A stretch of DNA of 64,000 nt from Clavaria fumosa (taxonomy: Eukaryota > Basidiomycota > Agaricomycetes > Agaricales > Clavariaceae), in contig OX637794.1 of assembly GCA_951802425.1 (NCBI GenBank), forward strand, positions 2,976,001-3,040,000. Direction: 5' to 3'. The notes beneath the pieces are model-generated. The model did no database searches. It saw only the letters and a program-made list of their open reading frames with translations, and was not told the origin of the DNA. Each line of letters starts with the position of its first letter. The stretch's first letter is position 1. Below, in pieces: positions 1-64,000 of the stretch. Both the position numbers and the translations under genes were made by a program.

Positions 1-519
1 GCACTTTTGAAATGATTCACTTATACCTTTCCAGGTAAAATAGCTAAAGTTCTGAGGATATTTTTGAGGATAGCCATGCCTCTTGGCTACAACTTTACTC
101 TATATTGTAAAGCACAATTCCCATTTTTGGTAATGTTATGACATCATTTTCTTTGTCATGTCATTCAAACAGTTTTGTTGCTGACAATTTTATCAGTCAA
201 ATGTGTAAGTATTAGTGTTCAATATGGCCTCTTTTTGCCTTCAGCACACCCCCAATCCTTCTAGGCATGCTTTCAATCAATCCCTGACAAATAGAAGCAG
301 GTATCTTGTTCCACTCCTCTTCCACCCTTCCCACAACTGTAACACTCCTCCTGGTGCCTTTCCATAGTCTCCAAGCCTCCTCCTAAGATGACTCCACAGA
401 TGCTCAATGGGATTGAGGTCTGCAGATTGAGTAGGTTATATGAGGGCCTTAAAATCATGGTCCTTTAGCCAATCTTTGGCCTGGTGGCTCTGGTGCTTGA
501 GCTCCCCATCATGTTGCAA
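1..519 (+). repeat. Left inverted arm of the Tc1-like element
   Basis: This stretch is the reverse complement of 1020-1538 with only a handful of mismatches. Its inner part is an antisense copy of the 3' half of the transposase gene. Homology stops at about 519, just before the sense transposase sequence resumes. Confidence 0.9.
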
Positions 520-524
520 TTTGT

Positions 525-1320
525 TTGATCAGCTCTGGCAAGGCAGAAAATATTGTGCAGATTGCCAGGACCCTTAGTAGTATTACTAACCAGCCTATTT
601 CTGCACACACTGTTAGAAGGTGTCTAAGGACTGTAAGTCCAAAGGCTGTAACTAAGAAGAAATTGCCCTTACTTAGTAGTAGACATAAGAAGGAGGGGAT
701 GGACTTTGCTATGGCACATAAAGATTGGACTGTAGAGGACTGGAAGAGGGTTGTCTGGTCAGATGAGACTAAGATCAATAGGCTGGGATCCAATGGGAAG
801 AAATGGGTGAGGCAGAAGCAGGGTGAAAATATGGTGGTGACAGGTTGGTGGAGGGAACAAGAACATTTGGAGGTGGTTCTGTGATAGTATGGGGATGTAT
901 GATATTGGAGGGGGTGGGATATGCCTGCAAGATTGATGGGAGGATGGATAAGCACCTTTACACTGCCAAACTTTAGGCCAGCCTCCAATAGTATGACAAG
1001 ATCCCTGAAGACATCATATTGCAACATGATGGGGACCTCAAGCACCAGAGCCACCAGGCCAAAGATTGGCTAAAGGACCATGATTTTAAGGCCCTCATAT
1101 AACCTACTCAATCTGCAGACCTCAATCCCATTGAGCATCTGTGGAGTCATCTTAGGAGGAGGCTTGGAGACTATGAAAAGGCACCAGGAGGAGTGTTACA
1201 GTTGTGGGAAGGGTGGAAGAGGAGTGGAACAAGATACCTGCTTCTATTTGTCAGGGATTGATTGAAAGCATGCCTAGAAGGATTGGGGGTGTGCTGAAGG
1301 CAAAAAGAGGCCATATTGAA
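525..1320 (+). pseudogene. Tc1/mariner transposase, 5'-truncated
   Basis: A DDE transposase that would catalyse cut-and-paste transposition. Residues from 525 resemble the second helix-turn-helix region of Tc3-type transposases. Next comes the first catalytic aspartate in WSDETKINRLGSNGKKW (about 755-810). A second block resembles the QxDxDPKH region (LQHDGDLKHQSHQAKDWL, ~1018-1070), and the third is SADLNPIEHLW (~1110-1145). The order is that of a DD34E-type enzyme. The first DNA-binding half is missing because an inverted copy of the gene's 3' end occupies its place. The frame also breaks at ~880 and has an in-frame stop before the last block. It cannot encode an active enzyme. Confidence 0.8.
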
Positions 1321-1538
1321 CACCAATACTTACACATTTGACTGATAAAATTGTCAGCAACAAAACTGTTTGAATGACATGACAAAGAAAATGATGTCAT
1401 AACATTACCAAAAATGGGAATTGTGCTTTACAATATAGAGCAAAGTTGTAGCCAAGAGGCATGGCTATCCTCACAAATATCCTCAGAACTTTAGCTATTT
1501 TACCTGGAAAGGTATAAGTGAATCATTTCAAAAGTGCA
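1020..1538 (-). repeat. Right inverted arm of the Tc1-like element
   Basis: Partner of the arm at 1-519. This copy is in the original orientation: it carries the sense 3' part of the transposase gene and leads directly into the outer tip at 1539-1567. Confidence 0.9.
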
Positions 1539-1615
1539 AAACATTCAAACAGTTTTGTGAGTCACTGTACATATGGCATGCCCCTCAGCTCATATACCAA
1601 TGTAGCTGAGGGTGC

Positions 1616-2202
1616 TGTTGCAGTGACATCATGTGACCCACCAAGGGTCACAGTCACATGACCAGTAAGTCATGGGAACTCACATGACTACTACTGACAG
1701 CACAGCCCATTTGTGTGATGGCACATCAAGTGGGATGCCATCACCCTGTCAACCCTGTGACAGCTGTCGCTTCTTCATCAAATGACCATCTCCATCCCTA
1801 CCTTATATTCCCTGGTTCCCTGCATTACCATTATCCCATCCCCTTGGCACTCTAGTCCCCTTCCCACAATGGCTTCATGTCCCCTTGTCAACCCCTTGTA
1901 CCCCACTGATGTCATGGTACCCCCATGATCATTACTCAGATACCTTTGTTTCTTCCCAAATGTCATTCCTGCTGACCATTGTTCTGTCGCAACTTTGTAC
2001 TTACCCTGTCTCCATGGATTCAGACTTGGTATATATACTCCTATGGCAGAAACATGTATTTTCCTTAGACTTTGATATTTTCAGTATCTGCCTCTTTCTA
2101 CTTCAGAGTTGAGCCCACATATCTGCTTACCATGTGACCTTTGTGACCTTGTTGTGACCTCACTGCAACCTCTGGACTCCTGATTTTGGATCAACTGCAA
2201 CA
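1616..2202 (+). repeat. 5' LTR of gypsy element E
   Basis: A 587-bp LTR bounded by the perfect inverted ends TGTTGCAG and CTGCAACA. It contains a TATA box (TATATATA, 2030-2037) and, 37 bp further on, the motif AGACTTTGATATT (2067-2079), the likely start of R. No second LTR is present in the window, so the ends were inferred from the inverted termini and the adjacent primer site. Confidence 0.7.
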
Positions 2203-2203
2203 T

Positions 2204-2216
2204 AATATCAAAGTCT
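2204..2216 (+). promoter_or_regulatory. Putative self-primer binding site of element E
   Basis: AATATCAAAGTCT begins 2 nt after the LTR end and is the exact reverse complement of the 13-nt motif at 2067-2079 in the LTR. It does not look like the TGG-starting complement of a tRNA 3' end. This geometry matches the self-primed Tf1/sushi group. The pairing is seen; the priming role is inferred. Confidence 0.65.
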
Positions 2217-2374
2217 CAGCTCATCCTTCATCCCAACTTAGTGTCTGTGATGCTTCAACATTGATGACCAACAACCATCCACCCTTGCCCAGCCATCCTA
2301 ATGTACTTGGAAGACTGCAACCCTTGCCATTAAGCCAAACTGGATTCACAGCAGTTCCAAAAGAAGAACCTTCC

Positions 2375-2664
2375 TATCAGACTGGGTCTCACACAACTTA
2401 AGCGTAAGGTCATGACGACAATACTAAGATAAGGGGAAAAGAGTACAAAAAAGGAAAAGCGAAAGTACTTATAGCGAACGCTTCGGCACTTGCCGGCATT
2501 CCCACGCTCGGACCCTCGGATCACGTGATGCGCCCAGGCCCAGGTCATGTGATCTTACATGATTACATAATCCGACCCAGCCACAGGTCATGTGACCTTC
2601 CAACAACCCTCCCCAGTTTCTCCACAACTGCACTTTGGGATGGCTTACATAAGCGATCCTAACA
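2375..2664 (-). repeat. 3' LTR of gypsy A
   Basis: A 290-bp LTR, reading TATCAG...CCTAACA on the plus strand, identical to 7677-7966. The adjoining purine run on the element strand (2665-2675) is the polypurine tract for plus-strand priming. Confidence 0.93.
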
Positions 2665-2675
2665 TCACCCCCCTC

Positions 2676-5600
2676 TTAAGGCTGGGCGTCCCGACCAGCT
2701 AGCTTGGCCTTGTCAGGGTGAGCAAGGAAGAAGTCCCGGAGAAGCAGTGCCACATTGGTGAGGTTCCGTCGTGGCTCCCAAGTGTTCTCCTCTACAGGGT
2801 ATCCCAACCACTTCACCAGGTATCTCACTCCACGCCCCACCTTCTTAACATCAAGGATCGCCTCCACATCATACTCCAGGTGGTCATCATCAATCGTAGG
2901 GGGCGGAGGGGGAGGCAGGTTCTGGGAAGGGAAGGAAGGGGGGTGGTATGGTGTCAACAGCAACTCATTGAAGACCCGATGGATGCGCCAGGCCCGAGGG
3001 AGCTTGAGGCGATACCCAGCAGGTCCCACCTTCTCCTCAACTGCAAAGGGGCCTGCTCTCTTGTTGTCAAGCTTTTTACAGGGCCGGTCCATCTTCAAGT
3101 TTCTAGTATCCAGCCAGACCAGATCTCCCTCAGAGTACTCCTGACTTGGGCGTTTCCCCTTATCGTAGCTCTTCTTCATCGCTGCCACTGCTTTCTCCAT
3201 TGCCTCCTTGGCTGCTCTTCGGGACTCCGTGAGCTTAGCCATCCACTCGTCCGCCGCCGGGTTCACCTCAGAAGGTGGCCGGAGCCCCCCATTCCATGGG
3301 TGTCGTCCATAATCGAGGAAGAAAGGTGTCTGTCCTGTTGCTGAGTGCTCACGATTATTAAGAGCAAACTCCGCAGTGGACAACCATTCAGCCCAGTCAT
3401 CCTGGAGATGGTCCACGTAAGCCCGGAGATAGATCTCCATCTCCTGGTTCGCCCGTTCCGTCTGTCCATCAGTCTGCAGATGAAAGGCAGTACTTGGATT
3501 TGCCTTTACCCGGATCATGGAGTAGAACTCCTTCATGAAGCGGGACACGAACTGGGACCCCCGGTCACTCACAACCTTGTGAGGGACTCCATGGTCACGA
3601 AACACTCGATCCCGGAGGAGACGCGCCGCTCCAAGTCCTGTGAGGTCGAGCCCGATCGCTTCGAGCAGTGTCCGTTTTGTGAATTTGTCGACAATAACAA
3701 GGATGGCATTATGTCCACGGGAGAGGGGGAGGGGACCGACTATGTCCCATGAGATCACCAACCAGGGACCATCGGGCACCAGATGGGGGTGCAGTGGGGC
3801 AGCACGCTTGGTACGGTCGGGCTTCGTCCGCTGGCATGTCTCACACCCCTGGGCATACCGATCCGCATCTTTTACCATGTCCGGCCACCAATAACCCTTC
3901 ACTAGTGCTGCTCTCAACTTCCGGGGCCCAGGGTGTCCAGCAGCGGGGAGGTCATGCTCAAACTCGAGAACGGCCTCACGAGCTCCTAGGGGGACCCAGG
4001 TGACTATCCCCTTTCGCCAGAGTCCAGCACGATCTCGTGTCCACTCATCATCAAGCTCCTCCGGCTTCTGTATGTGTACCGCGCTATTTTTCTGGAGTAG
4101 CGTCTCCATTTCCGATGTGAATGACACACGGACTTCCGTTTCCGGGAAAACCTGCACTGGTGCATCCTCCTCCACCATCTCTCCATAGTCTGGTCTCCGG
4201 GAGAGTGCATCTGCCTTTGTGTTCGACTTGCCAGTGCGATACTTTATCTCAAAGTCAAAGCACTGGAGCTCTCCAACCCAACGAACCTGCCTCGGCTTCA
4301 ACTTCTGGGGCTTCCGGAAGTACTGGAGGTTTGCATGGTCCGTCCAGATCTCGATCGTCTTCTCTGCTCCAATGAGGTATGCTCGCCACTCGCGAAGTGC
4401 CCGAATCACAGCCAAGAACTCCTTGTCGTACACATCGTAGTTCTTCTCAGCTGCAGTGAGGGCCTTGGAGATATAGTCAACAACTCTCCAGGTTCCATCC
4501 GTCTGCTGCTGTGAGAGCACTCCACCAGTTGCCAGGTTGCTTGCATCTGTCTCTACCTTCCATCTCCCTTTGTCCTGAGGCAGAGCCAAGACCGGGGCTG
4601 ATACGAGTGCCTGGCGGAGATCTCAGAAGGCTGCTTCCTCCTCCTCCTCCCATTTCCATGGAACATTCCCAGTCAGCTGGAAGAGTGGCTTTGCCCGGGC
4701 AGAAAGATTCGGGATGTGCCGGCAGAGGTAGTTCAGCATCCCATTGAACCTCTGGACATCCTTCACATTCTTAGGGCGTGGCCAATCTCGGACTGCCGCA
4801 CCCTTGGCCGGATCATGCTCTAGTCTGTTGTGGGAGATCTTCATCCCCAGGAAGATGATCTCACTCTTCTCAAACTCGCATTTACTGAGTTTGAGACACA
4901 ACCCATTCTCTCCAAACTTCCTCAAGACCCGATCCATCCAGTACCGGTGTGTAGCCAAGTCCTCTGCAAACACAATGACATCATCCACATAGGCCCTCAC
5001 ATGTCCTCCTGCAATCTCCTCCCTCAACACATGGTTCATGAAGCGTTGGAAGGTGGCAGGGGCATTCTGCAGTCCAAACCACATGACAGCTGGTTTGAAG
5101 AGTCCACAGGGTGTCAGGAAGGCGCAACGGTGCTGGTGCTCGGGCCAGACCTGCATAGATGGGAAACCTCCCTTTGCATCAATCTTAGAGTAGATCGACG
5201 CTCCTTTAAGCACATCCACTGTGTCTCGGATGTGGGGGAGGGGGTACTTGTCCTTGATCAGGTGTGCATTCAGCCTCGAGTAGTCGATGATTGGCCGCAG
5301 TTTGTCCTTCTCATGTTTGAAGAAGAAGGGGCTGGCATACGGGGATTTCGAGGGCCGGATTCGTCCAGAAGCAAGCTGCTCATCCACCCAACGGTTCATC
5401 TCCACCATCTCCTGCCGTGTCAAAGAATACAGCTTGGAGGAGAGGTGCTCAGGGTCCTTTTTGAACTCGATCTTAATATCGAAGTCTGGTCGGGAGCGGG
5501 GAAGTTCATCCCACTTTGCTTCACTAAACACCAAAGGGTAGCGGCTGGGCCAATCGGGGGTAGGGCCAGAGTTGGGAAAACGGGTGTCCAGAATACTCGT

Positions 5601-7127
5601 GGATGCGAGGGTACTCGTTTTCAGGGGTGCAGGGGCTCGAGGGGATGGGGAACACTGTGGGGGGCAGCGGGTAAGGCTCAGCTCTGCCTTCTGCCAGTCG
5701 ATATCCGGGTTATGCCGCTTGAGCCAGTCATGCCCAAGGATGACCTTGTGGGACTGGGTCTTTCCCAGCAGAAAGTGGATCCGCTCCTGGTGGTCACCAA
5801 CTCTCACCAGCACCTCTATCCCATATCGGACCTTTCCATCCCTGTTCTGTGTCCCATCCACATTATACATGGTGATTGGGTTCAGCAGGAGAGATGGCTC
5901 CAGTCCCACTCCTTTCGCCCACTCCAAATCCATGAAGCAGTTGGTGCACCCTGAGTCGACAAGGGCCTTCATTGTGGTCCCTTTGCCAGTGCTGAAAGCC
6001 TCCAAGTGCACCTGGATGGCTAGCTCTCGTGGCACATGTTTCCGCACTTCTGGCCGCACTCTGGTTAGGCGCTCTGCCAGTCTCACTTCCTCCTTCACCT
6101 CAGCCCCAATTCGGGTATGTCTCCGCTGCAAGATAGTATATCGGGGTATACTTGCAGCAGGCACAGGGACGGAAAGGGGGCTGGCACACTTCTTCTCCCC
6201 AGTGGGAGTCCTCCTCTCTCTCTCACACAGCTCTATGCAGGCTTGGAGCCGTGCAATCTCTTTCTCATATCCCTCCGCCATTTGGGGGGCACATGGTGCT
6301 GCCCAGGTTTGGGCCCTTGGGACCTGCAGACGCGTATCAGGCAGGGGGCAGAAACGGACAGCATGGCCAGTCTGGTGGCATCGGAAACAACATCTCTCAT
6401 CAGCAGGGGCCCATCCTCGGGCCATGGCCACATCTGGAGTACACAGCAGAGGGGTCACAAGAGGTCGCGAAACGGTCATGGCAGGTCGCGGTAGGGTTGC
6501 GGTGGGTCGCGCAGGGGTCACAGTGGGTCGCGGTGTCTGTTCTGTGAGTATCCCATCCAGTCACCTTTGCTGGGCATCAAGCCTCTCAGCCAGCACCTTC
6601 CATTCTCCATATGTCTCTGGCATCGGGGAGACACCATAGATTCTCTCCACCAACCTCCTACTCAGGTTCAACTCCAGCCAATGGACTAGGATTCCTGAGT
6701 CCTTCTCTGCACTCAACTTCGCCCGTTGGGACAGCGTCTCGAATTTCGCGAAGAACTCTGGTGCTGTCATGGCACCCTGTTTCAGCCCTGCAATATTGGC
6801 AAGGGCAGTCGCACGGTCATTCGGGTCATCAAATGCACGCTTCATCTCCTCCACAAACTCTGCCCAGGTTCCGGCCTTGCCACTACCCAGGATCTCTTCC
6901 GCCTTCATATTCGCCCACTCTGCAGCGAATCCTTCTCCAGTAATTTTGCTCAGAGCAAAAAGGACCTTCACCAGGTCCACAGCATAGACAGTCGGGTTCG
7001 CCATAAACAGGAGGCGAAGGGATCGGAGGAACGTACAGAAGTTCCTTTTCTGCCCATCAAAGGGGGCAACAGATAGGTCAAGCCTCATAGGTTGGGCTAC
7101 AGGCGGGGCGACATGGTCTGCCATCAC
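2676..7127 (-). pseudogene. Gag-Pol polyprotein of gypsy A, two premature stops
   Basis: One frame runs from the gag ATG (7127) to TAA (2676). Gag (7127-6561) begins MMADHVAPP and has the retrotransposon gag core. A CCHC knuckle follows (C-x2-C-x4-H-x4-C, CFRCHQTGHAVRFC, ~6380), then protease with LVDSG (~5960), reverse transcriptase with YVDD (~4990), RNase H with the TDAS motif (~4550), and integrase with D-D-E residues in ISWDIVG, VVSDRGSQF and QTERANQE. A chromodomain (YLVKWLGYPVEENTWEP) closes the protein and probably steers integration to modified chromatin. Stops at 6561-6563 and 4623-4625 are TGA where copy C has CGA. The polyprotein is therefore broken in this copy despite its identical LTRs. 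Confidence 0.92.
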
Positions 7128-7664
7128 AGGCCCTGGATGCTGTAAATAAAGTTCCAGGCCTTGGGCACTCAGGATTTCTTCGATCTCTTAACAGTCCTGT
7201 CCTCTTAGGCTGCTCTTCTGTGTACTTATGTACCTATAGAACTCTTATTCTATGAAACTTTTGTTAACGTGGGGCCCAAATGGTGTCCCAGGTGGTCACT
7301 CCACAACTCCTAATGAGTTGCCCGTGCGCCCTTCTGACAATGGTCACAGAGCAAGGGCCCTGTCCACTGGACCAGGAAACTACAGAAAGACTATGTAGGG
7401 GCCTTTCCTTGCCCTGTACACTACACGATTCACTGGTACGTAGCTGTAAAACAAAGTTCCGGGCCTTGGGCACTCGGTATCACTTGGGGAGGGTCACAGT
7501 TGACTTCCTCTGGGTCTGGTCACGTGTATCTACACACAGTAAAAATTTCGCGCGGTTCTGTTACACACCGCGGGCAGGGTAAAGGAGAAGAGGATGATAG
7601 GGGCTGAGCTGTGACAACGTGTCACAGTTTGAAATTAAGGGTCCAGGCTAGGGCGGACAGGCGG
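7128..7664 (-). other. 5' leader of gypsy A
   Basis: An untranslated leader between the primer site and gag. It is strikingly similar to the leader of family B (17245-17882) over the ~370 nt from 7264 to 7640. It contains a hairpin (7609-7627, 8-bp stem, 3-nt loop) that has co-varied in family B. Short open frames in it differ at their starts between families, so a conserved RNA function is likelier than a leader peptide. Compared with copy C it lacks 22 bp between two GGCTAG repeats near 7650. Confidence 0.6.
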
Positions 7665-7675
7665 ATCTTAGTATT
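7665..7675 (-). promoter_or_regulatory. Putative self-primer binding site of gypsy A
   Basis: On the element strand AATACTAAGAT begins 1 nt after the 5' LTR. Its reverse complement ATCTTAGTATT lies in the same LTR at 7722-7732, 43 bp downstream of a TATA box (TATAAG, first T at 7775). No tRNA-like primer site is visible. Confidence 0.7.
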
Positions 7676-7676
7676 A

Positions 7677-7966
7677 TATCAGACTGGGTCTCACACAACT
7701 TAAGCGTAAGGTCATGACGACAATACTAAGATAAGGGGAAAAGAGTACAAAAAAGGAAAAGCGAAAGTACTTATAGCGAACGCTTCGGCACTTGCCGGCA
7801 TTCCCACGCTCGGACCCTCGGATCACGTGATGCGCCCAGGCCCAGGTCATGTGATCTTACATGATTACATAATCCGACCCAGCCACAGGTCATGTGACCT
7901 TCCAACAACCCTCCCCAGTTTCTCCACAACTGCACTTTGGGATGGCTTACATAAGCGATCCTAACA
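7677..7966 (-). repeat. 5' LTR of gypsy A (promoter LTR)
   Basis: A 290-bp LTR identical to 2375-2664. In element orientation U3 carries one TCACGTGA and two TCATGTGA/C sites, then TATAAG, then the presumed transcript start ATCTTAGTATT. Confidence 0.93.
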
Positions 7967-8264
7967 CTTCCAGAACCTCTAGGCCTCACTGATAGGCAGA
8001 AAGCACATAGATTCTTCACCCTCTGACATATTGATTGCCATACACCAGTACCAATTACATGTTGCAATTCTCCAAATGGGCATTTCCCACAGAGCATGGT
8101 TTATTGTTCAGTAGAATGACAGTTTATACAGCCTGGACTTTGGTCCTCAAGAGAGATCTGTGAGCAAAGGCTCCTCCCAAACTACACTCCCACTGAGTTT
8201 CCTGCCCTACTCATCACTGCCCTCAACCAAGAAATTTTCTGTCAGACCATAGAAGGCCTGATGA

Positions 8265-9890
8265 TTGAAGACATCGAAAACGTCGAGCCCCTGCCAAGAA
8301 CACCTTCGCCCCCTACTTCCCCATGACTCCCTAACTACACTGACACCACAGTTCAGGCCAACACCTCCAAGTCCCACCCCTGAACTGACTGTTTCCTACA
8401 AGCATGCACAAGCAACATGTGGCTTGTCATCGATACCCACCAAACCCCCCCTAGACTCCACTCTTGGTCTGCCATTAACCCATGAGCCTACCCTAGTGCC
8501 TGGCCCCATCCAACCTCAGATATTGGAAGATCCCTACAAGATGCCTTTGGACAGCCCTGCATGCTCACTGCCTCTTGTGACCCTTGCCCTCCCCATACAA
8601 CTCAATCCCTCTCCCCCTCCTCAGTCTCCTCCATCCCCAACTCCACAGAACTCTTGGACATTGATGACAAAGTCTTCAGATATGATGTCTAGTGGATTCT
8701 CCCTTGCCCCCTTCAATGGGGATAAATGCACATACTGCACTTTTGCCCATCAACTCAATATTCTTTTCATTACAGAAGAGACGAAGTTTGATACAGATAA
8801 GAAGAAGGTACTGTTCACCCTGAACCAGATGCACAGAGGTTATGCTGAGGAATGGGTGAACTCCATAGTTGAAAGAATAGTTGCAAACCCCCTCTCCTGC
8901 CCCACATGGGCCTCCTTCAAAGTAACCCTCAATGCTGAGTTCTCTGACACAGTGGAGAAGGAAAATGCTACAACATTTTACCCCCACACTGCCCCAGAGT
9001 CGACATCAACATCCAGCTAGAGGGTGGTGCCTGCCCATACCAGTCCCAGATTTATCCAACACCCAAAGCTTACAGTGCTGAACTCCAGAAGTGGCTAGAT
9101 GAAATCCTCATGACTGGACAAATCTACCCTGGTCAGTCACTGTGGGCCAGCCCCCTCTTCTTCAAAAACAAAGGAGACAAGCTCCAGCCAGTGGTTGACT
9201 ACAAATGGTTGAACAAAGTCACAGTCAAGAATGCCTACCCCCTCCCTCTCATTTGGAACATCTATGATCATCTGCAGAAGTTCCAGTACTACTCAAAAAT
9301 TGATATTCAGATTGGATTCAACAATATCTGTGCATCAAAGGAGAGTGAGAAGCTGCTAGCATTCATTTGTGAATATGGCCAATTCCTCTGCAGAGTCATG
9401 CCCTTTGGAGTAACTAATGCCCCTGCAATCTTCCAGGCTTTTATGGACAATGCCCTGAAGGATCTCATGTCCACCAGCCAGGTTTTCATATACATTGACG
9501 ACATCCTAATCTGTTCTGACACTTGTGAGGAACTTCGCAACCTTACCATGTGAGTTTTCCAGGTTCTCCAGGAAAACCACCTTACAGTTAAGCCCTCAAA
9601 GTGCAAGTTCAAACAGGCAGAAGTCACCTTTCTTGGTAACAAAATTTGACAAGGAACCATTGAGAAGAGTGAGAAAAGGTGTTCAGCTATCAACAACTGG
9701 CTGGTCCCAAGATCTGCCAAGGACACGTGAAGGTATACAGCCCTCAGGAGTCACTATTGCTGATATATCCCAAATTATGCAAAAATCGCTGCCCCACTTC
9801 ATGCCCTCACTGGGAAAGGAGAGTTCAAACTAACAGATGCCACCCTAAAGTCATTCCATAATATCCAGGACACTATACAGAACTTACAGG
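8265..9890 (+). pseudogene. Gag/reverse transcriptase relic of gypsy E
   Basis: The gag part has the conserved core (SGFSLAPFNGDK at ~8692, then YAEEWVNS). From ~9000 the frame moves directly into the region before RT, so zinc knuckle and protease are deleted. RT then runs with ASPLFFKNKGDKLQPVVDY, RVMPFGVTNAPAIFQ and the catalytic YIDDIL (~9495). Stops and frame changes follow after 9553, and similarity ends at ~9890 where element D begins in the opposite orientation. Confidence 0.8.
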
Positions 9891-12323
9891 TTGTGATCCC
9901 CCAAGATGGGATGCCTTGGAAGATTGAGTTGGGGGAGGGTTTACTTGGGGGTTTCATGTCCAGAATGGTGAGGGGGATAGTTGTGGAGCGGGCTGTCTGT
10001 CCGAAACTAAGGGAGAGGTTAGTCCAATTGATCTTGGGGTTCCAGGTTCGCAACCAATCGAGTCCTAGAACCACAGGGGTGAGAGGATGGGTCTTGGTGA
10101 CGAGGAACTTGATGGATTGGATGGTATCGTTGGGGAATTTTGTATTAGCGAGGACGTAATGGGTGATGTTTGAACTGGAAGAACTTCCATTGAAGTATTG
10201 AAGTGGTAAAGGTTGTGGGAGCAGCATTAGGAGGTTCGGACAGGTGTTTGCAAGTGTGAAATCGATGAAATTCATGCATGCGCCACAATCCACAAGAGTA
10301 TTGAGAGGAATCAAGCCGAAATCTGGGATTTGCGTTTTTATGAGGAAAGACTGGGAGGACTGGGAAGCAATAGGCATATTAGAAAAGTTGCGAAGAAACT
10401 GAGAAGAGGAGGAACTAGTCACAGCCCATGCGAGTATTGGGGTTGGTTTGTTGTTGCAACTCAGAGTTCCCCCAGAAGCTCCTGAGCCGCTTCCTCATTT
10501 AACTCTTCATGCAGGTCATCCTCATGCTCTTCCACTTCTTCCTCAACTTCATATGCTTCCTGAAAGTCTTCCTCTCCTTCCTCAAGCATAAACACGGCCC
10601 ATCCTGCTACTTGTTGGTCAGGGCATGCTGCGCTAAAATGTCCCGGCTTTCCACATCTCAAACATAGGTTTCCCTGACAGTGTCATTCTCATTCCTCATC
10701 ACTGAGGGGCATGTAGGGTGGATTTGGATTCGGCTGGCAAGGCAGATTGGCAGGTCATGGTGTGGTCGCGGGGTTTCCTGCAGCTGGTCAGGGCATTGTA
10801 GGATTGTTGCCAGTGGCGGGATAGGGTCACAATGTTGTTTGAAAGTTGCGACTTCTGCCTTGTTGAGTAAAGGGGCAATTTCCGCCTTGTTGAGCAGGGG
10901 GATGAGGAGCAGGAGGGTTGGTGTGGAATTGAGTTTGGCAGGTCTCGCTCTCATACTCCCAGTGCCTCTGATCGATTTGCATTGCCAAATCTCGAAGTTC
11001 TTGATACATCGTAGGTCACGGAATGACCTTCATAGCCTCTTTGATATGCGTGGACAGTGAACGATAGAGTTCCAACTGAAGGGTGGCCGAGTTCCAGTTG
11101 GATTCGAAGGCAAAGGACTCAAAGCATATAATATGGTTCGAGAACTGTTCGTTTTCACCCATCTGCAACATATGGAGGTTCTGGTCCGCTTCGATCTGCA
11201 TGTTAACTACTCCAAACATTCCTCCAAACTCACAGATGAATCCTTCCCAGGAGTGTAGGGCCGGATGTTCGGCATTGAATTGAAGGAGGGAGGTGTAGTG
11301 GCTCTGCACAGTGTCTGTGAGGTAAGAGGCCATGAAAGTAACCCTCTCGTGGTCTCCCTGGAAGGTTATGGGTTTTGCGAAGAAAGTCATAAGGCATTCC
11401 ATGACAAAAGGCTTCCATTTACGCCAGTCATGACCATTAAACGGTTCAGGGCACCTGGTATCGAGCTTTGATTCTTGAGCAAAGGCATCTTGAGCCGATG
11501 GTCCTTCAGAAGGAGGGGCCTGGTAATAGTAGTGGTGGTGGTGGGTACCAGGGGCCTCATCTCGAAGTGTGGCGGCAAGGTGTGGAGGCATAGGAGGGAT
11601 TGGAGGGACCTGCAGGGCTTCAGCCTGAGACGGGGGGTGGGATGCTGGTTGCATCTCCATCAGGGGTACTGGTCGCACTTCCAGTTGAGGAATATGGAAG
11701 GGTTCGACTGGTACTTTGAGGTGGGGGGCAGGTTGAAGCATTGCTTCAGTCCCTATAGGGTTGTGAGGGAGCGCCCTGCTTGGAGTAGTGGCTGGTTGTG
11801 TCCAAGTGGGCCAGCTACTACAGGGGGCGGTGTACCTTGGGATCCTAGAGACAATGGCAGGTCGCTTGTTGGGCGCAGCAGGATTTGCGAAATCCTGAAG
11901 AGATTGGGCCATGACCTGGAAGAGCGGGGCCATATCCCAGAGTCCTCTGGTGGGTTGAACCTGTCTTGGAGGTTGTGAGGGGGTATCCAGGTCAGGAGGA
12001 GTGGGAACTCCATGGTCAGTCGTCCCTGGATACTGTTGCTGACTCTCGTACAATTGATTCTGTGGATTAGCACAGAATCTGTCTGTCAATCTAACCAAAG
12101 GCTCATAAAGATTTGTAGTCTCTATGAGATATGCCAATTCTTCATCGAGAGTCCCAGCTTCGTACTGGCAATGGGTATTATTGAGAATTTGGTAAGTATG
12201 GTGGTGAGGACGGTTGAAACACAGGTAGCTGAGCTGCTCTATGAGGGACTCGGCTTCTTCATGCGGGGACAAAGCTTGACTGGCTGTGATTTGGGTGGGT
12301 TCTTCGGGTTGCAACTGAACAAC

Positions 12324-12628
12324 TGTCAGACTTAGTCTCATGGTTCACACAACTTAACGTAAGGTCGATGATGACGATACTAACATAAGGGGAAAAGGGT
12401 ACAAGTAAGAAAATGACATGGTATATATAGCGAGCAGTTTGGGAGTTGCCGGCATTCCCACGCTCGGACCCCGTGCGTCACGTGATGCGTCCAGGCCCGG
12501 GTCACGTGATTTTCCCATTATGTAATCCACCACCCATTCGGGTCACGTGACTCGTCCGCAAACTTCCCGCAACTCTTTTGCGATCCTTTCTTGGCCTTTC
12601 CAACCTGCTTATGTAAGCAATCCTGACA
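12324..12628 (-). repeat. 3' LTR of gypsy B1
   Basis: A 305-bp LTR with TGTCAG...CTGACA ends. The polypurine tract lies immediately inside it at 12629-12640 (plus strand TCACCCCCCTC). Confidence 0.93.
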
Positions 12629-12639
12629 TCACCCCCCTC

Positions 12640-15600
12640 TTAAGGCTGGGCGTCTCGACCTGCCAACTTCGCCTTGTCAGGGTATTGCTGGAAGAAGTCC
12701 CGGAGCAACAGTGCAACGTTAGTGAGGTTGCGACGAGGTTCCCAGGTGTTCTCCTCTGCAGGGTATCCTAACCACTTCACCAAATACTTCACTCCCCATC
12801 CAACCTTCTTGACATCAAGAATTTCCTCCACCTCATACTCCAAGTGGTCATCGTCAATCGTGGGGGGTGGGGGTGGAGGCAAGTTCTGGGAAGGGAAAGA
12901 GGGAGCAATATACGGGGTGAGTAGCAACTCATTGAAAACCCGGTGAATGCACCATGCTCGGGGGAGCTTGAGTCGGTATGCTGCTGGTCCAACCTTCTCT
13001 TCGATAGTGAAGGGTCCAGCCCGCTTGTTGTCAAGCTTCTTGGATGGTCGATCCATTTTCAGGTTCCAGGTATCCAGCCAGACTAAGTCCCCCTTTGAGT
13101 ATTCACGACTCGGGCGCTTTCCTTTATCATAGCTAGCCTTCATCGCATCTGCCGCCTTCCCCATTGCATCCCTGGCTGCTCTTCGGGATTCTGTGAGCTT
13201 GGCCATCCACTCGTCTGCTGCAGGGTTCACTTCAGAGGGCGGCTGGATACCACCATTCCAAGGGTGCCAGCCATACTCCAGATAGAAAGGTGTGAATCCA
13301 GTGGCTGAGTGCTCACGGTTATTGAGCGCGAATTCGGCTGTGGATAGCCACTCTGCCCAATCATCCTGCAGATGGTCAACATAGGCCCGGAGATACACTT
13401 CAACCTCCTGATTGACCTGCTCTGTCTGTCCATCTGTTTGTGGGTGGAAGGCAGTGCTCGGGTTCGCCTTAACTCCAATCATCCCATAAAACTCCCTCAT
13501 GAATCTGGACACAAATTGGGTTCCCCGGTCACTCACAACTTTCTGCAGGACTCCATGGTCGCGGAAGACCCGGTCTCGAAGGATCCGAGCAGCACCAAGT
13601 CCCATGAGGTCAAGGCCAATAGCTTTGATGAGAGTTCGTTTTGTAAACTTGTCAACAATGACAAGGATCGCATTGTGACCACATGAGAGGGGGAAAGGCC
13701 CAACAATGTCCCAAGAGATGACTGCCCAGGGGCTCTCAGGGACAGGGTGCAGATGGAGTGGGGCGGCGCGCCTGGTACGATCAGGCTTGATTCGTTGGCA
13801 TGTCTCGCATCCACCTGCATACCAATTGGAATCCTTCACCATGCCCACCCACCAGTAGGACCTCAGCAGAGCCGCCCTCAGTTTCCGTGGGCCAGGGTGC
13901 CCTGCGATGGGGAGGTCATGCTCAAAGGTGAGCACTGCCTCACGTGCTTCTGGGGGCACCCAAGTGATTTCTGCCTTCTGCCAGAGTCCCATCATCAAGC
14001 TCCTCTGGCTTCTGCACATATACTGCGCTGTTTTTCTGGAGTAGCATCTCCATCTCCGATGTGAACGATGTGTGGGTCTCAGCCTCTGGGAAGACCTGTA
14101 CTGGTGCATCCTCCTCCACCATCTCTCCATAATCTGGCCTCCGTGAGAGTGCATCCGCTTTTGTGTTTGACTTCCCAGTACGGTACTTGATCTCGAAGTC
14201 AAAGCACTGGAGCTCTCCAACCCAATGGACCTGCCTCAGTTTCAACTTCTGGGGCTTCCGGAAGTGCTGGAGGTTAGCATGGTCCATCCAGATTTCAATA
14301 GTCTCTTCCACCCCAATCAGGTAAGCCCGCCACTCACGTAGTGCCCGGATTACAGCCAGGAACTCCTTGTCGTACACATCGTAATTCTTCTCAGCTGCAG
14401 TGAGGGCTTTGGAGATGTAGTCTACAACTCTCCAAGTCCCATCCACCTGCTGCTGTGAGAGAACTCCTCCAGTGGCCAAGTTGCTCGCATCCGTTTCTAC
14501 CTTCCATCTCCCTTTGTCTTGTGGTAGAGCCAAGACTGGGGCTGATACTAGTGCCAGGCGGAGATCTTGGAAGGCTGCTTCCTCCTCCTCCTCCCATCTC
14601 CACGGGACTTTCCCTGTCAGCCGGAAGAGTGGTTTTGCCCGGGCAGAGAGATTCGGGATGTGCCGGCGGAGGTAGTTCAGCATCCCATTGAATCTTTGTA
14701 CCTCTTTCACATTTTTCGGTCTGGGCCAGTTACGGATCGCTGCGCCTTTAGCTGGGTCATGCTCTAGACGGTTGTGGGAGATCTTCATCCCCAGGAAGAA
14801 AACCTCACTCTTCTCGAACTCGCACTTGCTGAGTCTGAGACACAGGCCATTCTCCCCAAACTTCTTCAAGACCCGATCCATCCAATACCGATGTGTAGCC
14901 AAATCCTCTGCAAACACTATAACATCATCGACATAGGCTTGGACATGCCCCCCTGCAATCTCTTCTCTCAACACATGGTTCATGAAGCACTGGAAGGTTG
15001 CAGGCGCATTCTGCAGCCCAAACCACATAACTGCCAGTTCGAAGAGTCCACGAGGCATTAGGAAAGCACAGTGGTGCTGATGTTCTGGCCAGACCTGCAT
15101 CGATGGGAAACCTCCCTTCACATCAATCTTGGAATAGATGGTCATCCCCATTAACACATCCACAGTGTCTCGTATGAGGGGGAGGGGGTACTTGTCTTTG
15201 ATTAGATACGAGTTCAGCCTAGAGTAATCGATAATCGGCCGCAGCTTGTCCTTCTCACGTTTGAAGAAGAAGGGGCTTGCGTACGGGGACTTCGAAGGTC
15301 GGATTCGTCCAGAAGCTAGCTGCTCATCCACCCAGCGATTCATTTCCACCATCTCTTCTCGCGTCAGAGAGTATAGCTTAGAGGAGAGGTGTCCAGGGTC
15401 TGTTTTAAACTCGATTTTGATATCAAAGTCAGGGCGGGAGCGGGGGAGCTCATCCCACTTTGCTTCACTAAAAACCAAAGGGTAGCGGCTGGGCCAATCA
15501 GGGGTAGGGCCAGTGTTGGGAAAACGGGTGTCCGGGATACTGGCCGAGGCCAGGGTACTCGCTTTTGGTGGACCTGAGGGTCGAACAGGGGACCGGTGGC

Positions 15601-16243
15601 TGTGTGGGGAGGAGGCACAGGAGTTGGGGCAGCGGGTGAGCCTTACTTCAGCTTTCACCCAGTCAATCTCTGGATTATGACGCTTTAGCCAATCATGCCC
15701 AAGGATCGCCATGTGGGACTGAGTCTTCCCTAGCAGGAAGTGGATCCGCTCCTGGTGGTCGCCAACCATCACAAGCAGCTCCATCCCATACCGGATCTTA
15801 CCATCTCTGTTCTGTGTTCCATCCACATTATACATGGTGATTGGATTCAGCAAGGGAGATGGTTCCAATCCCACTTTTTTCGCCCACTCCAAGTCCATAA
15901 AGCAGTTGGTGCAGCCTGAATCGACAAGGGCTTTTGTAGTTGCCCCTTTGCCAGTGCTGAGAGCCTCCAGGTGCACCTGGATGGAGAGCTCTCGGGGCAT
16001 ACACAATAGGGTGTCCTTCAGCACCTCTGCAAGGTGCTTTGTTGGCTCCACTTGGCTGCTAGTCCCCTTTTCTCTTTTTGGTATTTCACTTTTAGTGGTT
16101 TCCGTTTCCACTTTGTCCTTCACCTCAGCCCAAATCCGGGTGTGTCTCCGCTGCAAGATAGTGTATTTTGGGATACTAGCTGCAGGTACAGGGACGGGAG
16201 GGGGGCTGGGATATCTACTCCTGAGACTCCAGTTCGGACTCAC
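12640..16243 (-). pseudogene. Pol polyprotein of gypsy B1, frameshifted
   Basis: Pol follows gag in the -1 frame, overlapping the gag terminator (GTGA at 16240-16243). It encodes protease (LVDSGCTNCFMD), reverse transcriptase (AYVDDVIVFAED), RNase H, integrase (ISWDIVG, VVSDRGTQF, QTEQVNQE) and a C-terminal chromodomain (YLVKWLGYPAEENTWEP). Relative to B2, 20 bp are missing at about 13990, between short CATC repeats, which shifts the frame between RNase H and integrase. All catalytic motifs survive, but the polyprotein is broken. Confidence 0.9.
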
Positions 16244-17244
16244 TGGGCCTCGTCTCCAAAATCCGGCTCCTCAACAGGAGCCCTCTTCTCTCTCTCGAGC
16301 AAATCCAGGCAGTCTCGGAGCAGTGCGATCTTGTTCTCATAGTCCTCTGCACTACGTGCCTGGCTTTCCACAGCACGGACCTGCGGCCTCGGGATCTGTG
16401 GACATGTGTTCTGGAGCTGGCAATCTCTCACCATGTGACCAGCTTGGCCACATTGGAAGCAGGTGCGCAACACTCCAGGGGCACAGGCACGATCCACCAC
16501 CATGGCATCACCGGCATTGGTGGGACACGGCATGGTGGGAGGGGCAGGGGTGCGGGCCAGAGGCTGGGCCAGGAAGGGACGGGGGGCTGGGGCGAAGCAG
16601 GTTTGTTGAGGGAGGGGGCGGCTGGTTGCGGGCAGAGCAGGACGCACAGAGTTCTGTTGTGCGATGACTCCATCGAGGCGACGCTGCTGAGCGTCTAGCT
16701 TTTCGGCAAGTGCCTTCCACTGCACGTAGGTCTCTGGCATTGGTGAAACACCATAGACCTTTCCCACTAGCCTCCTGCTCAGATTCGACTCCAGCCAATG
16801 GACCAGGATGTCCGAATCGGCCACTTCTGTCATCCCTGCTCTTCGGAACATCGTTTCGAACTTTGCGAAGAACTCAGGTGCCGTCATGACACCCTGTTTC
16901 AACCTCGCAATATCTGCGAGGGCAGTCGCACGGTCATTCGGGTCATCGAACACTCGCTTCATCTCTTCCACAAATTCTGCCCAGGTTCCAACCTCGTTGT
17001 TACCCAGGATTTCCTCTCCCTTCACATTTGCCCATTCTGCGGCAAACCCCTCGCCAGTAATTTTGCTGAGGGTGTAGAGGACCTTTGCCAGGTCCATGGC
17101 ATAGATTATCGGATTTGCCATAAACAGGAGGCGGAACGACCGGAGGAATGTATGGAAATTTCTTTTTTGCCCATCAAATGGGGCAACAACTAAATCCAGC
17201 CTCGTGGCATGGACTTCAGGCGGGGCGACGTGGTCAGCCATCAC
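16240..17244 (-). CDS. Gag of gypsy B1
   Basis: A 334-residue capsid/nucleocapsid protein that packages the element RNA in cytoplasmic particles. The gag core (FDGQKRNFHTFLRS to ILVHWLESNLSRRL) lies in the first 180 residues. A proline-rich linker and one CCHC knuckle (CFQCGQAGHMVRDC, ~16440) follow. The start MMADHVAPP is shared with gypsy A, C and B2. The frame is open to a TGA that overlaps the pol frame, so pol expression would need a -1 shift or reinitiation. Confidence 0.88.
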   Translation of the reverse strand: MMADHVAPPEVHATRLDLVVAPFDGQKRNFHTFLRSFRLLFMANPIIYAMDLAKVLYTLSKITGEGFAAEWANVKGEEILGNNEVGTWAEFVEEMKRVFDDPNDRATALADIARLKQGVMTAPEFFAKFETMFRRAGMTEVADSDILVHWLESNLSRRLVGKVYGVSPMPETYVQWKALAEKLDAQQRRLDGVIAQQNSVRPALPATSRPLPQQTCFAPAPRPFLAQPLARTPAPPTMPCPTNAGDAMVVDRACAPGVLRTCFQCGQAGHMVRDCQLQNTCPQIPRPQVRAVESQARSAEDYENKIALLRDCLDLLEREKRAPVEEPDFGDEAQ

Positions 17245-17803
17245 AGACCCTGGTGGTGGTGATGGGGTTTTGGGGACGTCGGTAACAGGGGAATCAGGGG
17301 GGAGCTGGGCTCGACCCGGTCTCGGACACAGATGCTGTAAATAGAATTCCGGGCCTTGGGCACTCAGGATTTCTTCGATCTCTTAGCAGTCCTGTCCTCT
17401 CAGGCTGCTCTCTATGTATCTAGGTACTTATAGAACTCTTATTCTATAAAACTTGTTGCTAGCGTGGGGCCCGAATGGTGTCCCAGGTGGTCACTCCACA
17501 ACTCCTAGTGAGTTGCCCGTGTGCCCTTCTGACAATGGTCACAGAGCAAGGGCCCTGTCCACTGGACCAGGAAACTACAGAAAAACTATGTATAGGGCCT
17601 TTCCGTGCCCTGTACACTACACGATTCACTGGTACGTAGCTGTAAAGCAAAGTTCCGGGCCTTTGGCACTCAGTGTCTCTTGGGGAGGGTCACAGTAGAC
17701 TTCCTCTGGGTCTGGTCACGTGTATCTACACACAGTAAAAATTTCACATGGTTCTGTTGCACACCGTGGGCAGGGTAAAGAGAAAGAGGATGAGGGGGAT
17801 AAG

Positions 17804-17822
17804 CTGTCACGGAGTGTGACAG
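17804..17822 (-). other. Leader hairpin of gypsy B1
   Basis: A 19-nt inverted repeat (CTGTCACG / TGTGACAG around GAG). The homologous hairpin in A (7609-7627) has stem CTGTGACA / TGTCACAG; the fifth base pair is G:C in A and C:G in B. B2 has a fully paired version at 49123-49141. Confidence 0.6.
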
Positions 17823-17882
17823 TTTGAGATAGGGGTCTAGGCTAGCCGGGTTAGGACACGGGGCTAGGGCGGACAGGGGTTG

Positions 17883-17892
17883 ATGTTAGTAT
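17883..17892 (-). promoter_or_regulatory. Putative self-primer binding site of gypsy B1
   Basis: On the element strand ATACTAACAT starts 2 nt after the 5' LTR. It pairs perfectly with ATGTTAGTAT in the LTR (17948-17957), 43 bp downstream of TATATATA (first T at 18000). Confidence 0.7.
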
Positions 17893-17894
17893 TG

Positions 17895-18199
17895 TGTCAG
17901 ACTTAGTCTCACGGTTCACACAACTTAACGTAAGGTCGATGATGACGATACTAACATAAGGGGAAAAGGGTACAAGTAAGAAAACGATGTGGTATATATA
18001 GCAAGCGGTTCGGGAGTTGCCGGCGTTCCCACGCTCGGACCCCGTGCGTCACGTGATGCATCCAGGCCCGGGTCACATGATTTTCCCATTATGTAATCCA
18101 CCACCCGTTCGGGTCACGTGACTCGTCTGCAAACTTCCCGCAACTCTTTTGCGATCCTTTCTTGGCCTTTCCAACCTGCTTATGTAAGCGATCCTGACA
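17895..18199 (-). repeat. 5' LTR of gypsy B1 (promoter LTR)
   Basis: A 305-bp LTR. U3 carries TCACGTGA at 18049-18056 and 18114-18121 and a decayed TCACATGA at 18073-18080. These lie upstream of TATATATA and the presumed transcript start. Confidence 0.93.
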
Positions 18200-18380
18200 A
18201 CAACGGATGCCGGTCATTCTTGAACGGTGGTAGGTGGCTCGCAGGTAGCCTCCAAGGCCATTGGAGTAATTGCATGGCTACCTGTGTGGGTCTGAAAGTG
18301 GTGAGTGATAGGTTGGGGAGGAGTGTGACTGGTGGACATAATAAGTTGTTATCCGGGCGTTGAGTGGTGGGGCGAGGGGG

Positions 18381-18392
18381 AGACTTGATATT
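18381..18392 (-). promoter_or_regulatory. Putative self-primer binding site of gypsy D
   Basis: On the element strand AATATCAAGTCT begins 1 nt inside the LTR edge (18394). It pairs with AGACTTGATATT in the LTR (19003-19014), 32 bp downstream of a TATATAAG box (first T at 19046). Confidence 0.65.
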
Positions 18393-18393
18393 A

Positions 18394-19050
18394 TGTTAGG
18401 GCCTGTCCCATCTTGTACGTAATGCCGAAGGTTGACTTGTTGGTGACCAATCTTGGAAACTCGCTAAGACCAATCAACTGTTGAGCACAGTTGAGAATGC
18501 TTGGTCCCGGAAGGTCGCGGAGATGTCTGACAAGTTGTGAGAATGAGAAGAGACAAGTTGAGAAAGGGAAGACATTGCTAAGAAGGTTGTGAAGTCAATA
18601 GACGAAGTGTAAAGAAGAAAAAAGACAAGTTGAGAGAAATGGATAATGCTGAGAAGGTTGTGAAGTCAACTGATGAAGCATAGAGAAAGAAATAGATGAG
18701 GGGGGAGAAATAGATGATGTTGAGAGAGTCACGGGTAGTCACGATGATGTCAAGAGGTGTGTCGGTGAAGGCAATGACTTTGCCAACCGACGAGAGAACC
18801 TATGGGGTTTGAGGAATCAGTACCAAGACGAAGGAAAGGAAATACTTAAGGCACGCAAGTTGTATGAGCACAGAGGATGAGTTTAGGAGAAAGCAGAGTT
18901 GTCTTGGTATTATCAAGGTTACCAAGTGAGACAAGACCTATCAATCGCAGTGGTTCCAAGCTCAAAGGGTGTGATAGCCTCAAGCTTAAACCAAAGTGCA
19001 TCAATATCAAGTCTACAGTACCATATGTACATGTGAGACTTATATACATG
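18394..19050 (-). repeat. 5' LTR of gypsy D (outer edge unresolved)
   Basis: The inner edge is TGTTAGGG at 18394 (plus strand). The LTR includes the R start (19003-19014) and a TATA box, and must continue to the right as U3. No second LTR copy exists in the window and no matching inverted end was found, so the right limit is a minimum. Confidence 0.55.
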
Positions 19051-19809
19051 TGTACAGAGAGTATAACAGAAAAGGAAAAGTACAGAGGTTGCCAAACAAC
19101 AGAACTATAGTAGTACGGGGTATAGCTAGTCATAAAGTGACTATGTGCATGTTCTACTAAGGTCGTGAGGGGTAAGGGAAACATAAGTGAGGTCGCGAAC
19201 CTGACTGGTCATGGGTCATGACTTAGTTAAATAATCATATGAGTAACTATAACTACAAAGAGGTGTTTTGGTCATAGTTAGTGTAGTTATGGATGACTGA
19301 GGAGAAGAAAGGAAGCATAATTTGAAGTAGTGCTCAGCTGGTCGCCAGTGGTGTGTTTCATCATTAAGGTTGCGAGGTCCATGCATGCAGTCACATGGAT
19401 GGTGGTAGTGATGCAGGTGACACTTGGGCGGGAAGTCATGTGGGTAACGGTGGTAATGCTGGTAATGCTGATAACGTATTGGCACTGGTAGTGGAAGTGC
19501 CGAAGGTGCCGCGCGGCAAGTCATGTGCTGGCTGAAGAAGATGTGCAATGGCATGTTGTGTGTGGAATTGGTGGGTCCGGGCAGAATATGCGCGTGGGGT
19601 GAGGTAGTAGGAGGCGTCGCGAGTATGGCATGGTGGTCGTGAGTGTCGTGTGAGTGTGGGGGAGGTTGGAGAGGCTTCCGGAAGGGGACAGCAGGTTTCG
19701 GAAGTGTGTAGAGGGGCTCGCAAGGTGGTAGAGGGCCATCGGGAGGTTTGTAGGTGTCGGTAGAGTTGGCTTGGGTAAGGGAAAAATGAATGGGTCCTGA
19801 CAGAATGCT
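19051..19809. other. Unassigned region, probably end of D LTR and older repeat
   Basis: No recognisable gene. The first part is probably the U3 of element D. From ~19216 to 19848 the minus strand has an open frame rich in proline and histidine that matches no domain I know; its bias may simply reflect the base composition of old repeat DNA. Confidence 0.35.
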
Positions 19810-22800
19810 GCTGTGTTCGTCATGGCTTGTGGACTTCGTGGGTCCCAAGTCTTTGGCATGACATTGTCAAGTGAGTCCATGCACATGGCCTCTGCTTCAT
19901 TCAACATCTCTGACACCACCCCCCAGGATCTCCTCTCCATTCCAGAGGAGTACAGGGACTTTCCAGATGTCTTCAGTAAAAAGAAGGCAGACACCCTTGC
20001 TCCGCATTGTCCATATGACCTAAAAATCAACCTGCTGGAGGGCGAATCCCCTCTGCCAGGTGCAGTCTACTCCCTGTCACAGTCCGAACTCAGTGAACTC
20101 CGCAAGTTTCTGGATGAGCATCTCCGCATCAGATTTATCTGTCTGAGCTGTTCTCTGCATGGAGCACCTGTGCTTTTCATATGAAAAAGAATGGAACACT
20201 CCAACTTTTTGTTGATTTCCGTGGTCTCAATAAAGAGAACAAAAAAGACTGTTATCTGCTTCTGCTGACTAAAGATCTTCTTGATGTTCCAGGAAAAGCC
20301 CGAATTTATACAAAACTCAACCTCTGACATGCGTATCACCTGGTCCATATCACTGAGGGTGATGAATGGAAGACCGCATTCTGCACCCAATACAGATCCT
20401 TTGAATGGTGTGTGATGCCCTTCAGGCTCACCAATGCACCTGCCACTTTCCAGCACTTCATGAACAATATATTCTCCAACCTCCTTGACACATTGATGAC
20501 ATCCTCATTTACTCCGAGGACCCGAAGCAACATGTTGAGCATGTCCGAGAGGTACTCTGAAGGCTCCAGAAGAACAGTCTCTTCCTAAACCTGGCTAAGT
20601 GTGAATTTCATGCTGAAACCATGGAGTATCTCAGATTTGTTTTATCTCCAGCCAGACTTTCTATGGATATGGCCAAAGTTAAAGCTATACAGGATTGGCC
20701 TACTCTGCAGAAGGTCAAAGACGTACAGTCCTTCCTCAGGTTTGCCAATTTCTATCACCACTTTGTCCATGGATACTCTGACATCATCACCCTGATGACC
20801 AGCCTCACATGAAAGAATATCCCGTGGCTTTGGTCCAATGACTGCCAGTCCACTTTCGACTCTCTAAAAACAGTGTTCTCCACCACTCCGATCCTCTCAC
20901 ACTTCATCCCTGGAGCTCTGCTTATAGTCGAAACAGACGCCTCGGACTATGCTGTCGCCTCCGACAGTGATGTCCATCCTATCGCCTTTCATTCCTGTAC
21001 CCTAGGCATCTCCGAACTGAACTATGACACCCATGATAAGGAACTCCTTGCTATATTTGAGGCATTTACCACCTGGAGGCACTATCTTGAAGGTTCTGAA
21101 ACTCCAGTCAAAATTGTTACCAACCATAAGAACCTTGAGTACTTCTCCATGGTCTGCCTGCTCACCCGGCATCAAGCCAGGTGGTCGGAGTTCCTCTCCC
21201 AGTTCAATTTTGTGATTCGATTCTGCCCCAGTCGCCTCAGAATGAAACCTGATGCATTAACTAGACATTGGGACATCTGTCCCAAAGAGGGGGATAGCAA
21301 CTATGCCTGCGTCAATCTGCAAAACCTCTGGCCGATGTTCACCAGCGTTCAGTTGATCTCATCACTCCGAGCTTCATCGCTTTATGTACCTACACTCTGC
21401 GTGTCGTTTGTGATTGACAATAATCAACTCCGCGAGGATATCCAGTCTGGACTCTTGCTGGATCCTGTGATTGTCCCAATCCTAGAAGACCTCTGCTTGA
21501 ACTCTGCGGACCCTAAGTGGTCCATGGACAATGATGGACTTCTCTGCAAGCATGGACGGATTTATGTACCAGATATCAATGACCTCCGACTCTGTGTTTT
21601 AAGTGCGAGACATGATCACCTGCTTGCCAGACATTTCAGTCGGACCAAGACTATGGCCTTGGTCTTCAGGGATTATACCTGGCTGAAACTCCGAGCATCT
21701 GTGTCGGACTTTTGCAAATCTTGCACAACTTGTGGTAGGGCAAAAGCCCCTTGGCATAAGCCATATGGAATGCTCAAGCAGCTGCCCATACCTGAGAAAC
21801 TGTGGAATTCCATTTCGATGGATTTCATTGAGCAACTCCCTGAGATCTCTGGTTTTACCACAATTCTAGTGGTTGTTGATAGGTTTACAAAGCAAGGGGT
21901 TTTCATCCCAATGACCAATGAAGTGAACTCCGCGGAGTTGGCTCATCTGTTCATACTCCACATCTTTTTGAAACACAGAGTTCTGTTGCACATCACTTCT
22001 GACTGCGGCTCCAAGTTCATCTCTCATTTTTTCCACTTGTTAGGCAAGGTCCTTGACATGACTTTGCACTTTACCTCCAGATATCATCCGGAGGGCGATG
22101 GACAGACAGAGCAAACAAATCAGACATTGGAACAGTACCTTCATTGTTACTGCAATTACCAGCAGGACAACTGGTCCAAACTACTACCCCTAGCGGAGTT
22201 TGCCTACAACAATGCTCCAAGCACCACTACTGGGATCTCTCTGTTCTTTGTGAACAAGGGCTATCACCCAAATATATCAGTGTACCTGGAACATGAAGTA
22301 ACTTCGGTTCATGCCCGAATACTCACTGTGGACTTGGATCAGCTGCACCAAGAACTCTGTAACCAAATTGCTGAAGCACAACGTCACTATCAGGGTCTGG
22401 CAGACAACTGTCGGACTCCGGCACCAGAGTTTAAGGTCAGAAACTGAGTCTACATCAAGGCAAAGTACTTCCATATGACCAGACCCTCCCCGAAACTCGC
22501 TGAGAAGTTCCTCAGACCCTTTGAGATCATCGGAGAGGCCAGCTTGCACGCCTTCATACTCCAACTCCCTGAGGCCATGTGAGTGGTCCACCCCGTCTTC
22601 CACATTTCCATGCTGGAACCTGTAACTCCAAACACAATTCCGAATCGTATACTCCCTCTGCCACCTCCAGTAGAGATCGATGGAGACCTTGAGCATGAAA
22701 TCTCCAAAGTGCTCAACTCCAAGATCGACAAACACCGCAGCTGCAAACTCCTTTATTTGGTGTGGTGGACTGGATACAAAGGAACCGAGGAGGAAACATC

Positions 22801-22900
22801 TTGGTTACCAGCTACAGAACTCGTACACACCTCCGAGGCTGTTTCGGACTTCCATCATGCTTATCCGAACAAGCCTGGACCTCTCAATTCCCTTTAAACC
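19810..22900 (+). pseudogene. Gypsy element F: broken RT, RNase H-integrase, chromodomain
   Basis: A fourth gypsy pol on the plus strand, without LTRs in the window. The pre-RT region (EYRDFPDVFSKKKADTLAPH) is at ~19945. Reverse transcriptase (20080-20800) is broken by several frame changes and lacks an intact catalytic motif. A 524-residue frame (20873-22447) carries RNase H (VETDASDYAVAS), the HHCC zinc site (CKSCTTC), and integrase with SMDFIEQLP, SDCGSKFIS and QTEQTNQTLEQY supplying D, D and E. After a TGA at 22445, a second frame (22583-22897) holds a chromodomain-like segment (LVWWTGYKGTEEETSW). It is inactive, and more diverged from families A and B than they are from each other. Confidence 0.85.
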
Positions 22901-23314
22901 TTACTCTGCTTACTCCGATACCCCAAAATTTCTTTTTTTTTCTACTTACATTTCTCTTCTATATAACTCCATCTCCAATAAAAAATAAAAATAAAAATAT
23001 TAGATATATTCATCTCCATCTCCTTTTCCTTATTCCCTTACTCCATCTTCTCCAAAACTCCAAACAAAAAACAATCCTCTCTTCTCTCTATTCCTTATTC
23101 CACTTTCTCCAAAACTCTGAAAACAAAAATTCTTACCTTCTTCTCTGAACAAACTCCAAATCTCTTTCTTCATTTTTCTCTGTCTTGCCTTACTTTACTT
23201 TCCTTTCACTCCACTTACTTTCACTCAAGTTCAAAGATAAAAAAACAAAAAATTTATAAAACAAAAAACAAAACGAAAAACAATAAATAGATAATGTAGA
23301 TAAATTTTTTATTT
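22901..23314. other. Pyrimidine-rich and A-rich low-complexity DNA
   Basis: T/C-rich on the plus strand up to ~23230, then A-rich with repeated AAAAACAAAA runs. No gene. It may include the 3' untranslated end of element F, but no LTR boundary is visible. Confidence 0.5.
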
Positions 23315-23830
23315 TTAGGTGGAGGGGGGCGAGCCAGGCGATCCCTGCAAAATTCCTTCGGGCTTGTCTAGCCCGGACTCCGCTCCCACCTCTCTGTCCT
23401 CTGCCTCTGCCACCTTCTCCAATCTCTCTGCCTCCTTCTCCACCTCTACCTCCTTCGCCTTTTCCTTCTCCTTCCCCATCACCTCCACCACCATGTCCTC
23501 TGCCTCCGCTTTCTCCACCTCTGCCCTCAGAGCCTCTGCCTTCCTCTTCCTCTCCGCCTCTGCTTTCTCCACTCTGCCCTCAGAGCCTCTGCCTTCCTCT
23601 TCCTCTCCGCCTCTGCTACCTCCACTGCCTCCACCTTCTCCACCACCTCCATCCTCCTCCCCCACTTCTCCAAAATCCTGCGGAGGATCCTCCGATCCTC
23701 TGCCGCAGCCTCCTTCCTCCACTCCTCTATCGCAACCACTCCCCTCAGGACCATGCTATGCGTGGCCCGCACCAAGTTCAAAACCTCCTACCTCCAGCAT
23801 CTGCCTCTATCAGATCATACATCTCAAGCT
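23315..23830 (-). repeat. Low-complexity region with a 53-bp tandem duplication
   Basis: The minus strand encodes a Lys/Glu/Ala-rich coiled-coil-like segment with repeated KAEAERKRKAEALRAE. A unit of about 53 bp is present twice in tandem (about 23524-23630). As 53 is not a multiple of three, the duplication shifts the frame. It may be a relic of a retrotransposon gag-like or host coiled-coil protein; nothing identifies it. Confidence 0.5.
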
Positions 23831-24400
23831 CTTCATTTAACCCATGCAAAGTGTATTGCTTGGTCTGGCTGACCCAGTACTCATTTTCAAAATTGACAAG
23901 GACTCTGACCTTGATCTTATCATTGTGAGTGACTGAAATATCCATGCCCAACACACTGTCCTCATCTTTGTCAAGCTGTTGGATCAAATTTTGAGCAATG
24001 CTTGCAAATGACACAGTCCTGCTGGCCTCAGAGGTGGGTGTAGGCACAGATTCAACCAGGGACCCAGAAGCCTCAAGCTCTGAGTGTGGTGTAGCTAGGG
24101 TTGGCAGAATGGGAGTTTGGGAGGTTAAGTGACACTTGAGGTGAGTTTTGACAGTCCCATCCCTCAAATGCTCATCCCAAAGGTGCAATCAAAGTTTGGC
24201 CAGGTCTGTCATAGCTTTTCCCCTGAGTTGTGAGTGAAGTTGGTTGAGAATCAAGCCAAATGCACTGAAGAGGTATTCACAAGATGCAGAATTCACACAG
24301 ATAGATAGTATGCAGCAAGCAAGTTGACAAAAGGGGGTGACAGTGGAACCAAAGGCCATACCCCCATACATTTTCAAAGGGTCAGCAGGTTCACCTTGGC
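23778..24400 (-). pseudogene. hAT transposase relic, C-terminal dimerisation region
   Basis: The minus-strand frame at 24377-24189 includes CVNSASCEYLFSAFGLILNQ, the hallmark of the hAT C-terminal dimerisation domain (compare NSASCERLFSTFG in the element at 52510-56341). It continues through MTDLAKL and, in another frame, HLWDEHLRDGTVKTHLK. The catalytic part is absent. The tail downstream (24188-23778) is acidic and unlike the other hAT copy, so this is a separate lineage. Confidence 0.75.
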
Positions 24401-24567
24401 TGATTTGTTAGCTTTGGGAATGAACAAGGGCAAGAACATACCCACACATCAGCAGCATGCCCAATTTGTGCACACCATTCGAAAGCATTGGTGTTGCCAT
24501 CCAGTCAGACGAAATTACACTTCTGTCGCATTCAACAGCTATAATAAAAATTCATGGGAGTGCACAT

Positions 24568-27171
24568 TTAATTCTTCGCTTTTCCCTTCCCCTTCCGTTT
24601 CCGGTTCCGCTCTTTCTGGCCCCTACCTTGCAATGGTTGTCCTTGTCCATTTCCTGACGCTGATGCTCCCAACCCACCAAACCACGCTGTTGCCGACGCA
24701 TGTCCATTCAGCAAGGGTAACATCTGATGAACTAAATCAAGACACTCTTGCCGAGGGTGGTGGGTGAACAACGCATTTTTTGTGCCTTCAATCATCCTAT
24801 GAATATCAGCCTTCATTTGGTCATTGAGATCTCTGTATGCAGCCAGCCCCCGAAAATCAATCTGGTAGCGTGGGGCGGCTTCGCAACGTTGTTTTCCTCG
24901 GAGTTCACGGGTTGGGCCAAGCGCGCGTACACCTTCATTTTTGGTTACACCATAGCAATGGACCGCGGCAATATATGGCAAATTCTGGCCTTGTGTGAAT
25001 ACACCAAGGATCTCAGCAGATTGGATCGCAACGGTTCCAGGGTCTTCCAATGGGCTTGTCTTATCCTGCTCCAATGCCATTGATGTCAATTGTGCGGAGA
25101 TTCCGTGATCCGGTTTGGAAAAGATGATGGGAATTGCACGGTCAGTTCGCATCTGGTTTAATTGGCAGACAATTGCTGTCCCTCGGAGCCAAGCGGCCCA
25201 ACCGTAGCAATCTTGTATTGGCGTCTCGTCATTTGCTTTGCCATAATGAGAAAAATGGAAGTAGGCATCCGCAAACGCTTCTTCGAACGGCCTTGATGCG
25301 TATTCCTCCGTGAGGTTTGAGTGGTTGGCAGGTACAGAGTTCCTCACAACTTTCCAGGCTTCATCGGTGAGGAGCGCTTTGTAGTAATCCACGACTTTCA
25401 CAGGCGTCTGATACTTGAGTTCCCGTTTATCTGGCGTGCTTTCGATAGCACGATCCATTGCGAAAATGCTCAAAGCACGACCCAGCAGCTCTCCGATGGT
25501 ACCCTGAGGTAGCAACCCCCTGTCGACGAACCCCACAAGGAGATCCCATACATTCATGTACGGCACCCTGCTACCATGGACGTCAACGGAAGAATGCATC
25601 AGTTGAGCAGATGCCTCAGCAATGACTGGCTCAGGGGATGATCCAGACACAATTGTCTCCCGATCTTGACTAACAGAGTATAGAAATCGCATATGAGAGC
25701 GAACTTGATCTTCTTCGTATTTTCTCGCCATTGAAGCGGTGGGAGAAAGGTCAAGAAGAAGTCGGGCTGACAGAATAGCGATGGATGACGCATCCAGGAT
25801 AGAAGGTGCCACGAGTTTATCCCGTCCAGAGAGCTTCATTCGCGCGACGCGCATCAGTTCAAGACCAATTTGCTCCAAAAATTCCTTTCCCTCACTCAGG
25901 CGAGATGTAAATGTTGCATGAAACCTAGAATATCAAGGTGAGGATGTCATGACTCTCCAAAGTTAGAATGGACGTACAGGGGACGCCCAAACCTTGCAGC
26001 AAATCTAAACGAACCAACAGAAGCTAGAGTTTCCTTCCCAGGAATAAAGGGATCTTCAATGATATGGACGTCGAAGGGAAGCTCTGTGAACGGGGCTGGA
26101 AGAACACGATCTTCGGATTTTTCCCGCAGAGAATCTGCAACCGCCTTTGATGGAGCAAGGTTACTGACGCTGCTCACGGTGGAAAGAAAGACCATACAAA
26201 AGGGATAGTTGACCAACTCGCTCAATACAGACTTCAACCGTGAATATAGTGTATAGGAACCCTGAGGGTCCTCGGTGCGTGCAGTGAAAAGGGTATGCAC
26301 CTCGTCCATCGAAATTATGAGAGGGCAAGATGTCTCGGGTGGCCAATCAGTGCAATACGTCTTTAGGGCGTTCAGAGTGAGCCCGAACGCTTCCCAAGTC
26401 TGCGCCGGAGTAGCAACTTTGCCATACGTCTTCTTGATAACCCTTGCATAGAATAAATTTCGCTCCTCCTGGTGCCCAAAAAATTCGTAGAATTTATTCG
26501 CCACTGTTGAATATGCCCCTTCGGCCCCATTGGTCCCTTCGGCCCCTTCGGTCCCTTCGACCCCTTTGGTCTCTTCGGCCCCTTTGGTCCCTTCGGCCCC
26601 TTCGGCCCCTTTGGCCCCTTTGAATGTTTCGACCAAGCATCGTACTTCGTCGAAAAGAGAACACAGGAATGATCTCAAGTAGCGTTTGCACTCTTCCCCC
26701 ATATCTGTGCTTGGGGCTCCAAGGAGAAAGTTGCGAACCACAGTATCCGGCGGAGGATATGCTAAATTCTCGGATGTCAGCGAACTGATCCGTGTGTAGT
26801 CAATGTCTCGTACCAAAGGAGTCAGCGCCAAGATCTTCACGGATGCACAATGGGAGAAGTATCCGCTCCTTTGCAATTGCATCCACCGTTTTGGATTTCC
26901 CCATTCCCGAAGATTGGGTGATCGTGAGAATCTTGGCATAGTTGGATTTTTCATCCAAAGTATGGACATCGTCCACCGCTCTGAGTAAGGCTTGTGAGAT
27001 TGGCCGATGTAACTTGATTTCCAGGCGCTGATAACAGCTGAATAACACAGCATCGGTGAATGAGCGCCTAACAGACCATCGACAAACTTACCGTCCTCTA
27101 GTGCAGGGAATGGTATATGAACGCGGGAATAGACCACCGAAGACATGACATAATTATCTAGTAAATTGTTC
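24568..27171 (-). CDS. P-loop ATPase family protein, paralogue 1 (function unknown)
   Basis: A large protein of about 830 residues in three exons: ~27171-26814, 26761-25978 and 25924-24568. The introns (26762-26813; 25925-25977) have GTAC donors and TAG acceptors. The N-terminal exon carries Walker A (TQSSGMGKSKTVDAIAKE), followed after the first splice by AYPPPDTVVRNF. A Glu/Gly/Ala/Lys-rich insert encoded by a 9-bp minisatellite follows, then Walker B (LIISMDEVHTLF), FLSTVSSVSNLAPSK and APFTELPFDVHI. The last exon is a conserved domain with FADAYFHFSHYGK and RGTAIVCQLNQ, ending in a Lys/Arg tail (RNRKRKGKGKAKN) that could be a nuclear signal. The 5' end is uncertain: the frame changes by one near 27070, by an intron or an indel. 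The layout recalls fungal Crinkler-like ATPase proteins; that is inference. It lies in tandem with paralogue 2. Confidence 0.7.
26516..26622 (-). repeat. In-frame 9-bp minisatellite in paralogue 1
   Basis: A run of TTCGGCCCC-like 9-mers encoding degenerate Glu-Gly/Ala-Lys-Gly units. Every unit keeps the reading frame. It lies between Walker A and Walker B at a place where paralogue 2 has no equivalent. Confidence 0.85.
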
Positions 27172-27512
27172 AGGGTCAACCAAACCATTTTCAAGCTACA
27201 GGATAATCTGGGAAGCAGATATATTAGTACGTACAAAATGGTTGACTTTGTTCTAGTCATTTGGAAAATTGGCAAATTGACAACACAGTGATATAATAAA
27301 AAAGAGGACAGACATAGAATCAGAGTATAACTGTCATCATCCTCCCTTTACTATTTTCTGCTTCCCTTCTTGGTTGTACATCTACCTTCCTTACATTTCT
27401 GCCTGAGCAGATTGAGATCATGAAACCATCTTAACAATGAAAGGGTCATTCCATACATGCAGGTGCTTCTAAGTACTGGGAAGAGGCAGTGTCCCTGGTA
27501 ATCACCGGAGAC

Positions 27513-30105
27513 TTAAGTTTCCCTTTCTTTCCCTTTTTTATTATTAGCAGAACCGGCCTGAGCATCTGCTAATTCATCCAGCGGGGCTTCACTGATCCAG
27601 TCCAGTGACGGACCCGGCTCAATGGAGAAGAAGGCCGGTTTCAGGCGCAACATAGCATTCCGGTGAGCTTCCAATCCATTCCTCGGAAAGTCATGAATGA
27701 TTGTTGACGCACAGATGATTGACTTGTAGACATCATTCATTTCTTGAGGGACAACCGCATATGTCTCATGTGTGCAGCCCTCAATGTGGATTTGGTAATG
27801 TCGTAGATGGATATTCCCTGTCCGAGTGTCACCACCCCTCAGCGTCTTCGCAGGGTACGAGGCATGAGGGTAGACTTTTGGTGTCTCGAGTCCGATGTCG
27901 TGCACAAGTGACAGGATCGGATGTCGGTTGACTGGTGCGCCCCCAACATGAGGGTTGAGGAGAACATCCGAGAACGTTGCACGATTCTTAATCTGGCCAA
28001 AAAGTGGACCACTATTGGCTGGACATATAGGAGCATCAAGGCCCCCATAATGCATTGTTGCAAATAGGTCTGTTGACTTCTGATTGTCGGCACATTGATA
28101 GGCCACTCCTCGAACCAAAGGAATCCACTGAAGGTCTGGATGGATGATTCCATAGTCACCAGCTCTCACGAATTGAGAGAAATTGAGATAAACACCCCGG
28201 AATGCACACTCCAAGGTCGGGCCATCCGTGTCGGCGACAGGCTTAGCATTAAGGATAGTGTGGTGCCAGTGTGGATTGATCAGCGCCTTCAACCAATCCA
28301 GAAGGAGTATCGGCCGATGGTACTTTAGATTGCTTTTATTGATCGTATCTGCTGTGCCATCATTCTGAATGACGAGATCATGACCAATCATCCAGAGAAG
28401 GCGGCCAACCATCTCTCCTCGCTCGCCTCGTGCCAGCAGGCCACTCTCAAACAATTTAGTCAACACGGTAGGGGCATCGATTTGGATGTTGTGGTGGGCA
28501 TTGAGAATTTGGGCGGCTGCTTCGGCTACGAGGGGTTCAGACGGTGTACCACCACGCAGAAACTCCCGATGATCCGGAACGGCAAATGCGACTCGTAAGT
28601 GGCTTTCGACAAGTTTCTCTTCGAAAACTCTTGAAGTTTCGCGGGCAATGTCGAAGTCAAGCATGATTCGGACGCTGAGAGCAGCAATTCGCGCGTTCTC
28701 CGCCGCAACGTCACCGCAGGAAAGCTTCACCTTCGCGAGATCAATCATTTCTGATTTAACCTCACCAGCGCCGCAAGTATAGAGAGACGCCCAACTGACG
28801 CTAATCAGGGATGGAGACATGATGGACAAAGACGGAGCTCACAGAGGACGGCCAAATTTCACAATATATTCAAGCGTGCAGACGTTGTGAAGTTTTACCC
28901 CAGATGGACATGCTTCAAGCAACGTGGCGAAGGAGTTGGATGCAAATGTGTCGAACGGTAGCTCCGTAAATGGGGCATGCAATATAACTCTATCCCAATC
29001 ACGGAGGGTTTGATGGTTGGATTTGGAAGGAGCGAATGCGCCAAGCCAGGAGTTCGTTGAAAGGAAGACAGTAAAGAATGGCAAATCGTTCATCTTTGCC
29101 AAGACACGTCCAAGCAAATGGTACCTACTCCGCGGTGGAGGTTGACCTGGTTTTGCTTCTGACTTTGTCAACACGTGTGCTTCATCAAAGTACATGAAAA
29201 ACAAAACAGGTTCCTTCAAACGTTCGGAATCGGAGGGATGCTTGGATGACGCCAAAGCTTTGCGCAAGGACGTCATGAACGATCCAGCATTATCTGCCAG
29301 CACCGAGTCTGCATCGAGCGTTCAGTATACAGCAGAATGCGTGAAACAAAATATGCACACCGACGAACTCTGAAGCTGTGCCCCCCCGAAAATACTATTG
29401 ATGTATTAGATAAATGCAACATTCTAGCAACTGGCCCACACCTTCTCCGCAACATCTACGACCTTCTGATAGAATTTGCTTCGCGCTGCACCTACTCTCC
29501 ATTCGGTGGCGCCCGAAGCTAGGTAGTTGTGCCAACGCTTAGCAATCGAGCCTTCCGAGTGTTGCGTTTGGTTGAGCGTGACCCGAAGCTCGCTGGCAGC
29601 ACATAGGAAGAGCGCTGCAAAAAAGGCCTTATATCTTCTCTCAATCAGGCCGTCGTCATTTGGTTCTCGATATTTAGGTTCGTGGAAGAAGTCCCGGACG
29701 CAATCATCGGCAGGAGGGTACGCTAAGTGATCAAGGTTAGGTTAAGAAAAGCGTGTAACAATTGCAGGACGCTACCGATCAGACTTCGCGAGGCAGGCTC
29801 GCGTACGTTGAAGGGAAAACAGAACTTTTCTTCGGCGACGGCATCTACGAGGCGTGATTTGCCCATACCTGAAGATTGAATGATGCTAATAGAATGATTG
29901 TATGGAGATTTCAGGGGGTCATCGGGAGGCTCGCGCAATCTATTCATCAACTCTGCGAGAAGGAGATGGCTATTGCCCAACCACTTATCCGAGAACGCTT
30001 TGTGAGCAGCTATGGTGACCATTGGAACAAATCGTAGTGGATGACAATGAAAAGGACAGGACCTTTCACTACATGGGGGGTGAAGGTCAGGCTGCAGTGA
30101 TAACA
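27513..30105 (-). CDS. P-loop ATPase family protein, paralogue 2 (function unknown)
   Basis: The tandem paralogue of the gene at 24568-27171, with the same domain order. Walker A (IQSSGMGKSRLVDAVAEE, ~29880-29830) is followed by an intron (29723-29775) at the same codon and phase as in paralogue 1, then AYPPADDCVRDFF. Walker B is FFMYFDEAHVLTK (~29200), followed by FLSTNSWLGAFAPSK and APFTELPFDTFA. A second shared-position intron (28801-28842) precedes the C-terminal domain, with YLNFSQFVRAG and RGVAYQCADNQ. Between 29440 and 29300 the frame is lost: either a ~135-nt intron or a real break, so the gene may be damaged. The start is unsettled. Family relationship is clear; function is not. Confidence 0.62.
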
Positions 30106-30243
30106 CTTTATCAAGGTAAGGAATGATTCACATCTTTCTGCTTCCCTCTCCAGGGGGGGTGAACGGTGCAGCCGAGATCCCACGCTTGCAGACGTTGGTA
30201 GGCGCAAAATTTCTGCACAGACATGGGCAATGATGAGTATGCC

Positions 30244-30705
30244 TCAAAGGTGGTCCTTAAAATAGGATAGCGCACTCAAGTTTCGTATGTCCCTGAACGT
30301 TCTAGCTTTCCATGCGTCTGTCAGCTTCTCCGTCAGTCCCGGATGCTCCTGGAGCAGTGCCATCGCTTCGCGGTTTTCTCTGAACTTCGGGTCGAGTTTC
30401 CCTTCGGAGACTGATACAATCTCTCGGAGAAGATTCATAGGACCCAATGGGGTGTTGAAGCCTCCGGCCTCCCAACCCCCCACGTATTTGACAAAATCAA
30501 GCACTGACTTGTCTTGGCGGGTGTGGGCGGCATCATCGAGGTCATTAGGCACTTCTTCCAGAATCGTCTCCAGACGCTTGCCAGAGGGCTCAGCCATTGG
30601 AGGATCGGTCTGAGAACTGGATCTCTTGAGACTGCCAGAAGGCTGGTTCATATGAGAATCGAGATCAAGGTCAGCGGAGTTGCAATTGTGGCAAAGCCGC
30701 AGCAC
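30244..30705 (-). CDS. Conserved-looking ORF, possible 5' exon of paralogue 2
   Basis: An open frame of 153 codons on the same strand and just upstream of paralogue 2. It has a Ser/Pro/Lys-rich start (MNQPSGSLKRSSSQ at ~30651) and then an ordinary globular-looking sequence (VLDFVKYVGGWEAGGFNTP). It could be the N-terminal exon of paralogue 2, spliced across 30110-30290, or a separate small gene. I do not recognise it. It is divergent from COX16, whose ATG is ~95 bp away. Confidence 0.4.
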   Translation of the reverse strand: MLRLCHNCNSADLDLDSHMNQPSGSLKRSSSQTDPPMAEPSGKRLETILEEVPNDLDDAAHTRQDKSVLDFVKYVGGWEAGGFNTPLGPMNLLREIVSVSEGKLDPKFRENREAMALLQEHPGLTEKLTDAWKARTFRDIRNLSALSYFKDHL

Positions 30706-30799
30706 TAAGTTATGTATACTGTGACATAACCTCCATCGACGCTCTGTTCGACCATAAAGTCGTTCCCGATGTTAATTTAGCCTTGAATACAGCGCCAAT

Positions 30800-31277
30800 A
30801 TGGGGCACTTTAACTCGTACTCCCAACGCCCATCGTCCGACTGGTCGCGTAACATACGCCGCCGCCCTACCCTGTTCGGCGTTCCTTTCGTGTTGCTCAT
30901 CGTTGGTGCTTCGTTCGGGCTCCAGACGTTCACTCAGACTCGCTACGACCTCCATAGTCAGAGAGTCACTGCCGTACGCATATGTTTTTCCCCTTGAATG
31001 GACATCACTGCATCGCTAAACCGTGCCTTTTTCAGGTCAGCAAGCAGGAAGAGCTCGGCCTGGGAAGAAGCAGAAAGAGATTGAACATCCAAGAGGAGTA
31101 TTATGTTCGTTCTGTCCTCTCCCCTCGTCGGGTGCAATAGTTGAGTACTGCACCAAACAGCGTCTCGGTGCTACCGAGGATAAAGATTGGCAACAAAAAC
31201 GAATTCCTCGCCCTCTGGGTCTCCCCGAATGGGGAGTTCCACCCGATGAACAAGTTGATAATACTCCGTCGTCTTGA
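30800..31277 (+). CDS. COX16: Cytochrome c oxidase assembly protein COX16
   Basis: A small mitochondrial inner-membrane protein that helps assemble cytochrome c oxidase (copper insertion/COX2 maturation in known homologues). Three exons, 30800-30973, 31036-31104 and 31161-31277, give 119 residues; both introns are phase 0 (62 and 56 nt). One membrane segment (FGVPFVLLIVGASFGL, residues ~26-41) is followed by the family signature FTQTRYDLHSQR. Then come VSKQEELGL, IQEEYY and the C-terminal block KDWQQKRIPRPLGLPEWG, matching fungal COX16 in order and length. The first donor could instead be GTCACT at 30965, which would drop three residues; GTACGC at 30974 is the better donor. It is convergent with VPS11, with 58 bp between stop codons. 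Confidence 0.93.
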
Positions 31278-31335
31278 TGGCTTCAGTCTCAAAAATTAAA
31301 ACTTCTGTATCACAAGGAACCGGCTCTAGACTGTC

Positions 31336-34300
31336 CTACGTATTTAATACACCCCGCCCAAACGCCTCCGCGACCGCACTAAACCCGTTTTCCGAGACTT
31401 GCGACATGAAGAGGTCGTGCTGATCCGCCAGGCGGCTGTTGTTGCTCCTGATCTCGCGTATGAGGCCATGTTCGCGTACGCATTTTGGGCACTCTGTTTC
31501 CTGATCCACGATGCACCTGACAGCCGCGGGGGTACGTCAGCCCAGGGCGGATGAGACCTCTCGAGGTGAACAGGGGAAACGCCGCTCACCGCTGGTGATA
31601 ACTGTGACCGCACATGAAATGCACACTTGGAAGATCGAGTTGTCCGCTGCAGGAGGAGCATCGAGTAACATGGAACACGCGAGGGTGTTGAGGATCTGAG
31701 AGTTCTTCGACTAGCTTCAGCTTGGCTGCTGTCTCTGATCTGTACGAGCTGATAAGTTTCTGATCCTGGAAAGGGAAGAACCACATTCATTGAAGATATT
31801 TGAACATTGTAGAGCCAATATGGTACTCACGGTCTGCATTTCCGCTCTCGCCGTTCCGATTTGCCCTATCAGCCAGTCCTTCAGCATGCCCACGCTCGCT
31901 ACTCCGTTCCTGCTCAACACTTGGATGATGCCAAGAGGTGGCAGTATTCCCTTCTCATCTACGTGCTTCAACATCCGATGTACATCGTCCTTGTGTCGTG
32001 CTAGCAGTGCCGGTGTGGATGTCAGGAATCTCAGTACCAGGGGGTATAGTTGTGGATGGCCAGGACCATAGAGGTTGAGGTGCCGTACAACCTCGGCCGA
32101 CGCGATAGGCGTAGAGCCTTCCTTGGCTTGGTCTATCCAGAACCGGAGCACGTCCTCGTACATCCCCATCTTCTCCCAGAGCAGCACAAGGCCTGGCGTA
32201 TACTGGCGACTCGAACACAAGATCAGCGCGTGTGTCGGATCGTACGGTATCGTGGAACTTTGCAGCACTTTCTGCGCTTTGTCTCGCAGGGTAGCGCCCT
32301 GCCCTTGCACTTGGAGCGTGAGATACAGCTCAAGGAGGGTATTCCACACCGCTAGCTGATCCTGCTTGTCGGCTTCCTCGTCAGCTGGAGGCAGAGGCAC
32401 ACTCTGTTCAGCGGAGCTACTTCCAACGCTCTGCCCCCACCGCTTCTCAGCTACTCGTTCTAGGAAGACGAGAAACTGGTCCATATGGTCTACGAAATGG
32501 GCGAAGTACAGTCGGGGGGAAAGCAGCTTGGCTGATGGAGGCTTTGGTGTGAGGGCTGGAGCGGGTTGAGCTAATGGCGCTCCCGTCCCCTGCTTCGCTG
32601 TGGGCGTTTCTTCAGTGCTAATCCTTTGTGGGCGCGAATTTGTGCACAGATCAATTAACAACTGGGTGGTCTCCTGGGGTAGATTGTCTAGCATTGCACG
32701 ACCGTAGCGGGCTAAATTGCTCTCAGCCTGTCATTGTGAGCCAAAACCAGTAAGAGAATGATGAGCACACACCGCTTCTGGCCCGAGTTTCCTCAAGTAT
32801 TCCAACGCTTCCCGATACTTCCCCGCATCCTCAACCTGTATCCGTAGATAGTCCTCGTGCCTCTCATACTTCTCTGCCAGATACGACGCATGCTCGAAAT
32901 ACCCAGCCTGTCTGCATACTCGAATTGCAGTGTCTAAGTCGAACGGGAGCTCTTTTCTTTCATCACCAGTGCTATCATAGCGGATTAGCCCCTCGGTCTT
33001 GATGAAGCTGTCAAGCCGTGCAACGTCTTTGAGTTTGGTATACGTATTTAGTAGCAGTGTGGTGTGATCCGAATTCGCAAGTCCGAGAGAATGAAGCTCT
33101 TGCAAATAGGTGACCAAATTGTGGATTTTCTGCGCATCAAGGAACTACCCACTGGCCATGTTATAATCGAATGGGAGCGACTGTTAAGATACTCACTTTT
33201 CTGATGACATAACTGGGCTGCACATGTCCGATCGTCTTCACGAATTGCTGCATAGCGCCGTCATAGTCGCCTTTATTATATAGATGGCTTCCGTACTGGC
33301 GGTGTATGTCAGCGACATTAGATGGATCCAGTCGTTGCGCTTTAGCCAGATTGAGGGCGAGGAGATACAACGATTTCCGATATAGCATGTCTAGTTTGTC
33401 AGACGTCGATCTCTCTTTCAGACAAAAAAGCTTTCCATGATAATCACGGTCAATAAATATTTAAGGTTCAGATGACGGTCTCTCACATTTCCATCGCTAC
33501 AAAGGACGTATATATGTCCCCATGCTGAAATGGCCTGCCTCACACCTTGGGTAAACGCTCCGGAATATGCGACCAATTTATTCTCCATATCGAAGACCGT
33601 GACCTTGGTGATATCAGTGTCTCCTGCGGTGTGGTGTGCGGCGAACTTGCGGACCGTCGCGGAAGCGGCAGAGGTGGATGGCATGAGCGGAGGAGAGACG
33701 ATGACGAGGTAGTTCAGGTGCGTGACAATAGATGATTTGTAGCCTGTGCACGCAGACGCTCGTCTATGCCAATACTGGAACAAGTAATGTGGTACAACAG
33801 CGCACCTTCGTAAGCATAGCAGGTCCCCCTCCCATCCGTTCCGCAGACATAAATTGCCTCGTCTTTTGCTACTATGATATGTTGCGCGCTCCAATCCATG
33901 GTGGCACAACCGAGAGCGCAACCGACCTCATTCACTACGATTGCGGCGGGATTGACACTATTGCCTTTGCCAGAGACCTGATAAGCAACGACCATATTGG
34001 TTGTGGCTATGAAGAGATGGAGATTCGCATCATTGTCTTCGTCGTCAGTAGACGGCTCTTTGAATCCTAGACCGGTGACTGGTTCTTCAGGAGATTCATG
34101 GATGGTGCGAGGCCTGGGGGAGGATGACTGGTGCGGATTGCGGAGCAGGAGAACTGTTCCATCCGCAAAGGCAACAGCCAAGTGAGAGAGCGTGGCAGAT
34201 AGCGCTATCGTCGTCACCTACTCAACATGAGAGCATGACCGAAGGCCATGATGTAATGATGCGCGTACGGGGTGTGGGCGATTGCTCTGTTGCAACTTGA

Positions 34301-34852
34301 CAGAGCGCAAAAGCTGGGGTGCGCCTGTTTTCTCATCGCTATGCCCCAAATCCCATAAATTGAGTAAAGGCGAATGTTGATTATCCATTTCCTAACATCA
34401 GATTGAATATGAGAAAAGAAGAGTCATGCGAAGACATACTCCAAGGGTGACGAGCACTCGTTTTCTCTCGATCATATGAGTGACCCTTCCACCAACGTGC
34501 ACAACCCAACTCCGTACCGAATTAAAATTCTGGTCGAGCATGTGGATGTGGCCATGGATATCGGCGACTAAGACTCCAACGGACGCATAAATAACGATGG
34601 ATATTTCGGCAGCGGTCTACGGAGCGTGAGGATGTTTTCGTATCGATAATAGATAGGCTACGCGACCTTGTTGAATATCTCTGGTGGGCTGGCAAGATCG
34701 TGTATGTCCGTGACTGTTGACGAATCAAAGAACGAAAACTGTCTCCACTTTTGAAACGAATCGCTTTAATAGAAGATTGTCGCGAAGAATATTAGGCTCA
34801 CTGCGGGTGCGGAACTGGTAGTAGAGGTAGTAGCTGCTATTTCAGTCGCCAT
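31336..34852 (-). CDS. VPS11: Vacuolar protein sorting 11 (HOPS/CORVET subunit, RING E3-like)
   Basis: A core subunit of the HOPS and CORVET tethering complexes at vacuoles and endosomes. Eleven exons: 34852-34802, 34747-34667, 34616-34440, 34391-34269, 34217-33806, 33743-33487, 33430-33197, 33144-32773, 32727-31831, 31765-31590, 31516-31336. They total 2,961 nt (986 residues), close to the usual length, and all phases agree. The N-terminal beta-propeller contains [30 protein letters not shown] and [19 protein letters not shown]. The alpha-solenoid contains [19 protein letters not shown] and [20 protein letters not shown]. The C-terminal RING-H2 has [19 protein letters not shown] and ECPKC. 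A conserved single-copy gene with no sign of damage despite the surrounding transposons. Confidence 0.95.
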
Positions 34853-35103
34853 AGACACGTTCGATGACTGACCAGACTTGCACGACAAGCCGAGCACGTG
34901 ACTCGTCTCTGCGCTACATGAGGGCCTCATCACGTGTAATACGCCAGTTCCCTCTATACATCGGGATCACTCTCTTCCAGCCTTGGATTGGACTCCGAAC
35001 ACACAATTATTGCTTTCGCCCCTTACCTGAATGCTTTCAAAGCCTTTGTGCCGTAACGAACGCAATACGCTCCATTTCGACTTTTCAATTGATACCTGAA
35101 CAG

Positions 35104-35899
35104 TCACGATCGCTTTAAACGCCTTCCCGTAAAAATCGCTCTCCAGCTCAGATGTAAGACAGCACTCAGCAACCCAATCGGAGGCACCAACCAGCATATC
35201 ATCCGCCACCATTTCCATCGTTTAGTCTCATTTGCCAGGACCTTGACGAAGTTTTCCACCTGTTCTTTAAGGTCTTGAGGAGACCCAGAGTTGTCGATGA
35301 CGTAGTCTGCGTACTGAATCTTGTCAACAGTGGGTATTTGAGCTGAGAGGCGGGCAACGGCTTCTTCATGCGACAAGGAGTCACGAACTTGGAGTCGACG
35401 CAGCTGAATTTCATAGGAACTAACAACATGTAAACAATATCTGAGATCTTCGTAATAAGAATCTATGGCATGGAAACTTACCAATATACGACGACCACCT
35501 TACCCACCCACCTCCAAATTCCACTCTCAATCAACAGAGGAACATCCAGCACACAAATCCCCTCTCCCCTCAACCAGTGCCACAACACCGCCTTTAACAT
35601 CGCCCGTCGCACGACGGGATGTATGATTGCATTCAGGAGTTTCCTCTTGTTCTTGTCATTGAAGACGACGGCGCCCAACTTTGAGCGGTCGAGTCTTCCA
35701 TTTGGAAGAAGGATGGATGGACCAAAAACGGAGACGATGCGTGCGAGGGTAGGGCTACCTAGAGTAACTGCTTCACGAGCGAGGAGGTCCGCATCGACAA
35801 CAGGGATACCATAGGAACCAGATAAGGTTTTTGAGACGGTCGTTTTTCCGGAGGCAATGCCACCCGTAAGGCCAACAACTATAGTTCTAGGTTGGTCAT
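35104..35899 (-). CDS. Dephospho-CoA kinase (last step of CoA synthesis)
   Basis: Phosphorylates dephospho-CoA to coenzyme A. Two exons are clear: 35482 to ~35899 and 35104-35419, joined across a 62-nt intron (GTAAGT...TTAG). The P-loop VVGLTGGIASGKTT is at the N-terminus, followed by VVDADLLAREAV (the DAD motif), LLNAIIHPVVRRAM and VLDVPLLIESG, as in CoaE-type kinases. The second exon keeps SYEIQLRRLQVRD and ADYVIDNSGS. The C-terminus has a hydrophobic segment (MICWLVPPIGLLSAVLHL), as in fungal homologues that are membrane attached. The start codon is not resolved: no in-frame ATG precedes the P-loop without invoking a short 5' exon near 35900-35950. Confidence 0.88.
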
Positions 35900-36043
35900 T
35901 GCTCCGAAGACCGAAAATAACCTGTACCCAACATGCGCGTAGAACAGAGATTGGAGGACTGAGTGGATGTAAACCGTATACGTATGGTCACGCGACGCAA
36001 AATGGTGGCGTGACGTAATGCCGTGTGATGCAAAGCATGAGCA

Positions 36044-36337
36044 ATGATGGATGCTAGTGAAGTCACAACCTCAGCCATTTTATACCAGCAGCAGGATGGG
36101 GTATGGAGAATGGTGGATTGCCTTTCCACCAAGCTCTGGGATGCCCAGCTAAACTATGATGTCTATGATCTGGAACTCCTTGTGGTGGTGCATGCACTTG
36201 AGGAGTGGCAACATTATCTCCTCAGTCAAGACTTCAAGGTCCACATGGACCATAAGAACCTCTCATACTTCCGAAAGCCAAACCCACTCAATGGACATCA
36301 AAGTTGGCAGAGGCAGTTTCTCTCACTTTTCTGTTCA
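36044..36337 (+). pseudogene. RNase H fragment of gypsy G
   Basis: About 98 codons of RNase H with DASEVTTSAILYQQQDGVWR, LNYDVYDLELL and HKNLSYFRKPNPLNG, the standard gypsy RNase H blocks. It is truncated on both sides. Confidence 0.85.
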
Positions 36338-36429
36338 TATCAGACTGGGTCTCACACAACTTAAGCATAAGGTCATGATGACAATACTAAGATAAGGGGA
36401 AAAGAGTACAAAAATGGAAATGACAAAGT
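36338..36429 (-). repeat. Partial family-A LTR next to element C
   Basis: 92 bp matching the first part of the family-A LTR (TATCAGACTGGG to AAAGT), then joined directly to a complete LTR. Its last 20 bp have diverged. Confidence 0.85.
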
Positions 36430-36720
36430 TATCAGACTGGGTCTCACACAACTTAAGCATAAGGTCATGACGACAATACTAAGATAAGGGGAAAAGAGTA
36501 CAAAAAAGGGAAAGCAAAAGTACTTATAGCGAACGCTTCGGCACTTGCCGGCATTCCCACGCTCGGACCCTCGGATCACGTGATGCGCCCAGGCCCCAGG
36601 TCATGTGATCTTACATGATTACATAATCTGACCCAGCCACAGGTCATGTGACCTTCCAACAACCCTCCCCAGTTTCTCCACAACTGCACTTTGGGATGGC
36701 TTACATAAGCGATCCTAACA
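36430..36720 (-). repeat. 3' LTR of gypsy C
   Basis: 291-bp LTR, TATCAG...CCTAACA on the plus strand, followed internally by the polypurine tract (36721-36731). Confidence 0.92.
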
Positions 36721-36731
36721 TCACCCCCCTC

Positions 36732-39700
36732 TTAAGGCTGGGCGTCCCGACCAGCTAGCTTGGCCTTGTCGGGGTGAGCAAGGAAGAAGTCCCAGAGAAG
36801 CAGTGCCACATTGGTGAGGTTCCGTCATGGCTCCCAAGTGTTCTCCTCTACAGGGTATCCCAACCACTTCACCAGGTATCTCACTCCATGCCCCACCTTC
36901 TTAACATCAAGGATCGCCTCCACATCATACTCCAGGTGGTCATCATCAATCGTAGGGGGCGGAGGGGGAGGCAGGTTCTGAGAAGGGAAGGAAGGGGGGT
37001 GGTATGGTGTCAACAGCAACTCATTGAAGACCCGATGGATGCGCCAGGCCCGAGGGAGCTTGAGGCGATACCCAGCAGGTCCCACCTTCTCCTCAACTGC
37101 AAAGGGGCCTGCTCTCTTGTTGTCAAGCTTTTTACAGGGCCAGTCCATCTTCAAGTTTCTAGTATCCAGCCAGACCAGATCTCCCTCAGAGTACTCCCGA
37201 CTTGGGTGTTTCCCCTTATCATAGCTCTTCTTCATTGCTGCCACCGCTTTCTCCATTGCCTCCTTGGCTGCTCTTTGGGACTCTGTGAGCTTAGCCATCC
37301 ACTCGTCCACCGCCGGGTTCACCTCAGAAGGTGGCCAGAGCCCCCCATTCCATGGGTGTTGTCCATAATTGAGGAAGAAAGGTGTCTGTCCTGTCGCTGA
37401 GTGCTCACGATTATTAAGAGCAAACTCCGCAGTGGACAACCATTCAGCCCAGTCATCCTGGAGATGGTCCACGTAAGCCCGGAGATAGATCTCCATCTCC
37501 TGGTTCGCCCGTTCTGTCTGTCCATCAGTCTGCGGATGAAAGGCAGTACTTGGATTTGCCTTTACCCAGATCATGGAGTAGAACTCCTTCATGAAGCGGG
37601 ACACGAACTGGGACCCCTGGTCACTCACAACCTTGTGAGGGACTCCATGGTCACGAAACACTCGATCCCAGAGGAGACGTGCCGCTCCAAGTCCTGTGAG
37701 GTCGAGCCCGATCGCTTCGAGCAGTGTCCATTTCGTGAATTTGTCAACAATAACAAGGATGGCATTATGTCCACGGGAGAGGGGGAGGGGACCGACTATG
37801 TCCCATGAGATCACCGACCAGGGACCATCAGGCACCAGATGGGGGTGCAGTGGGGCAGCACACTTGGTACGGTCGGGCTTCGTCCGCTGGCATGTTTCAC
37901 ACCCCTGGGCATACCGATCCGCATCTTTTACCATGTCTGGCCACCAATAACCCTTCACTAGTGCTGCTCTCAACTTCCGGGGCCCAGGGTGTCCAGCAGT
38001 GGGGAGGTCATGCTCAAACTCAAGAATGGCCTCACGAGCTCCTAGGGGGACCCAAGTGACTATCCCCTTTCGCCAGAGTCCAGCACGATCTCGTGTCCAC
38101 TCATCATCAAGCTCCTCTGGCTTCTGTATGTGTACCGCGCTATTTTTCTGGAGTAGCATCTCCATTTCCGATGTGAATGACACACAGACTTCCGTTTCTG
38201 GGAAAACCTGCACCGGTGCATCCTCCTCCACCATCTCTCCATAGTCCAGTCTCCGGGAGAGTGCATCTGCCTTTGTATTTGACTTGCCAGTGCGATACTT
38301 TATCTCAAAGTCAAAGCACTGGAGCTCTCCAACCCAACGAACCTGCCTCGGCTTCAACTTCTGGGGCTTCCGGAAGTACTGGAGGTTTGCATGGTCCGTC
38401 CAGATCTCAATCGTCTCCTCTGCTCCAATGAGGTATGCTCGCCACTCGCGAAGTGCCCGAATCACAGCCAAGAACTCCTTGTCGTACACATTGTAGTTCT
38501 TCTCAGCTGCAGTGAGGGCCTTGGAGATATAGTCAACAACTCTCCAGGTTCCATCCGTCTGCTGCTGTGAGAGCACTCCACCAGTTGCCAGGTTGCTTGC
38601 ATCTGTCTCTACCTTCCATCTCCCTTTGTCCTGAGGCAGAGCCAAGACCGGGGCCGATACGAGTGCCTGGTGGAGATCTCGGAAGGCTGCTTCCTCCTCC
38701 TCCTCCCATTTCCATGGAACATTCCCAGTCAGCCGGAAGAGTGGCTTTGCCTGGGCAGAAAGATTCGGGATGTGCCAGCAGAGGTAGTTCAGCATCCCAT
38801 TGAACCTCTGGACATCCTTCACATTCTTAGGACGTGGCCAATCTCGGACTGCCACACCCTTGGCTGGATCATGCTCTAGTCTGTTGTGGGAGATCTCTTC
38901 ATCCCCAGGAAGATGATCTCACTCTTCTCAAACTCGCATTTACTGAGTTTGAGACACAACCCATTCTCTCCAAACTTCCTCAAGACCTGATCCATCTGGT
39001 ACTGGTGTGTAGCCAAGTCCTCTGCAAACACAATGACATCATCCACATAGGCCCTCACATGTCCTCCTGCAATCTCCTCCCTCAACACATGATTCATGAA
39101 GCATTGGAAGGTAGCAGGGGCATTCTGCAGTCCAAACCACACGACAGCTGGTTTGAAGAGTCCATGGGGTGTCAGGAAGGCACAGCGGTGCTGGTGCTCA
39201 GGCCAGACCTGCATAGATGGGAAACCTCCCTTTGCATCAATCTTAGAGTAGATCGACGCTCCTTTAAGCACATCCACTGTGTCTCAGATGTGGGGGAGGG
39301 GGTACTTGTCCTTGATCAGGTGTGCATTCAGCCTCGAGTAGTCGATGATTGGCCACAGTTTGTCCTTCTCATGTTTGAAGAAGAAGGGGCTGGCATACGG
39401 GGATTTTGAGGGCCAGATTCGTCCAGAAGCAAGCTGCTCATCCACCCAACAGTTCATCTCCACCATCTCCTGCCGTGTCAAAGAATACAGCTTGGAGGAG
39501 AGGTGCTCAGGGTCCTTTTTGAACTCGATCTTAATATCAAAGTCTGGTTGGGAGCGGGGAAGTTCATCCCACTTCGCTTCACTAAACACCAAAGGGTAGC
39601 GGCTGGGCCAATCGGGGGTAGGGCCAGAGTTGGGAAAACGGGTGTCCAGAATACTCGTGGATGTGAGGGTACTCGTTTTCAGGGGTGCAGAGGCTCGAGG

Positions 39701-41164
39701 GGATGGGGAACACTGTGGGGGGCAGCGGGTAAGGCTCAGCTCTGCCTTCTGCCAGTCAATATCCGGGTTATGCCACTTGAGCCAGTCATGCCCAAGGATG
39801 ACCTTGTGGGACTGGGTCTTTCCCAGCAGAAAGTGGATCCGCTCCTGGTGGTCACCAACTCTCACCAGCACCTCTATCCCATACCGGACCTTTCCATTCC
39901 TGTTCTGCATCCCATCCACATTATACATGGTGATTGGGTTCAGCAGGAGAGATGGCTCCAGTCCCACTCCTTTTGCCCACTCCAAATCCATGAAGCAGTT
40001 GGTGCACCCTGAGTCAACAAGGGCCTTTATTGTGGTCCCTTTGCCAGTGCTGAAAGCCTCCAAGTGCACCTGGATGGCTAGCTCTTGTGGCACATGTTTC
40101 CGCACTTCTGGCTGCACTCTGGTTAGGCGCTCTGCCAGTCTCACTTCCTCCTTCACCTCAGCCCCAATTCGGGTATGTCTCTGCTGCAAGATAGTATATC
40201 GGGGTATACTTGCAGCAGGCACAGGGACGGAAAGGGGGCTGGCACACTTCTTCTCCCCAGTGGGAGTCCTCCTCTCTCTCTCACACAGCTCTATGCAGGC
40301 TCAGAGCCGTGCAATCTCTTTCTCATATCCCTCCGCCATTTGGGGGGCACATGGTGCTGCCCAGGTTTGGGCCCTTGGGACCTGCAGACGCATATCAGGC
40401 AGGGGGCAGAAACGGACAGCATGGCCAGTCTGGTGGCATTGGAAACAACATCTCTCATCAGCAGGGGCCCATCCTCGGGCCATGGCCACATCCAGAGTAC
40501 ACAGCAGAGGGGTCACAAGAGGTCGTGAAACGGTCACAGCAGGTTGCACGGGGGTCACGGGGGGTCGCGGTGTCCGTTCCGTGAGTATCCCATCCAGTCG
40601 CCTTTGCTGGGCATCAAGCCTCTCAGCCAGCACCTTCCATTCTCCATATGTCTCTGGCATCGGGGAGACACCATAGATTCTCTCCACCAACCTCCTACTC
40701 AGGTTCAACTCCAGCCAATGGACTAGGATTCCTGAGTCCTTCTCTGCACTCAACTTCACCCGTCGGAACAGTGTCTCGAATTTCGTGAAGAACTCCGGTG
40801 CTGTCATGGCACCCTGTTTCAGCCCTGCAATATCGGCAAGGGCAGTCGCACGGTCATTTGGGTCATCGAATGCGCGCTTCATCTCCTCCACAAACTCTGC
40901 CCAGGTTCTGGCCTCGCCACTACCCAGGATCTCTTCCGCCTTCATATTCGCCCACTCTGCAGCGAATCCTTCTCCAGTAATTTTACTCAGAGCAAAAAGG
41001 ACCTTCACCAGGTCCACAGCATAGACAGTTGGGTTCGCCATAAACAGGAGGCGAAGGGATCGGAGGAACGTACAGAAGTTCCTTTTCTGCCCATCAAAGG
41101 GGGCAACAGATAGGTCAAGCCTCATAGGTTGGGCTACAGGCGGGGCGACATGGTCTGCCATCAC
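36732..41164 (-). pseudogene. Gag-Pol polyprotein of gypsy C, three stops and a frameshift
   Basis: Same domain order as in element A: gag from 41164, CCHC knuckle, protease (LVDSGCTNCFMD), RT (YVDDVIVFAED), RNase H, integrase and chromodomain. Unlike A, gag reads through into the knuckle because the CGA at ~40600 is intact. Stops are TGA at 40301-40303 (A has CAA), 39284-39286 (A has CGA) and 36825-36827 (A has CGA). A 2-nt insertion near 38895 shifts the frame within RT. Inactive. Confidence 0.92.
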
Positions 41165-41723
41165 AGGCCCTGGATGCTGTAAATAAAGTTCCAGGCCTTG
41201 GGCACTCAGGATTTCTTCGATCTCTTAACAGTCCTGTCCTCTTAGGCTGCTCTTCTGTGTACTTATGTACCTATAGAACTCTTATTCTATGAAACTTTTG
41301 TTAACGTGGGGCCCAAATGGTGTCCCAGGTGGTCGCTCCACAACTCCTAATGAGTTGCCTGTGCGCCCTTCTGACAATGGTCACAGAGCAAGGGCCCTGT
41401 CCACTGGACCAGGAAACTACAGAAAGACTATGTAGGGGCCTTTCCTTGCCCTGTACACTACATGATTCACTGGTATGTAGCTGCAAAACAAAGTTCCAGG
41501 CCTTGGGCACTCGGTATCACTTGGGGAGGGTCACAGTTGACTTCCTCCTGGTCTGGTCATGTGTATCTACACACAGTAAAAATTTCGCGCGGTTCTGTTA
41601 CACACTGCAGGCAGGATAAAGGAGAAGAGGATGATAGGGGCTGAGCTGTGACAACGTGTCACAGTTTGAAATTAAGGGTCCAGGCTAGCCGGGTTAGGAC
41701 ACGGGGCTAGGGCGGACAGGCGG

Positions 41724-41734
41724 ATCTTAGTATT
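41724..41734 (-). promoter_or_regulatory. Putative self-primer binding site of gypsy C
   Basis: The same 11-nt primer site as in element A (AATACTAAGAT on the element strand), 1 nt from the LTR. Its partner in the adjacent LTR is also intact. Confidence 0.65.
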
Positions 41735-41735
41735 A

Positions 41736-42026
41736 TATCAGACTGGGTCTCACACAACTTAAGTGTAAGGTCATGACGACAATACTAAGATAAGGGGAAA
41801 AGAGTACAAAAAAGGAAAAGCGAAAGTACTTATAGCAAACGCTTCGGCACTTGCCGGCGTTCCCAGGCTCGGACCCTCGGATCACGTGATGCGCCCAGGC
41901 CCCAGGTCATGTGATCTTACATGATTACATAATCTGATCCAGCCACAGGTCATGTGACCTTCCAACAACCCTCCCCAGTTTCTCCACAACTGCACTTTGG
42001 GATGGCTTACATAAGCGATCCTAACA
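41736..42026 (-). repeat. 5' LTR of gypsy C
   Basis: 291-bp LTR with the TATA box and R-start motif of family A. It differs from 36430-36720 mainly by transitions. Confidence 0.92.
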
Positions 42027-42042
42027 GAACAACTCAGAGCAC

Positions 42043-42711
42043 TTGGTGACTGGCTACACCCCCTTCTTCTTGGACTATGGACAACATCCTTGGAATGGAG
42101 GAATCCACCACCGCACTGAGGTAAACCCAGCTGCTGACAAGTGGATGGCCAAACTGGAAGAGTCAAGGCAGGCTGCCAAGGAGGCGATGGAAAAGGAGGC
42201 GCTAGCAATGAAAAGGGGTTACAATAGTGGGAAGTGGCCCAGTTGCGAGTATGGAAAGGGAGACCTCATATGGCTTGACACATGGAACCTGAAAATGGAC
42301 CGCCCAAACAAGAAGCTCGACAATAAATGCGCTGGACCTTTTACCATCATCGAGAAGGTAGGGCCAGCAGGATATCGCCTCAAACTGCCTCTGGCCTGGC
42401 GTATCCATGATGTATTCAATGAGCTCCTCCTAATGCCATATGTTCCCCCTTCCTTCGCCTCTCAGTCCCGACCACCTCTTCCCCCTCCCACCATTGATGA
42501 TGACCACTTGGAGTACAATGTCGAAGAAATACTAGATGTAAAGAAAGTGGGATGAGGAGTGAAGTATCTGGTGAAATGGCTAGGATACCCCATTGAAGAA
42601 AACACCTGGGAACCCTGGCAGAACCTCACCAACATCACACCCCTGCTTCGTGACTTCTTCCTCAAACATCTGGAGAAGGTGAAGCTAGCTGGTCGAGATG
42701 CCCAGCCTTGA
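42043..42711 (+). pseudogene. Integrase C-terminus and chromodomain of gypsy G
   Basis: The frame 42043-42555 encodes the end of integrase (GYTPFFLDYGQHPWNGG, EYGKGDLIWLDTWNLKMD) and the linker before the chromodomain. A TGA at 42553-42555 (in GTGGGATGAGG, where family B has a sense codon) interrupts it. The chromodomain (YLVKWLGYPIEENTWEP) continues in the same frame to the native end, DAQP then TGA, at ~42711. Confidence 0.85.
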
Positions 42712-42722
42712 GGAGGGGGCCA

Positions 42723-43549
42723 TGTCAGGATTGCTTATGTAAGCCACCACCACTGAACTCCAGAGTGCTCCAGAGACTGGCGACAAGGGACGAATGAGAA
42801 GTCACATGACCCCCCACGACCTTCACCATATGCCCACGACTCTGCGCCAGCACCTACAGGTCCACTATAGGCATCCATCACGTGCCCCCACCCATGTTTC
42901 TTGGCCTTTCCTACACTTTGCAATTCGTGATGGAGGCGGATTGATGACAGCAGAACTGACAGCCACCATCAACTAATCTATCCTAATCGGGCTTAGTTGA
43001 GATCTTCCCTCGGGCAGCCAAGCCCATGCCAAGCATCTCCCTTGTCTGCACTCCCTATCCATGCCTCCCCGCCACCTTCCTATTTTAGCATCTCATTTAC
43101 CCTAATCCACCTCCCCTATACCTCACAACTCAGTGCGCGTAGCCTCACTCTTGTCCTCATGACTCACACACACTGCACAGCCCCCTCTCCTTGTATATAT
43201 AGTGCCCATGTAATAGTGGTAGTTCCTCACATTGAAATTGAGTCACTTCCCCTTACGCTCTCTGTGAGGAACCTGGACTGACACTATCCCAAAGAGGAGT
43301 TGTGGAGAAACTAGAGAAGATTGTTGGAAGATCACATGACCTGTGGCAGAGGATTACATAATTGTGAGATTGCATGACCTGGGGTTTGGGCATGTCACAT
43401 GATCCAAGAGGTCTGAGTGTGGGAACTCCAGGAAGTCCCAAAGCTCTTGCTATAAGTACCTTCACTTTTCCTATTTTGTGCTCTTTTCCCCTTATGTTAG
43501 TATTGTCATCATGACCTTACATTTAAGTTGTGTGAGACCCAGTCTGACA
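42723..43549 (+). repeat. 3' LTR of gypsy G
   Basis: An 827-bp LTR with TGTCAG...CTGACA ends, preceded by a polypurine tract (GAGGAGGGGGCCA, ending 42722). TATAAG at 43451 is followed 43 bp later by ATGTTAG (43494), the same spacing as in families A and B. U3 is much longer than in A or B. Confidence 0.85.
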
Positions 43550-43622
43550 GTTTGAGATAGGGGTCCAGGCTAGCCGGGTTAGGACACGGGGCTAGGGCGG
43601 ACAGGGGTTGATGTTAGTATTG
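43550..43622 (-). repeat. Orphan family-B leader and primer site
   Basis: 73 bp matching the sequence just inside a family-B 5' LTR (compare 17823-17894), ending with the primer site at 43611-43620. It abuts the LTR at 43623, which also serves as the 3' LTR of B2. It is therefore the remnant of a second, truncated family-B copy in tandem with B2. The junction with the G LTR shares TGACA with the missing B sequence. Confidence 0.85.
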
Positions 43623-43927
43623 TGTCAGACTTAGTCTCACAGTTCACACAACTTAACGTAAGGTCGATGATGACGATACTAACATAAGGGGAAAAGGGTA
43701 CAAGTAAGAAAACGACGTGGTATATATAGCGAGCGGTTCGGGAGTTGCCGGCGTTCCCATGCTCGGACCCCGTGCGTCACGTGATGCGTCCAGGCCCGGG
43801 TCACGTGATTTTCCCATTATGTAATCCACCACCCGTTCGGGTCACGTGACTCGTCCGCAAACTTCCCGCAACTCTTTTGCGATCCTTTCTTGGCCTTTCC
43901 AACCTGCTTATGTAAGCGATCCTGACA
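43623..43927 (-). repeat. LTR shared by B2 (3') and the truncated tandem copy (5')
   Basis: 305 bp, TGTCAG...CTGACA. On its left is family-B leader; on its right the B2 polypurine tract and pol end. Confidence 0.92.
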
Positions 43928-43938
43928 TCACCCCCCTC

Positions 43939-46900
43939 TTAAGGCTGGGCGTCTCGACCTGCCAACTTCACCTTGTCAGGGTATTGCTGGAAGAAGTCCC
44001 GGAGCAACAGTGCAACGTTAGTGAGGTTGCGACGAGGTTCCCAGGTGTTCTCCTCTGCAGGGTATCCTAACCACTTCACCAAATACTTCACTCCCCGTCC
44101 AACCTTTTTGACATCAAGAATTTCCTCCACCTCATACTCCAAGTGGTCATCATCAATCGTGGGGGGTGGGGGTGGAGGCAAGTTCTGGGAAGGGAAAGAG
44201 GGAGCAATATACGGGGTGAGTAGCAACTCATTGAAAACCCGGTGAATGCGCCATGCTCGGGGGAGCTTGAGTCGGTATGCTGCTGGTCCGACCTTCTCTT
44301 CGATAGTGAAGGGTCCAGCCCGCTTGTTGTCAAGCTTCTTGGATGGTCGATCCATTTTCAGGTTCTGGGTATCCAGCCAGACTAAGTCCCCCTTTGAGTA
44401 TTCCCAACTCGGGCGCTTTCCTTTATCATAGCTAGCCTTCATCGCATCTGCCACCTTCCCCATTGCATCCCTGGCTGCTCTTCGGGATTCCATGAGCTTG
44501 GCCATCCACTTGTCTGCTGCAGGGTTCACTTCAGAGGGCGGCCGGATACCACCATTCCAAGGGTGCTGGCCATACTCCAGATAGAAAGGTGTGAATCCAG
44601 TGGCTGAGTGCTCACGGTTATTGAGCACGAATTTGGCTGTGGATAGTCACTCTGCCCAATCATCCTGCAGATGGTCAACATAGGCCTGGAGATATACTTC
44701 AACCTCCTGATTGACCCGCTCTGTCTGTCCATCTGTTTGTGGGTGGAAGGCAGTGCTTGGGTTCGCCTTAACTCCAATCATCCCATAAAACTCCCTCATG
44801 AATCTGGACACAAATTGGGTTCCCCGGTCACTCACAACTTTCTGCGGGACTCCATGGTTGCGGAAGACCCAGTCTTGAAGGATCCGAGCAGCACCAAGTC
44901 CCGTGAGGTCAAGGCCAATAGCTTCGATGAGAGTTCGTTTTGTAAACTTGTCGACAATGACAAGGATCGCATTGTGACCACATGAGAGGGGGAAAGGCCC
45001 AACAATGTCCCAAGAGATGACTGCCCAGGGGCTCTCAGGAACAGGGTGCGGATGGAGTGGAGCGGCGCGCCTGGTACGATCAGGCTTGATTCGTTGGCAT
45101 GTCTCGCATCCACCTGCATACTGATTGGAATCCTTCACCATGCCCACCCACCAGTAGGACCTCAGCAGAGCCGCCCTCAGTTTCCGTGGACCAGGGTGCC
45201 CTGCAATGGGGAGGTCATGCTCAAAGGTGAGCACTGCCTCATGTGCTTCTGGGGGCACCCAAGTGATTTCTGCCTTCCGCCAGAGTCCCATCCGATCTCT
45301 CGTCCACTCATCATCAAGCTCCTCCGGCTTCTGCACATATACCGCACTGTTTTTCTGGAGTAGCGTCTCCATCTCTGATGTGAACGATGTGCGGGTCTCA
45401 GCCTCTGGGAAGACCTGTACTGGTGCATCCTCCTCCACCATCTCTCCATAATCTGGCCTCCGTGAGAGTGCATCCGCTTTCGTGTTTGACTTCCCAGTAC
45501 GGTACTTGATCTCGAAGTCAAAGCACTGGAGCTCTCCAACCCAACGGACCTGCCTCGGTTTCAACTTCTGGGGCTTCCGGAAGTACTGGAGGTTAGCATG
45601 GTCCGTCCAGATTTCGATAGTCTCTTCCACCCCAATCAGGTAAGCCCGCCACTCGCGTAGTGCCCGGATTACAGCCAGGAACTCCTTGTCATACACATCG
45701 TAATTTTTCTCAGCTGCAGTGAGGGCTTTGGAGATATAGTCTACAACTCTCCAAGTCCCATCCACCTGCTGCTGTGAGAGAACTCCTCCAGTGGCCAAGT
45801 TGCTCGCATCCATTTCTACCTTCCATCTCCCTTTGTCTTGTGGTAGAGCCAAGACCGGGGCTGATACTAGTGCCAGGTGGAGATCTTGGAAGGCTGCTTC
45901 CTCCTCCTCCTCCCATCTCCACAGGACTTTCCCTGTCAGCCGGAAGAGTGATTTTGCCCAGGCAGAGAGATTCGGGATGTGCCGGTGGAGGTAGTTCAGC
46001 ATCCCATTGAATCTTTGTACCTCTTTCACATTTTTTGGTCTGGGCCAGTTATGGATCGCCGCGCCTTTAGCTGGGTCATGCTCTAGACGGTTGTGGGAGA
46101 TCTTCATCCCCAGGAAGAAAACCCCACTCTTCTCGAACTCGCACTTGCTGAGTCTGAGACACAGGCCATTCTCCCCAAACTTCTTCAAGACCCAATCCAT
46201 CCAATACCGATGTGTAGCCAAATCCTCTGCAAACACTATAACATCATCGACATAGGCTCGGACATGCCCCCCTGCAATCTCTTCTCTCAACACATGGTTC
46301 ATGAAGCGCTGGAAGGTTGCAGGCGCATTCTGCAGCCCAAACCACATAACTGCCGGTTCGAAGAGTCCACGAGGTGTTAGGAAAGCACAGCGGTGCTGAT
46401 GTTCTGGCCAGACCTGCATCGATGGGAAACCTCCCTTCACATCAATCTTGGAATAGATGGTCGCCCCCTTTAACACATCCACAGTGTCTCGTATGAGGGG
46501 GAGGGGGTACTTGTCTTTGATTAGATACAAGTTCAGCCTAGAGTAATCGATAATCGGCCGTAGCTTGTCCTTCTCACGTTTGAAGAAGAAGGGGCTCGCG
46601 TACGGGGACTTCGAAGGTTGGATTCGTCCAGAAGCTAGCTGCTCATCCACCCAGCGATTCATTTCCACCATCTCTTCTCGCATCAGAGAGTATAGCTTAG
46701 AGGAGAGGTGTCCAGGGTCTGTTTTAAACTCGATTTTGATATCAAAGTCAGGGTGGGAGCGGGGGAGCTCATCCCACTTTGCTTCACTAAAAACCAAAGG
46801 GTAGCAGCTGGGCCAATCAGGGGTAGGGCCAGTGTTGGGAAGACGGGTGTCCGGGATACTGGCCGAGGCCAGGGTACTCGCTTTTGGTGGACCTGAGGGT

Positions 46901-47562
46901 TGAACAGGGGACCAGTGGCTGTGTGGGGAGGAGGCACAGGAGTTGGGGCAGTGGGAGAGCCTTACTTCAGCTTTCACCCAGTCAATCTCTGGATTATGAC
47001 GCTTTAGCCAATCATGCCCAAGGATTGCTGTGTGGGACTGAGTCTTCCCTAGCAGGAAGTGGATCCGCTCCTGGTGATCGCCAACTGTCACAAGCAGCTC
47101 CATCCCATACCGGATCTTACCATCTCTGTTCTGTGTTCCATCCACATTATACATGGTGATTGGATTCAGCAAGGGAGATGGTTCCAATCCCACTTTTTTC
47201 GCCCACTCCAAGTCCATAAAGCAGTTGGTGCAGCCTGAATCGACAAGGGCTTTCGTAGTTGCCCCTTTGCCAGTGCTGAGAGCCTCCAGGTGCACCTGGA
47301 TGGAGAGCTCTCGGGGCATACGCAATAGGGTGTCCTTCAGCACCTCTGCAAGGTGCTTTGTTGGCTCCACTTGGCTGCTAGTCCCCTTTTCTCTTTTCAG
47401 TATTTCACTTTTAGTGGTTTCCATTTCCGCTTTGTCCTTCACCTCAGCCCCAATCCGGGTGTGTCTCCGCTGCAAGATAGTGTATTTTGGGATACTAACT
47501 GCGGGTACAGGGACGGGAGGGGGGCTGGGATATCTACTCCTGAGACTCCAGTTCGGACTCAC
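43939..47562 (-). pseudogene. Pol polyprotein of gypsy B2, one premature stop
   Basis: A 971-residue frame (47562-44647) covers protease, reverse transcriptase (AYVDDVIVFAED), RNase H, integrase zinc site (CETCQRIK) and catalytic core (ISWDIVG, VVSDRGTQF, QTERVNQE). It ends at a TGA (44647-44649) where B1 has TGG. The same frame continues from 44628 to 43939 with the end of integrase and the chromodomain. The stop arises from a G to A change that is not at a CpG. This is the best preserved pol in the window. Confidence 0.92.
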
Positions 47563-48564
47563 TGGGCCTTGTCTCCAAAATCCGGCTCCTCAACAGGAGC
47601 TCTCTTCTCTCTCTCGAGCAAATCCAGGCAGTCTCGGAGCAGTGCGATCTCGTTCTCATAGTCCTCTGCACTACGTGCCTGGCTTTCCACGGCGCGGACC
47701 TGCGGCCTCGGGATCTGCGGACGTGTGTCCTGGAGCTGGCAATCTCTCACCATGTGACCAGCTTGGCCACATCGGAAGCAGGTGCACAACACTCCAGGGG
47801 CACGGGCACGATCCACCACCATGGCATCACCAGCATTGGTGGGACACGGCATGGTGGGAGGGGCAGGGGTGCGGGCCAGAGGCTGGGCCAGGAAGGGACA
47901 GGGGGCTGGGGCGAAGCGGGTTTGTTGAGGGAGGGGGCGGCTGGTTGCGGGCAGAGCAGGACGCACAGAGTTCTGTTGTGCGATGACTCCATCGAGGCGA
48001 CGCTGCTGAGCGTCTAGCTTTTCGGCAAGTGCCTTCCACTGCACGTAGGTCTCTGGCATTGGCGAAACACCATAGACCTTTCCCACTAGCCTCCTGCTCA
48101 GATTCGACTCCAGCCAATGGACCAGGATGTCCGAATCAGCCACTTCTGTCATCCCCACTCTTCGGAACATCGTTTCGAACTTTGCAAAGAACTCAGGTGC
48201 TGTCATGACACCCTGTTTCAACCTCGCAATATCTGCGAGGGCAGTCGCACGGTCGTTCGGGTCATCAAACGCTTGCTTCATCTCTTCCACAAATTCTGCC
48301 CAGGTTCCAACCTTGTTGTTACCCAGGATTTCTTCTCCCTTCACATTTGCCCATTCTGCGGCAAACCCCTCGCCAGTAATTTTGCTGAGGGTGTAGAGGA
48401 CCTTTGCCAGGTCTGTGGCATAGATTATCGGATTTGCCATAAACAGGAGGCGGAGCGACCGGAGGAATGTACGGAAATTTTCTTTTTTGCCCATCGAATG
48501 GGGCGACAACTAAATCCAGCCTCGTGGCATGGACTTCAGGCAGGGCGACATGGTCAGCCATCAC
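47559..48564 (-). pseudogene. Gag of gypsy B2, frameshifted near its start
   Basis: The start MMADHVALPEVHATRLD is at 48564. An extra T near 48477 (within the T-run of FDGQKR) shifts the frame; the correct frame resumes at 48509 and stays open to 47559 with the gag core and a CCHC knuckle (CFRCGQAGHMVRDC). The TGA again overlaps the pol frame as GTGA. Otherwise as in B1. Confidence 0.88.
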
Positions 48565-49201
48565 AGACCCTGGTGGTGGTGATGGGGTTTCGGGGACGTC
48601 GGTAACGGGGGAATCGGGGGGGAGCTGGGCTCGACCCGGTCTTGGACGCAGACGCTGTAAATAGAATTCCGGGCCTTGGGCACTCAGGATTTCTTTGATC
48701 TCTTAGCAGTCCTGTCCTCTCAGGCTGCTCTCTATGTATCTAGGTACTTATAGAACTCTTATTCTATAAAACTTGTTGCTAGCGTGGGGCCCGAATGGTG
48801 TCCCAGGTGGTCACTCCACAACTCCTAGTGAGTTGCCCATGTGCCCTTCTGACAATGGTCACAGAGCAAGGGCCCTGTCCACTGGACCAGGAAACTACAG
48901 AAAAACTATGTATAGGGCCTTTCCGTGCCCTGTACACTACACGATTCACTGGTATGTAGCTGTAAAGCAAAGTTCCGGGCCTTTGGCACTCGGTGTCTCT
49001 TGGGGAGGGTCACAGTAGACTTCCTCCGGGTCTGGTCACGTGTATCTACACACAGTAAAATTTCACACGGTTCTGTTGCACACTGTGGGCAGGGTAAAGA
49101 GAAAGAGGATGAGGGGGATAAGCTGTCACAGAGTGTGACAGTTTGAGATAGGGGTCCAGGCTAGCCGGGTTAGGACACGGGGCTAGGGCGGACAGGGGTT
49201 G

Positions 49202-49211
49202 ATGTTAGTAT
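49202..49211 (-). promoter_or_regulatory. Putative self-primer binding site of gypsy B2
   Basis: ATACTAACAT on the element strand, 2 nt from the LTR, pairing with 49267-49276. Confidence 0.65.
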
Positions 49212-49213
49212 TG

Positions 49214-49518
49214 TGTCAGACTTAGTCTCACGGTTCACACAACTTAACGTAAGGTCGATGATGACGATACTAACATAAGGGGAAAAGGGTACAAGTAAGA
49301 AAACGATGTGGTATATATAGCGAGCGGTTCGGGAGTTGCCGGCGTTCCCACGCTCGGACCCCGTGCGTCACGTGATGCGTCCAGGCCCGGGTCACGTGAT
49401 TTTCCCATTATGTAATCCACCACCCATTCGGGTCACGTGACTCGTCCACAAACTTCCCGCAACTCTTTTGCGATCCTTTCTTGGCCTTTCCAACCTGCTT
49501 ATGTAAGCGATCCTGACA
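49214..49518 (-). repeat. 5' LTR of gypsy B2 (promoter LTR)
   Basis: 305 bp. U3 has three intact TCACGTGA palindromes (49368-49375, 49392-49399, 49433-49440) upstream of the TATA box. Confidence 0.92.
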
Positions 49519-49539
49519 GATAGTGATGTCAAAAACAAA

Positions 49540-49975
49540 TCCTGCGACTGACCAATGGTTGTCTGAGTCTTGGGCCTAGTCAGAATCAGTCCACATCCAC
49601 ACTGTTGTTCTTTCTGCCCATGAAGCCTGACATGAATTGGTTTCCCCAGTCACTGACAATCTTCCTAGGCATGCTGAACTGGCAGAACATGTGGTTCAGT
49701 AGTATCTTCACAGCCCTGGGGTATTCAGCATGACATTGATGGGTTCCAGTATCATGTACTTCATGCACTTGTCTCTGATAACCAGTATAGTGTTGTATCC
49801 ATTTGACACTGAGAGGGGGCCAATCAAATCACAAGAGATTACTTCCCAGGTGGCTGTTCAGGACTTCATGTGGGAAGAGGGGCACCATCCATTTGGGTCT
49901 GTTTGGTTTCATTCTCTGACATGTTTCACATCCTTTGATGCAGGTCTCAATATCTGCATCCATTCCCTGTGAGAC
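49540..49975 (-). pseudogene. Old gypsy integrase relic
   Basis: On the minus strand a decayed integrase core reads FDWPPLSVSNGYNTILVIRDKCMKYMIL, followed by a region ending near the second aspartate (LGKPIHV instead of SDRGxQF). Stops and frame changes are frequent. It is not family A or B. Confidence 0.65.
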
Positions 49976-50112
49976 TTGGAGTAAAGCAGAATTTGCTTTT
50001 TCCATGACTGCAGCTTGACAGAACCCAAGACTTATGGATGAAGGTGGGGGAAGTCAACCACTCAAGTTCATGGGTGAAGTTGAGTTTATGAAATTTAGAC
50101 TGGCATTGTTGT

Positions 50113-50620
50113 CAGTAGTGATGGGAAGGCTGGGCCAGGCTCAAAAGCCCTGGCTTAGGCTCAGCTTCATAGGGCTTGGGCTTTGATTGACCTCAAGCCT
50201 GGCCCTGTGGTAGAGCTCAGGCTCAGCTAGGGCCAGGCAGGGCTCAAGCTGGGGCTTTTACCACAGGAAGTGGGTATCAAATTTAATTTAGACCTAGTGA
50301 CAACATTTACAAGGTCAGAGTCACTCTCTAAACTGGCCATGTCACTCTCCTCCTCCTCTTCCTCAGCCAATGTGGTGATTTCTGGCTCTCAAAAGAGGAG
50401 GTCATTATGGTAAAAACACTTCAAACATTGAAGTGCCTCAACAATGTCACTTTTGAGGCAGTTGCAGCACTTTAACATTGTGATCCCAGCCACTGAGAAT
50501 GCATGTTCACTTGAGACTGAAGTTGCCATGATTGACAGGTAGTCAGCAGCCAAAGACCCCCAAATGGGGTAATGCCATACATTGACCTATCATTGGCATC
50601 AGCATAGGTCAGAACCATGA
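50113..50620 (-). pseudogene. hAT relic: 3' terminus and dimerisation domain
   Basis: A hAT-like tip (CAGTAGTGATGGGAAGGC) starts at 50113. It is followed by G/C-rich subterminal DNA with repeated GGCTCAGG and GGGCTTGGGC-like words (50125-50265). The minus strand at ~50590-50400 encodes LSIMATSVSSEHAFSVAG and SDIVEALQCLKCF, the hAT dimerisation domain. The rest is lost at the junction with the Harbinger relic. A third hAT lineage in the window. Confidence 0.65.
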
Positions 50621-50639
50621 GATAAGTGAGCACATACCC

Positions 50640-51319
50640 CCAAGTCTCTCAGAATGTACTCTGTGCTTCATCCATGGACATGCATTTCATATGCATTTCA
50701 TGTATGTCTTGCCTGGATGGGAAGGCAGTGCTCCAGACACACACATTTATGAAGATGCTCAGACAAGTGACTTCAAGGTACCGATGGGAAAGTACTATCT
50801 GGGTGATGGAGAATATGGTGGTTCTGAATTGCTTCTGGTCCCCTATCATGGGGTGAGATATCACTTGAAGGAGTGGGGCCAAGTGGGTGAGCAGTATGTT
50901 TGACTTGACAGCATAGAAGCTGCTTATAGTCTCTATTCTCTATCCCACAGCCTGAAGAATCACCAAGAACTCTTCAATCTTTGACACTCACAACTCCAAA
51001 ATGTAATTGAGCACATTTTTGGGGTCCTTAAGAAGCAATTCAAGGTACTTTTCATTGCACAAGAGTATGACCTCTGCACACAGGTGCAATTTGTTTCAGC
51101 CCTTGTGGTTGTCCACAATTTCATTTGTATCTATGATCCTGAAGACCTGCCTGAGGACCTTGATGCCACTGATGAAGATCATGATCTAGATCATGACCTA
51201 GAGCCTCATGGCAGGCTGCAGAACCATATCACAGCTGAGGGGCAAGTCCAGGCAACTACATGGAGAGATATTATTGTGAAGGCAATGTGGATGAATTATC
51301 AGGCATTGTGGCATTGATG
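50640..51319 (+). pseudogene. PIF/Harbinger DDE transposase, partial
   Basis: A DDE_4-type (Harbinger) nuclease. Recognisable blocks are YVLPGWEGSAPDTHIYEDA (50702), KVPMGKYYLGDGEYGG (~50780, second catalytic D), PYHGVRYHLKEWG, LQNVIEHIFGVLKKQFKVL (~51000, catalytic E) and ALVVVHNFI. An acidic tail ends at 51319. The N-terminal part with the first catalytic residue is missing, and there are frame changes and a stop near 50905. It lies tail to tail with a Myb/SANT-like gene, the usual Harbinger partner. Confidence 0.8.
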
Positions 51320-51351
51320 ATTTGTATTTACAAAGCTTGAATGGTATTATT

Positions 51352-52420
51352 TTACATGACACTGCAAGCTTTGATAAACTGAGTTTGGAGGAATTGAGTA
51401 CATGCAGCAGGCTTCTTGATTGCAAGATACACAGCAGCTGCTTTGATGCTGCCCATAATCATCTCTACTGCCTCATTAAATTCATCCCCAAACAGACCTT
51501 CACCATTTTTGATGGCTGTGATGATAGCTGCCTTGCAGGATACTAAATCTGTGGGTCCCTTGTCTGAAGTGAGCACAATGGAACTGGCAAGAGTCTTCAT
51601 TGCTTCCTGCATTGATTTCCCCATGCTTGCTGGACCCTGCCTTGCAGTGAGGCATTTGGACTTACAGTGGTCATTACCTGTAAGTTGGTGCTTCTGGGGT
51701 TATGGGTTATCATCCTGAAAAGCTCTCAGACAATGTGAAGATGTTACAATGTGAAAGATGCACACTACTGTCTTCATGGTCTGAATTGAGGGTCCTTTTT
51801 GCCTTCTTCCTTGCAATTTGCTTGGCCAGAGTATCCCATGGAATATAAATCATTGGATGGATATTGACTCAGAGTGTTGTCAGCCAGCCCAGAATACATT
51901 CTCTCTGGTTGCCCAGGTCCCATCTATCAGCTCTGAGATGTCATCATATAATGAAAATGCCCTCTTGTGCCATGGTCTTGCTTTCAGATGTTTCTGGAGT
52001 CCAAGAAATGAGCTTCAAAGTGGTGGTAGGCAAAGGATGACTCACCTCAAGGTATGCTTCCCATACATCAGCAGGTGCAGTTACTACTTTGTGCTCATCA
52101 TCCCAGCCAAATCCTGAGAGGCCACAGAGGTCCTTGAGTGTCAAATTCTTGCTTGAGCTCTGGAGCTGCTGTCATACAAATGTGTAGGACTTGCCTGGAG
52201 CACATACCTGTTGCCATCAACTTTCAATTGCTTGAATCTCCTTTGCAATGCCACCTGACACAGTCTCACTACCAGCCAAGGCCACCTCACATGAGGTGAA
52301 GGCCACTGGCTTCAGGTTGTTGTTGCCCCAGTTGCCCTTCACTTTCTCTCTAGCCAAAGTCTTGATTAGGAGAGCTTCATCTGCATAGGCTCTACCACTA
52401 TACATGTAACTACAATGCAC
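51352..52420 (-). pseudogene. Myb/SANT-like protein of the Harbinger element
   Basis: The accessory DNA-binding gene of PIF/Harbinger elements, which in known cases helps transposase bind the ends. On the minus strand the region reads VKGNWGNNNLKPVAF (~52340), LTLKDLCGLSGFGWDDEH (~52140) and ADVWEAYLEVSHPLP, matching the Myb/SANT-like family common in basidiomycetes. A C-terminal Ala/Lys-rich region follows at 51624-51352. Several stops interrupt it. Confidence 0.72.
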
Positions 52421-52814
52421 TCATAATATGCTACCTAGTCTATTGCATGCTATATAGTAATCCATACCATCTATGTAATTTTTCTCAAAACATCTACTGC
52501 AGCCTATATCAGTGTTGTGCTGGTCATGACCAGAAATGGAAGTCAAGTCACAAACCACATGACAGTTCTGTGACCAGTCATGACTGGTCATGGACCCTGT
52601 GACCAGGTAACCGTGCATGCCACAACCGTCATTGCCCACTCGCACTTACAACCGTGTTGTCCTTCATGCTGGCACTAATTATCTACTCATCTCTGTAGTC
52701 TGCAGAGCAAATCCCTCTTCACTTCACTCTGGACTCTGGAGTCTCCTCATTGTAATAGGCCCATTTCAATGCGACTTTGACTGCGCTCCACTGCGTGAAT
52801 GCCTCACATCCTCC

Positions 52815-55800
52815 ATGAGTGACACTTCTGTGAAGGATAATAACTTGAAATTGTGCCCTTTGACATTTAAGCTCTCTTATTTCAGCACTGCTCTGCTATT
52901 CATGCCAAAAGACACTATACAGGGTTGGTGGAGAGCCTATTTTCTTGATCACCCTGGGCTTCGTTCAAAAGACCCAAATGCCCAGGCTGGTGGTGCGAAA
53001 ACCAAAGTATACTGCATGGTTTGCTTCAACAACGATATCACAAACCTTCAGCAGCAGTACCGCAGCCAAATCCCGCCAATAGAAAAGGATGTCGCACAAA
53101 TTGAGAGCGAATGTATGCTTTGCTATTCTTTGTTATGACTCAAGGCTCATCAATTTCAGTATGGGCAAAAGAATTGAGGGAGACAGGCCAGGGGTGGTTG
53201 CGATCACCCACATCAACACTACTTCGACACCTCCGTGACTGTGAACTACAACCACCAGAGGTTCATGCAAGAGCTCGGGAGAACCTAATGACACGAGGAG
53301 CAAATGCGCCATCCGCCGCTCCAAGAGACAGCCAGAGCTTCCTCGCCCTTGACACAGATATGGAAGGTTTCTCATTTATTGGTGGAAACGATGATATGTC
53401 TGCATCATCTAGTATGGCCGGTCCATCTATTTCACCTGTGTTTGCCTTTCCTGGGCTTCCGACTGCCTCCCTGCCCACCCGAGCTCCAACTCTGTCAGCC
53501 TCAGAATCTTCAGGCCCAAATAGCTTTCAACCACGACCACCCATATCTCGATCCCAGTCACGAGGACAAGTAAATCCCATGGCCTCATGGGTTTCAACCA
53601 CGTCTTGGACACCAGCAAGGCAGGCACGATTTGAAGAGAAGATTACTCACCTTACCGTTTCAGCTGGACTCCCTCTTTCATGGGTCGACAATGGCATCTG
53701 GCTTGACCTTGTCAGCGAATTCATACCTGGTGCAAAATCACCATCACAAAAAGTGCTTACTAAGCATCTGATACTGTCTGCTGTTGCAAAGCTCTATGAA
53801 AAGACAAAAGCCATGGTCAAAGGGATGGAAGGGACAGTCCAAGTAGACGGCTGGACAGGCCTCAACCAGCATCACTTGATTGCGGTCATGGTTACTGTGG
53901 AGGGAAAGGTACTGTATCATTTCGACCACATGTTCACGCCACACTTACATAAGCAGGTGGTCACGCATCCACTCGGAGTTCAGCGCTCAACATGATGTGT
54001 GACCAAAGTTGAAACAAGTTCAAGCTTTGCCTGAAGTGTTGTTGTGCTTGCAGAGGATGTGGCAGAGGAGGTAGAGGAGGCTCAGCAGTTGAGTATTGCA
54101 GCAATTGTTAAACAACTTGAAGAGATACAAGAAGGGGGGAGAGGGCAAAGGCATAAATTGAAATGCAGTAGGTACAACAACAACTTTGAGGCTCATTGAA
54201 ATTAGTCACACCTCCAAGTTCATCTATGAAAATATGGCGTGACAGTCACGCATTTTGCGTTCAGTTCAGAGGTCCGCGTGACGCATGACGAACATGTGGT
54301 CGAAATGGTACAGTATGTATCACATGAAAATCAATTTGATGAAGCATGACATATTGCCTGGAGGTCTTCACAGTCCGTGTTCATGATGCATCAGCAGAGC
54401 GCAAGACAGCAGAAAACCTAGTTGTGCTTTTAGAAGATGTATTGGTACAGCTGGAAAAGGAGTGGAACATTACCATGGTAGCGCTTGTCTCCGACGCATC
54501 TGGAGAGTCCTGCAAAGCACATAGGTTGCTTGGAAAGAAATACAAGTCACTTGTCATTCTGGACTGTTACGCTCACCAAGTATGCTTCATCTAATATCAC
54601 TTATACAGTCTGAGCAAATCATCTAGATCAATCTTGTTGTTGGCGATTACTTCAAATCTAAAGTAGTTGATTTGAAACACAGTGAGACCGCTACAGAACT
54701 CATCGGTTGGCTTCGTGGCAAGACTTATGTCCTTGTGCTGCTCCGCCGAGCACACATAGAAGCCACTGGCCAAGCCAAAGCCGTTATACGGGCAGCCATT
54801 ACATCTTGGACATCTCATTATCTTGCATATTCTCGCCTTCTTGAGCTCCGGCCAACATTGTCAAGTGTGATATATCAGGATCAGAGCCGACCACAGTCAC
54901 AAATTATCATGGGTGATTCCAAGGCCAAGGCAAAGGCGCAGGAGATGATCAATGTTGTGAAGGATCCAGGATTCTGGCAGGTGCTTGCACAGTAATTTAG
55001 CTGTGTTGACTTTCTTCGTCATTTCTGATGCGCTTCAGAATAAAACGGCATCTTGAACCTCTTGCAGTTGCCGCAAACATCACCCAAGCATCATTTTGTC
55101 GACTTGATCAAGTACTACTCACATTCGGGTTCCTGGTTATGCAATACAGAGCCATGACTGAACCAGAAGATCACGTCGGGTGTGATGCAATCATCAGGAG
55201 CATTGAGCGTCGTTGGGCCAAGTCGGACCAGGAAGTCTTTATCGCAGCCATTATTCTAAACCCATTCTTTCAGACGGCGCCACTTAATCCGACTCCCTTC
55301 CTCAATTATGCTGGCATTCATGCTTTACTCCATCGACTCTGGATCCGTTTTTATAGCTCGCAACCCCCCCCAGAGTTTCACGCCCAGGTTACTGATTATC
55401 TCGCATCAACAGGCCTTTTCCTTAACCTGAAGACTCATCGCGAGCTCAAATGGGTTGACGCAGACCGCATGGTAAGCCAGCCTCAATAATTGATTGACAT
55501 TTATCTAAAACAAAGTATAGAATGAGTCGCCTGACCCGCTAAACCTCTACCATGACTTCTGCTATCTGGTCATGAAATACCTCCATTCATCCTCCTTGCA
55601 CGCCGTGTACTTTCAATTGGGGCCAACTCTGCTTCCTGCGAGCGACTATTCAGCACATTTGGCACGACCTTGACAAAGTTGCGAAGCCGCCTGGGGACAG
55701 AGACGATGACAGCGATCAGCGAGTTGAAGATGCATCTATGTGATGAGGACATACGGGTTGGGACCAAGAATCGGCTCAAGTGAGAGTTCGTAGCCCATGC

Positions 55801-56200
55801 CCTACCGAACCCATCCTCGGAGAAGGCCCCAGCCTCGGACATTGATCCTATTGCAGAAAGGCCTAATTCTGTCATTCAGGATGCCAGTGCAGGTGCAGAT
55901 CAGCAAATGCCCATGGTGAACTCTTTCCAGAACATTATTGCTCACCATCCGCAGCTTATTGAGGAAGACAACCTGGACAACGAGCCTGTGCGAGCCGCAG
56001 ATGATATTGGTGGACCGTGGACAATTGAAGCACTTTTTGACTTTACCCAACATTTTTGGGTTGAAACCTTCAGTAAGTCGGCACAGAGAAGTTTTCGGGA
56101 GGAGCTAGAAGTGTACGAGATGTTGGATTTTGATGAGGAGGGTACGGGGAATGCTGATGTTGACGTCGATGACAGTACAGCCAATGCACTGCTAAACTGA
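52815..56200 (+). pseudogene. hAT transposase, intron-containing, damaged
   Basis: A BED-finger-like N-terminus (KVYCMVCF, ~53005) precedes an intron at ~53110-53152. The catalytic region includes VQVDGWTGLNQHHLIAVMVT (~53850), VRVHDASAERKTAEN (~54370), VALVSDASGESCKAHRLL and DCYAHQ (~54570). Further introns are at ~54581-54628, ~54992-55037 and ~55472-55518. KRHLEPLAVAANITQASF and the dimerisation domain (GANSASCERLFSTFG, ~55620) follow. A frame change occurs at ~55570 and a TGA at ~55780 (LK-stop-EF). A further open frame (to 56200) encodes an acidic tail. Probably inactive, with a long intron caused by the insertion at 53912-54313. Confidence 0.85.
53912..54313 (+). mobile_element. 402-bp TA-flanked inverted-repeat element in a hAT intron
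   Basis: The ends CTGTATCATTTCGACCAC and, inverted, CTGTACCATTTCGACCAC continue for about 24 bp of near-perfect terminal repeat. TA occurs on both sides (53910-53911, 54314-54315). No transposase is inside, so it is a non-autonomous element, probably mobilised by a Tc1/mariner or similar TA-targeting transposase. It sits at the donor of a transposase intron: removing it and one TA restores GTATGT. Confidence 0.8.
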
Positions 56201-56516
56201 CCTCGGCCTGTATGTATATGTTTGTGCACATGTATTATGTAATTATGCTATCCAGCAGTCAAGTCACACCATGACCTGGTCATGACCGGAATTTGACTGG
56301 TTCTTGACTATTGTGACCGGTTCTTGACCGGCACAACACTGGCCTATATAGCCTATGTAGTCTACATAGTCTATGCTGATATCTGCTGCTGGGGGTTCAT
56401 TTTCCTGATGTTCCCTCACTCAGGCCACTGGCAAATGCAGCCACAGGTTGACATCAATCCAGATAACACAAATTAAGAGAGGAAACTAGAAATTGCTGTA
56501 CAATGACAATAGCTGC

Positions 56517-57470
56517 TCATAGCACATCTTGTACACGAGGCATTCCTGACTTAACATCTACCCCGCATTCGCTTGCAATCATTTCAATTGCCTGTTGGAT
56601 GGCCTCTACCTCATCCTCGCTAAGACCATTCCTAAGGCTTCCTTTGAGATGCCATTCTGTTTCCATAAATGCTCGTTGGGAAATGAGGCATGCGAGAACA
56701 ATCATTTCAGTTTCTGGAAATGTCAACGGCGCAGCAGAGCTGATTTCAGCACACGGTGCAAGAAAGACGCCGTATGTAATATGGAGAGACATCCACTCTG
56801 CGAGGCATCAGATCGGGTCCGCCGGAGAACTTAAGGAATGGCATACCAATGTCTCTCATTGCCTCAGCTATTTCTCCATTGATAGGCACCGCACCACGGT
56901 AGACCTTGTATAATGCCTCAGTGCCTCTGCGCGCATTCTCCTCCCCAAATTCAAGTCCTTCGCGGACGAAAGAAGTGTCTCTATCTCCAGGTTCCAGAGC
57001 GTCTTTGAGGACAAAGGAAGCTTGTATAGCATGGGGCACCCCAGAAAGGATTGCACTCTTCATGATAGATTCCTTCATTCTCCGAACAACCTTGCGGCGG
57101 GGATAAACATCGGCCGCAAACTCTGCAGGAGAGGGGGTAGGATTGGTAGGTGCAGGTCCGAGTGGTTTCACGGCATGCCTGTAGATTTCAGGTATCCAGG
57201 AGGGAGCCTGTCCCAGGGTGGTTGAAGTCGCTGTCTGTCAATATAAGGAGCGGATTGAATCACAGCTCGGTTCAAGTCAAGCAACTTTCGTACAGCTATG
57301 AGATACCACGTATCCGGCCGAAGATTTTCCAGCGCCGCGAGTCTGTCTAAGAAAGCTGCGCTTGGAGCTCGCCCGCTGGCAGTCGTCGCAGAGACACTCA
57401 TTCTTCGAGCTGGGGCGAAAGTACAACCAATAATCGAGCGACTGGCAAAGGCTCTCCGGAAGGCAAGCAT
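56517..57470 (-). CDS. Carboxymuconolactone decarboxylase-like (AhpD fold) protein
   Basis: Three exons, 57470-57294, 57234-56847 and 56797-56517, give 281 residues. The introns (57235-57293; 56798-56846) have GTACGA and GTATGC donors and consistent phases. The N-terminus is rich in Arg/Ala/Ser without acids (MLAFRRAFASRSII), which suggests a mitochondrial presequence. Downstream blocks are LENLRPDTWYLIA, IPEIYRHAVKPL and ETEMIVLACLISQ, as in fungal CMD/AhpD-like proteins. The CxxC pair of peroxidatic AhpD proteins is not seen, so a redox role is doubtful and the substrate is unknown. The second intron's acceptor could also be the GGGACAG site used in another frame; the version given keeps a better match. 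Confidence 0.75.
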
Positions 57471-57659
57471 GTCCTAGCAATTGAGAACGTGTGTCGAGGA
57501 GGCCGTAGACAACAAGCAGCACAAACGCAATACCCTCGGTGATCTTGGTTTGTAGATCAAGGAAACTCATGTAATACGCTTGCACCAGGGCGGCCAATGA
57601 AACGATTAGATTGAACGAGATTTCTGATAGGTTACAGTAATTCTGATGCTCGATAAAAT

Positions 57660-58836
57660 CACTCGGCTGCCTTTCCTAGTTCACTGGCACATTCCGTAGC
57701 GATTTGGGTTGCACAAGTAATGGTAGACCGGACCTAACCATCCTCCAGTGCAAGCAAACCCGCGATCATGTAACCGCTGGCACTCCATAACCGTAATCAT
57801 CCCCTGTTAATTTAGTATACTAAATATCAGCTAATGTACCAAAACGCTTTGAACTCAAGCCAGCTACAGCTTATCCTACTAATGTAAGCAAGTACTGTGA
57901 AGGCAGTATACTTACATCCAGCTAGCAATCAGACAACGTCGCTATCAGGAAAACATTGAAGACAGAAACAGTCTCTCACTCTGGGTAGCGAGTTCAAGAG
58001 CTTCTGTCTTCGGTAGTCTCATCATCACACCACCGTCTCCCATAGCTTCCAGAAATACACACGCGAAAGCAGGGCGAGAAGCGGACAGGGCGGTGCACGC
58101 ATCAAAATACTCTTCGTCCAGGAACCAACAACTTCCGATGGAAGAGAAAATATCGAGATGATTGGGCGGTCGTCCTCGGCGCTAGCGCTGGCAGACTAAG
58201 CGCTGAGGACCGCCATGCCCTCCAGGACCTGTGCGCATGCATTAAGGGAATAGCGCGTTTCCGCAGCAGGAAGTACAACATACCTTGCACTGAGTGTTGG
58301 GCATGGTACGAACAATCCTTGTAGAGTCTCATAGAAACTTGGATGATTGACTTAACTTCACGCCGGCAAGGATCCTGATGAAAAGTTGCCCATCCAGAGC
58401 TTGGAGTAGCCCTTAGGCTGATTCACCCAGGACATCCAACACCGGCTTGCAACTTCGCGTAGCTTTTAATATCCAGACACAATCGTTGGGAGGGACCGAC
58501 TCACCATAACAGTACAGTACCACATCCGCCTGCTTCACAGCACTGAGGTTATCCCTAGACATTATCTCCAGGTCGCGGGCGAGGGGACGAATTTCATCCA
58601 ACGTTTTATTTCACTCTCCTGCCGACCAACGCAAGCAATGAATCTGGATGGGATGTACCCGTCCAGTGGATCGATTGGGGTAGTCGTCATTATGTGCGAA
58701 GACAACGTGGGCGACACTGGTCATGATTTGTGATCCAAAGACGCCAACATCCCTGACAGGATAAGATCGCGACGCCCATCGTCCCGCAGCTAAGGCTGTG
58801 AAAAGAGGAAATAACTATTGACCCAGTGTAGCCCAT
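57660..58836 (-). pseudogene. Pyrroline-5-carboxylate reductase pseudogene
   Basis: A decayed copy of the last enzyme of proline synthesis. From ATG at 58836 the minus strand shows, in order but in shifting frames: MGYT, the dinucleotide-binding CGTMGVAIL, SRFIACVGRQESE, NLSAVKQADVVLYC, ALDGQLFIRILAGVK, RIVRTMPNTQCK, LEGMAVLSA, FLDEEYFDACTALSASRPAF (family SGSGPAF), FLEAMGDGGVMM and MIAGLLALEDG. Intron-like GT..AG segments remain at several joints, so it arose from a genomic copy rather than a processed mRNA. In-frame stops and frameshifts occur in nearly every block. It cannot be functional as read. Confidence 0.82.
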
Positions 58837-61398
58837 TGGAGGTGTAGTGGTGGTTGGGCTGTATGGTTCATACGCGTGGTACAAATGGGGCGCGCAACAC
58901 CACCGTGACAGCCGTTATCCTGGCTATGTAGCGTACGGTGTTGCTCGATGTTCACATTCAACGCACTTAGACGCGCTCGTTAGGAGAAGCCCCACTCAGA
59001 AGCCTTAAATCCGAGGGCTATTGCACTCAAACGCTCGATCCAATGCGTCATATCCAATATCACTCAGCGGCTGGAAGTGATGATGAAGGAAGCGGTATGG
59101 TTGAGGGCCTCTCGTTGCCATGCCCAGCCCGGCATTACAAGAAAGCCATCAGAGCGACTTGGGATATCTGGTAGCCAGTCGAGTGAGCTTCCTTCCATCT
59201 CACCCATGCCAAAACGCGTTGCTCAATTCAGGTGTCCTCGAGCTCGCAACATGTCAGCCCTAGCTATCGATGGCAACGTAGACGAAAAGACGTCTCGCGC
59301 CAAAGGACCAATGGCTACGCGAAGTAACTCATGCGACCCAGAGCGTACGAATCCCGGCACGTATGCCGTGTACGACGAGATTGCCCCGCGCTTTTCTTCC
59401 GCGTGCTATAGAGTCTCGCCCTTCACCTCACCGGAAAGCGAGACCCGATTCTAACCCTCTTTTGATAGCCGTACGTGGCCGATCGTCGAAATTCCCCCCC
59501 GGCCGGGTAAGCCTACACTCCAGGACTGGGAACGGCAAGCATCTTCCTACTGCGGTTCGCGAAGCATGCACACGTTCCCTGAGTCTAGACCCAGGATAGG
59601 GACAAAGAACTATAGTAATGCTGTTAGGGACGTCGTGCAAGATAGCGGCTGGGAGAGTTCAGTTCAAACTACCACGTTGAGGCACGACTTTAGGAGCATT
59701 GATTATCTTTCAACTCGCTTAAAGTGTGAGCTACTTTATTGAGCCAACGAACTCTTTGACTAACTTCAGTGATGCATGTCTATTTGCAATCATTCGCTCG
59801 TTGCCATGACTGGAAGCAAGGTGTATCATCGCTTCGGACACAATGGAGGGACAAGGCGTACTGTTATCGATGACCCGTCCAGTACCTTTCAGGACCCGTA
59901 CGGCTTCGCTCGTGAACAGTTGACTTACGGCGCGAGAGCGTCATAAGCGGCAGAAACTACCTCAGCCACAGCTAACCCTTCGCGTCGATCCCATCTAGCC
60001 GCGGCTACGCCAGTTCCAAATCAGGGATGTCGTCTTCAGGGTCTTGTACAACCGACGCGGAAGAATTCTTTGAAAGGTAGGAAGAGTAAGTGTCGAACCA
60101 TATGAAAACTCTTTCGGATCGGTGTCGGTGTCAAAATGGTCACGATGGTTCGTAGGGGCGCGGCGGACACGAAAGACCGTTTTTCCGTTTTGCATTTCAC
60201 ACTCCCGACGATCGTGCGGATGAGGGGCAAAGGGACCCGACTACGGAAGGTATAGCATCAGATGATGCGATGATGCGATGATGATGATATAAAGGAGGCG
60301 GCGCTGCGCCGCACGAGGCCTTAAAATTTTTGAAATTTATTGTTAGTAAGCGAAGCCCAGTCTATCCCAAGTCCCGTATCGGAAGAGGGTTGAGCTCAAC
60401 GCCCAAAAAAGCGCTGCGCAGGCGAAAGGCGCTGTTTTGCCCCATGGCGTGCGCCACATTAAGACGCTCGTCGGTCCGGTGAAGCTTTACAACACTCGAC
60501 ACTCGACAGTCGCCAAACGCCAAAGATCATTCGTCTCTCCTTGTAGGGAACAAAAGGGAAACACGGAAGGGGAGCTATCAACCGCATCCATCCGCAACCC
60601 TGAGTTGGTGTGTGCCTCACAGGACAGCATGGGGTAGTCTCTTCAGGCACGCGAGACGGGAGAATGGTGAATGGATAGGCATATGGCCCCAAGTCCGTGA
60701 CCCAGATTTTGTCAAACGCACTTCGCGTACACGAAGGAAAGGGCAGGCGGACAACATGCGGAGGCGAGGCCGAGGCGTGTGGGTACGCCACCCCACACAC
60801 GGTGATCTAAGATCGGTGTAGGCCGTTCCAGAGCCGAGCCCCGGATGAGACGATGACCCATTGACACAGCTTGCTCCAACCTTAAGACTGACCGCATCTG
60901 ATATATTTGGGATCACGGAGTGTGCGACGGCGACCACAAAGGGTAGGAGAAGTGCGGGAGAAATGCAATGACACCTTGCAAGGCGGTGTGCGTTCCGCGC
61001 GCGCCTGTTGCGGGGAAAAGAAGATGGTAGAGGTCACCACGCGAAGCGCCGATTATTCCGCAATAAGACCGATGGGCGCTTTTCTAATGATGTGAACCGG
61101 TCGAAACAGACGAGCAATCAGTTTATTGTACAACCTAACCCTGTAAAATAAAAAAGATTTAGCAGGGGCAATAAAAAGGGGGAGGAGGAGAAGGGGAAAC
61201 AAGCCCAGCGTTGGTTGGTTTGTTGTTGGCCTTCAAATAGGTGTGCACGTGGGAAAGTCTGGCCAAGCTCAGTTCCTTTGTCTTGTCTTCTCCTCCCACC
61301 TCAGCAAGCAGCCCCAGCAATCCAGTTCTCGCTCCTTCTTCTCCTCCGTTCTGCACCGTTATAATTCCAACTACCAATCTACTCAGTCACATTCAACC
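58837..61398. other. Region without a recognisable gene
   Basis: About 2.5 kb. Open frames are short and lack domains. A minus-strand frame at 59995-60195 (with HFDTDTDPKEFSYGS) looks gene-like in composition but matches nothing I know. A small (GATGATGC)n-like microsatellite lies at ~60256-60290. The last ~120 bp before GID4 are pyrimidine-rich, as in many fungal promoters. No tRNA or other RNA gene was seen. Confidence 0.4.
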
Positions 61399-62887
61399 AT
61401 GCCTTCAGAGCACATCGTCGCTACCGCTTTCGTCGATCAGGCCGTCTCCGAATCCGCCCAACTGCTCCAAGACAAATTATGTCGGGCCTGTCACTCACCT
61501 CTCGTCGACCCAGTGGGCTCATCCACCGTCTTGTCTCACAACCCCGACGCCGCCCTCTGTCTTGTCTGCCGCGGCCCGTCGTCAGAGCGCGGCAGTCTCC
61601 GCACAGCCTCCAATCTGCCCTTCTATCTCAATGTCGACCGCACGCCGCCCAACGACTCTCACGCACTGCGCTTGTCGACTCGCAATGCCGCCTACCCCAA
61701 TGACCGAGACGTCATCATGGACTCTCCCGACTCTACCTCCCCGCTCGACTCGGCGGCCAACCCTTGTTCCTCGGATCTTCCCAGCATCCAAAGGACCCCT
61801 TCCTCCCAGCTCTCCCCACTCAAGACCATAAAGCATACCCCGCCAATCTCCAGCGCTAAAACAGCCACTTCGTCCGTCGGACCGCCTCGCGGCGCACCTC
61901 CCGGAAGCGGCACCCGCTACGTGTCCTCTTTTGACCCGCTTGTCGACATAACCCGGCTACGTGTTCGGTCCCAAGGCCGCCACTGTCTCTACCCGGGCGC
62001 CGTATTCCGGGGAATGCAGAAGAGCGGGAGGAACAGCTATGATGTGACCGTCACCATAGTGGTCTGTATCTTCCATCTTGGTTGGCCAATGCTCCTGAAC
62101 AAGTTCGTCAGGATGTCAATTTTAGCACCTCATTCTTATGCGGGTATCTGTGCATCCGCGGTCTCACAGAGGACTGGCCAGAACTCACCACGTTCTTCGA
62201 CGCCGAGATCATTGGTAGCCGTTACGGCTTCCTGACTCAGAAGTGGGGAGCGAACGAGCACGACGACTTGGTGCATTGGCATCGTTTCCCAGCCTTCAAG
62301 CACGTGAGAAACGAACTTAAAACCCCTCTACTCACAATGAACGACCGAGACCGCGGCGCCGTCTTCATGCGGTGGAAAGAGAGATTTCTTGTGCCGGATC
62401 ACCGAGTACAAGACATCAACGGTGCCAGCTTCGCCGGTCAGTATTGCCCATTCGCTCGCTACCACACAGGATATGACTTGATATTGTCGTGTGTCAGGTT
62501 TCTACTACGTCTGTGTTGACTTCAATCCCCAACCCGCTGGACATTCGGCAACGTCGCAGCAAGCGCCGGAGATCTTCGATGACGATACGGACCTGAATTC
62601 CTTCTCCAGCCCACCGCCGTCAAAGCCTGACACTCGCCGGACAAGAAGCCGGAAGGGTGCGGGTCAACGCAAGGGCGTTCGCTCGCCATCGTCGTCAGGC
62701 CCTCATGGCTCCGGTATGCAGACAGCGACGATGAGCGGTTTCTATTTCCACCAGAACAGCGAACCGTGCGTCTTTTTTTTTCTTCGGTGACGTGTTTTTT
62801 GATGGCCCCGATCTCGCGCGCAGTTATCAGCAATTGACGCTCAGTCATGTCCCTGAGCGCCGGAGTTCCAGCTTTGAATTCCGTTAG
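61399..62887 (+). CDS. GID4: GID4/VID24, substrate receptor of the GID/CTLH ubiquitin ligase
   Basis: Recognises N-terminal proline degrons and hands gluconeogenic enzymes to the GID E3 ligase. Four exons, 61399-62061, 62112-62436, 62498-62765 and 62824-62887 (introns 50, 61 and 58 nt), give 439 residues. The N-terminal third is Ser/Pro-rich and probably disordered, with a CxxC pair (CRAC...CLVC). The Vid24 barrel starts at YPGAVFRGMQKSGRNSYDV and continues with FSTSFLCGYLCIRGLTED, FFDAEIIG, HWHRFPAF, MRWKERFLVPDH and GASFAGFYYVCVDF. A low-complexity loop (~residues 350-410) precedes ATMSGFYFHQNSEPYQQL and the family C-terminus SSSFEFR. The start was chosen at MPSEHIV, after the pyrimidine-rich leader; an upstream in-frame ATG at 61243 exists but is less likely. 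Confidence 0.93.
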
Positions 62888-63544
62888 TTGGGGCGCTCGA
62901 TCGTTTTCGTTTGCGAATTTCTTTTTTCTCTCTCTTTCCCTCTACGATTTAGCCGTGGCTCTTTGGATCTACTTGTTTCATGCTCTTCTCGCGAGCCCTA
63001 CTGTCGTGTGCCCTGCATAAGCAGGGTTCGATCGTCGAAGCTCTCCCCCGCTCTTTTCATCCTTCATCTGCATGCGATTTCATCTGTAACAATTTCCATC
63101 ACACATACACAAAATGTACCTCAACTCGCCCCTTCAAAAACTATTTTGTTGTCGTTTGGCCATCAGTGACACACAGACCTGCAGAGCAGCAACACTATCA
63201 CCCAGTCAAACAAGCTTACAATGTCTCCAGCGCCTCGTGTGTGCGCTTCGTCGGTACCCCTCCCTCATTATGGCACCAGTGCCTTGGCAGGTGACTGGCC
63301 TTACCTCTCAGAAATCACACCGGCGCGCGATCCGTTGGAGCGGGAACGACGATGTCTATAAACAGAGATGCAGCACTTGGTGCCCTTATTCGTGGGTCAA
63401 AGGACTGCTCCGCTGACCAAGGACCGCTTTCGCTCCTCCCCAATAAGTAAACGGCGTAACGCCGAGTGATCGATTACACGGGTGAACGGAGCCAGTGGTA
63501 GGGTTGATTTAATCTCTACGTTTTCAGACTTCTGATTCTCACTC
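62888..63544. other. Intergenic region between convergent genes
   Basis: About 650 bp between GID4 and the TIGR04076-type gene. Open frames here are short and carry no domain. Pyrimidine-rich stretches at 62920-62960 may belong to the 3' region of GID4. Nothing else is supported. Confidence 0.4.
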
Positions 63545-63950
63545 TCACTTGGCGTCCGACGAGCCCGTGTGGAGGGGGACAGCCGTGACCTCGCTATGGC
63601 TGAACGTCCGCTTGCCGGTCCTGATGATCCTCAGCCGGGTCTTGCAGTCCGGGTCAGGGCACGCGATTTCTGCATTGCCCATCCAGTCGTTGGGATGAGT
63701 AACCCGTTGTTTCGCGGCGAGCAGGGGGAGGACGGCACCTGGGCGGGGGGTTTAGACTGTGCTCCTCCGCAGCGGGTGGTCACCCACCCAGGGAATAGAT
63801 GGAGAACCCTTGTCCGGGCGGCAGGTACAGCATCTCGCCTTGCAGTGTGAAGTGGTCGCCCTCCTTCGCACCGCACATGACGCGCTCTCCTACGGGGATG
63901 ATGACTTCGACACGGAGGTCGTAGAGCTCGAAGGTGTCGTCGAAAGGCAT
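63545..63950 (-). CDS. TIGR04076-type small protein (function unknown)
   Basis: Two exons, 63950-63788 and 63738-63545, joined across a 49-nt intron (GTGGGT...CCCAG), give 118 residues. The protein starts MPFDDTFELYDLRVEVI and has VMCGAKEGDHFTLQGEML, LPPGQGFSIYSLGAVLPLL, HPNDWMGNAEIACPDPDC and RIIRTGKRTFSHSE. This pattern is frequent in basidiomycetes and in the TIGR04076 family, whose function is not known. The conserved cysteines (VMCGA, ACPDPDC) could bind metal. A start further upstream through a 5' exon cannot be excluded because the window ends at 64000. Confidence 0.8.
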
Positions 63951-64000
63951 GACGTTTGCAAGAATTGTTAGACTGATGCATTCTCGAAGGTAGAGCAATG

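Follow-up and report, generated by a model that had tools for sequence, protein, structure and literature searches.

The stretch of Clavaria fumosa DNA analyzed here (the window, 64,000 nucleotides) carries four Ty3/gypsy elements, A, B1, B2, and C, every one on the minus strand, and raises the question of how such elements begin reverse transcription. Self-priming has been worked out in Tf1 and is elsewhere often assigned from complementarity alone. Pfam searches returned gag, followed by protease, reverse transcriptase, RNase H, and integrase, in A, B1, and B2, with the search of element C covering the gag and RNase H-integrase frames only. The chromodomain (PF00385) was found at the integrase C terminus in A, B1, and C, with the match in C spanning 35 of 53 positions, and was not found in the B2 frame searched. 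By domain order and C-terminal chromodomain, the window elements are Ty3/gypsy chromoviruses. The predicted pol domains are those of a Tf-like chromovirus, and for a placement with Tf1/sushi by RT-integrase only the Pfam match to SH3_Tf2-1 points that way. In-frame stops break up the gag and pol frames of element A. The named matches to pol came mainly from Agaricomycetes (Armillaria, Sanghuangporus, Trametes, Agaricus, and Agrocybe), together with two vertebrate gypsy proteins, and the named VPS11-like matches came from Trametes.

In all five copies in the window, 10 nt located at a constant position inside the element, next to the 5′ LTR, are perfectly complementary to a motif within that LTR (Table 1). 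The original prediction named the pairs of the four elements, with coordinates that hold for A, B1, and B2, and overlooked the fifth, which belongs to a truncated B copy; the 3′ LTR of B2 is read as also being the 5′ LTR of this copy because a primer site and 5′ UTR come after it. For element A, the prediction had placed an 11-nt site 1 nt inside the LTR. Its complementarity stands, and the rule is instead a 2-nt spacer followed by 10 nt, because LTR A ends at 7677 and this geometry fits every lineage. Rechecking the sequence recovered the predicted B1 and B2 sites and motifs, both letters and positions, as well as the 43 nt that separate the motif from the first T of the TATA box, a distance that holds in A, B1, B2, and C and is 34 nt in L041, a copy of a further lineage, D. 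This spacing suggests that the LTR motif is the RNA 5′ end. In dinucleotide shuffles (20,000 per LTR), 28 to 32 contained a 10-nt stretch complementary to a word that begins 0 to 5 nt inside, a chance of about 0.15% per element.

Table 1. Primer sites, self-primer motifs, LTRs, and coding frames of the elements in the window
Feature	Position	Strand	Remark
Element A primer binding site, 10 nt	7665..7674	-	complement of 7723-7732
Element A self-primer motif, predicted RNA nt 1-10	7723..7732	-	
Element A TATA box	7771..7775	-	first T 43 nt upstream of motif
Element A 2-nt spacer (TA), 5′ LTR to primer site	7675..7676	-	LTR alignment and 5-bp target duplication GGAAG
Element A 5′ LTR	7677..7966	-	100% identity to 2375-2664 (LTR-LTR alignment)
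Element A 3′ LTR	2375..2664	-	LTR-LTR alignment
Element A gag and pol frames (gag, protease, RT, RNase H, integrase, SH3_Tf2-1, chromodomain)	2676..7187	-	
Element B1 primer binding site	17883..17892	-	complement of 17948-17957
Element B1 self-primer motif	17948..17957	-	
Element B1 5′ LTR	17895..18199	-	LTR-LTR alignment
Element B1 3′ LTR	12324..12628	-	LTR-LTR alignment
Element C primer binding site	41724..41733	-	complement of 41782-41791
Element C self-primer motif	41782..41791	-	
Element C 5′ LTR	41736..42026	-	LTR-LTR alignment
Element C 3′ LTR	36430..36720	-	LTR-LTR alignment
Element B2 primer binding site	49202..49211	-	complement of 49267-49276
Element B2 self-primer motif	49267..49276	-	
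Element B2 5′ LTR	49214..49518	-	LTR-LTR alignment
Element B2 3′ LTR, also 5′ LTR of truncated B copy	43623..43927	-	primer site adjoins
Fifth primer binding site (truncated B copy)	43611..43620	-	complement of 43676-43685
Fifth self-primer motif (truncated B copy)	43676..43685	-	

Beyond the window, the pattern TTAGTAT-N35-65-ATACTAA occurs at 618 places genome-wide, against 1 for the reversed control. At nucleotide 3 of the motif, the primer site matched C at 381 places and G at 208, with only 3 of 592 places mismatched, so that the matched C/G change first seen between two families holds across the genome (589/592). The original prediction relied on that single change; the fuller data are stronger and give a shared primer length of 10. 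A search leaving both motif and site free returned 580 places, and among the first 40 in genome order, which were scored, the primer site was present in 37 (35 perfect, one with one G-U pair, and one with one mismatch). Sampling 15 elements from the pol matches, the signature was found by script in 10; two were D copies with one mismatch, two had no signature, and in one the stretch did not reach the site. The tree, which took 46 of 53 rows (the other seven were left out as their U3 match began too late, and an earlier 50-row tree was discarded because of flank noise), forces at least four events in which the G/G label is gained or lost, and no more.

The pairing was then quantified over 54 distinct sequences (540 cells), with 23 of 69 rows fetched for motif or site state. 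Paired cells made up 98.9% of the total. Shuffling gave 85.1%, with none of 500 shuffles reaching the observed value, and slid controls never exceeded 53.7%; for the covariation score, which was 0.440, the corresponding figures were 0.185 (again none of 500) and 0.064 at most. Two of the five helix-count measures did not beat shuffling: double-sided pair changes (6 versus 5.4, a value reached in 217 of 500 shuffles) and further pair types (13 versus 12.2, reached in 166 of 500). RNAalifold predicts exactly these 10 pairs and none besides, and single-sequence folds give a motif-site pairing probability of 0.94 to 0.96 and, without pseudoknots, a U5 stem beside the primer duplex. Fold strength exceeded that of shuffles in A (z = -6.2) and C (z = -6.5) and was not clearly above it in B (z = -1.74, 11 of 200 as good). 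The eleventh pair, which forms in A and C, is C against A in B1, B2, and most fetched D copies; it forms in 32 of the 54 distinct sequences, and a two-sided change was never seen there. Although the predicted helix in A and C can reach 13 bp, a helix conserved beyond 10 bp is not supported by co-variation, given that, past the tenth pair, 60.2% of inner cells and 7.4% of outer cells are paired, with co-variation no higher than in shuffles. The co-varying helix is 10 bp long.

Lineage D carries another pair, ACGTTGAAAT with ATTTCAACGT, again with a spacer of 2 nt. Its motif differs from that of A at 5 of 10 positions, all five of which are mirrored in the D primer site, and one D subclade has a further matched change at nucleotide 4. 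Mismatches within the four outer pairs were seen in 21 of 75 D copies, 20 of them at the CpG of nucleotides 2-3, and the copy C1:534368, in addition, is mismatched at nucleotide 6. Where both CpGs were lost, 17 of 26 D copies were matched, against about half expected; we set such CpG-type changes aside as weak evidence of co-variation, since decay alone would match about half. Compared genome-wide for compensatory changes, the C/G states co-vary and lineage D is self-matching too, in keeping with the original prediction.

We consider it highly probable that these elements are chromodomain-bearing, Tf-like Ty3/gypsy retrotransposons that start reverse transcription by self-priming. Transcription would begin at the A of the LTR motif, 34 to 43 nt past the TATA box, and RNA nucleotides 1-10 would fold back, through the co-varying helix, on the 10-nt site beginning 2 nt after the 5′ LTR. 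By analogy with Tf1, where the cut falls between nucleotides 11 and 12, the RNase H of the element would cut after nucleotide 10, leaving a 10-nt RNA primer that reverse transcriptase would extend through U5 to RNA nucleotide 11, before jumping to the 3′ end either of that RNA or of one packaged with it, the presumed source of nucleotides 1-10 and U3. The second strand would then copy the attached primer, thereby rewriting the primer site from it, and the matched reappearance of motif changes in the site would follow. The strand-transfer step is supported by one mismatched copy, L067, in which U3 is nearest A and the motif is that of A, while U5 and UTR are nearest B and the site is that of B. 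Its junction lies between motif nucleotides 3 and 11, and by these affinities it is a clear chimera, the outcome to be expected were nucleotides 1-10 removed as primer ahead of strand transfer. For L069 and L071 no U3 donor was found, and within the 0.8 to 4 kb searched no 3′ LTR was found for any of the three mismatched copies. Searches for cross-family chimeras by single-nucleotide U3 markers returned 0 places in one case and 1 (motif G) in another, counts that say little, since L067 itself lacks the pattern of the 0-place search. We give an even chance to the further proposal that self-priming makes its own co-variation. Specifically, with the site rewritten from the 10-nt primer each cycle, a changed motif would regain its match after one or two more cycles and need no second mutation; the three mismatched copies seen at 592 places would be short-lived intermediates of strand transfer, joining the U3 and nucleotides 1-10 of one RNA to nucleotide 11 onward, U5, and the primer site of another; and the L067 junction would map the natural primer cut.

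Were these elements primed by a tRNA or a fragment of one, or by some other small RNA, the inverted LTR match would be incidental. This is extremely unlikely, given two distinct primer sequences that each fit their own LTR and C/G states matched at nearly all places. Further, none of the three primer sites starts with TGG, as a CCA-ending tRNA requires, and among 61 tRNA genes, an incomplete set in which ARAGORN named no Asp, His, Pro, Trp, or Tyr tRNA, the best initial 3′-end run was 1 nt and the longest complement anywhere 7 nt. With both the TGG start and, in that set, a tRNA 3′-end match absent, a tRNA-primed Ty3/gypsy assignment is not supported, and the original prediction of no tRNA-complementary site agrees with this.

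Co-variation demonstrates pairing, not priming, and the 13 bp predicted in A and C are what a general hairpin might give; the helix might be a conserved RNA structure acting in packaging, dimerisation, or translation, with priming by another route. We regard this as very unlikely. In all lineages seen, the 3′ arm is placed 2 nt past the LTR, the position at which a primer has to stop if it is to set the LTR terminus, and the 5′ arm lies at the predicted RNA start; in addition, pairing past the tenth pair is unequal and co-varies no more than shuffles, and the motif of L067 goes together with U3, which fits its removal from the 5′ end by cutting. Chance complementarity, spread through the copying of a few ancestors, is scarcely credible: the C/G states do need few changes on the tree, but a complement this rare in shuffled LTRs is present both in A/B and, as a different sequence, in D, where the subclade change at nucleotide 4 is matched as well. 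Tf1-like self-priming, as originally proposed, is the reading that the sequence tests support, through co-variation, lineage D, the lack of a match in the incomplete tRNA set, TATA spacing, and the chimera.

The passages on Tf1 of Schizosaccharomyces pombe describe the first 11 RNA bases as primer, with an RNase H cut between nucleotides 11 and 12 (PMC7175516), a duplex of 11 nt compared with the shared helix of 10 bp here. As those and related passages have it, Tf1, like Tf2, Tj1, Tosmo1-3, and Tcry1, is a chromovirus whose RNA begins with a stretch complementary to a site shortly past the 5′ LTR (PMC7175516, PMC4600332, PMC10085805), a likeness in which the RNA 5′ end is, in our case, predicted. 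Fission-yeast LTRs are said always to end in CA, whereas the A and C LTRs end in TA; folds without pseudoknots showed no third duplex of the Tf1 "pretzel" here, and the host is a basidiomycete. Self-priming has been proposed for the basidiomycete Tcn1 of Cryptococcus (PMC7175516), and marY1 is tabled among Tf1/sushi-related clades (PMC6317226). Our elements are likened to marY1, to the Tf1/sushi-related chromovirus clades of fungi and vertebrates, and to Tcn1 by the descriptions in these passages. For plant Tcn1-clade chromoviruses and TAR (Ty1/copia), self-priming is predicted from an LTR complement of at least 10 bp starting 0 to 5 bp inside the 5′ LTR (PMC6317226), a feature common with the elements here, although the hosts differ; unlike our data, the passages on those elements give no within-genome co-variation.

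Hence, what we describe is very likely Tf1/sushi-type self-priming, an already known mechanism, in an agaricomycete. In one genome with hundreds of copies, matched changes occur in two LTR lineages, the shared primer is set at 10 nt, and the junction of a chimeric copy falls where the primer cut is expected. This is unusually clear evolutionary evidence for a mechanism known from yeast, and genomes can be used to test both the primer length of individual clades and the proposed copying of the primer site from the primer.

Four Ty3/gypsy elements with paired LTRs (A, B1, C, and B2) lie in the window, all on the minus strand, and, read in element sense, each carries after its 5' LTR a 2-nt spacer (TA for A and C; CA for the B type, comprising B1 and B2) and then a 10-nt primer binding site that is perfectly complementary to a motif within the LTR, the predicted RNA 5' end. 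By chance, such a 10-nt complement arose in only 28-32 of 20,000 shuffles per LTR. The spacing given in the original prediction, with the motif's first base 43 nt away from a TATA box (counted from its first T), held in all four elements; the 11th pair given there is present in A and C and absent from B1 and B2. Across 54 distinct sequences, the 11th pair formed in 32, with both-sided change in none. Profile searches covering the frames of A and B1, those of B2 short of its end, and the gag and RNase H-integrase frames of C identified gag, aspartic protease, RT, RNase H, H2C2, and core integrase, with SH3_Tf2-1 and a chromodomain in A, B1, and C. The LTRs of A (290 bp) are 100% identical and flanked by the target duplication GGAAG; that of B1 is GTTGT, and none was found at the flanks of C or B2. 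Named matches to the element polyprotein were mostly from Agaricomycetes (Armillaria, Sanghuangporus, Trametes, Agaricus, and Agrocybe), with two vertebrate gypsy proteins ranking lower; for a VPS11-like host gene, named matches were from Trametes.

The window also holds a fifth motif/site pair and several further features (see table). The plus-strand LTR end is a putative nested or rearranged LTR, and the additional A-type motif suggests a second partial LTR near the 3' end of C. The plus-strand frame perhaps represents a different retroelement lineage.

Features of the window beyond the four elements' own signatures
Feature	Position	Partner or end	Strand	Remark
Fifth motif/site pair	43676-43685 (motif)	43611-43620 (site)	minus	Site lies just after the LTR serving as B2's 3' LTR
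LTR end	43494-43503 (motif ATGTTAGTAT)	terminus GTCTGACA at 43549	plus	Abuts a truncated B copy's 5' UTR
Additional A-type LTR motif	36384-36393	36476-36485 (motif of C's 3' LTR)		92 bp apart
Inverted repeat	1-523	1015-1537		523 bp, 98.9% identical
Frame	20813-22447		plus	RNase H, H2C2, integrase core; no chromodomain match

Genome-wide (48.8 Mb, 17 contigs; window at C1:2976001-3040000), the core motif-site pattern occurred at 618 places, compared with 1 for a reversed control. The anticipated mirroring of the C/G change at motif nt 3 was borne out: with the other nine positions fixed, 592 of the 618 places were classed (26 unclassed), giving 381 matched for C, 208 matched for G, and 3 mismatched. 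A search leaving motif and site free matched 580 places, 100 of them listed. The 40 that come first along the genome comprised 3 with unrelated sequence beyond the LTR end and 37 with a site, 36 of these read from fetched or window sequence and 1 from the search match; 35 paired perfectly, 1 contained a G-U pair (L074), and 1 a mismatch (L096). In a tree built from 46 copies out of a set of 53, G/G copies (G state in both motif and site) were nested within the A lineage, and, by starred branches, the G/G label requires at least four gains or losses. Since 15 of the 53 rows were chosen for their state (L059-L067, L069, L071, L073, and L107-L109), proportions within this set carry no meaning.

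A further lineage, D, was reached through an Armillaria polyprotein search of the genome. Its LTR terminates in CTGACA; a CA spacer separates this from ATTTCAACGT, the complement of ACGTTGAAAT, which lies 56 nt upstream of the LTR end. In one copy (C6), a 164-bp LTR-end stretch is repeated, 100% identical, at the opposite element end, and in another (L041) the distance between TATA box and motif, counted from the first T of the box, is 34 nt. The D and A motifs differ at 5 of 10 positions, all five mirrored in the site. Among the matches listed, a D subclade with C for T at nt 4 has G opposite in 7/7 copies, and two D copies with T also have the opposite G, giving a G-U pair. Of 15 elements sampled from pol matches, a script recovered the signature in 10 (2 B-type, 8 D-type); two others were D copies with one mismatch, the fetched stretch of one missed the site, and the signature was absent from two (L047 and L056).

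D occupied 82 separate places among the matches listed (1 without a site, 6 with a cut-off site, and 75 scored). The outer four pairs were free of mismatch in 54/75 (39 entirely Watson-Crick), and 21/75 had at least one, 20 of them at nt 2-3, where D copies show decay at a CpG; C1:534368 is mismatched at nt 6. Differences among D and A/B copies often resemble C to T at CpG, counted for nt 2-3 of D only, and look like methylation-linked decay. Several D copies near contig ends (C4:63256, C7:147898, C15:33299, C9:32467, C8:3463257, and others) have an identical site mismatch, the pattern that subtelomeric segmental duplicates would give.

The predicted motif-site helix, as sequence comparison shows, spans 10 bp. 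The comparison drew on 69 sequences, 54 of them distinct: 53 belong to the A, B, or C type and 16 to D. The ten pairs were intact in 98.9% of 540 cells (shuffled, 85.1%; slid, at most 53.7%), with a covariation score of 0.440 (shuffled, 0.185; slid, at most 0.064). Both-sided changes (6 versus 5.4) and further pair types (13 versus 12.2) in the 54 distinct sequences did not beat shuffling, and rows chosen by state (15/53; 8/16 of D) inflate the variation counted. RNAalifold returned precisely these ten pairs; beyond them, pairing occupied 60.2% of inner-side and 7.4% of outer-side cells, with covariation there below the shuffled mean. In single folds of A, C, B1, B2, and D, motif-site pairing probability was 0.94-0.96. 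The helix extends to 13 bp in A and C, whose folds are far stabler than shuffles (z -6.2 and -6.5); the B fold does not clearly stand out from its shuffles (z -1.74).

Against 61 fetched tRNA genes, a lower bound with no Asp, His, Pro, Trp, or Tyr tRNA, at most one base matched from the CCA end at five offsets, in agreement with the earlier reading, which saw no tRNA-complementary site; the longest tRNA complement to any of three primer sites was 7 nt, and none of the three begins with TGG. (ARAGORN labeled at least one tRNA among loci L009-L038 and L123-L153 as Stop, anticodon tta.) In L067 (C2:1997857), U3 is A-type (nearest four rows 0.92-0.93, all A with motif C), while U5 and UTR are B-type (nearest four rows 0.97, all B); the motif comes from A and the site from B, with the junction somewhere from motif nt 3 to nt 11. 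A tRNA-primed element would be expected to keep its motif together with U5. Such chimeras could arise, too, when copies already integrated undergo ordinary recombination. Under self-priming, RNA nt 1-10 would be cleaved off as primer, minus-strand DNA would terminate at nt 11, and transfer to another RNA would supply nt 1-10 and U3; L067 has the arrangement that such a cut and jump would give. In L069 and L071, whose U5 and site are A-type, the motif has G; no donor was found for the U3 of either.

In Tf1 of S. pombe, the reference self-priming element, whose RNA 5' end folds onto the primer site, the self primer is reportedly not removed, as the title of a study cited in PMC6317226 has it. 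For the Clavaria elements, we infer that the primer site may be rewritten from the primer. The start of the RNA, its cleavage by RNase H, and the use of the primer are here inferred from Tf1, as described in PMC7175516 and PMC4600332. Tf1/sushi chromoviruses are recognized as self-priming (PMC10085805, PMC6317226), and the same has been suggested for the basidiomycete element Tcn1 (PMC7175516). Self-priming is not universal: an LTR complement of this type was absent from the chromovirus SM-Tcn1 (PMC2864245) and from Skipper elements (PMC5006619). Titles and abstract openings of the open-licence papers searched yielded no report of primer/site co-variation within one fungal genome. The probable self-priming of these elements is of an already recognized kind, and their own trait is the shared 10-nt primer.
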